Assembly (NCBI RefSeq): GCF_001570725.1
Contig: NZ_BCNV01000001.1
Coordinates: 3,472,001 to 3,536,000 of the forward strand
Length of the DNA: 64,000 bases
Reading direction: 5' to 3'
Source: Paenibacillus amylolyticus
GTDB taxonomy: Bacteria; Bacillota; Bacilli; Paenibacillales; Paenibacillaceae
Shown here: positions 1-64,000 of the stretch, piece after piece
How positions within the stretch are numbered: position 1 is the first letter of the stretch
Layout: every line of letters begins with the position of its first letter
Program-made: the position numbers and the translations under genes
The notes under the pieces: generated by a model
Databases searched by the model: none
Told to the model about the DNA's origin: nothing
The model's input: only the letters and a program-made list of their open reading frames with translations

Positions 1-16
1 ATTGTGTTGCTTTAGT

Positions 17-446
17 GTTGTTGCAGTTAGGAAAGCTTACCGTAAGCCGGGTTCTGTGCTCTTCGTGGTTCATACGGGAACTACCCTCCCACCAGAAGCG
101 ACAATCATCTATCTAGGCCATACATTGCTGTACAGCTCAAGCGACCAACCTAGACACACCTCGGGCTAAGGTTGCCTCCTCCGAAAAGGCGGCTGTGTCC
201 CATTAGGTCTTGCTCCAGATGGGGTTTACCAGGAACGAAGTCACCAGCGTTCCTCGGGGTCTCTTACACCTCGGTTCCATCCTTGCCTGTGCCGGAGAAT
301 CCGGCCATCGGCGGTCCATTTCTGTGGCACTATCCTTCAACTCGCGCTGACTGGACGTTATCCAGCATCCTGCCCTGTGGAGCCCGGACTTTCCTCTCGT
401 GGCAACAAAGGCCACCAGCGATTGTCTGTCAAACTTTCCGAACAAC
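17..446 (-). ncRNA. rnpB: RNase P RNA (looks class A)
   Basis: This is the catalytic RNA of RNase P, which trims the 5' leader from pre-tRNAs together with RnpA. Read on the minus strand it carries the conserved GAGGAAAGTCCGGGCTCC block near the 5' end, CGCCGATGGCC, GGTAAACCCC followed by GGAGCAAGACC, GGCCTAGATAGATGATTGTC, and the 3' block ACAGAACCCGGCTTA. The two ends pair as a P1 helix (GTTGTT near 446 with AACAAC near 17, and GGAAAG with CTTTCC at 30-35). The ACAGAACCCGGCTTA ending and the GGAGCAAG(A/G)CC segment resemble the E. coli class A molecule, not B. subtilis class B. Ends are uncertain by about 10 bases. Confidence 0.93.
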
Positions 447-453
447 ATTACAT

Positions 454-482
454 AGTATACAGGCATTTGGGTTCCCAGACAA
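454..482 (-). promoter_or_regulatory. sigma-A promoter of rnpB
   Basis: On the minus strand TTGTCT (477-482) and TATACT (454-459) are separated by 17 bases. A start about 8 bases downstream falls on the G at 446, which is where the P1 helix begins. Confidence 0.7.
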
Positions 483-519
483 GCTTAATATTACTGGGAA
501 TCGCACAGCAACTGTCTTT

Positions 520-1635
520 TTAGATAAACTGGAATACTTCCGTATTTACCTCTGAAGCTGTAACTTGCGTATCATATCGTTTATCTTGCAAACGGGAACG
601 AAGCCAATCGGCTGTTTTCGGTTTCATAATCTTTTCGGAATTATGTCCCGGGTCGATGATACACATGCCGGCCATCAACGCATCATGAGCCGTGTGATAA
701 TCGATATCCCCCGTCACAATAACATCCGCGCCTTTGAAGCGAGCCGTAAGCGCGTAACGGCTGCCAGAGCCGCCAAGAACCGCTGCTTTTTTGATTGGTT
801 TGTTCAGATCCCCTACTACACGCACATGAGGAACATTAAATTGGGTCTTAACGACCTCCACGAGCTCACCTAATGTCTTAGGCTCCCTAAGGGGTCCCAA
901 GCGTCCCAGACCGAGCGTACGCCCTTTTAAATCCATTGCATAGAGGTCATACGCCACTTCTTCATACGGGTGAGCCTTAAGCATCGCCTGAACAACCTTA
1001 CTCCGCAGGCTTTGAGGCACAATGGTCTCAATCCGCATTTCTTCTACACGTTCCATCTGCCCCTGGGTACCAATAAACGGCTGTGTCCCTTCACCTGGTA
1101 CAAATGTTCCTGTACCTTCTGTGTTGAAGCTGCACTTGTTGTATTGACCGATACTCCCCGCTCCGGCTTCCAGAATGGCTTGAAGAACCTGTTCATGATG
1201 CGTGCGAGGTACAAATACAGCCAGCTTGTACAGATGATCTGTGTGTACATCCTCCAGCGATTCTTTACTCTCGATGCCGAGTGCCTCGGCCATCCAGTCA
1301 TTCATGCCACCTTCGGCTACGTCCAGGTTCGTATGACTGATATAGACAGCGATATCATGCTTAATCAGTTTTTCATACAATTTACCCATAGGGGTATCCG
1401 TACTAAGTGACTTAACCGGTCGGAAAATGATGGCATGATGCGCGATAATCAGATTGGCTCCGATGCGAATCGCTTCGTCCACCACTTCATCCGTCACATC
1501 CAAAGCCACAAGAACGTGACTAATTTCTTTTTGCAAACTGCCCAGCTGCAGACCAATGCGGTCGTCCGGCACAGCCAGATGTTTCGGAGCGAGCTGCTCC
1601 ATCAGTTGAATTACAGTTTGACCTTTGGCAAACAT
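520..1635 (-). CDS. yqfO: Nif3-like dinuclear metal-binding protein YqfO
   Basis: A 371-residue member of the Nif3/GTP cyclohydrolase I type 2-like family, which forms toroidal hexamers with a dinuclear metal site; the physiological substrate is not settled. The metal-ligand signature is visible as NLIIAHHAII near residue 60, and GDIDYHTAHDAL near residue 310 supplies the C-terminal ligands. The length matches the long Bacillus form, which has an inserted PII/CutA-like domain (roughly residues 130-240) between the Nif3 halves. The start overlaps the end of trmK by 25 bases, the same arrangement as yqfN-yqfO in B. subtilis, so the two are translationally linked. It is the last gene before rnpB and no terminator was seen between them. 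Confidence 0.9.
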   Translation of the reverse strand: MFAKGQTVIQLMEQLAPKHLAVPDDRIGLQLGSLQKEISHVLVALDVTDEVVDEAIRIGANLIIAHHAIIFRPVKSLSTDTPMGKLYEKLIKHDIAVYISHTNLDVAEGGMNDWMAEALGIESKESLEDVHTDHLYKLAVFVPRTHHEQVLQAILEAGAGSIGQYNKCSFNTEGTGTFVPGEGTQPFIGTQGQMERVEEMRIETIVPQSLRSKVVQAMLKAHPYEEVAYDLYAMDLKGRTLGLGRLGPLREPKTLGELVEVVKTQFNVPHVRVVGDLNKPIKKAAVLGGSGSRYALTARFKGADVIVTGDIDYHTAHDALMAGMCIIDPGHNSEKIMKPKTADWLRSRLQDKRYDTQVTASEVNTEVFQFI

Positions 1636-2369
1636 GCCAAAACCTCCTTCAAGTTTGCGATCAGACGCTCGACCTCAGCCGCCTTGTCCCGGGAAGAATC
1701 CTGATCGGATTTGGAGATGGAGTTAACAACCCCTTGCAGCTTGACGATCTCACTTTCCCATTTGGCAAAAAACACATCCGTTGGACGATCCACCAAATAA
1801 GGTCCCATCCGCAGCAGCAAATCTTCCGTCAATTCTACCCCGCCTTGAAGCGGACGTGCACGATATACCTCAATATTTGCAATCGGGCTTACGGATTGTG
1901 GCATCGCCGTGATAATTTCATAGAGCTTACCGTCTTCTTCAAGCAACTGTTCTGCTACAACTACCCAATTATGCTCCAACAACCAGCGTCTGAGGATATC
2001 CTCTCCCACATTCGGTTGCAAAATCAGGAGTTGGACCCCTTCCAGTTTGGATAAACCTCGGTCCAAAATAGAAGCAATAAGAGCACCACCCATGCCTGCA
2101 ATGGTGATGACTTCCACTTCTCCCGCAGAAACCACATCAAGCCCGTCTCCACGACGCACTGTGATTTTCTCTTTCAGGCCAGCATCACTGACTTGTTTAC
2201 ATGCAGCATCATAAGGGCCAGGATTGACTTCCCCGGCTACTGCACTTGCGGCTTTCCCACTGCGGATCGCGGCTACTGGCAGCAACGCGTGGTCTGAACC
2301 GATATCAGCCATGCGGCTGCCATCGGGAATTTGATCATGTATTCGTTGTAATCGATTCGAAAGTTTCAT
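1611..2369 (-). CDS. trmK: tRNA (adenine(22)-N1)-methyltransferase TrmK
   Basis: A SAM-dependent methyltransferase that makes m1A22 in tRNA. The start was set at the ATG giving MKLSNRLQRIHDQIP, because the upstream 28 in-frame residues do not look like the family and typical TrmK proteins begin with this motif. Visible motifs are MADIGSDHALLPVAA near residue 24 (SAM-binding motif I) and EVITIAGMGG near residue 90, followed by a C-terminal coiled-coil helical region rich in charged residues, as in known TrmK structures. At 252 residues the length is normal. It is followed with overlap by yqfO. No convincing promoter was recognised in the 120-base gap to the sigA terminator. Confidence 0.9.
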   Translation of the reverse strand: MKLSNRLQRIHDQIPDGSRMADIGSDHALLPVAAIRSGKAASAVAGEVNPGPYDAACKQVSDAGLKEKITVRRGDGLDVVSAGEVEVITIAGMGGALIASILDRGLSKLEGVQLLILQPNVGEDILRRWLLEHNWVVVAEQLLEEDGKLYEIITAMPQSVSPIANIEVYRARPLQGGVELTEDLLLRMGPYLVDRPTDVFFAKWESEIVKLQGVVNSISKSDQDSSRDKAAEVERLIANLKEVLACLPKVKL

Positions 2370-2487
2370 GAAGCACCTACACCATTCATTTAATTTATTG
2401 ATTTGCATTGAACAAGGAAAAGCGATAAAATAAAATCCAATCAAACATTTCAAGGATGAATTTCCAAAACCAAGAAATCAAGATGTT

Positions 2488-2543
2488 TAAATTAAAAATA
2501 AAGGAGACCCCGCCGCCGCTAAAGCGTCTTGCGGAAAGTCTCC
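2488..2543 (-). terminator. Rho-independent terminator after sigA
   Basis: On the minus strand GGAGAC (2538-2543) pairs with GTCTCC (2503-2508) around a GC-rich loop region, followed by TTTATTTTT. It lies 10 bases after the sigA stop codon. Confidence 0.85.
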
Positions 2544-2553
2544 CATAGTTCGA

Positions 2554-3693
2554 TTATTCGAGGAAATCTTTGAGTCGTTTACTACGACTCGGGTGACGCA
2601 ATTTACGAAGAGCCTTGGCTTCGATCTGACGAATACGCTCACGCGTAACTCCAAATACCTTGCCGACTTCCTCCAGCGTTCTTGTCCGTCCATCGTCCAG
2701 ACCAAAACGTAGACGAAGAACATTCTCTTCACGCTCAGTCAATGTATCAAGTACATCTTCGAGCTGTTCTTTCAACAACTCATACGCAGCAGCATCCGCC
2801 GGAGCAAGTGCTTCCTGATCCTCAATGAAGTCACCCAGATGGGAATCATCTTCCTCACCAATCGGTGTTTCCAGAGAAACCGGTTCCTGTGCAATCTTCG
2901 TAATTTCACGAACTTTCTCCACACTCAGATCCATCTCAGCAGCGATTTCTTCTGGTGTCGGTTCACGCCCAAGTTCCTGCAACAGCTGACGGGATACCCG
3001 GATCAGCTTATTAATCGTCTCTACCATGTGCACAGGGATACGAATGGTACGCGCCTGGTCAGCAATAGCACGAGTAATCGCTTGGCGAATCCACCATGTG
3101 GCATACGTACTGAACTTGTATCCTTTTTTGTGGTCGAACTTCTCAACCGCTTTGATCAGACCCATATTACCTTCCTGAATCAAATCAAGGAACAACATTC
3201 CACGTCCAACGTAACGCTTGGCGATACTGACAACGAGCCGTAAGTTCGCTTCAGCCAGACGACGCTTGGCTTCTTCATCCCCGTTCTCAATCCGTTTGGC
3301 CAGTTGTACTTCGTCATCTGCCGACAACAATGGCACACGACCAATTTCCTTGAGATACATACGGACAGGGTCATTGATTTTGATACCTGGCGGCAAGCTC
3401 AGGTCATCATCAAAGTGGAATTCGTCCTCTCCCTCTCTGGTGTTGTTCTCGGAATCTTCACTAGGACGAAGTGTAACCTCTTCATCATTTTCATTCACTA
3501 CATCAATACCCAGATCACTCAGTTGCTCATAGAACTCATCCATTTGCTCTGCATCTTGCTCAAAAGGAGAGAGTTTCTCTATAATTTCCTTGTAATTCAG
3601 CGAAGCTCTTTTCTTACCTGATTCAATCAATTGATCTTTAACCTGATCCAGTGTCAATTCTGTTTCTAGTTCAGTATGCTGATCATTCGCCAT
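2554..3693 (-). CDS. sigA: RNA polymerase primary sigma factor SigA
   Basis: The housekeeping sigma factor, which directs RNA polymerase to -35/-10 promoters. The 379-residue protein has an acidic N-terminal region 1.1 (1-95), region 1.2 near [17 protein letters not shown] (108-124), regions 2.1-2.4 (142-218, with [18 protein letters not shown] for -10 recognition), region 3 (219-300), and region 4 with the helix-turn-helix [20 protein letters not shown] (339-358) for -35 recognition. The start [10 protein letters not shown] is preceded by a GGAGGAGGGAG ribosome-binding site. It sits directly downstream of dnaG (43-base gap), the classic dnaG-sigA macromolecular synthesis operon, and ends with a strong terminator. 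Confidence 0.98.
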
Positions 3694-3736
3694 AACTCGA
3701 CTCCCTCCTCCCTAGAAACATCCAATAATCAGACGT

Positions 3737-5557
3737 TCACTGTCTCTCTAGGGCAATCATTTCAATTGCAATCTGTGCCGCGCGTACAGAATCACCTGCC
3801 CGCTCTGCAGCAATCATTTCTTCTTTTTTCAAATCGTACTCTTTCTTACGCGGATGCTTCAGCACTTCCCTGATGCAATCATCGAGCATTTGAATACTCC
3901 ATTCACCTGGACCATCCATCATCGAGATTGAACTAACCGTCTTTTCCAGGCGATCGTCATGCAGTGAAGACATAAAACGGCTTGTATCCGACGGTTTGCC
4001 TTGCGCATAGTAGGCATATAGATAAGCAGCAATAGCTGCATGATCATCCAAGTTAAAAGCTTCACCAAGATGCTCATTCACGTACTGGGCAGCCTCATCA
4101 TCCTGCAACATCCAGGCAATCAGTTTGCGTTCAGCAGCGTGGTAAGCCGGCAACAGATTGGGTGTAGGCACCTGCCTATTTTGTTGCCTACCATTATTCC
4201 ACCTTTTCGGGTTATTATCCCCAAACTGGAGGTTATTTTTCATCGCCTCCCGTTCTTCATTACACTCCTGCTTCAATGTTTCGAAGGATACGTCCACTTC
4301 TGCAGCCAGTTCACGAAGATACACTTCCCGCTCAGTTGGAGAAGGTAAGGGGGCAATCAATTTTACCGCTTCTTTCGAATAGGCGATTTGTCCGCCACCC
4401 TCTAGCAGTATATGGCTTTTTTTTAAGTTTATAAGTTTAAATTTTGTAGTTGTCACGGCGCCGTCCACAATCTGGTTTCGGAACCGCTCACCACCATGCT
4501 TCCGGATAAAATCATCCGGGTCGAGTCCCTCAGGTATGAGAGCCACTTTGACCTGCAATCCGGCTTCCTCAAGAATGGGAAAGTTTTTGAGTGCAGCAGC
4601 CTGTCCTGCTCGGTCGCCGTCATAACATATGATGACCTCGTCGCACATCCCTTTGAGCATCAGTGCCTGATTCTCGGTTAACGCAGTACCCATTGCCGCT
4701 ACACCGTTCTGGATATCCTGATCCCATGCGGAGATGACATCACCGTATCCCTCGAACAAAATGGCTTGTCTTTGTTTGCGAATTGCATTTTTGGCATGAT
4801 GCAGATTATAGAGGACACGGCTTTTGTTAAATAACCGGGTTTCCGGTGAATTTAGATACTTCGGTTGCCCGTCTCCCAATATGCGTCCTGCAAATGCAAT
4901 CGGCTTACCGCTCCTGCCATTGATCGGGAACATAATCCGGTCTCGGAATCGATCCACATATCCCTGACCTTCATTTCGCGGCGACAGAAGTCCACCCTTT
5001 TCCATCTCTTCAAGCGGATAGTTACGTTTTTCGAGAAATTGTACCAGGGTGTCCCAACGATTTGGTGCGAACCCAATCTGGAACTGGTCGATCAACTTGT
5101 CGCCAAAACCTCTTGAGCGTAAATACTCCATGGCTGACTTGCCGTGCTCTGTATTTTTCAACAAAAAATGATACAGCTTCGCGGTAAGCTCATAAGCCTC
5201 CAACAGACGTTCCGTCTCCGGATTCACATGAGCAGATTCACGCCCTTGCCAGTCGCCCATAGAGATGTGACTTTCTTCCGCCATCGTCTTGACAGCCTCG
5301 GGAAAGGATAACCCTTCGATTTCCATCCTGAATTTGATGGCATTTCCACCCGTGCCGCAACCGTAGCAGTAGAAAATCTGTTTCTCAGGTGTAACGGTGA
5401 ACGAAGGCGTCTTCTCAGAATGAAAAGGACAGAGGCCTTTCATATACTTCCCCTGTTTGGTCAGATGCACAAATCGGCTCACCGTATCGACAATATCATT
5501 CTGCTGTAACACCGATTCAATAATACTTTCGGGTATACCGCCTTGTCCGGTACTCAT
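3737..5557 (-). CDS. dnaG: DNA primase DnaG
   Basis: Synthesises RNA primers for Okazaki fragments at the replication fork. The 606-residue protein has the N-terminal CHC2 zinc-binding domain with C43, H46, C64 and C67, the TOPRIM catalytic core (EGYGDVISAWDQ near residue 265 and CYDGDRAGQAA near residue 310 supplying the acidic metal ligands), and a C-terminal helicase-interaction region from about residue 450 that begins after a Gln/Asn-rich linker. Length is normal for Bacilli. It sits between yqxD and sigA in the usual order, 47 bases after yqxD. Confidence 0.97.
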   Translation of the reverse strand: MSTGQGGIPESIIESVLQQNDIVDTVSRFVHLTKQGKYMKGLCPFHSEKTPSFTVTPEKQIFYCYGCGTGGNAIKFRMEIEGLSFPEAVKTMAEESHISMGDWQGRESAHVNPETERLLEAYELTAKLYHFLLKNTEHGKSAMEYLRSRGFGDKLIDQFQIGFAPNRWDTLVQFLEKRNYPLEEMEKGGLLSPRNEGQGYVDRFRDRIMFPINGRSGKPIAFAGRILGDGQPKYLNSPETRLFNKSRVLYNLHHAKNAIRKQRQAILFEGYGDVISAWDQDIQNGVAAMGTALTENQALMLKGMCDEVIICYDGDRAGQAAALKNFPILEEAGLQVKVALIPEGLDPDDFIRKHGGERFRNQIVDGAVTTTKFKLINLKKSHILLEGGGQIAYSKEAVKLIAPLPSPTEREVYLRELAAEVDVSFETLKQECNEEREAMKNNLQFGDNNPKRWNNGRQQNRQVPTPNLLPAYHAAERKLIAWMLQDDEAAQYVNEHLGEAFNLDDHAAIAAYLYAYYAQGKPSDTSRFMSSLHDDRLEKTVSSISMMDGPGEWSIQMLDDCIREVLKHPRKKEYDLKKEEMIAAERAGDSVRAAQIAIEMIALERQ

Positions 5558-5604
5558 CTCTGGCCACCTTCATCTCTTCAACACGTAAATATAATTCGAT
5601 AAAC

Positions 5605-6093
5605 TTACACATTCTCCTGCAAATCTTTTAAAAGTTTTGTCAGTTTATGTTGAAAAATTTCTCGATCCTGCTCTGTGAAAGGCTTTGGGCCTTTTCCGTA
5701 ATGGCCTCTTTTTCGTGCTTTGGCCGCAGTATGACGAGAATCCAACATGAAATCAATGTCACGATCGTTAAACTCACGACCACGAAAGGATAAAACATAA
5801 CAACGTTTGCCAAGCGCAAGTGCCGCAAGTCCATAATCCTGAGTGATAACCACATCGTATGGCTTAATATGATTAGCAATATACAGGTCTGCGCTCTGAT
5901 CACTACGATCCACTTGCACGGTTCGCACCCCTTCTCCTCCTTGAAGCAAATGATCAAATGAAGAGACTAACAGTACAGGGACGTTGAATAGGCGAGCGGT
6001 TTGCGCAATCTCGGTTTTGACCGGACAAGCATCACCATCCACAACAATGTGGCGTATATTTAACTCACTCAAACCCAGACCACCCGGTTTCAT
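5605..6093 (-). CDS. yqxD: DUF188 (YaiI/YqxD) family protein
   Basis: A conserved 162-residue protein of unknown biochemical function related to PIN/NYN-type nuclease folds. The family signature VDGDACPVKTEI lies near residue 18, with AKARKRGHYGKGPKPFTEQDR near the C-terminus. It precedes dnaG as in B. subtilis. The N-terminal seven or eight residues are doubtful: no strong ribosome-binding site precedes the ATG at 6093, and a TTG eight codons in is an alternative. A nuclease role is suggested by fold relationship only. Confidence 0.85.
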   Translation of the reverse strand: MKPGGLGLSELNIRHIVVDGDACPVKTEIAQTARLFNVPVLLVSSFDHLLQGGEGVRTVQVDRSDQSADLYIANHIKPYDVVITQDYGLAALALGKRCYVLSFRGREFNDRDIDFMLDSRHTAAKARKRGHYGKGPKPFTEQDREIFQHKLTKLLKDLQENV

Positions 6094-6164
6094 AAAATAG
6101 CTGCATATTGTAATATACGACCCCGGCCAGGCAAAATCCTTCTGCCGGAACGAGGGAAATCAAA

Positions 6165-6217
6165 GGCTAAAATACGGAGCGGTTGTCAAAAATACATTTC
6201 ACAACCCGTTCCGTATA
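6165..6217 (-). terminator. Hairpin terminator between glyS and yqxD
   Basis: ATACGGAACGGGTTGT (6201-6216) pairs with ACAACCGCTCCGTAT (6172-6187) around an A/T-rich loop on the minus strand, and is followed by TTTT. It would separate the glyQS transcript from the yqxD-dnaG-sigA transcript. The plus strand is also followed by T-rich sequence, so it may work in both directions. Confidence 0.7.
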
Positions 6218-6301
6218 TTTATACCCTCATATATCCTTCTTTAATACTGAATTTTAGCATTGCTCCAAGACTGTGGAAAAGGACTCATGAAATATGCCCA
6301 A

Positions 6302-8377
6302 TTACCAAACCAACTTGGAAAAATCAGCAAATCCTTTCAAGTCACGATCAATAGCCGCGAGCAGTGCAAGTCGGTTCGCACGAACAGCATCATCTTCAGC
6401 CATAACCATAACCGAATCGAAGAATGAGGTAATACCATCCTTCCAAGCGGATGCAATAGCCAGCGCTTCAGCAGCATCGTGCTGAGTCAACGCCTGACGG
6501 TACTCTGCATTCGTTCTGCTCCATGCCTCGTGTAACTGACGCTCTCCATCTTCTGTGAACAGTTCCGGATGTACGGAAGCATTGGATGCTTTGGCAGCCA
6601 GATTACCCACACGGTTGAACGATTCAACCGTTGTTTTGAATGCGTCTCCTGTCAGAACAGCTGCCATCAACGCTTCACCTTTTGGAACCACAGCGCTGAT
6701 ATCATCGAATCCGGAAGAAATTACGGCATCCACGACGTCGTAACGGACGGTTTCGGACAACAATTTTTTCACACGAAGTCCGAAGAAGTCTTGCAGATCT
6801 TTACGAACTTCTTCATCTGCACGTTTCAACAGGTTCATCTGGGCATGCACTTGAAGTGCCACTCCGAACACATCTGACAATGTCAGCGGGAGCTTGTGAT
6901 CCAGCAAAATCTGTACAATACCTGCAGCCTGACGACGCAGCGCATACGGATCTTGAGAACCTGTTGGAATGATGTTGATGGAGAAGCAACCCACGATTGT
7001 ATCCATTTTATCCGCAGCACTCACAATGGCACCGACAAGAGAAGCAGGGGATTGATCTCCGGCGAAACGTGGCTGATAGTGTTCGAATACAGCTTTGGCC
7101 ACTTCTTCCTTTTCGCCAGCTTTACGAGCGTAATCTTCACCCATCACACCTTGCAGTTCCGGGAATTCACCTACCATCAGTGTCACCAGATCGAATTTGC
7201 AGATATCTGCTGAGCGGCTAACGGATTCGGCAACATCACCGGATACTTGCAGTTTGGCAGCAAGCCCATCGGCAATCTTGCGAATACGACGTACTTTATC
7301 TCCAACCGTTCCCAACTCTTCCTGGAAGACGATACTTTCAAGCTTCGACAATGCATCCTTAATCTGTAGCTTCTGATCTTCCTCATAGAAGAACTTGGCA
7401 TCAGACAGACGTGCACGCAGTACTTTTTCATTCCCTTTGGCAATAACATCCAGTGAATCACTTCCACCGTTACGTACCGTTACGAAGAATGGTAACAATT
7501 GACCCTCATTGTCCAGTACAGGGAAATAACGCTGATGCTCACGCATGGAAGTAATCAACACTTCTTGTGGAATATTCAAAAATGAAGAGTCGAATGTACC
7601 GAACAATACCGTAGGTGTTTCAACCAAGAACAGTACTTCCTCCAGCAAGTCTTCCTTAATCGCAATATCCCATTTTTTCTCAGCAGCCAGTGCCTGAATT
7701 TGGGATACGATCATCTGTTCACGTTCCTGAACATCTGCAATAACATGTTCCGAACGCAAAACTTCCACGTATGAAGACGGATTGGAAATCACGGCCTCCT
7801 TGCCGAGGAAACGATGTCCGCGAGTTACATTGCCAGACTTGACGCCTGTTACTTCCAGGTCGATAACATCACTGCCGAGCATAGCCACAATCCAGCGGAT
7901 TGGACGTACAAATTTGAAATCATAGGAAGCCCAACGCATGAATTTCGGGAACGTCATGGCATGCAATACAGAAAGCAGACCTTCGCCAATCACAGAAGCC
8001 GTTTCCACACCTTTGCTGCTCTTCGTAGCATAGATATATTCGACTCCGTTTAATTCCTTAAACGTGAACTGGTCTGGTTCAACACCTTGACTGCGGGCGA
8101 ATCCCAGTGCAGCTTTGCTCCAATTGCCACTGTCGTCCAGTGCAATTTTGCGTGAAGGACCTTTCACTTCTTCCTCGATATCTTCCTGCTTTTCAGCTAC
8201 ATTCTGAATCAAAACAGCCAGTCTGCGTGGTGTGGCATATGCATTCACTTCACCATAAGCAATGCGGGATGCATCAAGCCATTTCACAACACGTTCTTGC
8301 AGCTGTGCGATTGCTGCGCGCATGAAGCGTGCAGGTACTTCTTCCAGCCCAATTTCAAACAACAGATCCTTAGACAT
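6302..8377 (-). CDS. glyS: Glycine--tRNA ligase beta subunit
   Basis: The beta chain of the tetrameric bacterial alpha2beta2 glycyl-tRNA synthetase, which provides tRNA recognition and is needed for activity. The 691-residue protein begins [18 protein letters not shown], the canonical beta-subunit start, and contains the HD-like domain ([19 protein letters not shown]) and the C-terminal anticodon-binding-like DALR region ([22 protein letters not shown]). It overlaps glyQ by 8 bases, so the two are cotranslated. The T-box upstream of glyQ controls both genes. Confidence 0.97.
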
Positions 8378-9257
8378 GCTCGGTTCCCCCTTTCTTGATC
8401 AGCGGGAAGCCTAGCTTCTCACGCTCTTCCATATATGTTGCAGCGACTTGGCGAGCCAGATTACGCACACGTGTGATGTAACCCGTACGCTCCGTTACAC
8501 TGATGGCTCCACGTGCATCCAACAGGTTGAACGTGTGGGAACATTTCAGCACATAGTCATATGCCGGGAATACCAGATGCTGCGCCATGGCTTTGTTTGC
8601 TTCTTCTTCATGCATGTTGAAGAGGGTAAACAGCATTTTGACATCAGATACTTCAAACGTATATTTGGAGTGTTCGAATTCTGGCTGACGGAATACATCA
8701 CCATAAGTGATACCTTCCACCCATTCCAGATCAAACACATTCTCTTTATCCTGAATGTACGAAGCCAAACGCTCCATACCATACGTAATTTCAACAGCTA
8801 CCGGATTCGTCTCGATTCCACCAACCTGTTGGAAATACGTGAATTGCGTAATTTCCATTCCGTCCAACCATACTTCCCAACCAAGACCTGCACAACCAAG
8901 GGAAGGGTTCTCCCAGTTATCTTCAACAAACCGAATATCATGTTTGAGCGGATCAATGCCCAGACGCTTCAGACTTTCCAGGTAAATTTCCTGAATATTA
9001 TCCGGAGAAGGCTTGATGATCACCTGGAACTGATGATGCTGGTACAGCCGGTTAGGGTTCTCACCATAACGTCCGTCCGAAGGACGACGGGAAGGCTCTA
9101 CATAAGCCACTTTCCAAGGTTCCGGTCCAAGCGAACGTAAAAAGGTCATCGGGTTCATCGTACCTGCCCCTTTTTCCGTATCGTATGGCTGGACAATAAT
9201 ACAGTTATGCTCGGCCCAGAATTGTTGCAGCGTTAAAATCATCTGCTGAAAATTCAT
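8370..9257 (-). CDS. glyQ: Glycine--tRNA ligase alpha subunit
   Basis: The catalytic alpha chain of bacterial-type glycyl-tRNA synthetase, a class II enzyme forming glycyl-adenylate. It carries the family blocks [20 protein letters not shown] and [17 protein letters not shown] near residues 48-90. The start was placed at the ATG for [13 protein letters not shown] because an AAAGGAG site lies 7 bases upstream and this matches family N-termini; a TTG six codons upstream would leave no room for a ribosome-binding site. The gene is preceded by a glycine T-box leader and overlaps glyS. Confidence 0.96.
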
Positions 9258-9301
9258 AATCATGCTCCTTTTCAATGGTTTGTTAGCAAGCTTAGAACGG
9301 T

Positions 9302-9515
9302 TCAGACAACAATAAATAGCCCCCGTCCTACGCCTGTTGTACAGACGTAGGGACGAGAGCTATTCCCGCGGTTCCACCCTACTTGGCTTGGATCAAACAG
9401 ATGACTCTGTTCGTTCCAGCCCACTTTTCCGTGTCCATTCATGCTCCCGAGTGCCGTTTCAAAGACCGATTTAGCCCGGCTTCCACCATCCCCGGCTCGC
9501 TCATTCATGATTCAC
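9302..9515 (-). promoter_or_regulatory. T-box leader (glycine) of glyQS
   Basis: Minus-strand RNA contains AGGGTGGAACCGCGGG (9366-9381), the T-box antiterminator sequence that binds the uncharged tRNA acceptor end. It is followed by a terminator hairpin (CGTCCCTACG with CGTAGGACGG) and a T-rich run at about 9305-9355. Upstream, GAGCGAGCCGGGGATGGTGGAAGCC matches the distal stem I architecture of glyQS leaders. A GGC in ACGGCACTC near 9455 is a candidate glycine specifier but was not confirmed by folding. Uncharged tRNA-Gly is expected to prevent termination. A weak promoter (TTGTGG, 16 bases, TACACT) precedes the leader. Confidence 0.93.
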
Positions 9516-9666
9516 AAGTGTACTACAACAACTTGCCCCCACAAATGCAATAAATCCAGTCTTTTACTTTCTCGTTCAATGCATGTCTCATAAAGAGAAA
9601 TTATATTTCATAATATATAAAATCTAGTATGAAGTCAAGATATAGTTTCACTTCCAGCAGAACGCC

Positions 9667-10419
9667 TCAAATCCCGTACTTCTCCATCTGATCGAGGAAA
9701 GAACGGGATTTAAGATTCAGACCAAGCTGATGATCCATAAAGGCCCGCATCAGTTTTTTGATCTCATCACGGGTAGATTCACTCACTGATATATTTCCCA
9801 AGCGCTGCAGATCCAACTGTGCGAACAAACGCAACAACTTCAGAGCCTTTGGACTGACTGACATCGCCGGAGGATCGAAATGTTTGCATGCACGACACAG
9901 AACGCCGCCAAGTCTGGGACTAATAAACAACTGCTCATCCGGTCGCTCCTGGTTACAGGAGATACATTCATCAAACTGCGGACCATAACCGGATGCCTGT
10001 AATATTTTCATTTCGTACAGACTTGTAATAACAACCGGATCTTTCTCTTCCTTCAACGCCTGCAAACACGCCTTTAACTGTTTGAACCAAAAAGTACCTG
10101 TCTCTTCATCCTGAAGCACGCGATCCAATAGTTCACACGCATAAGAGGCATAAGAGGCCTTGACCAGATCTTCACGCAACTCATGATAGGATTCAACAAT
10201 TTCTCCAGCATTCAGTGTACCTAGACCTGTATTGCGAAAATATACATATTGACCATACGTAAACGGCTGCACCAGTGCAGCATGTCGGCTCTTGGGCTTT
10301 TTGGCACCGCGGACGAGTACGCCTACTTTCCCGCCGCTTTCGGTGCAAAGCGTAATGATTTTGTTCCCTTCGCCGTAGTCCATGCTGCGGATGACAATCC
10401 CTTCCACCCTGTATAGCAT
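9667..10419 (-). CDS. recO: DNA repair protein RecO
   Basis: A recombination mediator that helps load RecA onto SSB-coated single-stranded DNA and anneals strands. The 250-residue protein has an N-terminal OB fold (MLYRVEGIVIRSMDYGEGNKIITL) and a C-terminal helical domain with a four-cysteine zinc site, ECISC near residue 150 and CRAC about 26 residues later. Length is normal. It lies between yqzL and glyQ as in B. subtilis and reads in the same direction as era and yqzL, probably as the end of that operon. Confidence 0.95.
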   Translation of the reverse strand: MLYRVEGIVIRSMDYGEGNKIITLCTESGGKVGVLVRGAKKPKSRHAALVQPFTYGQYVYFRNTGLGTLNAGEIVESYHELREDLVKASYASYACELLDRVLQDEETGTFWFKQLKACLQALKEEKDPVVITSLYEMKILQASGYGPQFDECISCNQERPDEQLFISPRLGGVLCRACKHFDPPAMSVSPKALKLLRLFAQLDLQRLGNISVSESTRDEIKKLMRAFMDHQLGLNLKSRSFLDQMEKYGI

Positions 10420-10452
10420 GCCTCGTCACCTAACCATTCCCGAATCAGCCAG

Positions 10453-10593
10453 TTATACCTCGGCTTCTTCATCTTCAATCACTTCCCTTGCAGGTTCCGA
10501 CTCCTGTCCTAACGAGTTACACGCCTCGGTATATAACAAATAGGACTCCACGTCCCCCGTCATCGCAAAAACCTTCCACGAAAAATCTCGCAT
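10453..10593 (-). CDS. yqzL: YqzL family small protein
   Basis: A 46-residue acidic protein with the N-terminal motif MRDFSWKVFAMTGDVESYLLY, which matches the YqzL family found between era and recO in Bacilli; its function is unknown. The start was chosen at this ATG because an AGAGGA site lies about 10 bases upstream and the longer open frame upstream adds 21 basic residues foreign to the family. The C-terminal half is Glu-rich. Confidence 0.82.
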   Translation of the reverse strand: MRDFSWKVFAMTGDVESYLLYTEACNSLGQESEPAREVIEDEEAEV

Positions 10594-10697
10594 CGGAATT
10601 TCATCCTCTCTTCGGAAATGACGTCTGCATCTACCAAATAGGATGGAGTCTTGCAAGGTAAACTATGTGTTGCAATTACTGGATACAATTCCGACGA

Positions 10698-11597
10698 TCA
10701 GTCGCGGCCAAAGCCAAGGTCACGCAGAACTCGATCCTGATTTCTCCAGTCTTTTTTCACTTTAACCCACAGATCCATGAAAATTTTGGAACCAAGCAGG
10801 TTCTGAATGTCATGTCGAGCACGTTTGCCCACTTCTTTCAGAAGCGCACCTTGCTTCCCGATAATGATCCCTTTTTGCGAATCCCGTTCCACAAAAATGA
10901 CGGCTGAGATATAAACGACACCGTTATCCTGAACTTTCATATCCTCAATCGTTACAGCAATGGAGTGAGGTACCTCTTCACGAGTCATCTGTAGAATCTT
11001 CTCACGAATCAACTCGGCACATACAAACTGCTCCGGATGGTCAGTAACCTGGTCATCAGGATAGTACTGAGGACCTTCAGGCAAATACTTGCCGAGCTGT
11101 TCCAGCAGGGTGCTTACATTGCTGCCCAGCATGGCAGATACAGGTACGATTTCAGCGAAATCATGCAGTTTGCGATACTCCTCGATGAGAGGCAATAGAG
11201 CTTCCGGCTCAATTTTATCAATTTTATTCATGACGAGAATGACAGGCGTACGGATATTTTTCAACTGTTCCGCAATGTAACGGTCACCGCCACCCATGCC
11301 CTCCGAAGCGTCAATCAGGAACAGCGCTGCTTCTACTTCTCCAAGTGTGTTCAGAGCAGTCTGGTTCATGTAATCGCCAAGTTTGGATTGACGTTTGTGA
11401 ATCCCCGGTGTGTCCAGGAAAACGATTTGCTGATGTTCGGATGTATACACACCATGAATTTTATTACGTGTCGTTTGCGGCTTGTCCGACATGATCGCAA
11501 TTTTCTGTCCGATCACCTGGTTCATCAGTGTGGATTTACCTACGTTTGGACGTCCAATAATGGCTACAAAACCGGATTTGAATGCTTGTTTTTTCAT
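10698..11597 (-). CDS. era: GTPase Era
   Basis: A Ras-like GTPase that binds 16S rRNA near its 3' end and checks 30S assembly. The G1 motif GRPNVGKST is at residues 15-23, G3 DTPG near 62 and G4 NKID near 124, followed by a C-terminal KH RNA-binding domain with [15 protein letters not shown]. The 299-residue length is normal. A GAGGAGG site precedes the ATG. It follows cdd by 37 bases, and ybeY, another 16S maturation factor, lies in the same gene string. Confidence 0.97.
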
Positions 11598-11634
11598 ATG
11601 TTCCTCCTCAGGCGCCTAGGCCTGGAATATTGGT

Positions 11635-12048
11635 TTATTTTTTAGCAGAATTCAGATCAGAAGGCCCAAAAGCCCAAGGTAACAGTTCAGCAACGGTGGT
11701 CTCTTGCAGATCACCTTTCATGTTCCCCAAGATGACTTTCATATCGGGTTCACACAGTTCGTACATGACCTGACGACATACGCCACATGGAGCAATCGGA
11801 CCATCCGTGTCTCCCACAATGGCAATCGCTTTGAAGCTGCGAGGCTGCTGGCCACCTGCAATGGCACTGAACATCGCTGTACGCTCAGCACAGTTACCTG
11901 GGGTATACGCAGCATTCTCAATATTACAACCATGATGCACATGCCCTTCACTGTCAAGCAAAGCTGCACCTACACCAAAATGAGAGTAAGGCGTGTACGC
12001 CTTCGTACGTGCCTTAATTGCCTCTTGCATTAACAAACCGTTATCCAT
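11635..12048 (-). CDS. cdd: Cytidine deaminase
   Basis: Deaminates cytidine and deoxycytidine to uridine forms in pyrimidine salvage. The zinc and catalytic motif is complete: CNIENAAYTPGNCAERTA supplies the first Cys and the catalytic Glu, and PCGVCRQ supplies the other two Cys. The start at MDNGLLMQEAIKARTKAYTP gives 137 residues, normal for the tetrameric class, and is preceded by GGGAGAG; the 12 residues upstream in frame do not resemble the family. A long palindromic repeat occupies the leader between dgkA and this gene. Confidence 0.95.
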   Translation of the reverse strand: MDNGLLMQEAIKARTKAYTPYSHFGVGAALLDSEGHVHHGCNIENAAYTPGNCAERTAMFSAIAGGQQPRSFKAIAIVGDTDGPIAPCGVCRQVMYELCEPDMKVILGNMKGDLQETTVAELLPWAFGPSDLNSAKK

Positions 12049-12068
12049 CAATATTCTCTCCCTTAGGG

Positions 12069-12265
12069 TGCAATATAAAATCAAACTAGTGCATTTACAC
12101 TGGACACTTCGCTGTCAGAACAACCTTCCGAGCGCTGTTATCCCCAGATTTTTTTGATCCCTTTTAATAAGGGAAAATCCGGGGATAAAGGCGCACACTT
12201 CGTTTCTTCAGGTTTCTTCTGACCTCTCCGTTATCGTGTTTGCATCAAGCAAATTTATATTTGTG
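12069..12265 (+). repeat. Long palindromic element, copy A
   Basis: An imperfect inverted repeat of about 195 bases. The apical core (12133-12210) has TTATCCCCAGATTT paired with AAATCCGGGGATAA around CCCTTTTAATAAGGG, followed on the right by GCGCACACTTCGTTTCTTC. Its outer arms pair with each other: GTCAGAACAACC (left) with the complement of GGTTTCTTCTGAC (right), and CAATATAAAAT with the complement of ATTTATATTTG. It fills the dgkA-cdd gap. Three other copies are in this window. Confidence 0.85.
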
Positions 12266-12315
12266 TGTAGTATTAAAATCAAAACAAAACGAATCAAAAC
12301 AAAGTTAATACAAAA

Positions 12316-12687
12316 TCAGATCAAACCCAGCCAGCTCATCACCGGCTTGATGAAAACGATGCAACCGATGATGACGGCGAATACCGCAGCCAGCAGAACT
12401 GCCCCGGCCGCGGTATCCTTTGCCGCTTTTGCCAGCGGATGGATATGGGGATGTGCCAAGTCAACCGCTGCCTCTACAGCCGTGTTCATCAATTCAGTCA
12501 CCAGAACCAAAAAGACAGCGGTTAGCACAAACATCCAATCTATTCTTGAGATTCTGAAAAAAAAGCCGGCTACACACATCAAAACAGCCACTCCCGTGTG
12601 AACTCTCACATTACGCTGAGTCCGCAACCCATATGCGATTCCTTCCGCAGCATTGCGGAATACCAGACCCCAGGAGCGTCTTTTCAT
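12316..12687 (-). CDS. dgkA: Undecaprenol/diacylglycerol kinase family protein
   Basis: A small integral-membrane lipid kinase. In Gram-positive bacteria this family mainly phosphorylates undecaprenol to recycle the cell-wall lipid carrier. The 123-residue protein has three predicted membrane helices (about 33-48, 52-70 and 92-115) and the family signature ELMNTAVEAAVDL near residue 65, with the metal-binding Glu and Asn. Its start overlaps the ybeY stop by one base (TAATG-type coupling). Confidence 0.93.
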   Translation of the reverse strand: MKRRSWGLVFRNAAEGIAYGLRTQRNVRVHTGVAVLMCVAGFFFRISRIDWMFVLTAVFLVLVTELMNTAVEAAVDLAHPHIHPLAKAAKDTAAGAVLLAAVFAVIIGCIVFIKPVMSWLGLI

Positions 12688-13184
12688 TATCGTGTCAACC
12701 CGGCCTGGGCCAATACCGTCTCTTGTTTGCCCATCATTTCAGCCTCACTAGCTTCATCCTGATGGTCATATCCGAGCAGGTGCAAGAAACCATGGACAAA
12801 CAAAAAACCAAGCTCACGTTCAAATGAATGTCCATACTCCTCACTTTGCAGGATGGTCCGTGGAACGGAAATGATGATGTCTCCAAGAACATCCGGCATT
12901 TCTTCCATTTCTTCATCTTCGTCCAGCTCATAGATAATATCGAGTTCTTCATCCACCGTCTCGTTCATTGCAAAGGACAATACATCCGTAGGACGGTCAA
13001 TACCGCGATAATCACGGTTCAACTCATGGATCTGCTCATCATTCACAAAAGTCAGAGCCACTTCCCCGTCTGCAACACCTTCCGCTTCTCCAGCAAGATT
13101 CAGCAACTGTTCCAGCATTGCAATCATTGGTTCTGTAATTTCTTTATCCTGTTGTTCATTATTCCATGCCAGATTAAGACTCAT
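12687..13184 (-). CDS. ybeY: Endoribonuclease YbeY
   Basis: A zinc-dependent single-strand RNase involved in 16S rRNA 3' maturation and ribosome quality control. The metal-binding signature HGFLHLLGYDH is complete near residue 130, and TDVLSFAM occurs near residue 85. The 165-residue protein has an acidic insertion (DEDEEMEEMPD) just before the DIIIS strand. It is coupled to dgkA downstream and lies near era, another 16S processing factor. Confidence 0.95.
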   Translation of the reverse strand: MSLNLAWNNEQQDKEITEPMIAMLEQLLNLAGEAEGVADGEVALTFVNDEQIHELNRDYRGIDRPTDVLSFAMNETVDEELDIIYELDEDEEMEEMPDVLGDIIISVPRTILQSEEYGHSFERELGFLFVHGFLHLLGYDHQDEASEAEMMGKQETVLAQAGLTR

Positions 13185-13207
13185 TCTTTCATAACTCCTG
13201 TCTGCTA

Positions 13208-13396
13208 ATATTAGAGGTTGTTCAAAAAGCCCGCTTTTGATTACGAATGATGCCTAAGGGCATCATCAGCATCGAATATGGAATTCAGCCGAAATGTCCG
13301 TTGCTCACGTAGTTTTCCCTACGCTCCGCTACTCCATTTCTAACTTCATCCCATCTTCTCGGTACTGAAAACCAACCTTTTTGAACACGAACTATT
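13208..13396 (+). mobile_element. MITE-like element, long copy
   Basis: A non-coding element of about 185 bases with inverted ends TGTTCAAAAAG (13219-13229) and CTTTTTGAACA (13377-13387), extended by AATATTAGAG on the left and CGAACTATT on the right. The left 60 bases match the reverse complement of the short copy at 26857-26946. It occupies the gap between the pgpH stop codon and ybeY and has no coding capacity. Confidence 0.75.
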
Positions 13397-13399
13397 GAA

Positions 13400-15649
13400 T
13401 TAGCCTGCTTCGGGTGAAGTCGGCTTCGGTTTCTTGATCTCCTCCGGATATTCTATCCGGGAGTGGAAGATACCCATCACCGTTTCTTTCAATGTTCTGG
13501 CGACGATATCCAGTTCACGCATCGTAAGGTCGCAATCATTGAATTGATGATCATCCAATCTTCCTTTAATAATCTTCTCAATCATGGACTCCACTTGCTC
13601 CACTGTCGGTTTGCGCAAAGATCTCACAGCAGCCTCCACACTATCGGCAATGCCAACAATAGCAGATTCCTTCGACTGAGCCTTCGGCCCAGGATAACGG
13701 AAATCTTCTTCCGTGAAATCAGGCTCAACGCCTGCTTTTTCCGCCTGTCGCAGTGCTTTGTGATAGAAATAGTGGAGAAATGTCGTGCCATGATGCTGTT
13801 CCGCAATATCCCGAATAGGTCTGGGCAGCTTATAATCCTTCTGCATTTCCACACCATCGCGCGCATGGGCAACAATAATAGATTTGCTCAGTTTTGGATC
13901 AATGGAATCATGCGGATTCTCCATATTGTTCTGATTTTCAATAAAATAGATGGGTCGTTTCGTCTTGCCAATATCATGATAATACGAACCCACTCGGCAG
14001 AGCAATCCGTTAGCTCCTATGGCTTCTGCTGCTGCTTCAGACAGATTCCCTACCATAACGCTGTGATGATAGGTACCCGGGGTCTCCGTCAGTAACTTGC
14101 GAAGAAGCGGATGGTTCGGATTAGACAATTCCACCAGTTTGAGCGCTGACAAGATACCAAATGATGTTTCGAAAAATGGCATCAGCCCGATGACCAGTAT
14201 GGCCGTCAATACGCCTCCAGCAAATGCAAATCCAACGCCATACAGTGTTGTGGTTCGGTTCCAATCTCCCGAGTCAATCAAAGCCAGTGTGAAGACGGCT
14301 ATGGACCCGAACAGGCAGACCATAATGGCCCCTTTCAGGATCGTTGATCGCTGACTAGCCTTATGTGTTGCGAAGATCGCAACAAACGAAACTAGCACGG
14401 CGAAGAACCCTAATTCGAAGTCAAAAAGCTGACCCTGATGCGTGTTCAAAATGATGCTGGACAACATACCGATCAATATTGAACATACAAAGGCAAGCGA
14501 CGTATCCAGCAGCAGCGCAATTAACATTGCCCCTACCGCAACTGGTGCAAGGAAGCCAACATAAGACCTCTCATTGGTCTGGATAATCGCCGTGACATGC
14601 ATAACTACAATCGTAATAATAAAAATGAGAACAAGCATCAACAGCTGCGCATTATTATATTTGAAATGCGTTCCGCTGCATTGCTGAATATACATCAGAA
14701 TTGCTGCCGACAACAGGCAGGAAAACATAAGAAGTCCAAGCTGTGGCCAGTAGTTCACTTCATTTTTCAGCAAGTCATTCTCATCCAGGAGAGCATACAT
14801 TTCCGGGGTGATCATCTCACCTTTGGCAACTAATGTATCCCCTTGCTTGATAAAGACGGTTTGCGTGTTCTCACGCGCCTGTACTTTGGCTTCCTTGGTT
14901 CCCTCTTCGTCGTAGAAGCGGTTAGAGGTCACCACGAGACGAGCAAGCTCCTGCACCACCTCACGTTGCGTGCGCTTACTAAGAGAGCTGACACTCACCA
15001 TCTCGGCTACTTTGGCACGCGCAGTGGTTGCATCGCTAATCTGATCCGTCATTAACCGTGCAACAATGTCCCTCGCAACTGGTTTCATCTCCTGGATATC
15101 ATCCGATGTCAGACGTGAGATTTTGATGTAGGTCTCTTCCGGAATACGGTAGCTTTGCTCCTGTACCACATTTCTGATCTCTTCCAACAGCGTCTCGGAG
15201 TATGTACCGGCTTTCCGATTATTATTGATATAGTTGGTCACAAAATCCTTCTGGCGTTGCGGAATTTCATCCCGATAAATATCAATCTTATCCTGACTTG
15301 AAATCTGATCATCCTGGTTCAATCGATCTACACGATCAAGCAAGGTTGTCATCAAATTTTCGTTCCGCATCTGCACGATCTGAAATATCGGCTGTACGCG
15401 TTCAGCCGCTTCTTCCTGTGCTTTGAGTGTGGCCTTGTTATTCGGAATCTGCATGGGCGCAGCAATATCCACTTCACTCCGTGTACCTTCCTGAATATCA
15501 TACCGCTCGGGGAGCAGCTTGGAAGCCAGACTCACGTAGAAAAGAATCACCAGAAACAAAAACAGAAGATAGCGTGCCCACACGCTATACTTCCATCCTG
15601 TAGCCTTATTCTGAAAAGATTTGCCTTTTGACGGTTCCTTCGAGGTCAC
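13400..15649 (-). CDS. pgpH: HD-domain membrane phosphohydrolase (YqfF/PgpH)
   Basis: A 7TM-HD family protein; its Listeria homologue PgpH hydrolyses the second messenger c-di-AMP. Layout: a short cytoplasmic N-terminus, one membrane helix (YLLFLFLVILFYVSL), an extracytoplasmic 7TMR-HDED domain (about 65-300), a bundle of membrane helices (about 310-500), and a cytoplasmic HD domain with YHHSVMVGNLSEAAAEA and SYYHDIGKTKRP supplying the HD metal ligands. The start is placed at GTG 15649, after the phoH stop codon, with AGAAAGG upstream; TTG 15658 is an alternative. A longer frame would overlap phoH extensively without resembling the family. Length is about 749 residues. Confidence 0.92.
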   Translation of the reverse strand: MTSKEPSKGKSFQNKATGWKYSVWARYLLFLFLVILFYVSLASKLLPERYDIQEGTRSEVDIAAPMQIPNNKATLKAQEEAAERVQPIFQIVQMRNENLMTTLLDRVDRLNQDDQISSQDKIDIYRDEIPQRQKDFVTNYINNNRKAGTYSETLLEEIRNVVQEQSYRIPEETYIKISRLTSDDIQEMKPVARDIVARLMTDQISDATTARAKVAEMVSVSSLSKRTQREVVQELARLVVTSNRFYDEEGTKEAKVQARENTQTVFIKQGDTLVAKGEMITPEMYALLDENDLLKNEVNYWPQLGLLMFSCLLSAAILMYIQQCSGTHFKYNNAQLLMLVLIFIITIVVMHVTAIIQTNERSYVGFLAPVAVGAMLIALLLDTSLAFVCSILIGMLSSIILNTHQGQLFDFELGFFAVLVSFVAIFATHKASQRSTILKGAIMVCLFGSIAVFTLALIDSGDWNRTTTLYGVGFAFAGGVLTAILVIGLMPFFETSFGILSALKLVELSNPNHPLLRKLLTETPGTYHHSVMVGNLSEAAAEAIGANGLLCRVGSYYHDIGKTKRPIYFIENQNNMENPHDSIDPKLSKSIIVAHARDGVEMQKDYKLPRPIRDIAEQHHGTTFLHYFYHKALRQAEKAGVEPDFTEEDFRYPGPKAQSKESAIVGIADSVEAAVRSLRKPTVEQVESMIEKIIKGRLDDHQFNDCDLTMRELDIVARTLKETVMGIFHSRIEYPEEIKKPKPTSPEAG

Positions 15650-15665
15650 TTTAGACAATCCCTTT

Positions 15666-16637
15666 CTATGCTTGATTTTCTGCGGCGTGGTTGTAAGCCA
15701 CGATAATTTTCTGGACGAGGGAATGCCGCACAACATCTTGCTCGGCAAAATAGACAAATCCAATCTCGTTAACTTCGTTCAAGATCGTATTCGCTTCCAC
15801 AAGCCCGGATTTCTTACCACGCGGTAAATCAATCTGTGTCACGTCTCCGGTGATGACCATTTTGGAGCCAAAACCAAGACGCGTCAGGAACATCTTCATC
15901 TGTTCCGGTGTTGTGTTCTGTGCTTCATCAAGAATGATGAAGGAGTCATCCAGTGTACGCCCCCGCATGTAGGCGAGTGGCGCAATTTCGATTAACCCAC
16001 GCTCCAGTGCCTTAGCGGTCTGTTCCTGTCCCATAACGTCATACAGGGCATCGTACAGCGGTCGCAGATATGGGTCTACCTTCTCCTGAAGATCACCTGG
16101 CAAAAACCCAAGACTCTCTCCCGCTTCAACAGCAGGCCGTGTGAGTACGATACGTTTGACGCTACCTTCTTTAATTGCGGCAACAGCCAGTACAACAGCA
16201 AGGTAGGTTTTACCCGTACCGGCAGGACCAATGCCAAATACAATATCACGTTTTTTAATTGTAGTTACATAGTGCTTCTGTCCAATGGTTTTAACACGGA
16301 TTGGTTTACCTCGGTATGTCGTCGTAATCTCACCCTTGAACAGATCCAATAGCTGGTCTGCCCGCATATCCTTGGCAAGTTCAATCGCATACTTCACATC
16401 TCTTTCGGTTAACACGTATCCGTTGCGTATCAATTGCAGTAACACATCAAATAATTGTTCAAGCGATTCCACCTGTTGTGCATTGCCGAAAATCACAATC
16501 TCCGCTTCACGGGATGCAATCTGGGCGGGAATCTCGGATTCAATCAATTTAAGAAAAGTATCTTGGGGTCCAAAAAGAGATTGGCCCTCTCCCGCACTCT
16601 GGAGGGAGATTTGTATGCTGCGTGTTTGCTCTGACAA
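15666..16637 (-). CDS. phoH: PhoH family ATPase
   Basis: A P-loop NTPase of the PhoH family, related to the helicase-like half of PhoH2 and implicated in RNA metabolism. The Walker A motif GPAGTGKTYLAV is near residue 132, the Walker B-like segment DSFIILDEAQNTTPEQMKMFLTR near 232, and GDVTQIDLPRGKKSGL near 268. The 323-residue length is normal. It follows yqfD by 6 bases and is followed by pgpH after 16 bases, so it belongs to the same transcript as the sporulation pair upstream. Confidence 0.95.
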   Translation of the reverse strand: MSEQTRSIQISLQSAGEGQSLFGPQDTFLKLIESEIPAQIASREAEIVIFGNAQQVESLEQLFDVLLQLIRNGYVLTERDVKYAIELAKDMRADQLLDLFKGEITTTYRGKPIRVKTIGQKHYVTTIKKRDIVFGIGPAGTGKTYLAVVLAVAAIKEGSVKRIVLTRPAVEAGESLGFLPGDLQEKVDPYLRPLYDALYDVMGQEQTAKALERGLIEIAPLAYMRGRTLDDSFIILDEAQNTTPEQMKMFLTRLGFGSKMVITGDVTQIDLPRGKKSGLVEANTILNEVNEIGFVYFAEQDVVRHSLVQKIIVAYNHAAENQA

Positions 16638-16643
16638 ATATCC

Positions 16644-17837
16644 TCATTCTCCTTGACTATGGACTAGCGGAAGTTCCTCCGCAATGCTTTCTTCTACCTC
16701 AAATAAGACTTTCATATAAACTTTACCATTCTCTTTCTTCTCATGCAAAATTTTTTCACTTATAATTTTCGTTCCTTTGCCGTTTTTGGCGATAATATCG
16801 TTCCTTGCTCCTTCCAATCCTTTTGTTCTGGCCCATTCTATCGTTTGTTGTTCCTCATGCTCTCGGGTCTCCAGGTCCTTCTCTGTCAGCCAGCCCATGG
16901 GAAGTGTAAAGGATCGCCAGGTCAATGGTTTGTGATTGCTCTCGGTATCAAATGAACTGAACGGTGTACTTCCATATCCCCATAGTTGGATCGCCCATTT
17001 CCCCAACACCATGTAAAAACGTTCTTTGCTCTCACCTGTCATCGTGTTATGTTTTTGAACAAGCGGGACTTCTACCTGATACTCACGCCATACCAGTCCA
17101 CGAACTTCACCTTTGGCAACGATGGTCTTGGTGTTCTCCTCATCCCCGAGAATACCCGAGATCAATACCTGACCCTTTTTGACACGCATGTCCTTCTGAA
17201 CAACAGGACGTCCCTGCTCTGCATAGATTTGAGTGACAACAGCATCTGCTTTGCTGATCAAATGTCTGGGATTCAGTAATGGCTCGCGCTTCGGTTGCGC
17301 CGATTCCACGACCTGAATGGTAATGGTTGTCCCCTCTTTGCTCACACCAATCCAGGTTACATCCGGCAGGGCGAGTGCGAGCTGTCTGGAGAGCTTGTCT
17401 TGGCTTTGCAAGCGGAACCCCCACTGGAAAGGGTATACCCCCTCTTTCTTCGCTGCTGCGAGCACCTCGTCCGTAGGAATGGTAACGTTACCCTTGACCT
17501 CCACATTCCACACCATAGACGACAACGCAAATAGAGCTGCCACAAAAAACAACATTCCCCCGAGAAAAAACTTCCTTCGCAATAGTCGGGCCGCAAAAAA
17601 AGGAAAACCGCTGCGATGGGTCACTTTCACTCTGCAGCCTGTCCGTTTCAACATCGGACGCAGCCTGAAAAAATGCGGCAGCAGAATGTTCATCTCTGCC
17701 ACGCGTCCATCGCGAGCACGCAGGTTCCACACTTCAAGTCCCTGCTCTGCTACCGTGTTGATCAATGCTTCAATGTCTCCCCCAGTGACCGTGATTCGGA
17801 CTGCTCCCCGCAGTTTGTACAGACTGGGCTGCTTCAT
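16644..17837 (-). CDS. yqfD: Sporulation protein YqfD
   Basis: A 397-residue sporulation-associated membrane protein of the YqfD family, needed for efficient sporulation in B. subtilis by an unknown mechanism. It has a cytoplasmic N-terminal segment (1-85), one membrane helix at about 93-113 (FFLGGMLFFVAALFALSSMVW), and an extracytoplasmic domain with KEGVYPFQWGFRLQS and WIGVSKEGTTITIQVVE. Its start overlaps yqfC by 4 bases. Confidence 0.92.
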   Translation of the reverse strand: MKQPSLYKLRGAVRITVTGGDIEALINTVAEQGLEVWNLRARDGRVAEMNILLPHFFRLRPMLKRTGCRVKVTHRSGFPFFAARLLRRKFFLGGMLFFVAALFALSSMVWNVEVKGNVTIPTDEVLAAAKKEGVYPFQWGFRLQSQDKLSRQLALALPDVTWIGVSKEGTTITIQVVESAQPKREPLLNPRHLISKADAVVTQIYAEQGRPVVQKDMRVKKGQVLISGILGDEENTKTIVAKGEVRGLVWREYQVEVPLVQKHNTMTGESKERFYMVLGKWAIQLWGYGSTPFSSFDTESNHKPLTWRSFTLPMGWLTEKDLETREHEEQQTIEWARTKGLEGARNDIIAKNGKGTKIISEKILHEKKENGKVYMKVLFEVEESIAEELPLVHSQGE

Positions 17838-18127
17838 CTGTTCCCCTCCACTCCATTCATATGAATATCCAGAATTGTTCCTTCAACAGCTACTTCATCC
17901 GGCAAAATGTTGCGTATCACCAAAGCAGTCCCTTTGATCTCCAACTGGCCTTGGGAAAGAGCCAGCACGATGCGATCCGGCGTGAAATGGATGACACCGC
18001 GATGATTCTCTATATACAGTTGCTTACTGCCAATCAGGGTTAACCGTGGCATATCATAAAGCACATCCTGCGGCAGATCCAACACTTCACTGGTCCATCT
18101 GCGCAGCTTGCGGCTGATCCGGGTCAT
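17834..18127 (-). CDS. yqfC: Sporulation protein YqfC
   Basis: A 97-residue protein of the YqfC family, which is paired with yqfD in endospore formers; its molecular role is unknown. Recognisable segments are DLPQDVLYDMPRLTLIG and GTALVIRNILPDEVAVEG. A GAGGAAGGGGG site precedes the ATG. A sigma-E-like promoter lies about 30 bases upstream, in line with mother-cell expression in B. subtilis. Confidence 0.9.
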   Translation of the reverse strand: MTRISRKLRRWTSEVLDLPQDVLYDMPRLTLIGSKQLYIENHRGVIHFTPDRIVLALSQGQLEIKGTALVIRNILPDEVAVEGTILDIHMNGVEGNR

Positions 18128-18157
18128 TCGAAGGTCTTCCCCCTTCCTCTACAGTTC

Positions 18158-18186
18158 AACTTATGCGCAGATTCATGAATTTATGA
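18158..18186 (-). promoter_or_regulatory. Sigma-E-like promoter of yqfC-yqfD
   Basis: On the minus strand TCATAAA (18180-18186) and CATAAGTT (18158-18165) are 14 bases apart, close to the mother-cell sigma-E consensus (KMATATT, N14, CATACAHT). The predicted start lies about 25 bases before the yqfC ATG. Confidence 0.5.
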
Positions 18187-18235
18187 AAATTCCGGGGTGT
18201 GTTAGATACGAATGTTGAGAAAAAAGGATAGAACA

Positions 18236-18282
18236 CAGAAAAAGCCGTCTCCGGCGGCTTTATGCTCACCAGAGACGGCTCT
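18236..18282 (-). terminator. Terminator after the flotillin operon
   Basis: AGCCGTCTC (18272-18280 on the complementary strand) pairs with GAGACGGCT (18243-18251) and is followed by TTTTTCTG on the minus strand. It ends the yqeZ-floA-(18308) transcript before the sigma-E-like promoter. Confidence 0.85.
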
Positions 18283-18307
18283 ATTTCCGTCCAATAGTAT
18301 GACTTGT

Positions 18308-18907
18308 TTACAGTTTCCCTCTTGTGCCAAACGGCTGTTTGGAACGAGGAGAACCGAGTACTTCTGCCCACAGTACACCTGTACGAATATCAGCAGGACG
18401 AAGTGGAGACGCTCCCGATCCATCGGTGCTAGTCTCATCCCAGCTGGAATCAGACACAACTGGCCGATTCGCAGAAGAGATACGATTCAAGCGTTCTTCA
18501 ATCAAGCGCTGCTGCTGTTCCATGCCTCTCATCTGTTCCTCAAGTGAATTTTCCATGGCACTCATCGTGCCCTCACTTCTGTAGTCACTTGCGGGGCGAG
18601 AAGATGCTGCAGGCTCCGAATACGGCTGATCATACTGATTCTCATATTGCTCGTCATCATACCGATCGTCATACTGTTCATCATAGCGGGGATCGGCAGG
18701 TCCGGAAGACTGCTGCGGAGATGAGTTATCTCTTGAGCGTTCATCCCGGCCTGAATCACCACTGCCTCCAAACGTAGGCATCCCGTTAGCAGGACGCTTT
18801 TTGTTCGGATCAGCCGATTTGGCAGCTTTCCCCAAGAAGGAGAAGAGCGCAAAACCGATGACGGCCACAATATACAGATTATCAAAAATCCATTCAAATA
18901 GGCCCAT
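18308..18907 (-). CDS. Hypothetical membrane-anchored protein in flotillin operon
   Basis: A 199-residue protein I do not recognise. One hydrophobic helix lies at residues 7-25 (WIFDNLYIVAVIGFALFSFL), followed by a long low-complexity, probably disordered region rich in Ser, Asp, Tyr and Gln with repeated DEQYDDRYDDEQYENQYDQ-type segments. A short coiled-coil-like helix (MENSLEEQMRGMEQQQRLIE) lies near residue 120. The ATG at 18907 was preferred over the GTG two codons earlier because GGTGA lies 6 bases upstream. It starts 13 bases after floA, in the place of B. subtilis yqfB, but no sequence similarity to YqfB was recognised. A role with the flotillin is suggested by position only. Confidence 0.75.
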   Translation of the reverse strand: MGLFEWIFDNLYIVAVIGFALFSFLGKAAKSADPNKKRPANGMPTFGGSGDSGRDERSRDNSSPQQSSGPADPRYDEQYDDRYDDEQYENQYDQPYSEPAASSRPASDYRSEGTMSAMENSLEEQMRGMEQQQRLIEERLNRISSANRPVVSDSSWDETSTDGSGASPLRPADIRTGVLWAEVLGSPRSKQPFGTRGKL

Positions 18908-18920
18908 ATGCACTCACCGC

Positions 18921-19931
18921 CTATCTTCCGTTTTTGGAATCACCCTGATCGTTGGAATTCGAACCTTCACCAGGTTTTCCCAATGTGTTACGCATTTGAG
19001 TATCTGCTTCAATATTCTTCAGGTTCATGTAATCCATGACACCAATTTTACCACTACGCAGTGCTTCGGACATCGCCAAAGGTACTTGGGATTCGGATTC
19101 AACAACGCGCGCTCTCATTTCCACTACGCGTGCTTTCATCTCTTGCTCTTGGGCTACGGCCATTGCACGACGCTCTTCTGCTTTCGCTTGAGCGATTCGT
19201 TTGTCAGCTTCTGCTTGCTCTGTTTGCAAGAATGCACCAATGTTTTTACCTACATCAACGTCCGCAATATCAATGGACAGGATTTCAAAAGCAGTACCTG
19301 CATCCAGACCTTTGGACAATACCGTACGGGAGATCAGATCCGGATTTTCCAGGACGTCTTTGTGAGAATTGGAGGAACCGTTCGTACTTACGATACCTTC
19401 GCCGACACGGGCGATGATCGTTTCTTCACCAGCACCACCGACGAGACGGTCAATATTGGCACGAACCGTAACCCGTGCTCTAACTTTAACTTCAATACCA
19501 TCTTTAGCTACCGCAGAGACAATTGGTGTTTCGATAACACGTGGGTTAACGCTCATTTGTACGGCTTGCAATACGTCACGACCTGCGAGGTCAATGGCAG
19601 CAGCACGTTCAAATTCGAGCGGAATGTTCGCACGTTGTGCAGCAATCAGAGCGTTTACAACACGGTCAACGTTACCACCTGCCAGGAAGTGACTCTCCAG
19701 TTGGTTCATTGAAAGTTTAAGACCCGCTTTAGTTGCTTTAATCATTGGATTTACGATACGGCTAGGCGTTACACGTCTCAGTCTCATCGCAACCAGTGTA
19801 ATAATACTTACGCGTACGCCGGATGCAATCGCTGAAACCCAGAGCATAACCGGGAAAAAGCTGAAGAATACGCTCAATACGATAATACCTACTACCGCAA
19901 TGAGCAAAATCGTAATCATAGGTGTGTCCAT
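18921..19931 (-). CDS. floA: Flotillin-like protein FloA
   Basis: A flotillin-like scaffold protein that organises functional membrane microdomains. The 336-residue protein starts with a hydrophobic membrane hairpin (residues 5-35), followed by an SPFH/PHB domain (about 40-220; [28 protein letters not shown]) and an Ala/Glu-rich coiled-coil oligomerisation segment (about 235-290; [21 protein letters not shown]). It is downstream of the NfeD-type protease gene, the conserved flotillin/NfeD partnership, and in B. subtilis belongs to the sigma-W regulon. Confidence 0.95.
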
Positions 19932-20092
19932 AGTTTAAATTCCTCCATTTGCAATTTGAATTTGTTAAAAATATTAGAAAAGACAATCATAAGTCCGCTG
20001 CTAAATTAAAGAATGCACCACCTCGCTGGCAGCTTCAGCTACGTGGTTATGTACATTGCCGAAGCGTTGATCCGCTTCGACAACAGAGCGAG

Positions 20093-21454
20093 TTACACCG
20101 GCAATGCTTGCTGAACCACAATCCGGGTACCTTCCGCTTTAATCACAATAATTGGTGTATCAATGGGAATGAAGTCTCCGTCGGTCACGACGTCAATTCG
20201 TTCCCCTTCAAACATCGCTGTTCCAGAAGGACGAAGCGGTGTCAGACTGATTCCTTGCAGACCCACCAGCTCTTTGCGTTCTGTCGCTGATGAATAACCA
20301 CGATCCGCAGACATACTGTCACTCAGTATGAACCGATTCCAGATCCCTCGATCCTTAAAGATGATTGAGATGATCGCAATGACTACCAACGCTGCTCCAA
20401 AAGCGATACCCAGAGATACAAATGCGTCACTCGTATCATAAGCAGCCCTTACAACACCGGCCACAAGCGCAATCGATCCCAAAATCCCCAAAATACCGAA
20501 GCTCGGAATAAACATCTCCAGAATCATCATGATGAGTCCGACAGTAAATAGTACCCATGTCTCCGCTCCGGCAAATCCCGCAATGTAATTACCTGAGAAA
20601 TATAAGACGAAACACACGATACCCACAATACCAGGAACTCCAAAACCAGGAACAATCAATTCAATGATCACACCCGCGATTCCGAGGAACAATAATACAG
20701 TCATGACAACAGGATTGGTCAGAAAAGATGAAATGTTCTCTGCTGTCGTCCGTTCTACCTTAAATACATCATCCTGACTGTAACCGAGCCAAGTTGCCGC
20801 TTCTTCCGGTGTGTTGCTGATGTGGTCGGCATAACCGACTTTCAGCGCTTCTTCAGCCGAGAGAGCAATAATTTCACCTTTTTGCTTGGTTTTATTGATC
20901 TCTGGCATCTCCACAACCATGTTAACATCCGTCATTCCAGCTGCAATTTTGCCATCACGGCCACTGATTTCAGCCGCTCCCTGCATTTTGCTCTTCCAGA
21001 ATGCAACAAGCTTTGGATCATCAACATGTTTACCCGAACTGTCCACCATTGCCGCCGCACCAATCATACTGCCTGGTGACATTACGATCTTATCTGCATT
21101 CAGTGCCAGAAAACTTCCGGCTGAAGCAGCATCTCCACGGACAAATGCAACCGTCTCAATCGGACTGTCCTTAATTAGGGTACCCAATGCTTCCGCAGTG
21201 TCGACACGGCCTCCCGGCGTATTGATATCAAGAACGATCAGGCCAGCGTTCATCTTTTCCGCTTCCTTGAACCCGCGTTCCATGAACTTGCCAAGTCCCT
21301 GCTCGATTGGTTTATCAACCGGAATAATATATACGGCGCCACTCTTCTCAGCTGCATGCGCTGACGGTGATCCAATCCAGACAGGAAGCAGCAGCGTCAG
21401 CAGCATTAAGAGCATCAATGGCCCCGTAAGCTTCTTCCGGCGCTTTCCCTTCAC
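20093..21454 (-). CDS. yqeZ: NfeD family membrane serine protease YqeZ
   Basis: A membrane protein of the long NfeD class, which pairs a ClpP/SppA-like serine protease domain with membrane helices and a C-terminal OB-fold. A signal peptide ends near AHA-A (residue 34). The protease region spans about 38-240 with INTPGGRVDTA and GDAASAGSFLALNAD, where the Ser of SAGS is the likely nucleophile. Several membrane helices fill about 245-370, and the NfeD OB-fold follows (GLQGISLTPLRPSGTAMFEGERIDV, about 400-450). A sigma-W-like promoter lies about 50 bases upstream and floA is downstream after a 161-base gap, as in B. subtilis yqeZ-floA. Confidence 0.93.
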   Translation of the reverse strand: MKGKRRKKLTGPLMLLMLLTLLLPVWIGSPSAHAAEKSGAVYIIPVDKPIEQGLGKFMERGFKEAEKMNAGLIVLDINTPGGRVDTAEALGTLIKDSPIETVAFVRGDAASAGSFLALNADKIVMSPGSMIGAAAMVDSSGKHVDDPKLVAFWKSKMQGAAEISGRDGKIAAGMTDVNMVVEMPEINKTKQKGEIIALSAEEALKVGYADHISNTPEEAATWLGYSQDDVFKVERTTAENISSFLTNPVVMTVLLFLGIAGVIIELIVPGFGVPGIVGIVCFVLYFSGNYIAGFAGAETWVLFTVGLIMMILEMFIPSFGILGILGSIALVAGVVRAAYDTSDAFVSLGIAFGAALVVIAIISIIFKDRGIWNRFILSDSMSADRGYSSATERKELVGLQGISLTPLRPSGTAMFEGERIDVVTDGDFIPIDTPIIVIKAEGTRIVVQQALPV

Positions 21455-21506
21455 AATAGTCCCCCCTTTTCCATTAATGTTATACTGTCCAGCTTATGGT
21501 ATTTAT

Positions 21507-21532
21507 TACGTGCAATGCAACATTTCGTTTCA
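21507..21532 (-). promoter_or_regulatory. Sigma-W-type ECF promoter of yqeZ-floA
   Basis: On the minus strand TGAAAC (21527-21532) is followed after exactly 16 bases by CGTA (21507-21510), the sigma-W/ECF consensus TGAAAC-N16-CGTA. The B. subtilis yqeZ operon has the same type of promoter, so cell-envelope-stress induction is expected. Confidence 0.8.
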
Positions 21533-21652
21533 AAATCTTAAAATTATATTTGAAAACAGGCTCAATTGCAAGAATATAAATCCATAATAATATATATTAA
21601 CCATTAAAAAGAAAAACTCACCTGTCAAAAGGAAATCAAGCGGCTGTATAAG

Positions 21653-21686
21653 GAAAAAACACCCCCTGACAAGTCAGGAGGTGTTT
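21653..21686 (-). terminator. Terminator after rpsU-yqeY
   Basis: AAACACCTCCTGAC and GTCAGGGGGTGTTT form a 14-base stem with a short loop (21657-21686), followed by TTTTTTCC on the minus strand, 11 bases past the yqeY stop. Confidence 0.9.
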
Positions 21687-21697
21687 ATTGATTTGCT

Positions 21698-22141
21698 TTA
21701 TTGCAGAAATTGTTGAACTGCTTGATTTACCAGTTTGCCGTCCGCTTTGCCTTTAACTTTCGGCATAAGGGCCGCCATGACTTTCCCCATCTCGGCTTTC
21801 GAAGAAGCACCGGTTTCCTGGATGGTCTGCTGTACAATAACTTTAATTTCTTCTTCGGAAAGCTGTGCGGGAAGGTACTGGATGAGTACTTCAATTTCCG
21901 CTTTTGCATTTGCCGCGAGGTCTTCACGGCCCGCTTTGTCAAATTCTTGGAGGGCATCTTTGCGCTGTTTGATTTCACGACTCAGGATATCAAGCACTTC
22001 GTTGTCATCCAAATCTCTTTTCAAATCTATTTCAAGATTCTTGATCGTCGAACGAATCAACCGAATGTTGGAGAGTCTGAACTTGTCCTTACTCTTCATC
22101 GCTTGCTTCATATCTTCGTTCAATCGTTCGCTAAGATTCAT
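21698..22141 (-). CDS. yqeY: GatB/YqeY domain-containing protein
   Basis: A 147-residue YqeY family protein. It is homologous to the tail domain of GatB, the amidotransferase subunit that contacts tRNA, but stands alone; its own function is not established. It begins MNLSERLNEDMKQAMKSKDKFRL and contains LRLIRSTIKN-type and YLPAQLSEEEIKVIV segments, and ends with KADGKLVNQAVQQFL. It follows rpsU by 15 bases and shares its promoter and terminator. Confidence 0.95.
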   Translation of the reverse strand: MNLSERLNEDMKQAMKSKDKFRLSNIRLIRSTIKNLEIDLKRDLDDNEVLDILSREIKQRKDALQEFDKAGREDLAANAKAEIEVLIQYLPAQLSEEEIKVIVQQTIQETGASSKAEMGKVMAALMPKVKGKADGKLVNQAVQQFLQ

Positions 22142-22156
22142 GTAGTTAAAATCCTC

Positions 22157-22330
22157 CTAAAACTTTCTCTTACGAGCAGCCTCGGACTTTTTCTTGCGCT
22201 TTACGCTTGGCTTCTCATAATGCTTACGTTTCTTCACCTCAGCCAATACGCCATCTTTAGCGATGGAGCGTTTAAAACGACGAAGTGCAGCATCAATAGT
22301 CTCGTTTTTGCGAACTTTAGTTTCAGACAC
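22157..22330 (-). CDS. rpsU: 30S ribosomal protein S21
   Basis: A small basic ribosomal protein of the 30S platform near the anti-Shine-Dalgarno. The start is the GTG that gives [20 protein letters not shown], the normal S21 start, with GGAGGGA 8 bases upstream; an upstream ATG 18 codons earlier is not in the family. It is 57 residues long and ends [15 protein letters not shown] near-consensus promoter lies about 60 bases upstream. Confidence 0.96.
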
Positions 22331-22389
22331 CAGTTTTCCCTCCCTCCGACCAGACCGTCCAAGAGCAATAACACGGTTCATCATCTTTC

Positions 22390-22419
22390 ATTATAGGCGA
22401 AAGGTAATAAAGGTGTCAA
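22390..22419 (-). promoter_or_regulatory. Sigma-A promoter of rpsU-yqeY
   Basis: Perfect hexamers on the minus strand: TTGACA (22414-22419) and TATAAT (22390-22395) with an 18-base spacer. The predicted leader is about 53 bases before the rpsU GTG. Confidence 0.9.
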
Positions 22420-22518
22420 CCTCAATGTAATGATCACTTATTTATATGAGCCATGTTCACATATTCATGGATTAAATGCATATGCATAATGACTCAATAT
22501 TAGCACACGTTTGCATGT

Positions 22519-22878
22519 TTATTTGTGAGAATCAGACAAACTTGTCAACGCGCCAAGTCTTGTACCACCCAGCAAATGATAATGCAGATGATGAACGGTT
22601 TGTTCTCCATCCTTACCACAATTGTTGATTAAGCGATATCCTGTTTCCTCCACGCCAAGACGCTTGGCCGCCTCTTGAGCAGCCAGATGAATCTCGCCGA
22701 TCAGAGGCAGATCTTCTGCAATCACTTCATTCATGGAAGCAATATGTTTCTTCGGAATGACGAGCACATGTGTCGGTGCTGCGGGCTGGATATCATGAAA
22801 CACGATAACATGGTCATTCTCCAATACTTTATTGGAGGGAATGCTGCCCTCTACAATTTTGCAAAATAAGCAATCCAT
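22519..22878 (-). CDS. hinT: HIT family (histidine triad) protein
   Basis: A HinT-like nucleotide-binding hydrolase of purine nucleoside phosphoramidates. The histidine triad is seen as VHHLHYHLLGG near residue 95, and the N-terminal zinc-type motif CLFCKIVEGSIPS is present. The 119-residue length is normal. A GGAGGG site precedes the ATG and the gene has its own promoter. It follows no partner on the minus strand, and the plus-strand mcc module diverges from it. Confidence 0.94.
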   Translation of the reverse strand: MDCLFCKIVEGSIPSNKVLENDHVIVFHDIQPAAPTHVLVIPKKHIASMNEVIAEDLPLIGEIHLAAQEAAKRLGVEETGYRLINNCGKDGEQTVHHLHYHLLGGTRLGALTSLSDSHK

Positions 22879-22921
22879 AGTTCATACCCTCCTTTGTAAA
22901 CCAATGTATGTATTCCCTCTT

Positions 22922-22951
22922 ATCATACTAGAAGTAAAAACCCACGTCCAA
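22922..22951 (-). promoter_or_regulatory. Sigma-A promoter of hinT
   Basis: TTGGAC (22946-22951) and TATGAT (22922-22927) on the minus strand, spacer 18. The rest of the 325-base gap to yrrT holds only the mcc promoter region; nothing else was recognised. Confidence 0.65.
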
Positions 22952-23104
22952 TCTCTAGGCACATAGCCAGCAAGTCTAAACAAACTCTTCGTTCCTCTTC
23001 CTTTCATCGATCCATATCCAGGGCTTTCAGGTGAAGAAACAACTCAAGAAATTCATGGAAATCAGTCAAGTAAAGAGGTACAGAGTTGATGATTTAAAGC
23101 CATA

Positions 23105-23149
23105 AAATTCCATATTTTTCTTTTAAATTACACTTTTATAGTATATAAT
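23105..23149 (+). promoter_or_regulatory. mcc promoter with CymR-box-like operator
   Basis: A TATAAT -10 lies at 23144-23149 with only a weak -35. Read on the minus strand, the 26 bases at 23105-23130 match the remembered CymR consensus (TAAW, a central A-rich part, then GGAATTT) at most fixed positions, including TAAT at one end and GGAATTT at the other. The site overlaps the -35 region, fitting repression by CymR when cysteine is plentiful, as in the B. subtilis yrrT operon. Confidence 0.55.
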
Positions 23150-23203
23150 CCCCATTGATATAGTTGCTTTTATTCTTGGCAATCCAAGGAGGATATTAAG
23201 GTA

Positions 23204-23848
23204 ATGGGTAGAGAGTTTGTGGCTTTATTTGACCAATGGTCAAATGATTATGATCAAACCGTGATGGGACATGACCAACAATATCAGGAAGTATTTGAGC
23301 ATTATGAAGAAATCCTTCATACCGTGGTCTCAGAGGTGAGCGGAACAATTTTGGAATTTGGCGTAGGAACGGGAAATCTTACAGAAAAGTTGATAGCGGC
23401 AGGGCATAAAGTATACGGGGTTGAACCTTCACAAGGGATGATCCATCAGGTGCAGAAGCGGAATCTGAATTTCGAATTGTTTGAAGGAGACTTTCTGGAA
23501 TTCCCTCCTCTACCTGAGCCAATCGATGCCATCGTGAGCACCTATGCTTTCCATCATTTAAACGATGCGGAGAAAGAACAGGCGATTTCAATATATGCCA
23601 AGCTACTCAGCCCTAATGGAAAAATCGTGTTTGCGGATACCATCTTTCAGGATCAGGAGAGTCGTCATCAGATCGAGGATGAGGTAGCTTCTCTAGGCTA
23701 TACCGAACTGCTGACAGATCTACAGACCGAATACTATACGACAATGGATGTTTTACAAACCATTTTATCGAAATATGGTTTTATCACGCACTTTTCCCGA
23801 TTAAACAAATATGTATGGTTAATGAACGCACAAAAGGAGATTGGTTAA
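23204..23848 (+). CDS. yrrT: Class I SAM methyltransferase YrrT
   Basis: A 214-residue putative SAM-dependent methyltransferase of the YrrT family. It starts MGREFVALFDQWSNDYDQTV, matches B. subtilis YrrT, and has SAM motif I as ILEFGVGTGNLTEKL near residue 49 and the acidic motif GVEPSQGM. Its substrate is unknown; linkage to the reverse transsulfuration genes suggests a role in SAM recycling to homocysteine. AAGGAGGA precedes the ATG. Unlike B. subtilis, mtnN (SAH nucleosidase) does not separate it from mccA. Confidence 0.88.
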   Translation: MGREFVALFDQWSNDYDQTVMGHDQQYQEVFEHYEEILHTVVSEVSGTILEFGVGTGNLTEKLIAAGHKVYGVEPSQGMIHQVQKRNLNFELFEGDFLEFPPLPEPIDAIVSTYAFHHLNDAEKEQAISIYAKLLSPNGKIVFADTIFQDQESRHQIEDEVASLGYTELLTDLQTEYYTTMDVLQTILSKYGFITHFSRLNKYVWLMNAQKEIG

Positions 23849-23849
23849 T

Positions 23850-24773
23850 TTGACCATTTATCAGCATGTACAGGAACTTATAGGCAATACGCCTCTACTT
23901 GAATTAACCCGTTATCCATTACCTGAAGGAATCCGTCTATTTGCCAAACTGGAATTCATGAATCCTGGAGGAAGTGTGAAAGACCGCATCGGCAAGTTTT
24001 TATTGGAGCAGGCCTTGGCAAGAGGAGACGTTAAGCCAGGTGGAACAGTCATTGAAGCTACCGCAGGCAATACAGGAATTGGTCTTGCGATGGCGGCTGT
24101 AGGCCTGAATTTAAAGGTCATTTTCACAGTACCTCAGAAGTTCAGCATCGAGAAGCAGCAATTGATGAAAGCTCTTGGAGCTACGGTCGTGAACACACCC
24201 ACATCAGAAGGAATAACGGGTGCTATACGCAAGGCGGAATCGCTGGCGAAAGAAATACCGGGGTCGTATATCCCAGGTCAGTTCTCCAATCCGGATAACC
24301 CACTCGCACATTATGAACATCTGGGCCCTGAGATTTGGCGTGATTTGAACGGACAGGTGGATGTATATATCGCTGGAGCCGGGTCTGGCGGTACTTTTAT
24401 GGGAGGATCCCGCTATTTGAAGGAGCAAAACCCGTTAATCAAAACATGTATCGTCGAACCTGAGGGTTCGATTCTCGCAGGAGGTCCCTCGGGACCACAT
24501 CGTACAGAAGGAATAGGCGTCGAAACATTATCTTCTTTTATGGATGTAAGTTACTTTGATGCCATTCATACGATCTCAGATGAAGATGCCTTTGAGCGGG
24601 TGAAGGATCTAGCCCTATTGGAAGGCTTACTGGTAGGAAGCTCATCAGGTGCAGCTATGCAAGCCGCATTAAACGAAGCCGGCCACGCAGCTACCGGAAG
24701 TAACATCGTCGTTATTTTCCCGGATAGCAGCGAACGGTATTTAAGCCAAAATATCTATCATGGAGGACAATAA
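23850..24773 (+). CDS. mccA: Cystathionine beta-synthase-type enzyme MccA
   Basis: A PLP fold-type II enzyme that condenses O-acetylserine (or serine) with homocysteine to give cystathionine in the methionine-to-cysteine pathway. The PLP lysine is in NPGGSVKDRIG near residue 45; EATAGNTGIGLA and GAGSGGTFMGG bind substrate and phosphate. The TTG at 23850 was preferred because AAAGGAG is 10 bases upstream and it lies just after the yrrT stop; a TTG at 23841 would sit on top of the ribosome-binding site. Length is 307 residues. A plain cysteine synthase is the alternative, but pairing with yrrT and mccB favours MccA. Confidence 0.87.
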   Translation: MTIYQHVQELIGNTPLLELTRYPLPEGIRLFAKLEFMNPGGSVKDRIGKFLLEQALARGDVKPGGTVIEATAGNTGIGLAMAAVGLNLKVIFTVPQKFSIEKQQLMKALGATVVNTPTSEGITGAIRKAESLAKEIPGSYIPGQFSNPDNPLAHYEHLGPEIWRDLNGQVDVYIAGAGSGGTFMGGSRYLKEQNPLIKTCIVEPEGSILAGGPSGPHRTEGIGVETLSSFMDVSYFDAIHTISDEDAFERVKDLALLEGLLVGSSSGAAMQAALNEAGHAATGSNIVVIFPDSSERYLSQNIYHGGQ

Positions 24774-24774
24774 C

Positions 24775-25908
24775 ATGAGACCAAAAACAAAGCTGATTCA
24801 TGCAGGAATTGTTGGTGATCCACACACCGGAGCAGTGAGTGTCCCTATCTATCAAGTAAGCACGTATGAGCAAGAATCGGTTGGTGTACACAAGGGATAC
24901 GAGTATTCACGTACTGGCAACCCTACCCGTCATGCGTTGGAAGAAGTCATTAAAGAGCTGGAGAATGGCGTTCGCGGTTTTGCTTTTAGTTCGGGAATGG
25001 CTGCAATTCATGCTGTACTGTCTCTGCTGAAAACAGGAGATCACGTCATTCTGACGGATGATGTATACGGCGGGACTTACCGCATTTTCACCAAGGTGCT
25101 GAATCGTCTGGGGATCGAGTCTACCTTTGTAGATACCACCTCACTAAAGGCACTGGAGCAAGCTTTGCAATCCAATACGAAGGCCATTTATGTAGAAACA
25201 CCTACCAATCCGTTACTGAAGGTCACCGATATTGCTGCTGTAGCGAAATGGTCGAAACAACATGAATTGCTGTTCATTGTGGACAACACGTTTAGTACGC
25301 CTTATTGGCAGACCCCGCTGGCTCTGGGGGCAGATATTGTACTGCATTCTGCAACGAAATATATCGGCGGTCATAGCGATGTTGTGGCAGGACTTGCGGT
25401 TGTCAACAGCGAGCAGCTTGGAGAAGACCTGCATTTTATTCAAAATGCCATTGGCGCTGTTCTGGGACCCATGGATTCATGGTTGCTAATGCGAGGTCTA
25501 AAAACATTGGGACTACGGATGGAAGCGCAAGAACGCAATACAGAGCAGATTGTGACATTTTTGAATCAGCATCCGACCGTGAGCAAGGTGTATTATCCTG
25601 GGTTGCCCGACCATCCGCAGCACAAGCTGGCTTCCACGCAAGCGAGAGGATATGGCGGTATGGTTTCCTTTGATGTAGGCAGCGCTGAAAAAGTAGATGA
25701 GGTGTTAAGCAAAGTCCGTTATTTCACATTGGCTGAAAGTCTGGGCGCGGTGGAAAGTTTAATTTCTGTCCCTGCCCGAATGACACATGCTTCCATTCCC
25801 TATGAACGTCGGCAAGAATTGGGGATTACGGATGGTTTGATTCGTATCTCCATTGGGATCGAGGATGTTGAAGATTTACTTGATGATTTGAAATCTGCAT
25901 TAAGTTAA
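24775..25908 (+). CDS. mccB: Cystathionine gamma-lyase/homocysteine gamma-lyase MccB
   Basis: A PLP-dependent Cys/Met metabolism enzyme that splits cystathionine to cysteine, 2-oxobutyrate and ammonia. Motifs are YSRTGNPTRHALEE near residue 48, SSGMAAIHAVLS, VDNTFSTPYWQ, and the PLP lysine in LHSATKYIGGHSDVVAG near residue 195. The ATG at 24775 follows GGAGGACAATAAC and gives 377 residues, the normal length. It starts immediately after mccA and is followed by a strong terminator. Confidence 0.93.
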   Translation: MRPKTKLIHAGIVGDPHTGAVSVPIYQVSTYEQESVGVHKGYEYSRTGNPTRHALEEVIKELENGVRGFAFSSGMAAIHAVLSLLKTGDHVILTDDVYGGTYRIFTKVLNRLGIESTFVDTTSLKALEQALQSNTKAIYVETPTNPLLKVTDIAAVAKWSKQHELLFIVDNTFSTPYWQTPLALGADIVLHSATKYIGGHSDVVAGLAVVNSEQLGEDLHFIQNAIGAVLGPMDSWLLMRGLKTLGLRMEAQERNTEQIVTFLNQHPTVSKVYYPGLPDHPQHKLASTQARGYGGMVSFDVGSAEKVDEVLSKVRYFTLAESLGAVESLISVPARMTHASIPYERRQELGITDGLIRISIGIEDVEDLLDDLKSALS

Positions 25909-25967
25909 GGGCATTTTGAATGAGGCCATACTGGCTATCAATCGATTCTTACACTCACAGGTTCAAA

Positions 25968-26015
25968 AAAGGTCATGCCTTACAGAAGTTCGCTTCTGCA
26001 CAGGCATGACCTTTT
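25968..26015 (+). terminator. Terminator after mccB
   Basis: AAAGGTCATGCC (25968-25979) pairs with GGCATGACCTTTT (26003-26015), with an inner CAGAAG/CTTCTG stem. The rest of the 305-base gap to the next gene shows nothing recognisable. Confidence 0.85.
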
Positions 26016-26213
26016 GGATGTTCGGTATGTTGCCACTTGTATTACAATGACTGTCGCAATACATCAGGCTGGACTCCATATGTGATAAGACCGCTATATT
26101 TCATACTCTACAGTATCCATGAATGAAACATATCCATCCTCAACTTGTTCTTTTCAGAGATTTTATAAGATGCATGAGAATGAATCACTGTCGTTATACC
26201 TGATTTTCTAATT

Positions 26214-26558
26214 TCAATAGTAAGGTAAAAGGGTTAACGCCGTAAGCGCAAATAACGGGAGCACCAGTCGGTTAAAACGTCTACGACCATAACCATAATA
26301 CGGATAAGGTGTAGGGTAGCCGTAACCTGGATAAAATCCACGAGTATGACCTATCGGATAGTTCGCCCCAGGCATTGCATTTGGAGCCCAGTTCGCATGA
26401 TTCACCATAGCTTCTGGTCCAACGGGAACCGCCAGATAAATCATTTCATCATCCACATTTTCCATAATGCCATCATAGTGCATGCCATCATTCATCTGTA
26501 CGCATACATAACGGTGCATGTGTTCCTTACATATTTTCTTCGCTTCCACCTTTTCCAC
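26214..26558 (-). CDS. Sm-like small protein with Gly/Tyr/Pro tail (hypothetical)
   Basis: A 114-residue protein I do not recognise by name. Residues 14-45 (RYVCVQMNDGMHYDGIMENVDD) have the strand pattern of an Sm/LSm fold: a beta strand, DG turn, G, then V-D-D followed by EMIYLAVP. Residues 70-92 are Gly/Tyr/Pro rich (GFYPGYGYPTPYPYYGYGRR) and the C-terminus is hydrophobic (LVLPLFALTALTLLPYY). The start is a GTG with GGAGG 10 bases upstream. A spore-coat or membrane-surface role is an alternative. It is transcribed alone, downstream of a structured RNA candidate. Confidence 0.7.
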   Translation of the reverse strand: MEKVEAKKICKEHMHRYVCVQMNDGMHYDGIMENVDDEMIYLAVPVGPEAMVNHANWAPNAMPGANYPIGHTRGFYPGYGYPTPYPYYGYGRRRFNRLVLPLFALTALTLLPYY

Positions 26559-26641
26559 TTGCCAACGCCTCCTCGATTCTGCTCTTGATCACCTTTTCAT
26601 GGTATTCAGGACTGGGCGAATTGACACTACGGGAAGAAAGC

Positions 26642-26756
26642 AAAAAAAAGAAGCACCCCGTGAGCGGCTTCCTTGGAAGGCTGCTGCGCGGACATCTATT
26701 CAGGAAACGTCCTGATCAGATGTCCGCCGGGGTACTTAAAACAAGTTTGTCGGCTT
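26642..26756 (-). ncRNA. Candidate structured RNA with terminator (leader or sRNA)
   Basis: The minus-strand sequence folds by eye into a three-way junction. A 10-base closing stem is formed by AAGTACCCCG and CGGGGTGCTT. One arm is GCGGACATCT/AGATGTCCGC, capped by TCAGGA-CGTT-TCCTGA. The second arm is GCAGCAGCCTTCC/GGAAGCCGCT, with small mismatches. Eight Ts follow the closing stem, so the junction doubles as an intrinsic terminator. A candidate extended -10 lies just upstream. It ends about 80 bases before the Sm-like gene and could be an independent small RNA, an attenuator of that gene, or simply the sbcC operon terminator. Confidence 0.6.
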
Positions 26757-26762
26757 AACTGT

Positions 26763-26771
26763 AGTATAACA
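26763..26771 (-). promoter_or_regulatory. Extended -10 promoter for the structured RNA
   Basis: TG-T-TATACT on the minus strand is an extended -10 element. No good -35 is visible 17 bases upstream, so activity is uncertain. Confidence 0.4.
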
Positions 26772-26856
26772 GCGGGATGAACCTGTATCTGTGATGTAAC
26801 TCACTCCGCTATGTTATAAAAGCAAGAAAAGAAATATTTTTACAAAAATATTCGGT

Positions 26857-26946
26857 AATAGTACGTGTTCAAAAAGGGCGGTATGTTGATGATGCCGCTA
26901 TGCACCCTTCGTAATCAAAAGCGGACTTTTTGAACAATCTCTAATA
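26857..26946 (-). mobile_element. MITE-like element, short copy
   Basis: The reverse complement of this 90-base segment matches both ends of the element at 13208-13396: AATATTAGAG, TTGTTCAAAAAG, CCGCTTTTGATTACGAA and GGCATCATCA at one end and CCTTTTTGAACACG plus ACTATT at the other. About 100 internal bases are missing. It lies 59 bases after the sbcC stop. Confidence 0.75.
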
Positions 26947-27005
26947 TTCAGTTGCTTGGACTATAAGAGGCGCTTCTATCATTTATATTACTTACACGTT
27001 GCCCT

Positions 27006-30000
27006 CTACAGGGTCTCCAAGACCACCCGTGAGCCGTTTCCAGCTTCACCTGCCGGGATCACCACAAGCTTGCGTGGCAAGCGTGCGCGCAGTTCAGGCA
27101 CGTGACTGATTACACCGACAGCCAATCGGTCGTCATGCAGTTTTTCCAGCGACGTAATGACGGTATCCAACAATTCCGGGTCAAGTGTACCAAACCCTTC
27201 ATCCAGGAAGAAGAATTGAAGCGGGTACTGACCTCGCAGCTGAATCTGGGCCGACAGTGCCAAAGCCAGTGACAATGAGGTCAAAAACGTCTCGCCACCG
27301 GACAACGTCGATACCGGTCGTTTGACTCCCCCGTTAGCATCATCACAGATCACAAAACCACCACCAGAGTCTACCTCCAGTGAATAGCGTTGTTTGGTCA
27401 GGAAGCGCAGACGCTGAGATGCCGCGTGACTAACCTGCATCAGTTGTTCTTCGGCAATATACTCGACAAAAGCATTGCCTCTGAACGCGGATTGCAGTTT
27501 GCTGAGCAGCTCACCTTGACGGCTTACCTCCACCCGCTTGTTCTCCAGTTCGGTCCAGCGAACATGTCGCTGCTCCACATCCTCCAGATCACGTTCAGCG
27601 CGTGCTTTGGCACGAAGGGCAGCTTCATCCTCAATCCGAACCTGCTGCAAACGTTCGGTACAGGCTAACCACTGTTCCTCCGATACGACTGCACCACCCA
27701 GCTTCTGTTCCAGTTCACGCAATTGGGATACCAGTTCACGCTCACGTTCACGGTGCTGCTGGATCTCGCCTGCCAGTTGTTCTGCTTCCTGTGATGGAAT
27801 CGCCGCGGACACAACGGCATCATCCGAGTCAAACGGGGATTTTTCCAGCAATTGCTCCCACCGTTCCTGTGCCTGTTGCAGATGTTCTGTTGCCGAGGCG
27901 GCTGCCTGCTGAGCCATGACATCTTTCTTGGCTGATTCCTGCTTCAGATTATCCGCTTGTTTGAAGCGTTGTGCCGAGTCCGCAGCTGCTTTTCGCAGTC
28001 CATCCAGACGAGCCTGAGCCGCAGCAATCAGATCTTCTACCCGCTGCTCTCCAACCCACTGGCGCAAGCGTTCTTCCTTCTCGGCCAGCTGTTTGCTATT
28101 GCCCTGCCACTGCGTTTGCCACTGGATCAGTTGTTTGTCCAATTCCACCAGCTTCTGCTGGAGAGATTGAATGATCTGATCTTTTTCCTCTAGGAACGTC
28201 ACGCTTTTGTTCAGACGTTCCTTGATGTCTTCGGCGCGCGCATCGCGCTCCTGCATCGCCTGATAGAGGGCCTTGGCCTCCTCCTGAGCGATGCCCGGCA
28301 GTTCTGTGGCCCAGCGGCCCTGCAAGGCAGCCGCTGCGGCCTCGCTCTCGGCCAGCTTGCGCTCCGCCTGGGCGAGCCCGGCACGGCCGGCCTCTTGCGC
28401 AGCTGCCGCTTCCATGCGGCGCTGCTGCGCGCCCACAGCCGCCTGCTGCAACGCGGCGGCTTCGGCCTGAAGCGGCGCTGCTGCCGCAGCCAGCGCCTGC
28501 GCGGCTTCGCGCAGCGCAGCGGCACGCGATGCCCAGCCTGCCGGGGAGCGCCCGTGTTCGGGCGCCCCGGCGGGCTCGGTCTCCGCTGCCGCAGGCGCGG
28601 CCTCGGCTGCGGCAGGAGCTTCGCCGGCCGCAGCGCCAAGCTGCGTCAGCAGGCTGCGACGTTCGTGCAGCTGCTGGCGCAGCCCAAAGCGCAGCTCCTG
28701 CAGCTCCGCGTGCAGGCTGCGCAGCAGTTCCAGGTCCGCATCGCCTGCGTGCGGACCTTCTCCCGGCGGCGCAGCCGGGAGTGGGTGATGCGGCGAGCCG
28801 CACACCGGGCATGGCTCGCCGTCACGCAGTTCGGCACGCAAGGCGGAGGACAGCCGGTGCAGCTCCTGCTCACGCATCGTGCCACGCAGCTGTTCCTCCG
28901 CAAGGGCCAGCAGGCTCTGTTCGCGGCTGATGTCCTGCTCACAGGCAAGCAAGGCCTCAAGACCTGCTGACGCCTGTTCTACCAGATGCTGACGCTGATC
29001 ACTCAGGCGTTTTTCTTCCTCAGCCGCCGCCTTCAGCTTGTCGGCTCCCTGTTCTGCCGACTGCTTATAGGCTTGCATGTCAGCCTTGTTTTGCTGCAGC
29101 TGCTCCGCGGCAGTATCCACACGATGCTTCAGTTCAAGCGCAGCCTGCAGCTGTCTGCGCTCCTCTGACTTCACTTCATTTGGCTTGAGGCTCTCCTGTA
29201 GTTCCTCACGCCGTTTGCGTCCACGCTGTTGCAATTCCTTTTCTTTCTCAAGCTGCTGTCCCAGCGCAGTCTGTTCGCCCTGACCCTGTTCCAGCAGCTG
29301 CGCGAGGCGCGAGCAATCGGCTTGAAGTCCGTCCCGTTCCCGTTGCAGCTCTTTCGCTTGTTCCAGTTGTTCGAGGCGCAACAGCAGTTTCGGTTCTTCC
29401 TCGGCCATTTGCGAACGTGCCGTCTCGGCCTTCTCCGCTTCCTGAACAGCCAGACGCTCATGTTCCAATGCTTGCTGATGAGCTGTCTCGGCGGTATCCT
29501 GCCGCTGCTTCTGCGTAGACTTGGCGTCTCGAACCGTCTGCAACGCAGGCAGTATTGCATCTGCCGCAACGGATTTTTTCAACCGTTGTTCGCCTGCCTC
29601 AACCTGTGGTTCCAGTGCTTTCAGCTTCTGCTGTTCATCCGTACGGGCCTGCCGTTCGTTACTTAGCTCACGGATTTTACCCAGCTGTTCGACTTCCTTC
29701 GTAGCTTCATCCAGCGCTTTGCGAGACAATTCAGACTGTTGAACTGCGGTTTGGAGAATACGTTTGGTTTCTGCCAGTGTCTCTTTGCTGGCATTACCAA
29801 GTCCCTGTTGCTCTGCAGCAAGAGATTGGTGAACCATATCGTTATCCTTGACCCGCCGACTTAATTTGATGGCCAACTGGTCCCCATACTTCTCCAGATG
29901 GAACAATCGTTGCAGCATCTGGCGGCGTTCACTGCCTTTGAGTGACAAAAACTCGGCAAACTTCCCTTGCGGAAGCACCACTGCACGTGTAAAATCATCC

Positions 30001-30425
30001 ATCTTCAAACCGATCACATCTTCAACGCAGCGATTCACATCTGCCAATTTGTCGGCAAGTACCTGTTCTTCGCCATTGACCGTCTCTATGAATTTGCTGA
30101 TCGTGTTACTCACCGACACTTCATTATTCCGTTTGAAACGTCGCTCTACGCGAAACCTTCGAGTGCCCTCCGCTGACATCAGTTCGAATGTAAAAGCAAC
30201 CGACAGCGAATCTTCTGCATGATTCATAATTCCTTGTGTACCGTTCACCGCACGTTCTACTTTTCCGTACATGGCGAGTGTGATGGCATCGAGCAAGGAA
30301 GATTTACCACTGCCCGTAGGACCGAAAATACCGAATAGACCCGTCTCCGTCAGCACGGTAAAATCAATTTCCTGCATCTCCCGATAACTTTGCAGTCCGG
30401 CAACTTTTAATAAAATGGGCTTCAT
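27006..30425 (-). CDS. sbcC: Exonuclease subunit SbcC
   Basis: The SMC-like ATPase of the SbcCD nuclease, which opens hairpins and protein-blocked DNA ends. The 1139-residue protein has Walker A FGPTGSGKSSLLDAI near residue 35, long coiled coils flanking the zinc hook EPCPVCGSPHHPLP near residue 540, then the ABC signature STLSGGETFLTSLSLALALS and Walker B FFLDEGFGTLD near the C-terminus. Part of the coil after the hook (28200-28830) is very Ala/Glu rich and much more GC-rich than its flanks. It overlaps sbcD by 4 bases. Confidence 0.95.
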   Translation of the reverse strand: MKPILLKVAGLQSYREMQEIDFTVLTETGLFGIFGPTGSGKSSLLDAITLAMYGKVERAVNGTQGIMNHAEDSLSVAFTFELMSAEGTRRFRVERRFKRNNEVSVSNTISKFIETVNGEEQVLADKLADVNRCVEDVIGLKMDDFTRAVVLPQGKFAEFLSLKGSERRQMLQRLFHLEKYGDQLAIKLSRRVKDNDMVHQSLAAEQQGLGNASKETLAETKRILQTAVQQSELSRKALDEATKEVEQLGKIRELSNERQARTDEQQKLKALEPQVEAGEQRLKKSVAADAILPALQTVRDAKSTQKQRQDTAETAHQQALEHERLAVQEAEKAETARSQMAEEEPKLLLRLEQLEQAKELQRERDGLQADCSRLAQLLEQGQGEQTALGQQLEKEKELQQRGRKRREELQESLKPNEVKSEERRQLQAALELKHRVDTAAEQLQQNKADMQAYKQSAEQGADKLKAAAEEEKRLSDQRQHLVEQASAGLEALLACEQDISREQSLLALAEEQLRGTMREQELHRLSSALRAELRDGEPCPVCGSPHHPLPAAPPGEGPHAGDADLELLRSLHAELQELRFGLRQQLHERRSLLTQLGAAAGEAPAAAEAAPAAAETEPAGAPEHGRSPAGWASRAAALREAAQALAAAAAPLQAEAAALQQAAVGAQQRRMEAAAAQEAGRAGLAQAERKLAESEAAAAALQGRWATELPGIAQEEAKALYQAMQERDARAEDIKERLNKSVTFLEEKDQIIQSLQQKLVELDKQLIQWQTQWQGNSKQLAEKEERLRQWVGEQRVEDLIAAAQARLDGLRKAAADSAQRFKQADNLKQESAKKDVMAQQAAASATEHLQQAQERWEQLLEKSPFDSDDAVVSAAIPSQEAEQLAGEIQQHRERERELVSQLRELEQKLGGAVVSEEQWLACTERLQQVRIEDEAALRAKARAERDLEDVEQRHVRWTELENKRVEVSRQGELLSKLQSAFRGNAFVEYIAEEQLMQVSHAASQRLRFLTKQRYSLEVDSGGGFVICDDANGGVKRPVSTLSGGETFLTSLSLALALSAQIQLRGQYPLQFFFLDEGFGTLDPELLDTVITSLEKLHDDRLAVGVISHVPELRARLPRKLVVIPAGEAGNGSRVVLETL

Positions 30426-31606
30426 CTTTCCTCGACCTCCTCACGCACACCCGGCTCGTCTTCATCCACAAGTTCCAGGAAAAGCTGTACCAGGCTGTCT
30501 TCAGGTTGTGCACCACCCGTCTGGCGCTGATAGAATTTACGGAACAGTTCGTGTACAGGTAGCTCGGATCGTTGCTCCAAAAGCCCTGCTGCAGCCATCT
30601 CGGGGTACACGGGGCGAATGTGAATAATACCCTCATGTGATTTTCGCAGCTGCTGAATCTCCTTCAGCGACATCGCCTCGTCAAGCCACACTTCCATATC
30701 GATAAAAGCCTGCGGATCACGTCCCTCGTCCAGCCAGCGATATACTTCTGCGAGACCACCCCGCGCCTGCCAACGCACAAGCGGACGCCCAGACGTTAAC
30801 AAAACTTCCTCTACCTGTGCCACTCCGCCCGGTGCCAGATCAACCATCGTGACAGACTTGCTCTGCCCTGCTTCCGAGAAGCTGTAGGCCAAGGGAGAGC
30901 CGCTATATCGAATCACACCGTCTCCTTTGACAGCCTGTGCACGATGAAGATGCCCAAGCGCTGTGTATTGCGCACCAGTCGATAAAGAAGAAGGGTCTAC
31001 CGTGTATGCCCCACCGATCTGAATCGGACGTTCCGAATCACTCTCAAGTCCACCGAGCACATAGATGTGACTCATGGCCAAGTTCACGGTATCCGGGCGG
31101 AAAGAAGCTGCCAAACGCTGCATTAACATGCCCACCCGGTGACTGTATGCCTGACGAAGCACATTTTCGTCCCCATCTGTAGTCAGCAATTCATTCAATC
31201 TCGCTTCAGAAGGATAAGGTAATGCGGCTATCTGTGCAGTTTCTCCGGTGCGCTTCGCATGGATGGTTACCGCTTCTGAAGTCGGCATCCCTACGAGTGT
31301 AATGCCCTGCCTGTTCACCAGTGGAGTTACAGAAGCCACTCGCTCTGGCTGATCATGATTCCCCGCAATCACCACGAGAGGTCTTCCATGCTCCGTCAGA
31401 CGTGCTGCCGCTTCATAAAAAAGTTGTTCCGCCGCTGCGGGAGGATTCACGGAATCATACACATCTCCGGCCATCAATATGGCATCCGCCTGCTGCTCAT
31501 CAGCCACCCTGACGAGTTCATCAACGAAATCTTCCTGTTCACGCAATCGGCTTCGTCCTTCCAGTGTTTTCCCCAAATGCCAGTCCCCTGTATGCAAAAT
31601 ACGCAT
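30422..31606 (-). CDS. sbcD: Exonuclease subunit SbcD
   Basis: The Mre11-type metallophosphoesterase nuclease of SbcCD. Phosphodiesterase motifs are in order: HTGDWHLGKTL (I), MAGDVYDSVNPP (II), IAGNHDQPERV (III) and ALGHLHRAQ (IV/V), with a capping C-terminal region. The ATG at 31606 (MRILHTGDWHLG) was chosen because the GTG four codons upstream sits directly on the AGAGGGG ribosome-binding site. The protein has about 394 residues. It lies between addA and sbcC in a tight four-gene repair operon. Confidence 0.95.
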   Translation of the reverse strand: MRILHTGDWHLGKTLEGRSRLREQEDFVDELVRVADEQQADAILMAGDVYDSVNPPAAAEQLFYEAAARLTEHGRPLVVIAGNHDQPERVASVTPLVNRQGITLVGMPTSEAVTIHAKRTGETAQIAALPYPSEARLNELLTTDGDENVLRQAYSHRVGMLMQRLAASFRPDTVNLAMSHIYVLGGLESDSERPIQIGGAYTVDPSSLSTGAQYTALGHLHRAQAVKGDGVIRYSGSPLAYSFSEAGQSKSVTMVDLAPGGVAQVEEVLLTSGRPLVRWQARGGLAEVYRWLDEGRDPQAFIDMEVWLDEAMSLKEIQQLRKSHEGIIHIRPVYPEMAAAGLLEQRSELPVHELFRKFYQRQTGGAQPEDSLVQLFLELVDEDEPGVREEVEER

Positions 31607-31660
31607 TGTCCGTTCCACCCCTCTCCCATTTGATATACATGGTTTTGAATTCCGATCTTT

Positions 31661-34600
31661 TTATAACTTCACTGCATGTCCACCATCAAAAAAGTACAGC
31701 CACTTCCGGTCAACTTTCCGTCCCAATATATCTTCAATGGCCCGTCCATACAGCTCCAGCTGGAAGCCATAGTTTTCCGTAAGTGTACGCAGCCCACCTC
31801 GATGGTCCAACACCCGATCCGTCTTGTAATCGAGCAACACAAGCTCACCGTCCACCTCATACAGACAGTCAATAATTCCCCGGACCAACACCGTTTCATT
31901 TTCTATGGTGGCCTGCATTTTATTTTTTTCATCTACAGTCTGGATTTCTGAGTTCGTAGATTGCGCATGTAGCCATTCCACAGGGGACTGATGTGCCGGA
32001 AGTCCATACACAAACGGAATCTCCCGTTTTACCCACGCTGCACGCAATAGCTCTTTACCTGGTTCTGTATCGAAAAATCCGACCAGCTCTTCGAGTTCGA
32101 TAGCCTCCACGTGGTGGGGCAGCAAAATCTGAAGCTCTACCAATCGCTGAGTGGTCTGCTCAATAAGCTGTGAATCAATCGCCGATCCATCTACAGGAAG
32201 ATGTTGCATCAACGTATGATACACGGTCCCCCGCTCTGTCCCTGTCAATTGCTTCTCTCCCATAAATTTGGGACGACGCAGATGCAATTTGAATGACGTA
32301 CCCGCAGATCCCGCATCCGAAACATTAACCGTACCGTTTGAATCTGACCCTGATCCAGTCTCGCGCTCATTAGATTCACCAGATACGCCACGTAGTGCAT
32401 GACCTGCTTCATCTTTGGTGTAATTGATTCCTGGGGTGTTCTGATTCAATAATGTCTCGGATTGTTCTCCCAGTTCCTCCATCACCTCTACAGACTGGAT
32501 GTCCTGCATCGCAAGTAACGTTTTCAACTCAGTAACAGATGTGCTGGCGGCCACTTGAGTTGCTGCTTCATAGGGGTACGTCCAGGAAAGCCGTTGATCA
32601 ACCTCGTTGATCAGCCGTGTCTCCTCTTGTTGAAGAGCTGCTGTATCTGCACCTTCATCTCCAATGTTTTGATTAGCCGTATCTTGTGCAATCTTCGTCA
32701 GCTCTTCTACAGTTGCGGGTATAACCAACTTTACAGGCTGAACTGCTTTTAGTGCAGCAATTCGTTCTTTCCGCACCTCAGTCATCCCGTCTTCTTCCCC
32801 AAGTGTCTGATCCACCACATGGTCACGAGACACCTGATCGGCAGAAACAATAGAAATCGCCCATCGTGATTGATCATCTGCAAGACAGGCTGAGAACAAA
32901 TCATTGCTTCCTGCAAGTTCTCGCAGCACAGCCGCATCTGGATGTCTCATCAGGGATGGCCCAATCCAGTCCAGGTAGCTTCGCCCTGCAGCAAGCAGAT
33001 AGTCTGGCAATGCCAGTTCAGGGCTGTCCTTGACCTGAGACCACGCCAGCGCTTTTTTCGAGGCATCTTTTACGGTACCCAGCAGAATCATTTTCTCTTT
33101 GGGACGGGTCAACGCAACATACAGCACACGCATCTCTTCAGCAAGCAGTTCAAATTGCGCACGACGACGAATCGCCAGATTGGCTAATGTAGGATAGGCA
33201 ACCCGATTTTCACGATCTACAAACCTCGGGCCAAATCCCAGTTCCTTATGCATTAGAAACGGTGCGTTCAGATCCTGCTGATTGAACATCTTGGATATGC
33301 CACCGACAAAGACAATTGGAAACTCCAAACCTTTACTCCGGTGAATCGTCATGATCCGTACGGCGTTGTCCTGCTCACCAGAGCTACTTGCTACAGTCCC
33401 GAGGTCTCCCCCGTTTTCCCGCAGTCTGGAAACATAGGTCAGGAAACGGAACAAGCCGCGATTCGCAGTTGATTCCTCATATTGTCGTGCGCGATCGTAC
33501 AATGCCTTAAGATTACTTTGACGTTGCAGTCCTCCTGGAAGACCACCAACCCAGTCCAAATAACCGGTTTCCCGATACATACGCCAGATCAGTTCACTTA
33601 AACTGCCTTGTCTTGCCTCAAGTCTCCACTGCTGCAATTGACGCATAAAACGAATTAACTTTTGCTGCAGCTCCGAGCCTGAAATCTCCGTTATGTCCAT
33701 ATCTTCGCTTGCCTGTCCAGTAAAACCAGCATCTTGAACTCCATCTCTATGCACATCGAATTCGTGTACATCGTCCAGAATCTCTGCCTCAACAGAAGCT
33801 GCTGTTTCCCGCTGTCCTTGTTCCATCTCTGACCAAGCTTCCGGCCACTGCACCTGGACGATATTGGAATCAGGATGATTATCCTGCCGGGATTGTTGTA
33901 CGGCATTAGTGGAAGTATCGCCCCATTCTCCAGCAGCCGATATAACTGCATCGTAGAATGACTGTCTTTTGTCACCGAGCCGAATCTGTGCCAGTTCTTC
34001 TTCATCCAGTCCGACAATCGGGGAACGAAGCACGGAAGCGAGCGGGATATCCTGCCTTGGATTATCAACAAGCTGAAGCAGAGACATCATGATTTCCACT
34101 TCCGTAGCCTGGAAGTAGCCCTTGCTCTGCTCCCCTCCAGCAGGAATTCCCTGCTGTCTGAATTCCTCAATCATGAGCGGAGCCCACATCAAGGTTGAAC
34201 GCAGCAAGATGACCATGTCACCGTAACGTGCCGGTCGCATCGCTTTCAGGGCTTTGTCATATACATGAAGGGCAGGTTTGTCCGTATCCCCAACCATTTC
34301 ACGAATCCGCCTCGCGATCGCCCGTGCTTCCAACTGGGCTGTTTCAAGTTCGGCACTCTCCAGTTCTGCGGAGACTGATGAATCCCCGTTCTCATCCGTA
34401 CTCTCTGTCAGATCAGGTCCACCACCCTGACGATCGATCAGCAGGAGTTCAGGTGTATACGCCTCATCGCCAAGCGTCTCTGACGGGAACGTAGCTCCAT
34501 ATGCCAGTTGAGCGCGTTCATCGTAAGCAATCTCTGCTACGCCTTCGTTCATCAGTTGCCGGAATATCATGTTGACCGAATGCACAACTTCCGCACGACT

Positions 34601-36079
34601 GCGGAAATTCCGTGCAAGATCAATACGTTGACCTGTTCGATTCAGGCGATCTTTATCATCTCCGCTCTCACGCGTATTCGCTCCATACTGGCGATACTTG
34701 TTCATAAACAGACCCGGCTCTGCCAACCGGAAACGGTAGATACTCTGTTTGACATCACCTACCATGAATCGGTTACCCGGGTTTTCTCTCGAGATCAGTC
34801 TCACGATATCTTCCTGAACCGTATTGGTGTCCTGATATTCATCAAGCAACACTTCATCAAATCGCGAACGGTACTCCATAGCCGCGTCGGAAGGCATCGA
34901 CAGTTCAGGCGTCGAATCCTCATGTCGCAAAATGTGAAGGCAGTAATGCTCCAGATCACTGAAGTCAACTTGCCCACGTTCCTGTTTGGCCTGCCGATAA
35001 CGTTCTCCAAATGTACTAACCAATCTCGACAACTCTTGCATGAGTGGTGCCGCCTGCTCCAGCTCCTGCCAGAACGAAAACGCACTTCTTCCGAACAATG
35101 ATCCTTTCAGGTCCGTAACTGCCTTTTTCGCAGCCTCACGGAGTTCCTTCACCTGATCCTGTAAAGCCGGGTCCGTCTGATCCTTTTTGCAGGGTTTCAG
35201 TTTGCCAAATGCAGCGGGTTGAAACACTTCAGGCAACCTCTCCCATGGCATAACCTGGACCGCAGACAATAGCTCTTCCACCATCACCAGGTCTTCTTTT
35301 AACGTATCTGCATAAGGTGCCGGACCTTCAGGCTGCATGGAAATATGGATACCTTGACGGAGCAGTCCTGCTGCACCACTTAAAGCAAGAGCCGCATCAC
35401 GCAAAATACTCTGAACCCATGCTGAATGTCCAAGCGCCTCCACACTTTCCACCTGAAAAGCGGATGCCATCTCTGAGAGCCAATGATCCGGCCAGGAGTG
35501 ACTGCGGGAGAAATCATACAACCGTTGCACAAGTCGGTGCATGGCATCATCGTTTCGTTCTCCACTGAACCAGTCCACCAATTCGCGGAATGTACTACCC
35601 TCATCTTCTTCACCGTACTTTTCCTCAAATAGTTCTTCAAGTAGTTCCTGGCGCATGATTTCCGCTTCATTTTCATTCAGGATACGGAAAGCCGGGTTCA
35701 ACGGAATTTGCTGATAGTACCGGCGAATGACTTCCATACAGAATGAATGTAATGTTGTAATAGATGCCCGCCCAAGCAGGGACAGCTGCTTACGCAAATG
35801 TTCTTCCCCAGGCTGTTCTTCAAGCGCACGTTCCAGCGCTTCCCGAATACGTTGTTTCATCTCGGCGGCGGCGGCTTTGGTAAACGTAGCTACTAGCAAA
35901 CGATCCACACTGAATCCTTGGGAGGGATCTGCGATCTTGCGAATAATTCGTTCAACCAATACGGCTGTCTTGCCCGATCCCGCCGCAGCGGCAACCAGAA
36001 TGTCTTCTCCGCTTTCGGAGATAGCACTCCATTGGTCATCACTCCAGAAGCTACCTTCCGGTTTTGGCATATTCGTCAT
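31661..36079 (-). CDS. addA: Helicase-exonuclease subunit AddA
   Basis: The motor and nuclease subunit of AddAB, the Gram-positive counterpart of RecBCD that resects double-strand breaks to Chi. UvrD-type motifs include AAAGSGKTAVLVERII near residue 32, ATFTKAAAAEMKQRI, DEYQDTN, and MTIHRSKGLEFPIVFV. The C-terminal nuclease has RGIIDCLYEVDGELVLLDYKTDRV. At 1472 residues it is clearly longer than the roughly 1230 of B. subtilis; extra Ser/Asp/Glu-rich segments lie at about 33640-33950 and 32270-32510. It overlaps addB by 4 bases (ATGA). Confidence 0.95.
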   Translation of the reverse strand: MTNMPKPEGSFWSDDQWSAISESGEDILVAAAAGSGKTAVLVERIIRKIADPSQGFSVDRLLVATFTKAAAAEMKQRIREALERALEEQPGEEHLRKQLSLLGRASITTLHSFCMEVIRRYYQQIPLNPAFRILNENEAEIMRQELLEELFEEKYGEEDEGSTFRELVDWFSGERNDDAMHRLVQRLYDFSRSHSWPDHWLSEMASAFQVESVEALGHSAWVQSILRDAALALSGAAGLLRQGIHISMQPEGPAPYADTLKEDLVMVEELLSAVQVMPWERLPEVFQPAAFGKLKPCKKDQTDPALQDQVKELREAAKKAVTDLKGSLFGRSAFSFWQELEQAAPLMQELSRLVSTFGERYRQAKQERGQVDFSDLEHYCLHILRHEDSTPELSMPSDAAMEYRSRFDEVLLDEYQDTNTVQEDIVRLISRENPGNRFMVGDVKQSIYRFRLAEPGLFMNKYRQYGANTRESGDDKDRLNRTGQRIDLARNFRSRAEVVHSVNMIFRQLMNEGVAEIAYDERAQLAYGATFPSETLGDEAYTPELLLIDRQGGGPDLTESTDENGDSSVSAELESAELETAQLEARAIARRIREMVGDTDKPALHVYDKALKAMRPARYGDMVILLRSTLMWAPLMIEEFRQQGIPAGGEQSKGYFQATEVEIMMSLLQLVDNPRQDIPLASVLRSPIVGLDEEELAQIRLGDKRQSFYDAVISAAGEWGDTSTNAVQQSRQDNHPDSNIVQVQWPEAWSEMEQGQRETAASVEAEILDDVHEFDVHRDGVQDAGFTGQASEDMDITEISGSELQQKLIRFMRQLQQWRLEARQGSLSELIWRMYRETGYLDWVGGLPGGLQRQSNLKALYDRARQYEESTANRGLFRFLTYVSRLRENGGDLGTVASSSGEQDNAVRIMTIHRSKGLEFPIVFVGGISKMFNQQDLNAPFLMHKELGFGPRFVDRENRVAYPTLANLAIRRRAQFELLAEEMRVLYVALTRPKEKMILLGTVKDASKKALAWSQVKDSPELALPDYLLAAGRSYLDWIGPSLMRHPDAAVLRELAGSNDLFSACLADDQSRWAISIVSADQVSRDHVVDQTLGEEDGMTEVRKERIAALKAVQPVKLVIPATVEELTKIAQDTANQNIGDEGADTAALQQEETRLINEVDQRLSWTYPYEAATQVAASTSVTELKTLLAMQDIQSVEVMEELGEQSETLLNQNTPGINYTKDEAGHALRGVSGESNERETGSGSDSNGTVNVSDAGSAGTSFKLHLRRPKFMGEKQLTGTERGTVYHTLMQHLPVDGSAIDSQLIEQTTQRLVELQILLPHHVEAIELEELVGFFDTEPGKELLRAAWVKREIPFVYGLPAHQSPVEWLHAQSTNSEIQTVDEKNKMQATIENETVLVRGIIDCLYEVDGELVLLDYKTDRVLDHRGGLRTLTENYGFQLELYGRAIEDILGRKVDRKWLYFFDGGHAVKL

Positions 36080-39000
36080 GATGTTTCCCCTCCCTTGGTG
36101 TGAGATAACATATCCCAGATTTGCTGTTTGCCCGGTTTGGACAACAGATTATATTCATTTCCTTCAATATTCTCATCAAACTGACAAACAGGCTTATACG
36201 GACAGAAGGTGCACGCCACTTCCTGCTGAATACGATAAGGCTCAATGGCCACATCCCCATCCGTAATTCGGGTACCAATCTCACGGATATTACTGCGAAC
36301 CGAAGCAAGCAGCGTATCCCATTGCTCTGGCGTAGCTACAGCGGCGCTGCTATAAAAGCTTCCGTCTGCCTTAAGGGCAACTGGAATAATGGCTGAATAC
36401 CCCTTATCCAGAGTGTTATCCATTTGAGCAATTGCGTCCCGATCCGCCAGCAGCAAACCTTTCATTTTGAACCGTTTCAGCAGTTCTTGCCCTGCCTGCT
36501 CCGATGTCATGCCGTTTGCGGATTGCAACAGCGGGTTATGCACATGGAAATACAACGTTCCTCCCGGCATCGCCGTTTCCCCAAGCCATTCCTCGGCAGC
36601 ACTAAGCAGCACCTCCAGATAGGTGAGCATCTGCAATGACAGACCATAGTACACTTCATGTAACTTGAGGTCCGTCTGGCTTGATTTATAGTCAATGACA
36701 CGCAGGAGCAGACCATTCTCGCCTTCTGCCACATCCACACGGTCAATACGACCCACAATTTCCATCACACAGCCGTTCTCCAGTTCAAAACGGAGTGGGG
36801 GCAGCGGTTTATCCGGTCCAAAATCAAGCTCCAGCCCAATCGGTTCAAAACTTCCGCGTCTGGACTGTTCACCAAGAATAACGGATGCCCGGCTAACAAT
36901 GTCCTTTAATTTTCGGAAAATATAACCGTATCGCTTGGTGCTGAGCAAAATCTCCCCTTGCAGCTGTGGTGCAATCTGCTCCACGGTTTGCTCGGCTTCC
37001 TGGCGGCATTGGTCTGGAGTCAAGCTGCCCCAACTACGATTTTCTTCACGCAACCGCATAGCCAGCTGGCTAAGTGCAGCATGAAACAGTTGTCCGATAT
37101 CAGGAGCCTGAAGGCGATACAATTGCCGTTCTTTGAGACGCAGCCCGTGCGAAGCAAAATGGGAGAACGGACAAGCTACGAACCGCTCCATTCGCGAAAC
37201 ACTCGTCCTCACCTCTGTGCCATACAATCTGCGACTGGTAGCTGTACGTAGTGGTAATGCCCGATTACGATAAAAGATTGATCCCAGCAGTTGCTCCAAC
37301 TGAGGTCTGCTTGTCTCCCTAGATGCATGCCAGTTGTAGACTGCCCACCACATTTCAGGAATGTCTTCTCCGCGGCGCCATTTGCGCAATTGTCCAATGA
37401 GCGCAGACAAACTCTGCCCTGGATGTGTAACATAGGACCAATGAGCTTCTTCCGAGTTCGCAACCGGTGGTTGAGCAAGCAATGGCTGTTCTTGTAAACC
37501 AAACATTTTCCGTACATGGCGGACAATCTCGGAAGGAAGCAGTGCTTTCCCCTCATCATCAGCAACCGGGTAACTCAGCCACAACTGGCTGCTTGCCGCT
37601 GTAAGTGCCGTATAGATCAGAAAACGTTCATCCAGCATCTGCCTTGTTGCACCTGGTCCAAGCGCCACGCCTCTTTCTGTCAGCAACGATCTTTCCAGCT
37701 CCGTTAATACGCCATCATCCTGAGGTACGGCGGGCAATTCACCATCAACTGCACCAAGGATAAATACGTATTTGATGTCCTGAAGACGTGTACGGTCCAT
37801 GGAACCGACCAATACCTGATCCAGTGCTGGTGGTACCAGACCCAGCTTCAGTTCGGTCAAACCGGTCTCGATCATCCCGGCAAACAGCGTGATATCCAGC
37901 CGTTCATTCCCCATCATATCTACCATCTGATCCAATAGATCGAGCACAGCTCCCCACATCTGCCGATGTTCTCTCGAACGTTCGGGATCTCCCTGAGCTT
38001 TAGCTTCAGCAGACATATGTTCCAACTTCCAAGGAATTTCGGCATCTTCCAGCAGTCTGTATAATGCTTCGCATTGGGCTTTGGCTGTCTTTGCCTTTTT
38101 CATTCGTTTCTCAAAAGCACCCAAGGAATCTGTAATGACCGTTCGACAACTCTCCATTAAAGAAAGCATTTGGTCCCGTCCTCGACTACGGCCATCCTGA
38201 CCGTTATCTTCCAGTGATAAGCTAGGAACATACTTCCACGGTTTGCCGTCAGTCCAGCGATATCCATGAATACCACAGGCCAGTGCATAATTCTCAAGCT
38301 GGTCCATATCTTCTCGGGTGATGGAACCATCACGCGGAAGCAACAAATCCGTTTTGACACAGCGAAATACATCCTCGTAACGCCAGTGGCGACGAACAAT
38401 ATCCAGTGCGGAACGGATAAACTCAGATAATGGATGATGAAGTTCATTTCTTCTGCGGTCCAGAAAGACGGGTACGCCATAATCCCTAAATAGCGGTTCA
38501 GCTATATCAGCGTAGGTATCCAACTGACGGACAAGTACCGCCATATCCCGATAACGCGCACCCTCGTTTTGCGCCAGGCGCCGCATCTCACGCAGTGCTC
38601 CCTCCATCTCAGCTCGTCGGTTCTCCGCTGCAACCAGTCGGATTCCGGAATCACAGCCATCACTTTTCCACCGGATTCGGCGGTCGAAACCAGCCTCCAG
38701 ATGAGCAAGTCCCGGACGATCCTTGTATCTCGGTGGAATCTCCGAATCTAGCACGGTTATATCGCTCGTTACACCCAGTTCGTCAGCCATCCCTTTCAGG
38801 CGCGCATAGGCACTTGCCGTGGGATAGAACAGTTCCAGTTCTCCAGGCAGTGCGCCGTGATCATAAGGACGATCCAATGTCAGTGCAATCGTCACGGAAG
38901 AGGATTGCAACATGAGCCGACCAATCACACTCATCTCCTGTGGCGTGAATCCCTGAAAACCATCAATCCAGATCTGGGCATTCTGCAGCAATGCACTTTC

Positions 39001-39579
39001 CGACAAACGCTCTGTCAGCTCGGTCAACGTGTCTTCATCATCAATATATAATTGGGTCAGTTCCTGTTCATAGTCACGATATATTAGATTCAAGTCATGC
39101 AACTTGTCCTCCAGAATTGGCGAAGAGGATGAGGTATTCCCTCCAGACAGCCCTTCTTCCAGCAATGATGGATCAACTTCATAACGTTTAAATTCACTAT
39201 ATAAGTCATTTAATTCGCCTATAAAACCCAGCTGACTGCCGGATGCACCAAACAGCTTCAATTCTTCCTTACGGCGCTGGATGACTTTGTATAGCAGCAT
39301 CTTCTTGCCTTCGGCTCCGATCGGAATACGAGCAGAACCGCCGGCTTCCTGCATTACGCGGTAGGCTAACCGGCGAAAGCCAAGCACTTCTGCGCGCATT
39401 GTACCTTTAATTGCTCCTGAAGACACCAATGTTTGCTCCGTTCGAAAAGAACTCTGTTCCGGAACAAGTAAAATCAAAGGTTTACCTTGCGGCTCCTTTT
39501 GCAGCAGGGATGTAATTTCCCGGGTAATCAGCGAGCTTTTGCCGCTGCCTGCCCGACCAATAACAAAACGAACGGACAT
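36076..39579 (-). CDS. addB: ATP-dependent nuclease subunit AddB
   Basis: The second subunit of AddAB, with an inactive helicase core that reads Chi and a RecB-type nuclease carrying a 4Fe-4S cluster. Walker A GRAGSGKSSLI is at residues 8-18. The cluster cysteines are visible as RFVACPFSHFA (about residue 800) and CTFCPYKPVC near the C-terminus, and the nuclease motif is RVIDYKSSQTDLKLHE. The start at MSVRFVIGRAGSGKSS follows GGAGGATTAGAC; the nine residues upstream in frame are not family-like. The 1167-residue length is normal. It is the first gene of the addB-addA-sbcD-sbcC string. Confidence 0.95.
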   Translation of the reverse strand: MSVRFVIGRAGSGKSSLITREITSLLQKEPQGKPLILLVPEQSSFRTEQTLVSSGAIKGTMRAEVLGFRRLAYRVMQEAGGSARIPIGAEGKKMLLYKVIQRRKEELKLFGASGSQLGFIGELNDLYSEFKRYEVDPSLLEEGLSGGNTSSSSPILEDKLHDLNLIYRDYEQELTQLYIDDEDTLTELTERLSESALLQNAQIWIDGFQGFTPQEMSVIGRLMLQSSSVTIALTLDRPYDHGALPGELELFYPTASAYARLKGMADELGVTSDITVLDSEIPPRYKDRPGLAHLEAGFDRRIRWKSDGCDSGIRLVAAENRRAEMEGALREMRRLAQNEGARYRDMAVLVRQLDTYADIAEPLFRDYGVPVFLDRRRNELHHPLSEFIRSALDIVRRHWRYEDVFRCVKTDLLLPRDGSITREDMDQLENYALACGIHGYRWTDGKPWKYVPSLSLEDNGQDGRSRGRDQMLSLMESCRTVITDSLGAFEKRMKKAKTAKAQCEALYRLLEDAEIPWKLEHMSAEAKAQGDPERSREHRQMWGAVLDLLDQMVDMMGNERLDITLFAGMIETGLTELKLGLVPPALDQVLVGSMDRTRLQDIKYVFILGAVDGELPAVPQDDGVLTELERSLLTERGVALGPGATRQMLDERFLIYTALTAASSQLWLSYPVADDEGKALLPSEIVRHVRKMFGLQEQPLLAQPPVANSEEAHWSYVTHPGQSLSALIGQLRKWRRGEDIPEMWWAVYNWHASRETSRPQLEQLLGSIFYRNRALPLRTATSRRLYGTEVRTSVSRMERFVACPFSHFASHGLRLKERQLYRLQAPDIGQLFHAALSQLAMRLREENRSWGSLTPDQCRQEAEQTVEQIAPQLQGEILLSTKRYGYIFRKLKDIVSRASVILGEQSRRGSFEPIGLELDFGPDKPLPPLRFELENGCVMEIVGRIDRVDVAEGENGLLLRVIDYKSSQTDLKLHEVYYGLSLQMLTYLEVLLSAAEEWLGETAMPGGTLYFHVHNPLLQSANGMTSEQAGQELLKRFKMKGLLLADRDAIAQMDNTLDKGYSAIIPVALKADGSFYSSAAVATPEQWDTLLASVRSNIREIGTRITDGDVAIEPYRIQQEVACTFCPYKPVCQFDENIEGNEYNLLSKPGKQQIWDMLSHTKGGETS

Positions 39580-39696
39580 GTCTAATCCTCCAAACCACAC
39601 GTACAAGATTTTAATTCCCAGTATAACATATCTGACTTGGTTCGGAACATACGTTTGCCACTATCCGGTAAAACCGGAGAACATCTCCGTTAACAC

Positions 39697-39734
39697 GGCA
39701 AAAAGCCCGCAGCTGTTCACACTGTGGACTTTTG
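39697..39734 (-). terminator. Terminator after the rRNA methyltransferase gene
   Basis: AAAGTCC and GGGCTTT pair (39726-39732 with 39702-39708) with an inner CAG/CTG stem, followed by TTTTTGCC on the minus strand, about 70 bases after the stop codon. Confidence 0.7.
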
Positions 39735-39804
39735 ACTGAAAGTATCATTCATTTAAACTTTACTTTACCTTACGAGAGATTAAAAAAAGTGAAAAGAGAC
39801 TCTT

Positions 39805-41181
39805 CTAATTCTTTTTACTACGCACTTCGAAAATAGCAAATTTCAGGTAATGTCCCTCATCCACGCCCAAAATTTGCGGGTGATCCTTACCAGCTGCTTT
39901 CCAGTCGATTAGACGCAGCACTTTGCCTGCATCTTCCGCTGCATCCGCAATCGTATCCAGGAAGAGGTCTGGACGCATGTGATATGAACAGCTCGCTGTT
40001 ACCAAATATCCACCCTCATTGACCAGTTTCATTCCTTGCAGATTGATATCTTTATATCCACGGCATGCACCTTTGACTGCTGATTTCGTTTTGGCAAATG
40101 CAGGAGGATCAAGGATGACCACATCAAATGTTTTACCGCCAGCTGCCAGCGCTTTGGATGTATCCACTTTCTGTTCGCCTGCACGCGCACGTGCGGTACG
40201 TTCATCCAGCCCCTTCACTTGTTCACGCAAGTACTGGAATGCATCAGCAACTACGAACTCGACCCGGTCAGTGAAACCGTTCAGCTCCACATTTGTTCGT
40301 GCACTCTCAATGGCATGCTCCGAAATATCAAGACAAGTCACTTTTTTGGCTCCATACTTACAAGCATTCAACGTGAAGCTGCCCGTGTGTGAGAAGCACT
40401 CCAGTACGGTAGCACCATCCCAATAAGGGAATGTAACCACCTTACCGCTTTTATTCACAGGCAAGAGCTGCTCTGTGCCATCCTGCTCGGTCTGTTGAAG
40501 TGTAATTCCACTCTTATAGCCCCAACCCTTCATGAGGGGTTCGATCGCTGCACGATTCTCGCGTTGGTCGAAGAAGTAACCTGTCTTCTGTCCTTCCACG
40601 ATATCCACTTTAATGAGTAGTCCATTCTCTGTAACGGTGACATGTCGTGGACACTCTCCATACAGCGGACCTTTGGTCTGCTCCAAACCTTCCAGTTCAC
40701 GAATCGAGACATCACTGCGCTCATAGATGCCTTCCGGCTGCATCACTTCAATGAGTGCTTGTACAATGGCTTCACGGCAATGATCCATGCCGAGTGTAAG
40801 CAACTGTACAACGAGAATGCTGCCGAACCGGTCAACGATCAATCCTGGCAGAAAATCAGCTTCTCCGTATACAAGACGGTACGCCTCTCCATCCTGGATA
40901 AAGCGTTCCCGATGACGCAAGCAATCGCGGAAACGAGCTGCAAAGAACGCCGTGTCCATCTGTTCGGACTCCAGCGGTTGATACGATACAACCCTTACAG
41001 TGATCTGAGATGCAGGATTGTAATAACCTGTCGCCAAATAGCGACCTTGATGATTCAATACATTGACCAGATCTCCCGGTTCCGGGTTTCCGTCAACAGA
41101 GGCAATTTCATTGTTAAATATCCATGGATGCGCATGTTCAAGCCGCTTTTTGCGACTGCGTTCGAGTGTAACTGATGGCAA
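39805..41181 (-). CDS. Class I SAM-dependent rRNA methyltransferase (RlmI/YwbD-like)
   Basis: A 23S rRNA cytosine-C5 methyltransferase-like protein with an N-terminal PUA domain (residues 1-75; HPWIFNNEIASVDGNPEPGD) and a C-terminal Rossmann domain: VLECFSHTGSFTLNACKYGA (motif I, near 260), VVILDPPAFAKTKS (motif IV, near 355) and LVTASCSYHM with a conserved Cys. The 458 residues exceed the usual roughly 395: about 30 residues are inserted before motif I and about 25 before motif IV (ERTARARAGEQKVDTSKALA). The precise target nucleotide is not assigned. It is transcribed alone from a gap filled with palindromic repeats. Confidence 0.87.
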   Translation of the reverse strand: MPSVTLERSRKKRLEHAHPWIFNNEIASVDGNPEPGDLVNVLNHQGRYLATGYYNPASQITVRVVSYQPLESEQMDTAFFAARFRDCLRHRERFIQDGEAYRLVYGEADFLPGLIVDRFGSILVVQLLTLGMDHCREAIVQALIEVMQPEGIYERSDVSIRELEGLEQTKGPLYGECPRHVTVTENGLLIKVDIVEGQKTGYFFDQRENRAAIEPLMKGWGYKSGITLQQTEQDGTEQLLPVNKSGKVVTFPYWDGATVLECFSHTGSFTLNACKYGAKKVTCLDISEHAIESARTNVELNGFTDRVEFVVADAFQYLREQVKGLDERTARARAGEQKVDTSKALAAGGKTFDVVILDPPAFAKTKSAVKGACRGYKDINLQGMKLVNEGGYLVTASCSYHMRPDLFLDTIADAAEDAGKVLRLIDWKAAGKDHPQILGVDEGHYLKFAIFEVRSKKN

Positions 41182-41208
41182 GGTAGATCCACTTCCTTTA
41201 CTTTAATA

Positions 41209-41408
41209 GTTCAAAAGATAGGTTTGGTGCGGCGCGTAGATGGCGTTTCGGTTACGAATCGATCTTCCGATCGCTGTTGTCTCCAGATTTTTTTGATTCC
41301 CTTTTTTAAAGGGAAAATCCGGAGACAAAGGCGCACGCTTCGCTTCTTCAGATTCGATTTCGTCCCCTCCACTACGTTTGCACGAATCACCGTATCTTTC
41401 GAATTGAG
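41209..41408 (+). repeat. Long palindromic element, copy B
   Basis: An imperfect palindrome of about 200 bases. The core 41272-41350 has TTGTCTCCAGATTT pairing with AAATCCGGAGACAA; relative to the other copies two base pairs are changed on both sides, so pairing is kept. Outer arms also pair: TTCAAAAGATAGG with the complement of CGTATCTTTCGAA, CGTAG with CTACG, and ACGAATCGATC with the complement of GATTCGATTTCGT. It lies between the rRNA methyltransferase gene and copy C. Confidence 0.85.
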
Positions 41409-41454
41409 ATGGGGCAGTTGAGAGCATGTTGGCGCTAAGTTGTTACTATAAGCG

Positions 41455-41638
41455 CTATATGAGTGACGCTACGGCGACGACTTGTTCCTCTGATCGCTGT
41501 TATCCCCAGATTTTTTGAACTCCCTTTTCTCAAAGGGAAAATCCGGGGATAAAGGCGAGCGCTTCGCTTCTTCGGTAACAATTTCGTCTTCTTCGCTACA
41601 CTTGCACGAATCACCGTATCTTTCGAATTGCGGTGGGG
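41455..41638 (+). repeat. Long palindromic element, copy C
   Basis: The core 41494-41572 resembles copies A and D (TTATCCCCAGATTT with AAATCCGGGGATAA). The arms are GACGCTAC with the complement of TCGCTACAC, and GACGACTTGTTCC with the complement of GGTAACAATTTCGTC. The last 30 bases (CACGAATCACCG onward) are almost identical to the end of copy B, so B and C form a direct tandem. Together they account for most of the 559-base gap between the rRNA methyltransferase and the plus-strand transporter. Confidence 0.82.
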
Positions 41639-41740
41639 TAATTTAGGTCGCTTCCCTCTGAATTCCTTTAGGCTTGTCATGGTTGTCTTTGTTTACTCAT
41701 AGGATGAGTTAAGGAACCGGACGGAAGGAATGATGTTTCT

Positions 41741-42742
41741 ATGTTTAGAGATGTGATATTGCCCCTACTCTATGGGCTTATTATCTTTTTTGGTGGCATG
41801 AAGCTGATGGAGACTGCCTTGCAGCGCATGGCTGGGCCCATGCTGGCAGGTTGGCTCAATCGTGCTACCTCTGCTCCATGGAAAGGCATGGCTTTCAGCG
41901 CGGGTGCAACGGCCCTGTTGCAGAGTAGTACTGCGGTCACTGTACTCACCATTGGACTGGCTAACGCCAGATTGCTGACCTATGGACGCACACTCGGCAT
42001 CATCCTTGGCACCAACATCGGGACATGTCTGACGACGGAGCTGGTAGGACTGCAGATCGGACGTGCTTCCCTACCGCTACTCGTCCTGTCGCTGACGGGC
42101 TGGGCCATGTTTGTTGTTCTTGGTGAACGCAATCTGGCCGCTCCTGAACGCACGCGCCGGACTCTGTTCAACATCCAGTACAGCTTCCTCGCAGCTGCGG
42201 GATTTGCACTTGTTATGACAGGCATTCAGGTGATGCAATCCATTGCCTTACCCTTACGGAGCATGGGCGTATTTCAATGGTTTCTCGACCGCTCGGCCGA
42301 CAGCTTGTGGTGGGGCTTCCTGGCAGGTGCCTGTCTGACAGCGCTCATTCACAGCAGCGCGGCTGTCATTAGCATGGCGATTACGCTCGCAGCCACAGGG
42401 GTATTGCCTGTGGAGATCGGCATCGCCATTGTGATCGGGTCCAACGTGGGGACCTGCATCACCGCCGTGATCGCTGCCGCGGGCGGAGCATCCGCAGGCA
42501 AATTTGTCGCAGCCTCCCATGTTGTATTAAACATTGCGGGAGCGCTGCTGTTTATGCCGCTGATCGGCCAGCTGCATGCAGCTTCGGCCTGGCTGTCAGC
42601 GGACAACGGGGCACAGATTGCGCATGCCCAGACCCTTTTTAACATCACCAGTTCACTGCTTGCCTTACCGTTCTGTTACTTGCCAATCTGGCACAAAAAA
42701 CCACCGGTCCACGCCCCCGCGGCGAAGTCACCCGTGGCTTGA
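41741..42742 (+). CDS. yqeW: Na/Pi cotransporter family protein (YqeW)
   Basis: A membrane protein of the NptA/PhoU-associated Na+/phosphate symporter family, 333 residues with about eight to nine hydrophobic segments. The two inverted family repeats are visible with the characteristic LLQSSTAVTVLTIGLANA (near residue 62) and LIHSSAAVISMAITLAATG (near residue 203), each followed by GTNIGTC or GSNVGTC. It lacks the C-terminal PhoU-like domain of the longer subfamily, like B. subtilis YqeW, which also lies near yqeV. Phosphate transport is inferred, not shown. The Ala/Pro-rich C-terminal tail is unusual. Confidence 0.87.
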   Translation: MFRDVILPLLYGLIIFFGGMKLMETALQRMAGPMLAGWLNRATSAPWKGMAFSAGATALLQSSTAVTVLTIGLANARLLTYGRTLGIILGTNIGTCLTTELVGLQIGRASLPLLVLSLTGWAMFVVLGERNLAAPERTRRTLFNIQYSFLAAAGFALVMTGIQVMQSIALPLRSMGVFQWFLDRSADSLWWGFLAGACLTALIHSSAAVISMAITLAATGVLPVEIGIAIVIGSNVGTCITAVIAAAGGASAGKFVAASHVVLNIAGALLFMPLIGQLHAASAWLSADNGAQIAHAQTLFNITSSLLALPFCYLPIWHKKPPVHAPAAKSPVA

Positions 42743-42800
42743 TGATCTGTCTATCCAGACCTGAGGAACGTGTGCGATAACTGGACAAGACAGCCACTCG

Positions 42801-43235
42801 TTATACGTTAATGCCCAACTTGTTCAGTGCTACACGCAAGATGTCATCGTTATTATCATATCCGCTCTGCTGCTGTCTGGACCATGCTTCTTCCGGAGCA
42901 TACCAATCCACACCCTTGATTTCTTCAATCTGAGGCTGTAAATCACCACTCTCGGCTTCAACAAGATAGTAATGGACTTCCTTATCTACCGGACCGAACT
43001 CTGCATGTTGGTACGTATATGCAATGATATCGACTGGTTCCACAATACGACCGACCATACCTGTCTCTTCCAAAATCTCGCGCAATGCCGTCTGTTCAAT
43101 TGTTTCTCCATCTTCCATTTTGCCCTTGGCGAGAGTCGTTTTACCATAACGATCTACGATAAGCTGAATTTGAAGACGTCCGTCTTCCCCTGTTCTATAG
43201 ACAACTCCGCCTGCTGAAATTTCTTTTTTGTTCAT
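42801..43235 (-). CDS. Nudix hydrolase
   Basis: A pyrophosphohydrolase of the Nudix superfamily; the substrate is unassigned. The Nudix box is complete as GKMEDGETIEQTALREILEETG near residues 36-57. The start at MNKKEISAGGVVY follows GGGGGAG by 6 bases and gives 145 residues; the longer open frame upstream is not family-like. It is preceded by mtaB by 107 bases and converges with yqeW. The KEISAGGVVYR start resembles diadenosine polyphosphate hydrolase-type enzymes, but this is only a resemblance. Confidence 0.88.
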   Translation of the reverse strand: MNKKEISAGGVVYRTGEDGRLQIQLIVDRYGKTTLAKGKMEDGETIEQTALREILEETGMVGRIVEPVDIIAYTYQHAEFGPVDKEVHYYLVEAESGDLQPQIEEIKGVDWYAPEEAWSRQQQSGYDNNDDILRVALNKLGINV

Positions 43236-43342
43236 CGTGCTCTCCCCCATCGACTTCAATATCTTATTTTTTTGCAAAAGAAGGACCTCATCTCCCGGGT
43301 AAGCTCCCCAAGGAAATGAAATCCTTGTTTCTGACGCCTCGA

Positions 43343-44689
43343 TCACATCGCGGCGGACTTAAGATTCTCTTCCAACACACGTACCAGCGTAGCCTGACTC
43401 TCATTGACGCCAGCTTCAACCACTTTGACTCGGCACACTTTACCGACCATATCCATGGTTCCTTCAAAGACCAGCTGAATGTAGTTGTCGCTATAACCGT
43501 GCAGCTTGCCGCTTCCCTCGCGGCCTTTGGCTTCGCCTTCAGGAATGACATCCAGTACCTGTCCGACAAACTGCTCAGCGTACTCCAGCTGCATCTGCTC
43601 GGACAAGTCAATCAGTTCATGCACACGTGCATTTTTGACCTCTTCGTCCACCTGATCTTCCATTCGTGCTGCTGGTGTACCCGTACGCTTGGAATAAGGA
43701 AATACGTGCATTTCGGAGAAACCGATTTTCCGCATCAACTCATAGCCATTACGGTACATCTCATCCGTCTCACCCGGAAATCCAACAATAATGTCAGTCG
43801 TAATCGCCACATCTGGCATCGCTTCCCGAATGCGAAGCATTTTGTTGTAGAACTCTTCTGTCGTATATTTGCGACGCATGCGTTTCAATACTGTATCATC
43901 CCCGGCTTGCAGCGGAATATGGAAGTGACGAACGAGTTTGTCCGAACGTTTGATCACGTCGAGCATGCGGTCATCGATCTGACTCGCTTCAATCGAGCTG
44001 ATTCGAATACGCTCCAGACCCTCTACTTTATCCAAATCCCACAGCAGATCGGTCAGATCATAGTTTTCCATGTCATCCCCATACCCACCTGTATGAATAC
44101 CAGTCAGAACAATCTCCTTGTATCCGGCGTGTACGAGTTGATGCGCCTGTTGAACGATGCTGTTCGCTTCCCGGCTGCGTGAGAGACCACGAGACCACGG
44201 AATAATGCAGAATGTACAGAAGTTATTGCAACCATCCTGAATCTTCAGGAAAGCGCGGGTACGGTCAGCAAAATCCGGTACGTCCATCTCTTCAAATACA
44301 CGGGTTTTCATAATATTACGCACCGCGTTAACGGGTTGACGTGACTCCTGAATTTCATTGACATATGGCAAAATCTTGTCACGGTCCTGTGTACCGATAA
44401 CCAGATCCACGCCAGGGATGTCCAGAATCTCTGCCGGAGAAGTCTGCGCATAGCAGCCTGTAACGGCCACAATCGCCTCTGGGTTGCGCCGAATGGCACG
44501 ACGAATAATTTGACGGCTCTTTTTGTCGCCGGTATTGGTTACTGTACAAGTATTAATCAAGTATACATCCGCTGTCTGTTCGTCAAAGTCCACTTGATCG
44601 TATCCTTCGTTTTTGAACAATTGCCAAATCGCCTCTGTATCATAGAAATTAACTTTGCAGCCTAAGGTGTAAAACGCCACGGATGGCAT
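43343..44689 (-). CDS. mtaB: tRNA t6A37 methylthiotransferase MtaB
   Basis: A radical SAM enzyme that converts t6A37 to ms2t6A37 in ANN-decoding tRNAs. The N-terminal UPF0004 domain carries cluster cysteines (LGCKVNFYDTEA, INTCTVTNTGDKKSR, VTGCYAQT), the radical SAM motif is DGCNNFCTFCIIPWSRG near residue 152, and a C-terminal TRAM domain holds VLDVIPEGEAKGREGSGKLHGYSDNYI. The 448-residue length is normal. It starts 2 bases after the rsmE stop. B. subtilis yqeV is the counterpart. Confidence 0.96.
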   Translation of the reverse strand: MPSVAFYTLGCKVNFYDTEAIWQLFKNEGYDQVDFDEQTADVYLINTCTVTNTGDKKSRQIIRRAIRRNPEAIVAVTGCYAQTSPAEILDIPGVDLVIGTQDRDKILPYVNEIQESRQPVNAVRNIMKTRVFEEMDVPDFADRTRAFLKIQDGCNNFCTFCIIPWSRGLSRSREANSIVQQAHQLVHAGYKEIVLTGIHTGGYGDDMENYDLTDLLWDLDKVEGLERIRISSIEASQIDDRMLDVIKRSDKLVRHFHIPLQAGDDTVLKRMRRKYTTEEFYNKMLRIREAMPDVAITTDIIVGFPGETDEMYRNGYELMRKIGFSEMHVFPYSKRTGTPAARMEDQVDEEVKNARVHELIDLSEQMQLEYAEQFVGQVLDVIPEGEAKGREGSGKLHGYSDNYIQLVFEGTMDMVGKVCRVKVVEAGVNESQATLVRVLEENLKSAAM

Positions 44690-44691
44690 AA

Positions 44692-45456
44692 TTACATTCC
44701 TCCCATTTCTCCGGATTCATATAGCACGCAAGTTAGTGCTGCCATTCCAGCTGTCTCAGCACGCAAAATGCGTTTGCCCAGTCCAACAGATACAGCACCT
44801 GCCTGATCAGCTTCTGCCGTCTCCTTCTCAGAAAATCCACCTTCCGGTCCAACAACGATCAATACTTCTGCACTCGCACCAGGTGCAAGCTGTTCAACAA
44901 ACGGTTTCAGCGCATCTCTCAGCTGTTTACCGTTTTCTTTCTCATAACAATAACATACCAGGCTATAGCCCTCAAAAGAAGATAACAGCCCTTTCCAGGA
45001 AAGTGGCTGCTCAACGGATGGAATGCGATTCCGGTGACTCTGTTCGGCAGCTTCCTTGGCAATTTTTCGCCACCGCTCCAACCGTTTGCCTTCTTTCTTG
45101 GCATCATATTGCACAATCGTACGTTCTGATAGGAAGGGTACAAATGATACCGCCCCGATCTCAGTACATCTCTGGATGACTGTTTCCATCTTGTCACCTT
45201 TGGGCAAACTCTGTGCCACGGTTACACGAATCCGCGCTTCATGGTCCATAACCAGTGACTCTACAATATTGGCCGTCACTTGGCCAGCTTCAATCGTCTC
45301 AATCTCCACGAGTGCTTCTCTGGAGTTTCCGTCACTGACAATCAGTTTATCTCCAGGCTTACCACGCATAACCTTACCGATATGGCGTGCATCATCACCT
45401 GTGATGATCACAGCGTGTTCATTAAACTGTTCTGCAGATACAAAATATCGCTGCAT
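44692..45456 (-). CDS. rsmE: 16S rRNA (uracil(1498)-N3)-methyltransferase RsmE
   Basis: A SPOUT-class methyltransferase that makes m3U1498 in 16S rRNA. It has an N-terminal PUA-like RNA-binding region (HAVIITGDDARHIGKVMRGKPGD) and the C-terminal knot with VVGPEGGFSEKE and GLGKRILRAETAGMAAL near residues 205-240. The 254-residue length is normal. The order M50 protease, rsmE, mtaB corresponds to B. subtilis yqeT-yqeU-yqeV with the protease added. Confidence 0.95.
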   Translation of the reverse strand: MQRYFVSAEQFNEHAVIITGDDARHIGKVMRGKPGDKLIVSDGNSREALVEIETIEAGQVTANIVESLVMDHEARIRVTVAQSLPKGDKMETVIQRCTEIGAVSFVPFLSERTIVQYDAKKEGKRLERWRKIAKEAAEQSHRNRIPSVEQPLSWKGLLSSFEGYSLVCYCYEKENGKQLRDALKPFVEQLAPGASAEVLIVVGPEGGFSEKETAEADQAGAVSVGLGKRILRAETAGMAALTCVLYESGEMGGM

Positions 45457-45593
45457 AAGTCAATCCACCCATTCTGTCCTGTTATGACTGGAATTCACCC
45501 CGCCCAATGACAGGCGTGAATCCAATCGCCACAGATGATCATACAACTTTTACATGTTTCTGACCAGTATATCCGTCCAAACACGATACGCTT

Positions 45594-46274
45594 TTAGCGA
45601 TATATTTCAATAATCACCTTTGCCAGATCCACATACATCGTTTGCGCGAACTCATACAAAGGTTGAATCGTTACATTTTGCAAAGGAGGTATAACTAGAA
45701 TTAATAGGAAGATAAAAATGGACCATTGCTCCACACCTTGCAGCTTGCGGCTGATTGAAGGTGGCAGTGCATCTTCTAGAATCCGATAACCATCCAACGG
45801 AGGCAACGGAATCAAGTTAAACAGGAACAGGAAAAAGTTTGTTAAGTTAAAGATAGCGAAGAACGTCGTAATTGCTGTCAGCAGCCGCTCATTATCAATC
45901 CCGCCGAGTGCTCCTGAACCAACCAGTGAGGCATAGATGATTGTACCGATGATCGCGAGTAATAAATTGCTTAGAGGCCCTGCTGCGGATACGATGATGC
46001 CCATCAATCTAGGCTTGTCGAAGTTAGCCCGATTAACCGGAACCGGACGTGCCCAACCAAAACCGGCAATAATGAGCAGGAGCACACCAAACAAATCAAA
46101 GTGAACAACCGGATTCAGTGTAACCCGACCCAACAGCTTGGCTGTCGGATCACCGAATTTGTTTGCAAAATATGCATGCGCGAATTCATGCACCGTAAAT
46201 GCGATCAGAATGGTCAGCAGGAAAAACGGAAGCTGATCGATCGGATAACGAAAGAACGAATTCCAAAAGTCCAT
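45594..46274 (-). CDS. Site-2 protease family (M50) membrane metalloprotease
   Basis: A 226-residue rhomboid-like zinc protease of the M50B/FtsH-independent type, with about five or six membrane helices. The zinc motif HEFAHAYFANKFGDPTAK is near residue 29, and the third ligand region is LFNLIPLPPLDGYRIL near residue 148. Short M50 proteins of this kind cut membrane-spanning substrates, but the target here is unknown. It begins 3 bases after the prmA stop, so the two are cotranscribed. The 137-base gap to rsmE contains an inverted repeat without a T-run. Confidence 0.88.
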   Translation of the reverse strand: MDFWNSFFRYPIDQLPFFLLTILIAFTVHEFAHAYFANKFGDPTAKLLGRVTLNPVVHFDLFGVLLLIIAGFGWARPVPVNRANFDKPRLMGIIVSAAGPLSNLLLAIIGTIIYASLVGSGALGGIDNERLLTAITTFFAIFNLTNFFLFLFNLIPLPPLDGYRILEDALPPSISRKLQGVEQWSIFIFLLILVIPPLQNVTIQPLYEFAQTMYVDLAKVIIEIYR

Positions 46275-46277
46275 GGG

Positions 46278-47243
46278 TTACCCCTTTCTGGCTACAAACG
46301 CCAGCCAATCCTCATCACGGTGGATCGCACTCACTTCAAACCCGGAGGCTACCAGTGCATCATGTACAACCTGCTCTTTGTTCTTCCAAATACCCGATAC
46401 AATATAGGTACCACCAGACTCAAGCGCATTATAGACATCATCTACGAATAACAAAATGATCTCAGCCAGAATGTTCGCCACGACAACCTTAACTGGCAGT
46501 TGCACACCAAGCGCAGGGTCCTGACTCCCGAGGACGGACAACAGATCACTCTCTTTAACCGTAATTTGTTGCTCCAGCCCATTCAGTTCCACATTCTCCC
46601 TGGCACTGATTACCGCAACCGGATCAAGATCGAGCGCCAGCACATGTTTTGCCCCAAGCTTGATCGCTCCGATAGCCAAAATACCCGAACCTGTACCTAC
46701 GTCAATAACTTCCTCGCCGCCCTGAATAACCGTTTCCAATGTGCGCAAGCAGAGGGAGGTCGTTGGATGTGTTCCTGTTCCAAAAGCCATACCTGGATCA
46801 AGCTCAATGATTTTCTCATCCGGACTTTCAGGCGTATACTCCTCCCACGTTGGTTTGATCGTCAGACGTTCCGATACACGTACCGGCTTGAAATATTGCT
46901 TCCAAGCTGTTGCCCAGTCATTTTCATCCACTGTACGCGTCTCATAACGAACCTCACCTGTATCAATTCCAAATTCAGAGAGTTCCTCAATTCTCGGATG
47001 AACTTCGGACTGCAGTGCAACCATATCCGTACCTTCGGAGAAGTACCCTTTGATGACCGCAAAGCCTTCAGGAATATCATTCAAAGGAACATCGTATAAC
47101 TCACCATACGTTGTGTCCCGTTTTTTATTTAAAGTACCGGACTCTTCAATCGAAACCCCTCCAGCACCCGCTTCATGTAAAAAATTCGAAATCATCTCCA
47201 CAGCTTCTTCTGTGGTATGTATTGTTAGTTCATGCCATAACAT
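46278..47243 (-). CDS. prmA: Ribosomal protein L11 methyltransferase PrmA
   Basis: Methylates amino groups of ribosomal protein L11. The N-terminal ferredoxin-like recognition domain (1-80) begins MLWHELTIHTTEEAVEMI; the catalytic domain has IDVGTGSGILAIGAIKLGA (motif I, near 180), ALDLDPVAVISARENVELN, and VVVANILAEIILLF (the family NILA motif). The start was set at the ATG 12 codons inside the longest frame, with GAGGAGG 11 bases upstream. It has 321 residues and, as yqeT in B. subtilis, lies downstream of dnaJ, here separated by three small genes. Confidence 0.95.
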   Translation of the reverse strand: MLWHELTIHTTEEAVEMISNFLHEAGAGGVSIEESGTLNKKRDTTYGELYDVPLNDIPEGFAVIKGYFSEGTDMVALQSEVHPRIEELSEFGIDTGEVRYETRTVDENDWATAWKQYFKPVRVSERLTIKPTWEEYTPESPDEKIIELDPGMAFGTGTHPTTSLCLRTLETVIQGGEEVIDVGTGSGILAIGAIKLGAKHVLALDLDPVAVISARENVELNGLEQQITVKESDLLSVLGSQDPALGVQLPVKVVVANILAEIILLFVDDVYNALESGGTYIVSGIWKNKEQVVHDALVASGFEVSAIHRDEDWLAFVARKG

Positions 47244-47325
47244 ACTTGGTTTTTCCTCCTCATTTTTCAAACATCCCAACTATTGTACTACACAAGCGAG
47301 CCGGAGCACAAAGCCGACCACGAAA

Positions 47326-47374
47326 AGAAAAACAAAACAGGATATCCGCAGTCTAGCTGCTCGAATATCCTGTC
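47326..47374 (-). terminator. Terminator upstream of prmA
   Basis: ACAGGATATTC pairs with GGATATCCTGT (47363-47373 with 47337-47347) and is followed by TTTTGTTTTTC on the minus strand. It ends the transcript of the two small genes at 47433-47997. Confidence 0.85.
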
Positions 47375-47432
47375 ATCTATTCAACCATATCTATATCATT
47401 TACTTAAGCATTTTGCATAATTTGAATCTCAC

Positions 47433-47825
47433 TTAACAAAAACGTCCACCGTTCTGCGTGATCATCTCTGCGGCTTGCGGGAGCGAATCGTTGGATATGG
47501 ACACGGTCAGCAAAATTTCTTGTTTTATCCTGTCGGCCGAATCCGCTTCGGGCGTATCATACACCTGACCATTGGATAACATTTCCGTTTCATCACTAAT
47601 CAGGGCAAGTACATTCAATTCGCCACTAAATCCTCCGACGACAGCCGTAGGAGAATTATCGGAGCCCGTAACATCGTGTGAGTTTAAGGCAGACGCTTCA
47701 TTGCCGAGACTCTCGATACTCAATTGGTTCGGGTGTAACAATTCCAGGGCTCTGCGTGCAGACTCGGCCTCAGCCCAGCTTGTAAATACAGCTTCGAGGG
47801 TAACCGCCGAGCGATCTTCAGTCAT
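47433..47825 (-). CDS. Hypothetical stress-type protein, relative of 48218-48586
   Basis: A 130-residue protein not recognised by name. The start was set at the ATG giving MTEDRSAVTLEAVFTSWAEA; GGGAG is close upstream. The N-terminal unit (LEAVFTSWAEAESARRALELL, then LSIESL) has the beta-alpha-beta look of YflT-like general stress domains, and the C-terminal unit (ILLTVSISNDSLPQAAEMITQNGGRF) repeats the same style. The same N- and C-terminal patterns occur in the protein at 48218-48586, so they are probably paralogues. Its start overlaps the stop of the small YfhD-like gene by 8 bases. The function is unknown. Confidence 0.75.
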   Translation of the reverse strand: MTEDRSAVTLEAVFTSWAEAESARRALELLHPNQLSIESLGNEASALNSHDVTGSDNSPTAVVGGFSGELNVLALISDETEMLSNGQVYDTPEADSADRIKQEILLTVSISNDSLPQAAEMITQNGGRFC

Positions 47826-47997
47826 GAAGCTCCCGTCCCTGACGTCGATCAGCCGCTTCACTGCGGCGTAGTGCTTCGATATCCTCATGATCCGCAGCTT
47901 CAGCGCTGAATTCCACGTCCTCATTTTTAGCGGACTGCAATCGTTTCATCTTTTCCGTTTTCGTGAGAATCTTGCCTGGACGTTCATGTTCTGCCAT
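47818..47997 (-). CDS. Small YfhD-like acidic protein
   Basis: A 59-residue ORF with an excellent AAGGAGGAGC ribosome-binding site 6 bases before its ATG. It starts MAEHERPGKILTKTEKMKRL and continues with DVEFSAEAADHEDIEALRRS and EAADRRQGRELHD. The DVEFS-A-D-DLEA-AADxRQ pattern resembles the YfhD family of small Bacilli proteins, whose function is unknown. Its stop codon overlaps the start of the next gene (47825), indicating translational coupling. It lies directly downstream of palindromic element D. Confidence 0.8.
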   Translation of the reverse strand: MAEHERPGKILTKTEKMKRLQSAKNEDVEFSAEAADHEDIEALRRSEAADRRQGRELHD

Positions 47998-48029
47998 TGT
48001 TATGCTCCTCCTTCAAATTAAAATGAACT

Positions 48030-48195
48030 AATACGTGTACACTGTAACACTCCGATTGTAGTCCCATCCTCCGATCGCTGTTATCCCCAGATTTCTTCAA
48101 CTCCCTCCTTAAAGGGAGAAATCCGGGGATAAAGGCGCACGCTTCGCTTCTTCAGATTGGTTCTACACTCTCCGTTAAAGTGTAATTATCTGTCC
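48030..48195 (+). repeat. Long palindromic element, copy D
   Basis: The core 48075-48153 has TTATCCCCAGATTT paired with AAATCCGGGGATAA, with inner CTCCCT/AGGGAG. Outer arms pair: TACACTGTAAC (left) with the complement of GTTAAAGTGTA (right) and TGTAGTCCCATC with the complement of GATTGGTTCTACA. Arm sequences differ from copies A-C but remain complementary to each other. It fills the 220-base gap between the two related small genes. Confidence 0.85.
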
Positions 48196-48217
48196 ATCTT
48201 ATATGGATTTCTTGAAA

Positions 48218-48586
48218 CTAGATCATTCCACCGGCTTGTTCGATTATGGACATAGCACGGTGATGTACCGATTCATCTACGATGACCGTTAGCAATACAT
48301 CCCTTCCCGTAGGTCCACCTTGTCCACCATCACTCATGCCGCTTGCAGAAGGGTCCGCCGCAGCCATGATTCCAGCGCTCGCATTCGTTTGCATCGAATC
48401 GGGCACCCATGATGAAAAACTGCCGGAAACGCCCGGCTTGTAGGAAGCCCCGCTTGGTCCTACACCTGCATATCGGCTGAATCGATTAATTGACAGGTCT
48501 TCCACTCGCAATGCCTCCAGTTTTTTGGCTGCCCCTTGCGCCTGCTCCGGGCTATGAAAGTACGCCAAAATATTTTTCTCGGTCAT
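48218..48586 (-). CDS. Hypothetical stress-type protein, relative of 47433-47825
   Basis: A 122-residue protein without a known name. The N-terminal unit MTEKNILAYFHSPEQAQGAA (continuing KKLEALRVEDLSINRF) resembles the start of YflT-like stress proteins. A central Gly/Ser-rich linker follows, and the C-terminal unit is DVLLTVIVDESVHHRAMSII plus EQAGGMI. The ATG at 48586 was preferred, with AGGTG 6 bases upstream, over a GTG three codons earlier that lies inside that site. It is located between the dnaJ terminator and palindromic element D. Confidence 0.72.
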   Translation of the reverse strand: MTEKNILAYFHSPEQAQGAAKKLEALRVEDLSINRFSRYAGVGPSGASYKPGVSGSFSSWVPDSMQTNASAGIMAAADPSASGMSDGGQGGPTGRDVLLTVIVDESVHHRAMSIIEQAGGMI

Positions 48587-48761
48587 CCGCTTCACCTGCT
48601 TCCCTAATTTCTCGCATATCAGCTATGCATATCATTCTCGCCATGCTATCTTTCCGCAAATTTGCTCAGAATATACCGAAATGCTCCCACAAATTGCTGT
48701 CGTTCTTCGCAGCATAAATCCATGGATTTTGCGAAAACCACTGAATCTGTAAAAAAGCGTA

Positions 48762-48805
48762 CAAAAAAAGGACACCCCACGGTAAAAACCGGTGTGGTGT
48801 CCTTT
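48762..48805 (-). terminator. Terminator of the hrcA-grpE-dnaK-dnaJ operon
   Basis: AAAGGACACC pairs with GGTGTCCTTT around a CAC-GTG inner stem and is followed by TTTTTTTG on the minus strand, about 20 bases after the dnaJ stop. Confidence 0.9.
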
Positions 48806-48826
48806 GGGACTTGCTTTATTTTATTC

Positions 48827-49951
48827 TCAGTCGCCGCGGAAGGCGCGTTTTACTCTGTCAAAGAAGGATTGTTCATGCTCATGTGTTTGCTCTCCATCCA
48901 GTGCAGCAATTTGGCGAAGCAGATCCTTCTGCTCGTCATTCAGCTTACTAGGTGTAACCACAACCACTTTCACATGTTGATCCCCTTGCCCCATACCGCG
49001 CAGGCGTGGTACGCCTTTGCCTTTGAGTCGGAAATACGTTCCCGTCTGTGTACCAGCTGGTACTTTCAACTTCACTTTCTCAGTCAATGTCGGGATCTCA
49101 ACTTCATCTCCCAGAGCTGCCTGAGCAAAGGTAAGTGGGATTTCGCAATAAATATCGTCGCCTTCACGCTCGAAGAAATCATGTGATTTCACGCGAATGA
49201 CAATATACAGATCTCCCGCTGGTCCGCCACGCAGGCCTCCCTCGCCTTCACCTGTCATACGCAGTTGCGCGCCATCATCTACACCCGCTGGAATGCGAAC
49301 ATGGATTTTGCGTTGCTTGCGGACTTTACCGCTGCCACTGCACGTTGTACATTTTTCTTTGATAATTTGGCCCGAACCGCTACAGTTCGAACATGCACGA
49401 CGATTAACCATACGACCGAACGGTGTATTTTGAACGACTTCCTGCTGACCGCTACCTTGGCAGACCGAGCAGGTTTCCGGTTTCGTTCCAGGTTTGGCGC
49501 CTGAGCCATGACACGTATCGCAGCCTTCGGTACGCGGAATCGTAATATCGGTTTCTTTGCCGAATACCGCTTCCTTGAACTCAATCGTCATCGTGTACTG
49601 CAGATCATTCCCCCGTTGCGGAGCATTTGGATCACGTCGTCCACCGCCACCGCCGCCAAAGAACATGTCGAAGATATCGCCAAATCCGCCGCCGCCAAAA
49701 TCACCGCCACCACCGAATCCACCTTGATTCGGATCGACATGACCATATTGATCATACTGGGCACGCTTCTGACCGTCACTCACTACATCGTAAGCTTCTT
49801 TAACTTCTTTAAATTTAGCTTCCGCATCAGCAGCCTTGTTTACGTCAGGGTGATACTGACGGGCAAGCTTACGGTAAGCCTTTTTAATCTCATCGTCGTT
49901 AGCCGTTTTACTAACGCCAAGCACCTCATAATAATCACGCTTTTCAGCCAC
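48827..49951 (-). CDS. dnaJ: Chaperone DnaJ
   Basis: Hsp40 co-chaperone that delivers clients to DnaK and stimulates its ATPase. The 374-residue protein has the J domain with YHPDVNK near residue 33, a Gly/Phe-rich linker ([21 protein letters not shown]), four CxxCxGxG zinc modules ([32 protein letters not shown], about 140-205), and the C-terminal substrate-binding domain. Length and domain set are complete. It follows dnaK by 129 bases and is last in the operon. Confidence 0.98.
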
Positions 49952-50080
49952 TCTTCCACCCCCATATCATTCACCATATCGCACATCGTGACAAAAGGAA
50001 AGCCAAAGCACGGGAGCCCCGGCTATGACTTTCCCTCTAATTCGAACGTCACCGATGTTTAATTCGCGTAGAACTACGAA

Positions 50081-51925
50081 TTAGTTTTGTTTTTTATCTT
50101 CGTCCACAACTTCGTAATCAGCGTCTACGACGTTGTCACGTTTTGCGGAACCTTGTTGCTCTTCAGCGCCTTGTGCTTCTTGCTCTTGCGCCTGTGCTTG
50201 CTCATACAGTTTCACAGACAGTTGTTGAACGATCTCTGTCAGTTCTTCAGTAGCAGCTTTGATATCCTCCAGGTTGTCGGAAGCCAGAACGCCTTGCAGT
50301 TTTTCTTTGGCTGCATTCGCTTTTTCAACTTCGCCTGCGTCTGCTTTTTCGCCAAGATCTTTGATCGTTTTGTCAACAGAATAGATCAGTTGATCTGCAC
50401 TGTTTTTCGCTTCAACGAGTTCTCTGCGTTTTTTATCTTCTTCAGCATGCAACTCAGCATCTTTCATCATTTGCTCAACTTCAGCATCGCTCAAACCGCT
50501 GGAAGAAGTGATTGTGATTTTTTGAGTTTTGTTTGTACCTTTATCTGTTGCAGATACGTTAACGATACCGTTGGCATCAATATCGAAGCTAACCTCGATT
50601 TGTGGAACGCCACGTGGAGCTGGTGGAATATCACCCAACATGAAACGTCCAAGCGATTTGTTACCCGCTGCCATCTCACGCTCACCTTGCAGAACATGAA
50701 TCTCAACACTTGGTTGATTGTCTGCATATGTGGAGAACACTTGAGATTTGCTTGTAGGGATCGTTGTGTTACGCTCGATCATTTTAGTGAATACGCCACC
50801 CGCTGTTTCGATACCCAGGGACAATGGAGTTACGTCAAGCAATACAACGTCTTTCACATCACCTGTCAGTACGCCCGCTTGTACAGCAGCACCCAAAGCT
50901 ACAACTTCATCTGGGTTAACGCCTTTGTGAGGCTCTTTACCCGTCAGTTTTTTGATCGCTTCTTGTACAGCTGGAATACGTGTGGAACCACCAACCAATA
51001 CGATCTTGTCGATATCGTTAGCTGTCATACCCGCATCGCTCAATGCACGACGAGTTGGTTCAAGCGTACGCTCAACCAGACCTTCAGAGATTTCTTCAAA
51101 TTTCGCACGGCTCAGGTTCAACTCCAAATGCTGAGGAACACCATCAGCGACTGTGATGAACGGCAAGGAGATCGTTGTAGTCAATACGCCGGAAAGTTCT
51201 TTTTTCGCTTTTTCCGCTGCATCTTTCAAACGTTGAACCGCTGCTTTATCTTTACTCAAGTCAATGCCTTGATCTTTTTTGAATTCACTTACGAGGTAAT
51301 CGATGATCACTTGGTCAAAGTCATCGCCGCCCAATTGGTTGTCCCCGCTAGTTGCTTTAACTTCGAAGAAGCCATCACCCAGTTCAAGAATGGATACGTC
51401 GAACGTACCGCCACCCAGGTCATATACGAGGATCGTTTGGTCTTCGGATTTCTCCATACCGTATGCCAAAGCTGCTGCTGTTGGCTCGTTGACGATACGC
51501 AGAACTTCCAGACCTGCAATTTTACCCGCATCTTTAGTTGCTTGACGCTGACTGTCATTGAAGTAAGCTGGTACAGTAATAACTGCTTGAGTTACCGTTT
51601 GACCCAGATAAGCTTCAGCATCGGATTTCAATTTTTGCAGGATGATTGCAGAGATCTCTTGTGCGGAGTAGTCTTTGCTATCGATTGTTTCCTTGTGGGA
51701 AGTACCCATGTGACGTTTGATCGACATGATGGTACGATCCGGATTTGTGATGGCTTGACGTTTTGCTGTTTCACCAACAACGCGCTCTCCATCTTTTTTG
51801 AAACCGACTACGGATGGAGTTGTACGTGCGCCCTCCGGATTTGGAATTACGACAGCCTCGCCGCCTTCCATTACTGCTACGCATGAGTTTGTTGTTCCTA
51901 AGTCAATACCGATTACTTTGCTCAT
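50081..51925 (-). CDS. dnaK: Chaperone DnaK (Hsp70)
   Basis: ATP-dependent Hsp70 chaperone. The N-terminal ATPase domain has [17 protein letters not shown] at residues 5-21, [16 protein letters not shown] near 168 and [12 protein letters not shown] near 310. The substrate domain carries [17 protein letters not shown] near 360, and the C-terminal lid ends with an acidic segment EVVDEDKK. Its 614 residues are normal for Bacilli; as in other Gram-positives it lacks the extra segment present in the E. coli ATPase domain. A large antisense open frame covers it and is a codon shadow. Confidence 0.99.
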
Positions 51926-52085
51926 CCGAAAATTTCCTCCCTCAACAATTTAAAATGAATGGGTCTGATCTGACCCTTATTAGATGTTCATGTTGCTAAT
52001 CGTGCTCTATGTGTACAAACCTTTATATTAAACTTCGCCCACATTGTTCAACCAAGGAGCCGACTCATTCCTTCCAATACGGAAA

Positions 52086-52649
52086 TTATGAGCTGACTTT
52101 AACCATAGCTGGACGAAGCACTTTATCTTTCAGCATGTAGCCTTTTTGGACTTCCTCAACAACGATACCTTCTTCGTATTCGTCGCTCTCCACTTGCATG
52201 ATTGCTTGGTGGAATTCAGGATTGAACGGTTGTCCTACCGATTCCATTGCTGTCAGTCCTTCATTCGTCATCACAGTTTCCAATTGACGGAAAATCATTT
52301 GGATGCCTTTGGAGAAAGATTCGGACTCTGTTCCTTCCGGTACAGTAGCCATGGCGCGCTCGAAGTTATCAATAACCGGTACCAGTTCGGTGACCAGCTT
52401 CATCGAAGCGTATTTAGCCAATTCTTCTTTTTCCTTCTGTGTACGACGACGGAAGTTGTCAAAATCAGCCTGTGCACGGACATAACGCTGCTGTTGCTCC
52501 TCAGCTTCTGCCTTCAGACGTGCAAGCTCATCCTGCTCCTGATCAGCAATCTCTTCAGCTTGTGCTTCTGCAGCGCCAGCTTCATTGACAGGCTCCTGCT
52601 CAGCTGCTGTTACTTCTTGTTCTTCTGTAAATGATTGCTCCTCTTTCAA
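52086..52649 (-). CDS. grpE: Nucleotide exchange factor GrpE
   Basis: Exchange factor that releases ADP from DnaK. The acidic, Gln/Glu-rich N-terminal tail (1-60) leads into a long coiled-coil dimerisation helix (LARLKAEAEEQQQRYVRAQA) and the beta-wing domain (GQPFNPEFHQAIMQVES; YMLKDKVLRPAMVKV). The start is taken as the TTG at 52649, 8 bases after AAGGAGG; the GTG three codons upstream lies on the ribosome-binding site. It has 187 residues. Confidence 0.95.
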   Translation of the reverse strand: MKEEQSFTEEQEVTAAEQEPVNEAGAAEAQAEEIADQEQDELARLKAEAEEQQQRYVRAQADFDNFRRRTQKEKEELAKYASMKLVTELVPVIDNFERAMATVPEGTESESFSKGIQMIFRQLETVMTNEGLTAMESVGQPFNPEFHQAIMQVESDEYEEGIVVEEVQKGYMLKDKVLRPAMVKVSS

Positions 52650-52693
52650 GATGTTCACCTCCTTATACGAATGAAATGGTTCATTCCCGTCTC

Positions 52694-53725
52694 TTATTTG
52701 AAACGATGCGTCAGCATCGCCGTCAAATCACGGGATAGTGTATTTAAAATATGAATGACACGTGCGTAATCCATCCGCGTGGGTCCCAGAATACCGATCG
52801 AACCCAAAGCCTCGCCGTCCAATGAATAGGAGGCTGTAATCAGGCTGCAGTTAGCAAAGGCTTCATGATCATTCTCAGTGCCGATTCGCACTTGAATACC
52901 AGATCCACCCGGCACGGGCATCATCAATTTCATGAGTGTTGGTGTCTCTTCCAGCAGATCAAGAATATCTTTTACCTTTTCGATATCTTTAAACTCCGGT
53001 TGAGTCAACATGTTGGTGGCACCACTGAGGAACAGACGATTGTCATGTTCGTTGTCAAAGGCACTGTTCAGCACCTGCATAACTTCCTCATAACGTGTAA
53101 TATGCCGTTCCATCTCTTGCCCAAGTTCGGTATAGAGACGGGATTTTAATTTGTAAATTGGTACGCCCACAAGCTTGGTGTTTAACAGGCGAACCACATT
53201 CTCCATCTCGGCGACCGAGATTTCTGGTGGAATCTGGACCGTCTTATTCTCTACCTGACCTGTGTTGGTCACGATGATTGCCACAGCTTCACTCTCGTTC
53301 AGCGGAAGCAATTGAAAGTGACGAAGGGACGTATGGAATACTTCCGGTCCAAGCAGGATCGAAGTATAATTCGTCATATGTGACAAAATATTGGATGCAT
53401 GCTGAATAACTTGTTCCATGACGTTCAGCTTTTCGGCGAAGAACGACTTCAGATCATCTAACTCTTGAGGCTCCACCTGATTCCAGGGAACCAAATGATC
53501 GACATAATATCGATAACCTTTATGGGAAGGAATGCGTCCTGCTGATGTATGCGGCTGCTCCAGAAAGCCCATATCTTCAAGGTCCGCCATTTCATTACGG
53601 ATCGTCGCCGGACTGTATCCAACATCTCCCCTTTTGGAAATGCTCCGGGACCCTACGGGCTCAGCTGAACGGATATAGTCATCCACTATAGCGTTCAGAA
53701 TCATTCGTTGACGCTCTGTTAACAT
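52694..53725 (-). CDS. hrcA: Heat-inducible transcription repressor HrcA
   Basis: The repressor of the class I heat-shock genes, which binds the CIRCE operator with help from GroEL. The N-terminal winged helix (MLTERQRMILNAIVDDYIRS; GYSPATIRNEMADLEDMGFL) is followed by a GAF-like domain and a dimerisation region. The start at MLTERQRMIL was chosen because AAGGAGGG precedes it and the 12 residues upstream lie across the ribosome-binding site. It has 343 residues. A CIRCE element lies 41 bases upstream, so the gene is autoregulated. Confidence 0.97.
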   Translation of the reverse strand: MLTERQRMILNAIVDDYIRSAEPVGSRSISKRGDVGYSPATIRNEMADLEDMGFLEQPHTSAGRIPSHKGYRYYVDHLVPWNQVEPQELDDLKSFFAEKLNVMEQVIQHASNILSHMTNYTSILLGPEVFHTSLRHFQLLPLNESEAVAIIVTNTGQVENKTVQIPPEISVAEMENVVRLLNTKLVGVPIYKLKSRLYTELGQEMERHITRYEEVMQVLNSAFDNEHDNRLFLSGATNMLTQPEFKDIEKVKDILDLLEETPTLMKLMMPVPGGSGIQVRIGTENDHEAFANCSLITASYSLDGEALGSIGILGPTRMDYARVIHILNTLSRDLTAMLTHRFK

Positions 53726-53765
53726 GGTGAGTATTCCCTCCTTCTGACTGTACTGTCCCATGTCG

Positions 53766-53792
53766 TTAGCACTCCGGTTAGATGAGTGCTAA
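53766..53792 (-). promoter_or_regulatory. CIRCE operator
   Basis: A perfect TTAGCACTC-N9-GAGTGCTAA inverted repeat, the binding site of HrcA, located just downstream of the promoter of the hrcA-grpE-dnaK-dnaJ operon. Confidence 0.97.
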
Positions 53793-53803
53793 GCGGTAAT
53801 ACA

Positions 53804-53833
53804 AAAATACCAAACTGACGTGATCATTGTCAA
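53804..53833 (-). promoter_or_regulatory. Sigma-A promoter of the dnaK operon
   Basis: TTGACA (53828-53833) and TATTTT (53804-53809) on the minus strand with an 18-base spacer. The CIRCE element covers the expected start region. Confidence 0.75.
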
Positions 53834-53916
53834 GTGAGTTTGATGAGTGGGCTCATCTATTTATAGTATAGACCAATGTCGGCGAGTACTAACAACTTTA
53901 TTGAACATCCTTTGAA

Positions 53917-53971
53917 GTAAAAAGGACTGCATGTAGGGCAGAGGTTGACTCGGCTCGATCCATGCAGTCCA
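53917..53971 (-). terminator. Terminator after the GNAT gene
   Basis: GGACTGCATG (53961-53970 strand complement) pairs with CATGCAGTCC (53924-53933) and is followed by TTTTT on the minus strand. It insulates the heat-shock promoter from upstream transcription. Confidence 0.85.
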
Positions 53972-53979
53972 TTCAGTTG

Positions 53980-54450
53980 TTAGGCCGAAACGTTAAGCTC
54001 TTTCAATACCGCGATTTCATCACAACAATCCTGCTTGCTGCAATGAACACAGTCGGTCCATACTTTCTCGGGGAAAATCTCTTTCTCCACCACGGCAAAG
54101 CCGTTTTTGAGGAAGAAGGACACTTCGTATGTCAACGCCATAACCTTAGGGATTTGTTGTTTCTCCGCTTCTTCTACCAGTCGGTCCAGCAATCGGGAGC
54201 CAATACCGAGCCCTTTGTGTCCTTCCGAGATACCGAGTGATCTGACTTCCACCAAATCATTCCCCAGACGACAAAGCGATCCGCAACCCACGACTTCACC
54301 ATCGACTTCGGCTACAACAAAGTGCTCCAGCTGTCGGTGCAGTATTTCCCGTGATCGCGGAAGCATGATCCCACGCTCTGCATAGCCCTTAATCATTTCA
54401 TACAGTGGTTCAACATCTTCCGGCACGGCTTTTCTGCATATTACCGACAT
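53980..54450 (-). CDS. GNAT N-acetyltransferase (ArgA-like)
   Basis: A 156-residue GNAT enzyme. The acetyl-CoA site is GHKGLGIGSRLLDRLVEEAE near residue 80. MIKGYAERGIMLPRSRE at the N-terminus and PEKVWTDCVHC plus DCCDEIAV at the C-terminus resemble stand-alone N-acetylglutamate synthase-type (ArgA-like) acetyltransferases, which also end in a Cys-rich WTDC segment. Substrate is therefore possibly glutamate, but no arginine genes are nearby. It has its own terminator and sits between hemW and hrcA. Confidence 0.82.
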   Translation of the reverse strand: MSVICRKAVPEDVEPLYEMIKGYAERGIMLPRSREILHRQLEHFVVAEVDGEVVGCGSLCRLGNDLVEVRSLGISEGHKGLGIGSRLLDRLVEEAEKQQIPKVMALTYEVSFFLKNGFAVVEKEIFPEKVWTDCVHCSKQDCCDEIAVLKELNVSA

Positions 54451-54568
54451 CCTGCTCTCCTCCTATTACCAAGCTTTCCAGAGGAAAGCTGACTTCGTAG
54501 TTGTTAAATTAACACGCTCTGTAAAATCAATATGAATAAATATACAACAAAGCGTATAGAATTTCAAG

Positions 54569-55753
54569 CTACGAATTCAGCGATATGGACCCGATAAACT
54601 CCGCAAAAACGTCATTTCCGAACAGGATACCCTGCTCGCTCAGTCGGAAGCCGTCTGCCGTACGCTCAAGCAGTCCTGCGTTAAGCATTTTGCCCAAAGG
54701 CTTCGCAAACACGTCTTCCATGGACTCTCCGAACTGTTCGCTAAACCGTGAGGCCGAAGCTCCCTCCAACATTCTCAGTCCAACCATCAGATAATCTTCC
54801 ATGGCCTCCGGGCGAGCAATCTCGAAATGATCCAGACGAGGCAGCCCTGCGCGTGAAGCTTCAACATAAGGATTTATACCTTTAATATTCATATGCCGTT
54901 CGCGGCCCACATATCCATGTGCACCTGCACCCAGACCATAGTAGTCCTCATTACGCCAGTAGGTAATATTGTGACGACTTTCGAAGCCTGGCTTGGCAAA
55001 GTTACTGATCTCGTATTGTCCGTAGCCTGCTTCTTTCATACGTCTCATTAATAGAAGATACATCTCCAGCTCGTCATCTTCATGAGGAAGAGGTAACTGG
55101 TTCTTCTGATACAGGGTATGGAAAAGTGTATTCTCTTCTACTTTCAGGCTATAAATGGAGTAATGCGGCAGATCCAGTTCCAGCGCTTTGTCGATACTCT
55201 CATTCAACATCTCTACGGTCTGGTTCGGCAACCCGAACATCAGGTCAATGGACAGGTTATTCAAGCCCGCTTTACGAGCGTTCTCCAAACTACGATATAC
55301 ATCATCCGTGTTGTGAATACGCCCAATGCCTGTCAGCAAATCATTCTGAAAAGCCTGTACGCCAAAGCTGACGCGGTTAACGCCGCCTTCTTTCATGGCA
55401 GCGAGCTTCTCCGCATCCGTTGTTCCCGGGTTGGCTTCCATCGAAAATTCAATATCGTCCGCCCAATTCGGGAAATACGTTTTGACTGAACGAAGAAACA
55501 CCGCCATCTCATCCGGTTTCAAAGCCGTTGGCGTACCACCACCTACAAATATGGTCTTGATCTCACCCGGTGGATTGGCCTTAACTGTATGTTCCATCTC
55601 CCGTTCCAGCGCTTCGAGATATTGCATCACGGGCTGATCTTTCAAAACGTAGGAGTTAAAGTCGCAATAAAAACATTTATTCGTGCAAAAGGGAATGTGA
55701 AGATACACCGCTTGGGGCGCACCTGTCTTCCGGCTGTGTGCTGCCAATGTCAT
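54569..55753 (-). CDS. hemW: Radical SAM heme chaperone HemW
   Basis: A radical SAM family protein, long annotated as coproporphyrinogen III oxidase HemN but now thought to be a heme chaperone. The cluster motif is HIPFCTNKCFYCDFNSY near residue 22 and FVGGGTPTAL follows. The HemW C-terminal domain has YEISNFAKPGFESRHNITYW and GLGAGAHGYV. The start at MTLAAHSRKTG follows GAGGGGG; 12 upstream in-frame residues were excluded. At 394 residues the length is normal. It follows lepA, as in B. subtilis, after a repeat-bearing gap. Confidence 0.94.
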   Translation of the reverse strand: MTLAAHSRKTGAPQAVYLHIPFCTNKCFYCDFNSYVLKDQPVMQYLEALEREMEHTVKANPPGEIKTIFVGGGTPTALKPDEMAVFLRSVKTYFPNWADDIEFSMEANPGTTDAEKLAAMKEGGVNRVSFGVQAFQNDLLTGIGRIHNTDDVYRSLENARKAGLNNLSIDLMFGLPNQTVEMLNESIDKALELDLPHYSIYSLKVEENTLFHTLYQKNQLPLPHEDDELEMYLLLMRRMKEAGYGQYEISNFAKPGFESRHNITYWRNEDYYGLGAGAHGYVGRERHMNIKGINPYVEASRAGLPRLDHFEIARPEAMEDYLMVGLRMLEGASASRFSEQFGESMEDVFAKPLGKMLNAGLLERTADGFRLSEQGILFGNDVFAEFIGSISLNS

Positions 55754-55819
55754 GGCAAGTCCCCCTCTATTTGAAAAAAGGAAAGCCATCCGGCTTCCCT
55801 TTCAGCTTAGTTATTTAAT

Positions 55820-55975
55820 ATTCTGTGTTGTACCATGTTTGCAAACAAACGTCCTAATCTAATTTGAATACACACATTCTGTGTTGTACCCGAGACAAAC
55901 TTTTGTTTATCCTTTCATACACAAATTATTGCTGTACCAAAAGGATTCACGTGACGTTTGCAAGCAAACGTCCTA
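55820..55975. repeat. Short direct and inverted repeats between lepA and hemW
   Basis: ATTCTGTGTTGTACC occurs twice (55820-55834 and 55876-55890), and GTTTGCAAACAAACGTCCTA (55837-55856) recurs with one change at 55956-55975, where it reaches into the lepA stop codon. The second unit contains the palindrome GACGTTTGC-AA-GCAAACGTC. No T-run follows, so a terminator role is not obvious. Confidence 0.7.
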
Positions 55976-57787
55976 GTCATCAATTTTCAGTACCGCCATG
56001 AATGCCTCTTGCGGCACCTCAACGTTACCAACCTGCTTCATCCGCTTCTTACCTTCCTTCTGCTTCTCAAGCAGTTTCCGTTTCCGCGAGATGTCACCAC
56101 CATAACACTTGGCAAGTACGTTTTTACGCATTGCTTTTACCGTTTCACGAGCAACAACCTTAGTACCCACAGATGCCTGAATTGGCACCTCGAACATTTG
56201 CCGTGGAATCAGCTCGCGCAGTTTCTCACAGATAATACGTCCGCGGTTATACGCACGGTCACGGTGAACGATAAAGGACAAGGCATCGACTTGTTCGCCA
56301 TTGAGCAAGATATCCATTTTAGCCAGATTGGACTGACGATATCCAGACAGCTCGTAGTCAAAGGATGCATATCCTTTGGTACTGGATTTCAACTGGTCGA
56401 AGAAGTCATATACAATTTCGGACAACGGGATCTCATACGTAATCGTAACCCGGGTTGTGTCCAAATATTCCATATTCACATATTCGCCACGCTTGTTCTG
56501 ACACAATTCCATAATGGTACCTACATAATCATTCGGTACGATGATGGCTGCTTTCACGTATGGCTCCTCGACATAATCAATCCGGCCTACCTCAGGGTAG
56601 TTGGATGGGTTGTCAATTTGCATTACTTCACCATTGGTCAGCGTCACGTGATAGATTACACTTGGTGCAGTCGTGATCAGCGGGATGTTGAATTCACGCT
56701 CAATACGCTCCTGGATAACATCCATGTGAAGCAGTCCAAGGAATCCGCAACGGAATCCAAAACCTAGGGCACTGGAAGTTTCCGGCTCAAAGCTGAGAGA
56801 AGCATCGTTCAATTGCAATTTCTCCAACGCTTCACGCAGATCAACATAGTCCGATGTTTCAATCGGATAGAGACCGCAGTAAACCATTGGATTAATTTTG
56901 CGATAACCCGGCAAAGGTTCCGGTGTTGGATTTTTGGCATCCGTTACCGTATCCCCGACTTGTGTATCGCCTACATGCCGAATACCAGCAACGATAAATC
57001 CAACATCACCCACGTTCAGCTCGTCCACGATGGTCATGCGAGGTTTGAACGCTCCAACTTCAATGACTTCAAAGGTTTTACCTGTTGCCATCATTTTGAT
57101 TTTAGAACCGGATTTGATTTTGCCGTCAACAACACGTACATATACGATTACACCTTTGTACGGGTCATAATGTGAGTCGAAAATCAGCGCTTTCAGCGGC
57201 TGATCCGGGTCGCCAGTCGGTGCAGGAACACTTTGCACAACTTGCTCCAGAATTTCTTTGATTCCGATACCTGCCTTAGCCGAAGCCAGAACAGCGTTGC
57301 TCGTATCCAAACCAATAACATCTTCCACTTCCTGCTTCACCCGATCAGGATCAGCGCTTGGAAGGTCAATTTTGTTGATAACCGGTAAAATTTCAAGATT
57401 ATTGTCCAATGCCAGATACACGTTGGCGAGTGTCTGGGCTTCAATTCCCTGAGCCGCATCCACAACGAGTAGAGCGCCTTCACATGCCGCGAGGCTCCGT
57501 GATACTTCATACGTGAAGTCTACGTGTCCCGGTGTATCGATCAAATTCAATAGATACTCTTCACCGTCATCCGCTTTGTAAGTCAGGGCTACTGCTTGTA
57601 GCTTGATCGTAATTCCACGTTCACGTTCGAGATCCATCTGATCCAAAACTTGTTCTTGCATTTCTCGTGTTGTCAGCGCACCTGTGTACTCCAAGATCCG
57701 GTCCGCAAGTGTTGATTTGCCGTGATCTATATGTGCAATAATAGAAAAGTTACGAATTTTACGTTGTCTTGCCCGAATATCAGTCAT
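55973..57787 (-). CDS. lepA: Elongation factor 4 (LepA)
   Basis: A translational GTPase that acts on the ribosome and is linked to 30S biogenesis and back-translocation. G motifs: [14 protein letters not shown] near residue 18, [16 protein letters not shown] and NKIDLPSAD near 130. Domains II, III and V follow, and the LepA-specific C-terminal domain ends [20 protein letters not shown] (then KRMKQVG). The 604-residue length is normal. A good extended -10 promoter lies about 40 bases upstream. Confidence 0.98.
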
Positions 57788-57824
57788 TCCTTACCCCCAG
57801 AAACAGCCTAGTGTCAATCACTTC

Positions 57825-57853
57825 ATTATAACAGTTGATGCAGAGTGCATCAA
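57825..57853 (-). promoter_or_regulatory. lepA promoter with overlapping palindrome
   Basis: TTGATG (57848-57853) and TATAAT (57825-57830) on the minus strand are 17 bases apart, with TG-T before the -10 (extended -10). The perfect inverted repeat TTGATGCA-CTC-TGCATCAA (57835-57853) begins at the -35 and fills most of the spacer, an operator-like position. Confidence 0.8.
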
Positions 57854-57933
57854 TCCCGTGATGTCTTAACTTTATAATAAAGTGTGATCATGAAACTCCC
57901 AGAGGTTATATTGTACCTTTAAATCATGGTATT

Positions 57934-58293
57934 TTATTCAGCAACTCCGCTAAAAAGAGAGACCACCCACTTGATTCCACTATGAGAGAGATTTTGCAAT
58001 AGTCCAGCTGTTTTGTCTGCCAACACATCCACCGGAGCCTTACTCTGATCTGCCCCAAGCACTTGGCTTGGTGACTGAACAGGTACAAACGTTGGTTCTT
58101 TGACTTCCTTTTGGACAGGTGCAGTCGGAACAGATTCGGTAACCGGTGAAGTTGGCTCTGTTGTCACAGCGGTTGACGTGCCGTCTGATGGATTACCCAT
58201 ATGAAAGTTGCTGCCAGCCAGCTGCATTCCAAACAGCACACCCAGCAACATTAATACAGCGATGGATAACAGTCTTTTACCGAATCTGGACAT
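57934..58293 (-). CDS. yqxA: DUF3679 (YqxA-like) protein
   Basis: A 119-residue protein with an N-terminal membrane helix or signal anchor (residues 7-25, LLSIAVLMLLGVLFGMQLAG) followed by a Thr/Pro/Val-rich extracytoplasmic segment and an amphipathic C-terminal part. VLFGMQ at the end of the helix and its place between spoIIP and lepA match B. subtilis YqxA, whose function is unknown. It follows spoIIP by 54 bases; cotranscription in sporulation is likely but not shown. Confidence 0.78.
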   Translation of the reverse strand: MSRFGKRLLSIAVLMLLGVLFGMQLAGSNFHMGNPSDGTSTAVTTEPTSPVTESVPTAPVQKEVKEPTFVPVQSPSQVLGADQSKAPVDVLADKTAGLLQNLSHSGIKWVVSLFSGVAE

Positions 58294-58347
58294 ATGCTTT
58301 GCCTCCTGTCACTCTCTACTATTTTGGTCTTCATACATATATAGTCC

Positions 58348-59643
58348 CTATCCACCCTGTGATGACGTTTCTGCACTGGCTTTGTCCACCTTCTGATCTT
58401 CCCAATACACTTGGGCAATCATGTCAGCGAGAATTTTGGATGTCCGTTGTAACTCCGCCCCTGTATTATCGATCCCACCAATCTCAATCAAAATGCTGTT
58501 GGGTGAAAGGGTTTGGTTATACTCTCCGTTGTTGGCTCCTCCACCGTCCTTGCCCCAGACACCACGGGATACCCCAGGATACTTGGCTTCCAGTTTCTTA
58601 TGAATTTTTGCAGCAAAAGCTTCATTCTGCCGCCAATTCGGATTTTCATGTCCAATAATGAAATATACTTTGGCGTAGCCCAAGTCATTAATAGTAGTCG
58701 TTGTTTTGCCATGACGCTGTGAATCACGATGAATGTCTATGAGATACGTCAAATCATCATTTTGAGCGAGTGCCGCTTTTACCGTTTGACGGGAATATTT
58801 ATAGGAATAGTTCCAGTTATAATCCTTTACTTTGGTAGGGTAATCATCCTTGGCGTGCTCTACGCCGATTCCCAGCTTCTCCAGACTGTCTGAGAGATAG
58901 GTTCCCACTTGAAACACATTTCCTGTTGATTTGCCTGATGATGGGTTATCACTCTTCGTACCTAGCAGTGGATTGTAACCTTCCCGTGGATGAGAATGAT
59001 AGATGAGAACTGATTTTTTACCTGTTGTCGGTGAACCGCTATTGTCTTTCTCGCCATCCTTCGCTGGGGGATCTTCTTTAACTTCTCCATCTCCAGGCTC
59101 GCTCGAATCAGGTGGGTCCGTGTTGTCCTGACCTGGTGGAACATGCAGCTCACTACCGGGTTTTCCTCCATCCGCTGAAGCTGTATCCGTAAGACCAGGA
59201 CCGGGCTGATAATCTTCGGGAGCCTCAGCCTTTTCGTTACCCGAGCCTGGCCGGAGCAGTACAGGTTGGTTCGAACCCATGCCCGGCATTTCTCTCGCAA
59301 TCAGGCTTTTGGGGTCTTGAGGGTTTACATTCGTCAGCAATTGGAAAACAAAAGAGGTGAGATTCTCACCGGATATGGCAGAGGTCTGTTCTTTCTGGGT
59401 GAGATGGGGCATCTCCATACCAAGCATATCGACGAAAAAGCGGCTTGATACGGCGCTTGCAAATCCTTTCATGGAAGAAACGGGTGAATTATTTAAGCGT
59501 TTCTCTGCTATTCCTCCGAGACCAAGTACGACAAAAAACAAGGCAGATATGATCATAAGCAACAACAACGTACGGCCCATGGCCAGCACGTGCAGACATC
59601 TTTTTTTCCACTTCCCAATATTCCAGGCCAATATCTTGTTCAT
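58348..59643 (-). CDS. spoIIP: Stage II sporulation protein P
   Basis: A peptidoglycan amidase/endopeptidase of the SpoIIDMP complex that thins the septal wall and drives engulfment. A membrane helix (MGRTLLLLMIISALFFVVLG) lies near residue 22; a variable Pro/Asp/Gly-rich stretch (about 130-215) links to the amidase domain with VLIYHSHPREGYNP, LIDIHRDSQRH and ILIEIGGIDNT, which hold the metal and catalytic residues. The start at MNKILAWN follows AAGGAGA by 8 bases and gives 431 residues. CATAGAGT about 45 bases upstream resembles a sigma-E -10, but no good -35 was found. It follows gpr, the usual order. Confidence 0.94.
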   Translation of the reverse strand: MNKILAWNIGKWKKRCLHVLAMGRTLLLLMIISALFFVVLGLGGIAEKRLNNSPVSSMKGFASAVSSRFFVDMLGMEMPHLTQKEQTSAISGENLTSFVFQLLTNVNPQDPKSLIAREMPGMGSNQPVLLRPGSGNEKAEAPEDYQPGPGLTDTASADGGKPGSELHVPPGQDNTDPPDSSEPGDGEVKEDPPAKDGEKDNSGSPTTGKKSVLIYHSHPREGYNPLLGTKSDNPSSGKSTGNVFQVGTYLSDSLEKLGIGVEHAKDDYPTKVKDYNWNYSYKYSRQTVKAALAQNDDLTYLIDIHRDSQRHGKTTTTINDLGYAKVYFIIGHENPNWRQNEAFAAKIHKKLEAKYPGVSRGVWGKDGGGANNGEYNQTLSPNSILIEIGGIDNTGAELQRTSKILADMIAQVYWEDQKVDKASAETSSQGG

Positions 59644-59736
59644 TCTGCTGTCTCCTTCCCTGCTGGACAACTCTTATACTTCAACTCTATGAGCCCGCCC
59701 AATTTGATAGAACAGGAAAATGAAAGATTCCGGGAA

Positions 59737-59768
59737 CAAAAAAGAAAGTCCGATAGATTCGGACCTTC
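59737..59768 (-). terminator. Terminator after gpr
   Basis: AAGGTCCGA and TCGGACTTT pair (59759-59767 with 59745-59753), followed by CTTTTTTG on the minus strand. Confidence 0.85.
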
Positions 59769-59796
59769 TTCTCAGCCTTCTCAGCAATTTTAAGTT

Positions 59797-60798
59797 TTAA
59801 TGTGTATAGGCGGCTACGTTATCTGGATTCACTGCATCATGGAGTGCGGCGTTAAGTCCTGTAGCGATAACATTGGCGATTCCCTCAATAAACTCATCAA
59901 TTTCTTTGGGAGTAACAATGAGGTCATGACCCAGTGGCTCCAGTACCTCTTTCACCAGACTTAGTCGATCTTGCTCACCGATGTCGTCCAGCATACCCAT
60001 GATCTGTTTCGTCTGATCCGTTTCCTGGCGGAAGTGTGAGCGCATCATCTCAATGACATTGTTCACAATGGTGGAAGCATAACATACAGTCGGTACGCCG
60101 ATGGCGATGCAAGGAACGCCCAATATTTCACGGGTCAAACCACGTCGTTTGTTGCCAATACCTGAACCCGGGTGGATACCAATGTCGGCTACCTGAATCG
60201 TTGTGTTTACACGTTCCAAGGAACGGGAGGCCAGAGCATCAATCGCAATAATCGCATCCGGCTTGGTCCGGTCTACAATCCCCTGTACGATGTCACTGGA
60301 CTCAATGCCCGTTGTACCTAATACGCCGGGAGCGATCGCGCTGACTTCCCTATACCCTGGTGCAACCTGATCAGGCACCAATTCGAAATACTGACGGGTC
60401 ACCATCAGATTTTCCACAACAAGTGGACCGAGTGAATCCGGGGTAACATTTAAGTTGCCCAGGCCAACAATCAAGACCTTGGATGTTTTGTTGATTCCGG
60501 CCTTAACCATAAAATCTTCCATCTCACGTGTGAACTCGGCGGCAACGCGCTCCTGTAACTCCGTATCCCCATTCCGTAGTGACGGCACCTCCAAAGTGAC
60601 ATAGTGGCCTTTCACCCGACCAATGGCTTTGGCTGCTTCATCATTAAGTACATCAATACGTGTGATCGTAATACCCTCTTTTTTCTCTACGTCTTCCCGT
60701 AGTCCGGGAATCGTCTGTTTCTGTCCACCTTGCGCCATTTCCTTGGAGTCGATTGCCAAATCGGTACGAACTGTATAGTTTTGCAAATCCAGTGTCAT
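59797..60798 (-). CDS. gpr: Germination protease Gpr
   Basis: The A25-family endoprotease that degrades small acid-soluble spore proteins during germination; it is made as a zymogen in the forespore. The start at MTLDLQNYTVRTDLAIDSKE follows GGGAGG and gives 333 residues; the 32 in-frame residues upstream (Cys-rich) are not family-like. The N-terminal TDLAID-type segment resembles the SASP-like self-cleavage site. Conserved parts are VGLGNLNVTPDSLGPLVVE, GTTGIESSDIVQ and IAIDALASRS with the active-site acidic residues. It is divergent from rpsT. Confidence 0.95.
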   Translation of the reverse strand: MTLDLQNYTVRTDLAIDSKEMAQGGQKQTIPGLREDVEKKEGITITRIDVLNDEAAKAIGRVKGHYVTLEVPSLRNGDTELQERVAAEFTREMEDFMVKAGINKTSKVLIVGLGNLNVTPDSLGPLVVENLMVTRQYFELVPDQVAPGYREVSAIAPGVLGTTGIESSDIVQGIVDRTKPDAIIAIDALASRSLERVNTTIQVADIGIHPGSGIGNKRRGLTREILGVPCIAIGVPTVCYASTIVNNVIEMMRSHFRQETDQTKQIMGMLDDIGEQDRLSLVKEVLEPLGHDLIVTPKEIDEFIEGIANVIATGLNAALHDAVNPDNVAAYTH

Positions 60799-60888
60799 TC
60801 TGTCCCTGCCTCCCTTACCGCATTTGAGCATATTGTGTGGGAAAAAGAGTTTCTTTATGCAGCATGTCGAACATCGTAGGAATATCTG

Positions 60889-60917
60889 TTGCATTTTACA
60901 TGCTAGCGTGATAGAAT
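60889..60917 (+). promoter_or_regulatory. Sigma-A promoter of rpsT
   Basis: TTGCAT (60889-60894) and TAGAAT (60912-60917), spacer 17, about 50 bases before the rpsT ATG. It lies in the gap shared with the divergent gpr gene. Confidence 0.65.
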
Positions 60918-60973
60918 ATTTTAAGTTGTGAAACGTTTGTATTCATGCAAATGCCTTACAGGAGGTGAATGTA

Positions 60974-61246
60974 ATGCCAAACATCAAATCCGCTGTTAAA
61001 CGCGTAAAAACGAGCGACAAGCGCCGCGCACTCAACGCTTCCCAGAAGTCTGCACTCCGTACAGCTGTTAAAGCTGCTGATGCTGCTCTGGTAAGTAACG
61101 AAGTTGATACTGCAAAAGCTGCGATTCAAGCTGCTTCCAAAAAGCTGGACAAGGCTGTAACTAAAGGTCTGGTTCATAAAAATGCTGCAGCACGCAAAAA
61201 GTCTCGCTTGGCGAAAAAACTGAACGCTCTTTCCGCACAAGCGTAA
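60974..61246 (+). CDS. rpsT: 30S ribosomal protein S20
   Basis: A helical 16S rRNA-binding ribosomal protein of 90 residues. It starts [20 protein letters not shown], the canonical S20 start, with AGGAGGTG 6 bases upstream; an ATG three codons earlier lies on the ribosome-binding site. The Ala/Lys-rich helices end [18 protein letters not shown]. It is a lone plus-strand gene between gpr and holA and has its own promoter and terminator. Confidence 0.97.
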
Positions 61247-61272
61247 GAAGCGTTACTTATACGATCCAATGG

Positions 61273-61308
61273 AAAAATCCTGAACAGCATAGGCTTTCAG
61301 GATTTTTT
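61273..61308 (+). terminator. Terminator after rpsT
   Basis: AAAATCCTGAA pairs with TTCAGGATTTT around CAGCATAGGCT and is followed by further Ts on the plus strand. Confidence 0.9.
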
Positions 61309-61340
61309 AGTATCTGATTCGTTAAGTATAAGACACAGAT

Positions 61341-61391
61341 AAAGCGACCTTTAATCCGATGATCTAACCATCATGGAGCAAAGGTCGCTTT
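61341..61391. terminator. Bidirectional hairpin between rpsT and holA
   Basis: AAAGCGACCTTT (61341-61352) pairs perfectly with AAAGGTCGCTTT (61380-61391), with an inner ATGAT/ATCAT stem. T-rich sequence follows on both strands. It would terminate holA on the minus strand and back up the rpsT terminator. Confidence 0.7.
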
Positions 61392-61432
61392 GTTTGTATC
61401 ATAATAGTATTCTATTACGTTTACGTACTCAT

Positions 61433-62449
61433 TCACGCACCAAGTCTTAATAAGAAAAGCTCCAGACCCAGCACTTTATCCACCGCTCCTGTTTTCATCT
61501 GGTAATCCAGTTCACTAAGGTGACTCAAGATCATTCTCAGACGATCCGGCTGAAATTTACGCGCTTGTTCACCCGCAATCTTAACGGCATATGGATGCAG
61601 ACCAAGCTGACTGGCGATCTGCTGCTGGGAGTAACTTTGCTGGCCTAACTCTTTCACCTGAATCATGATCCGAAACTGACGTGCGATTAAAGCTGCAATT
61701 TTAATCGGTTCTTCCCGTTGTTTCAGCAACTCATAGAAAAGAGCCAGTGCTTTCTCCAGTCGCAAATTAGCGAGTTCTTCCACCAGCGAAAATACATTCT
61801 GCTCTGTACTACGGGCAACCAATGACTCGATATCAGCGCGACGAATTGTCCCCCCATTACCCGCAAACAAACATAACTTGTCTACTTCAGCAGACAGGGT
61901 CTGCAGACCTGTTCCCGCGTAGCTGATCAACGTGTCCGCTGCTCCCGTCTCAAAGGAGACATCCCGCTGCTTCGCCAGTTTCACAATCCAATTCAACAGC
62001 TCATCTCCACTCAGTGGAGCAAAAGCAAGAACTACCGCCTGTTTCTTGACAGCCTTCACCAGTTTCTTACGCTCATCCAGCTTGTCCCCTTGGGCCAGGA
62101 AAACAATCGTACTGTACTCTGCCGGATTTTCCATATATGTAAGCAGACGATCAACCTGGTGTTCAATCTTGGATTCTTTACCTGCGGTAAACAGACTAGC
62201 ATCCCTTACAATAATCAATTTGCGCGGAACTAGAAAAGGTACAGTCTCCGCTTCTTCAATAACGACCTCCACAGCCGTTTCAGACAAATCATATGGAATA
62301 ATCGCAAAATCACGATGTTCTTCTTCAATAACCTGTTCCTTTAACATATCCGTAAACTGCTGTATCTGATACTTTTCCGTTCCATACAGCACATAGATCG
62401 GAGCCGGTTCTCCACTACGTATTGCCTTTGTTGCACTCTTTACATCCAT
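61433..62449 (-). CDS. holA: DNA polymerase III subunit delta
   Basis: The delta subunit of the clamp loader, which opens the beta sliding clamp. The 338-residue protein starts MDVKSATKAIRSGEPAPIYV and has the YGTEKYQIQQF segment, an AAA+-like fold without Walker motifs, FVLAQGDKLDERKKLVK-type (here VFLAQGDKLDERKKLVKAVK) sequence near residue 120, and the C-terminal helical domain (KIAGEQARKFQPDRLRMIL). GGAGG lies 8 bases before the ATG. B. subtilis has the same rpsT-yqeN (holA) neighbourhood. Confidence 0.94.
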   Translation of the reverse strand: MDVKSATKAIRSGEPAPIYVLYGTEKYQIQQFTDMLKEQVIEEEHRDFAIIPYDLSETAVEVVIEEAETVPFLVPRKLIIVRDASLFTAGKESKIEHQVDRLLTYMENPAEYSTIVFLAQGDKLDERKKLVKAVKKQAVVLAFAPLSGDELLNWIVKLAKQRDVSFETGAADTLISYAGTGLQTLSAEVDKLCLFAGNGGTIRRADIESLVARSTEQNVFSLVEELANLRLEKALALFYELLKQREEPIKIAALIARQFRIMIQVKELGQQSYSQQQIASQLGLHPYAVKIAGEQARKFQPDRLRMILSHLSELDYQMKTGAVDKVLGLELFLLRLGA

Positions 62450-62473
62450 TCACGGTGCCTCCTTATCCCTCTT

Positions 62474-62502
62474 ATCCTACCAGAAAAAACGCAAGACAAC
62501 AA
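62474..62502 (-). promoter_or_regulatory. Possible promoter of holA
   Basis: TTGTTG (62497-62502) and TAGGAT (62474-62479) on the minus strand, spacer 17, directly after the terminator stem of the upstream gene. Confidence 0.4.
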
Positions 62503-62539
62503 AGGGACCTTACATCCAGTTTACGGATGAAGGTCCCCT
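62490..62539 (-). terminator. Terminator after the anti-sigma-like gene
   Basis: GGGGACCTT-CATCC pairs with GGATG-T-AAGGTCCC (62530-62538 with 62502-62511), followed by TTTGTTGTCTTG on the minus strand. Nothing was recognised in the remaining 165 bases up to the gene. Confidence 0.75.
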
Positions 62540-62705
62540 GTCCTACATCTATATAAACGCAGACACCAGCAGTTCTAGAAAAAGCCGGTGCGCGGTCATA
62601 CGACGTCAGTTGTTTGAACTGAGATAGGACGTTTTGTTACTTCCAATATATGCTTGTCATACTGAAAATGTTCTTTCATTTAGTGGCGTTGAATCCCAAT
62701 TCCAC

Positions 62706-63992
62706 TTATTTCGCAGAAGCTCCACCTGAAACAGAAGTTACATTAAACGAGTTCTTCGCCGTTGTTCCGTCCTTGTCCGTTTCGTAGTTGAATAGGGTAC
62801 CATCCTTCGACCAACTTGCTGACTTCAGCGTCCCCTCTATACTACGTTGCTCAACCAGATTAAGAACATCCGGTTCATTGGCAGGTTTGGAGTATATGCT
62901 GATTTGATCACCAAGAAGCATAACTACATAGGAGCCGTCAGGTGAATTCCATTCTTTTGGTGCTGCCGTTGTAGCCATTCCTTGATCCGGTCCTGCCAAT
63001 CCTTTGTTTCCTCCAGAGGTATCTGCACCTGTACCGGAATCAGTGGCAGCATTGCCTTCAACCGGAGCATCTTCATTTGTGTTCGGAGCTGTATCTTGAG
63101 AAGCGAAGGATTTCGCATCTCCATTTTCTGGTTCGGTTGTTCCATCCTCTTCACCATCTGTAGAAGATGTAGGAGCACTGCCTGATTCTTGATTTCTCTG
63201 CTCAGCGTCTTGGCTCTGACCCTGACTCTTCTGACTATCGGTCGAAGGAGAACTGGATGAATTATCCTGAGTTCCTTTATTCGGAGCAGGCGTCGATTCG
63301 GTAGCCGGTTGTTGAGGTGTCGGATCTGTCTGAACTTCAGGCTCCTGCACCTGATCTCCACCATTCTCTTCAGGCATTGTTTCAGATCCCAGGTTATCTC
63401 CTTCCGATGAGGAAGCATTTGAATCATCCACAAATACATCGTTGCTGCTTGGTTGGGATGAAGTTGAAGGATCATAATTCTCAATATTTTTGCTCAATGC
63501 ATTCTGATCCACATTACCGCTCTCTTGAGTAGCTCCAGAGCTCAGCAACATAGAATCGGCATTCTCAATCTGTTCAGGCTCATATCCCCAGATGGCGAAT
63601 CCCAATACAACTGCCGCAGCCGCTGCCCCCATGGACATTCGTCCTGCCATCGAGTTAAGCCATTTTTGTTTCTGCTTCGTTTTCCGCTCACTTGAACGTT
63701 GTAAATTCTCAAATGCAGCGGGGACAGGATTCATTTCCTGTATGGTGCTACTTTGCTCCCTACGCGCTTCGTCTATAGCATCAAGCTGTGGCATAATCGC
63801 ATCAACCAGACTAAACTTCGGGCTTACTTGCGGTAATTCTTCCAGTTCTCTGGAAAGAGCTCTGAGTAAACTAAAATTCTCGGCGCACTCCGGACACTTG
63901 GCCACATGCTGTAGCATCTGCGCGGTTTCCGCTTCGCCCAGATCATGATCCAGATAGCGGTGCATCCATTCCACCACCTCTTCGCATTTCAT
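62706..63992 (-). CDS. Zinc-finger (zf-HC2) anti-sigma factor-like membrane protein
   Basis: A 428-residue protein. The N-terminal zf-HC2 domain (residues 1-45) has Cys3 and the HVAKCPECAENF motif typical of ZAS-type anti-sigma factors. A membrane helix lies near 117-135 (MSMGAAAAAVVLGFAIWG). About 200 extracytoplasmic residues rich in Ser, Asp, Glu, Gln, Thr and Pro follow, and a folded C-terminal segment (about 345-428; SPDGSYVVMLLGDQISIYS) looks like a beta-propeller-type blade. The ATG follows a probable TGA stop codon at 63997-63999 by 4 bases, so an overlapping upstream gene, likely an ECF sigma factor, lies outside the window. The cognate sigma factor is not visible. Confidence 0.8.
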   Translation of the reverse strand: MKCEEVVEWMHRYLDHDLGEAETAQMLQHVAKCPECAENFSLLRALSRELEELPQVSPKFSLVDAIMPQLDAIDEARREQSSTIQEMNPVPAAFENLQRSSERKTKQKQKWLNSMAGRMSMGAAAAAVVLGFAIWGYEPEQIENADSMLLSSGATQESGNVDQNALSKNIENYDPSTSSQPSSNDVFVDDSNASSSEGDNLGSETMPEENGGDQVQEPEVQTDPTPQQPATESTPAPNKGTQDNSSSSPSTDSQKSQGQSQDAEQRNQESGSAPTSSTDGEEDGTTEPENGDAKSFASQDTAPNTNEDAPVEGNAATDSGTGADTSGGNKGLAGPDQGMATTAAPKEWNSPDGSYVVMLLGDQISIYSKPANEPDVLNLVEQRSIEGTLKSASWSKDGTLFNYETDKDGTTAKNSFNVTSVSGGASAK

Positions 63993-64000
63993 CCTGTCAC

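Follow-up and report, generated by a model that had tools for sequence, protein, structure and literature searches.

Four palindromes in the window (the whole 64,000-nucleotide stretch of Paenibacillus amylolyticus DNA that was analysed) raise the question of what keeps the two arms of each copy complementary. An earlier note on this DNA saw in them either a functional fold, as RNA or as an extruded DNA hairpin, or the product of copying in which one arm is rewritten with the other as template. We find that the palindromes A, B, C and D belong to a repeat family of about 195 bp that is multicopy in the window's Paenibacillus and in its genus. Our preferred reading, held with moderate confidence, is that of a mobile RNA leader or intercistronic element, i.e. 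a MITE with a structured-RNA interior that is moved in trans and kept where it is transcribed in sense.

The four copies and their family

All four palindromes were recovered where they had first been placed, and the complementarity of left and right arms within each copy is borne out. The extents given earlier hold for the hairpins, all of which are present, but not for the unit, which is longer than the hairpin and mostly measures 191–198 bp in copies with both ends recognisable and without an extra insert. Element A (12069..12265, minus strand, the RNA-sense strand) has its P1 strands at 12114..12125 (GTCAGAACAACC, left arm) and 12210..12223 (AGGTTTCTTCTGAC, right arm), with the P2 stem and apical hairpin at 12138..12188. 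Its neighbours are a diacylglycerol kinase gene (12316–12687, minus strand) and a cytidine deaminase-like ORF (11635–12084, minus strand) with a likely ATG start near 12049 and a Shine–Dalgarno match of only four letters. Element B (41209..41408, minus strand; left arm 41254..41265, ACGAATCGATCT; right arm 41350..41363, AGATTCGATTTCGT) has its arm 70 nt ahead of the TTG codon that starts a PUA/methyltransferase gene (39805–41181, minus strand). The two double changes reported in its core (GTTGTCTCC/GGAGACAA versus GTTATCCCC/GGGGATAA) were confirmed and are compensatory changes in P2. The diverged element C (41455..41638, minus strand; left arm 41476..41488, GACGACTTGTTCC; right arm 41574..41588, GGTAACAATTTCGTC) adjoins B, behind it and 293 nt from the start of the same gene; genomes G001 and G067 have a different, degenerate sequence at its place. 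Element D (48017..48206, minus strand, ends placed by eye; left arm 48057..48068, TGTAGTCCCATC; right arm 48155..48167, GATTGGTTCTACA) is directly upstream of the Shine–Dalgarno sequence AAGGAGG of a 59-aa ORF (47818–47997, minus strand), which overlaps ORF 47433–47924 (minus strand) in another frame; ORF 48218–48595 (minus strand) lies on its far side, and D is missing at its place in G067. The arms had been taken as copy-specific, but they are specific to subfamilies: the 123 genus copies that were parsed fall near three arm types, of which A is nearest the commonest, D the second and B and C the third.

We trained a covariance model on 78 copies, the window copies among them. It returned A (12096–12237), B (41235–41378), C (41458–41602) and D (48040–48181) at full length with E values between 1e-31 and 3e-28, and its next match on the plus strand had an E value of 0.82; this is a check of location rather than an independent test. 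Searching the core against this and related genomes yielded many copies, in the genus and beyond. The core 20-mer gave five matches at three mismatches or fewer (four left arms and, on the other strand, one right arm), with none expected from shuffles. The core 12-mer matched 475/516 times on the two strands, its reversed control 91/101 times. The window's own genome has 192 candidate copies, and all 40 of those scored are matches. Within the genus, 67 of 75 genomes have the repeat. Across the Paenibacillus order a single DNA query found matches in 252 of 392 genomes, representing 25 of 49 genera, and the covariance model hit every one of 38 genomes picked by hand from 20 genera. A nested hairpin was considered as a separate repeat but is not supported as one, all eight pattern hits in 1.197 Mb being within 60 nt of elements. 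The family had gone unrecognised at first reading, and it has no match in Rfam: the 64-kb window gave RNase P only, and 15 loci searched at E values up to 5 gave a single match, to mir-737, which scored 28 bits where the cut-off is 60. No description or name of it was found in the open-access literature, a scope outside which most subscription papers fall.

Mobility and position relative to genes

The repeat is short, has no transposase and carries terminal inverted repeats (CTATATAAGTTGAAC...GTTCAACTTATATAG), which places it among the MITEs. Both ends are present in 68 of 139 copies when up to four mismatches are allowed per end, and in the remainder the ends are degenerate or different; CTATATA ends are not shown by B and C in the window, nor by several copies from other genera, whose ends were assigned by eye, each from one copy. 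In comparisons of same-species genomes, one site showed an exact duplication of TA, and another had CTAG when empty. At the first of these sites at least 380 of 401 bases run without a break in 33 genomes and six are split by 178–255 bp, and the second is likewise a mixture of interrupted and uninterrupted genomes; other polymorphic sites are less clean or involve internal deletions. Five of 30 fetched IS630 loci (L233, L234, L212, L232 and L217) have matching ends about 1.16 kb apart and a PF13358 transposase, a match that applies only to copies with CTATATA ends. These IS630-family (DDE_3 transposase) insertion sequences belong to sister species; PF13358 has matches in 21 of 75 genomes of the genus and none in G000, the window's species, or in G001. 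Having no transposase itself, the repeat must rely on one supplied in trans. The first step of the proposed mechanism, insertion at TA by an element with IS630-type ends, with TA duplication and an apparent preference for CTAG, is shown for copies whose CTATATA ends are recognisable.

Gene starts lie within 150 nt past the left and right ends, respectively, in 39 and 3 of 78 copies from the window's own genome, in 7 and 0 of 13 from G001 and G067 and in 12 and 2 of 30 from other genera; the left bias of the own-genome and other-genus copies holds at five further cut-offs. An independent named set gave 32 and 8 of 68, in a setting where random positions also lean left (0.12 versus 0.06), and 27 sister-species copies, chosen as best matches to one copy (L005), showed no bias (4 and 2, or 5 and 7 with a looser Shine–Dalgarno cut-off). 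In the window the scripted gene-start count takes in B only, A and D narrowly missing. The minus strand is thus usually the mRNA strand. Both this frequent sense position just upstream of gene starts and the IS630-type MITE identity had been overlooked in the earlier note. The second step, shown statistically, is that copies occur preferentially where the minus strand, on leaving the element at its left end, soon enters a gene start, either between operon genes or in a 5′ leader. A promoter in the terminal repeat is disfavoured as the cause of the bias, as both ends have the same terminal sequence yet score 39 and 3, and no promoter-like site was found in the two stretches scanned.

A selfish IS630-type MITE whose sense bias reflects the purging of harmful antisense copies from leaders, and whose RNA has no function, is a less probable account that nonetheless explains a good deal. 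Long self-complementarity is general in MITEs, and the TA duplication, IS630 ends, polymorphic insertions and decay by internal deletion are all as it would have them, as is the lack of positional bias in the sister-species copies closest to L005. It is also favoured by a terminator-like hairpin, which 31 of the 78 own copies carry on the plus strand, against 13 in shuffles, and three carry on the minus strand. However, this hairpin is not the sole cause of the bias, which remains in copies without it (24 left and 1 right of 47 own copies, 10 and 2 of 27 from other genera). The interior, moreover, is conserved throughout the order though the arms and, by eye, the outer ends differ, whereas the interiors of plain MITEs would be expected to drift. 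Pneumococcal BOX and RUP bear on this account in both directions: in PMC3049150 they are regarded as parasitic, yet are enriched between convergent genes instead.

The sense position just ahead of gene starts and the conserved junction would suit a cis-regulatory RNA of the classical kind, either riboswitch-like or under protein control, that governs a defined regulon and has been spread by transposition, and purine genes do recur downstream (purC, purS and purH, with purD in another genus). We regard this as unlikely given the very high copy number and the mixed downstream functions: the downstream proteins examined (20 in the own genome, nine in other genera and one window ORF) have no single function in common, a point that also counts against the mobile RNA leader, and the genes include sdhB, uvrC, thyA, fabG, hisS, argJ and hslV. 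In addition, an ORF of at least 60 codons ends within 200 nt upstream in 27 of the 39 sense copies.

The fold and its strand

In a cross-genus alignment of 44 sequences, which was fitted to the model's structure and so leans towards it, 95.6% of 919 cells are paired and 16 of 21 pairs show double changes; none of 500 shuffles came up to this, and slid controls gave 45–50%. A MAFFT alignment was left out of the pair counts because the arms of some rows were off by one column. The best partner of an arm is the other arm of the same copy in 21 of 29 cross-genus copies (mean of −19.7 versus −9.4 kcal/mol). Covariation therefore exceeds the controls, as for a structured RNA, and the claim that pairing rather than sequence is conserved, pointing to a functional fold, gains strong support across genera, where arm sequences differ yet remain complementary and are not one common sequence. 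Complementary arms would follow from selection on the fold and not on the arm sequence. In resident copies the arms and junction change at about the intergenic rate of the genome, which falls short of demonstrating constraint on any individual copy. CsrA-type GGA motifs were sought by eye and are not conserved across genera.

Of the two forms of hairpin first envisaged, strand asymmetry favours RNA over extruded DNA. The minus strand gives the more stable fold in 108 of 124 copies, the P2 mismatch that is A.C on the plus strand is G.U on the minus strand, and G..A loops occur on the minus strand in 85 of 97 genus copies and 23 of 27 other-genus copies among those parsed. Wobbles outside the constant mismatch number 21 G.T against 12 A.C in genus copies, 16 of the 21 being at the outermost pair, which we tentatively ascribe to an extra hairpin inserted there; in other genera there are five G.T against nine A.C, and these raw counts conflict. 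A terminator-like hairpin on the minus strand of 10 of 30 other-genus copies (one in shuffles) is awkward for a leader that needs read-through. Covariation and strand asymmetry together nevertheless argue strongly for a minus-strand RNA fold. As the third step of the mechanism, this RNA would comprise a P1 helix, bulged and free in sequence, a conserved junction with a small hairpin of GNA/GNRA type, and a P2 helix of variable apex. As to what the RNA does, we infer that the fold may act in cis on its mRNA, whether by forming a leader that insulates or stabilises it or by providing a conserved factor with its site; a cis-acting fold would lead to sense copies being tolerated or kept and to antisense copies being rare near gene starts.

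A DNA-level structure, a cruciform or single-strand hairpin recognised in transposition, replication or recombination, would account for the near-perfect palindrome and also for the apex, which changes block-wise between orthologues, as at a fragile hairpin tip (12.0% versus 2.5% in the flanks; 14 of 19 pairs). It is nevertheless improbable, for it predicts no strand preference, whereas stability, the G.U and G..A features of the minus strand and gene orientation are all biased.

Template switching that rewrites one arm from the other, and so yields complementary arms without selection, is very improbable, although P1 has few one-sided intermediates and the apex of D is replaced as a block in its G001 orthologue with one change in 372 flank positions: between most orthologues it is the apex that changes and the arms barely do, no other sampled copy has an identical apex, and the offset bulge in P1, which arm copying would erase, persists (by eye) across genera. 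The rewriting mechanism suggested earlier is thus unneeded for the arms, the block changes between orthologues being those of the apex. Gene conversion as the source of new apices likewise found no identical donor among the copies sampled, which cover part of the genome.

Comparison with known repeats

In the mobile RNA leader proposed here, covariation of the fold extends through a whole order; the fold has persisted while the arm sequences, and apparently the transposon ends, turned over, and it faces the same way as the mRNA in front of gene starts. If this holds, the repeat ranks with the structured RNA families of highest copy number in a genome and has escaped annotation, and how bacterial repeats become regulatory RNA is directly testable on natural copies in many contexts. 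More tentatively, a single RNA domain may long have been carried through the Paenibacillus order by several transposon types, inserted or kept in sense right before the ribosome-binding sites of many, mostly housekeeping genes in each genome, and may bind a conserved factor, forming a post-transcriptional network built by transposition. In such a network the RNA would be what is conserved, and the transposon ends what can be exchanged.

The kind is already known: MITE-like repeats with predicted RNA folds, mostly lineage-restricted and parasitic-looking. REP/BIME elements are high-copy palindromes in intergenic and intercistronic positions, the short REPs being tied to a tyrosine transposase; unlike them, the Paenibacillus repeat is about 195 bp long and has terminal inverted repeats and a TA duplication. 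RUP of Streptococcus pneumoniae is a short repeat with ends like those of IS630-Spn1 and proposed mobilisation in trans, but according to PMC3049150 it is about 107 bp long and enriched where genes converge, not in sense leaders. The same paper describes BOX, from the same species, as modular, with a predicted RNA fold, possible co-transcription as a 5′ or 3′ extension and a convergent-gene bias, and its authors dispute that BOX has a general regulatory role upstream of genes; both BOX and the Paenibacillus repeat have a predicted RNA fold, although the modules differ. The bcr1, bcr2 and bcr3 repeats of the Bacillus cereus group, compared by description only, are likewise high-copy and MITE-like, often lie in UTRs or between the genes of an operon, and are transcribed (PMC3446304); for bcr1 a conserved predicted structure is tabulated (PMC2267715). 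The sections of these two papers at hand report no orientation lock of bcr repeats ahead of gene starts, where the Paenibacillus repeat is sense-biased; and whereas bcr1 is termed B. cereus group-specific in the title of a work cited by PMC3446304, the Paenibacillus repeat spans an order.

Copies, pairing and ageing of the repeat

The earlier note had reported four palindromes, and A (12069–12265), B (41209–41408), C (41455–41638) and D (48030–48195) are indeed present at those positions; they were the only full copies in the window at E below 0.8 in a covariance-model scan that serves as a location check only, since the model was built from 78 copies with A–D among them. All four belong to a large family of elements of about 195 bp in this and related Paenibacillus genomes. 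With one copy as query, the own genome gave 192 candidates, and the 40 that were scored all matched. A 12-base core pattern matched 475 and 516 times on the two strands versus 91 and 101 times for a reversed control, and an HMM search of 1.197 Mb of the own genome returned 54 stretches, including fragments and split hits. Copy density per 100 kb was 1.75 on contig C1 (over 400 kb), 4.5 on C3, 6.0 on C6 and 5.6 on C11; C7 held 15 copies in 40 kb, in a segment picked for its hits. Scanning GTDB genomes with a pattern found at least 112 stretches, and among the 80 listed 79 came from named Paenibacillus and one from Bacillus sp. FJAT-27264. By this distribution the window probably belongs to Paenibacillus, close to the P. 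xylanexedens/taichungensis/pabuli group. An order-wide DNA search matched the element in 252 of 392 genomes, and the covariance model found it in 38 of 38, which is no unbiased prevalence because these genomes were picked for a match in the DNA search. Three genomes (loci L256, L261 and L269 in G119, G123 and G077) each have one model match; in G119 and G123 it occupies the same locus, ahead of an ORF that we take to be α-L-fucosidase-like.

The arms had been thought copy-specific but self-complementary. Complementarity holds across genera; copy specificity does not, as the 123 parsed copies from the genus fall by script into three nearest arm types (97, 17 and 9 copies). In other genera the arms differ widely yet remain complementary (e.g. 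GCGGAACATCC/GGATTGTTCCGC, GATGGATCATTC/GAACGATCCATC and GGTTTGGAAGGAG/CTCCTTCCAAACC), and the own partner arm was the best binder in 21 of 29 cross-genus copies (30 fetched, one dropped for a duplicate arm), with means of −19.7 versus −9.4 kcal/mol. The same test within the own genome was weaker (9 of 62), a result attributed to arms common to many copies. A covariation count over 44 sequences, in an alignment that was fitted to the structure and so leans towards it, gave 95.6% of cells paired and double changes at 16 of 21 pairs; none of 500 shuffles scored as high and slid partners reached 45–50%, in support of paired arms. All three pairs of the small hairpin in the conserved junction vary on one side only. 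Rfam contained no family matching the element; in the window it identified a class A RNase P RNA (28–437, minus strand).

In a subset of copies (loci L035, L036, L040, L046, L047, L060 and others, and positions 30320, 137151, 213359 and 234498 of contig C11) the junction contains an additional stem-loop, GCTTCCGATGCAGCTTTCTTTCAGAAAGCTT, occasionally as a tandem pair. All eight matches to its pattern in 1.197 Mb fall no more than 60 nt from an element, and the stem-loop is similar to the conserved CTTCCGAT loop; this confinement and likeness make an optional RNA domain a possibility.

Orthologous copies were compared between the own genome and G001, of the same species, using 14 of 19 pairs (five were dropped for deletions, fragments or diverged sequence). 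Differences amounted to 12.0% in the apex of the inner stem P2, 7.1% on the right of P2, 0.8% on its left, 2.8–3.3% in the arms with loops and 2.5% in the flanks; three copies lacking clear ends push up the 10.5% of the outer part. Against backgrounds of 5.2–5.7% at fourfold sites and 1.6–2.2% between genes, the core evolves at the pace of intergenic DNA elsewhere and below that of fourfold sites, while the apex outpaces both. Between copy D and its G001 counterpart (L118), the apex (48080–48135) differs at many positions, the arms match completely and a single base separates the aligned flanks; the apex of D has been replaced, marking a local hotspot of replacement. No identical donor was present among the sampled copies.

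Termini and mobility

Both ends, CTATATAAGTTGAACTAA...TTAGTTCAACTTATATAG, were found with at most four mismatches each in 68 of the 139 copies taken from the own genome, G001, G067 and sister species; of these 68, most that lack an extra insert are 191–198 bp long. IS630 elements duplicate TA and prefer CTAG. Empty and filled alleles occur in two genomes of the same species: at one site the empty allele reads CTCCGCTC-TA-TTTAAAATTC and the filled allele has the element between two TA, and at a second the empty allele is CTAG. The remaining polymorphic sites are less clean, some being internal deletions that retain one end. The first site matched in 46 of 75 genus genomes, 33 of them without a break across 380 or more of 401 bases (65% identity in one case), six split by 178–255 bp, two split by about 70 bp and five partial; the second was similarly mixed.

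IS630-family transposase genes (PF13358) were matched in 21 of the 75 genomes, with none in the own genome or G001. Element-like ends about 1.16 kb apart occur at five of 30 IS630-family loci fetched (L233, L234, L212, L232 and L217); at L233 the transposase gene spans two ORFs. Given these ends elsewhere and the lack of a PF13358 match in the own genome, the element is a MITE for which an IS630 relative could have supplied mobility in trans; in this genome it may now be stranded. This IS630-type mobility applies to the copies with such ends. By eye, loci in other genera (L251, L252, L253, L266, L260, L267 and L242) have differing outer inverted repeats (CCGGTGAA/TTCACCGG, CCACTGAA/TTCAGTGG, CTAGAAGGG/CCCTTCTAG) around the same core, which suggests that other transposon types may carry it.

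Strand, position and proposed action

The element is asymmetric by strand. The minus strand gives the better fold in 108 of 124 copies lacking the extra hairpin and the lower z-score in nine of ten segments. A constant P2 mismatch is A.C on the plus strand, hence G.U on the minus, in 87 of 119 genus and 14 of 30 other-genus copies; the other common states there, A-U and G-C, are paired on either strand. On the minus strand the small-hairpin loops are GNA or GNRA-like, with G..A in 85 of 97 genus and 23 of 27 other-genus copies parsed. The remaining wobbles are mixed: outside the constant mismatch, G.T versus A.C numbered 21 versus 12 in the genus (the outermost pair accounts for 16 of these 21, an excess tentatively ascribed to the extra hairpin inserted there) and 5 versus 9 in other genera, and in the model alignment 6 versus 15 outside the small hairpin and 6 versus 1 inside it.

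Position relative to genes is also asymmetric. A gene start was counted where a start codon with five or more matching Shine–Dalgarno letters and an ORF of 60 codons or longer lay no further than 150 nt outside the arm. Such starts lie on the left, as minus-strand genes, at 39 of 78 own-genome copies and on the right at three; the counts are 7 and 0 of 13 in G001 and G067, and 12 and 2 of 30 in other genera. Sister-species copies (best matches to locus L005) show no bias (4 and 2 of 27), becoming 5 and 7 with a looser Shine–Dalgarno match. Five further cut-offs gave left/right counts from 23/2 to 48/6 in the own genome and from 7/1 to 15/5 in other genera. Among 68 copies of an independent set drawn from named genomes (those with less than 300 nt on a side dropped), 32 had a left and 8 a right start, compared with 0.12 and 0.06 for random positions in the same loci, a control that also leans left, though far less. 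In the own genome 32 left-side starts lie 37–89 nt from the arm, leaving room for little beyond the terminal repeat and Shine–Dalgarno sequence. An ORF-based neighbour count (n = 41, one element entered twice) gave 21 minus–minus, nine plus–minus, eight minus–plus and three plus–plus. For 27 of the 39 sense copies, an ORF of 60 codons or more ends within 200 nt upstream, and this proximity indicates that the 27 are probably operon-internal. The downstream genes form a mixed list, including sdhB, uvrC, purC, purS, purH, carA, thyA, fabG and hisS in the own genome and purD, argJ, cbiE–cbiT and hslV elsewhere. At L171–L172 (contig C3, about 13–24 kb) purC, purS and purH, all preceded by copies, lie inside a stretch of about 10 kb that looks like one purine operon.

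In the window only B has such a start, ahead of a PUA/methyltransferase gene; C, on the far side of B, is 293 nt away from that start. A lies behind a diacylglycerol kinase gene and 64 nt from the ATG of a cytidine deaminase-like ORF with only four Shine–Dalgarno letters. D precedes AAGGAGG, a strong Shine–Dalgarno sequence, and a 59-codon ORF (47818–47997, minus strand) that overlaps a 163-codon ORF (47433–47924, minus strand) in another frame; these are possibly one frameshifted gene, or the former a small gene. On the right of A–D no qualifying start occurs within 150 nt.

We infer that the minus-strand RNA, in its predicted fold, would act in cis within mRNA, either as a leader that insulates or stabilises or by binding a factor. 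The sober alternative is a selfish MITE whose antisense copies are purged: it accounts for the mobility, and purging for part of the positional bias, but it leaves unexplained an interior that outlasts the arm sequences, and the bias persists among copies that lack a terminator-like hairpin on the plus strand (24 left to 1 right, n = 47).

Comparison with known repeats

Excerpts of PMC3049150, a source on BOX and RUP, give RUP IS630-like ends, as in element copies with IS630-type ends, and excerpts of PMC3446304 and PMC2267715 describe bcr1–3 as MITE-like, as the element is, and often in UTRs; MITEs are reviewed in PMC10969869. Both likenesses are of description rather than sequence. On the descriptions in these excerpts, the element works like a MITE-borne RNA element set apart from RUP and bcr by its broader spread (three families of one order among model-matched genomes), by arm sequences and, by eye, end sequences that change round a constant core, and by its sense position ahead of gene starts.
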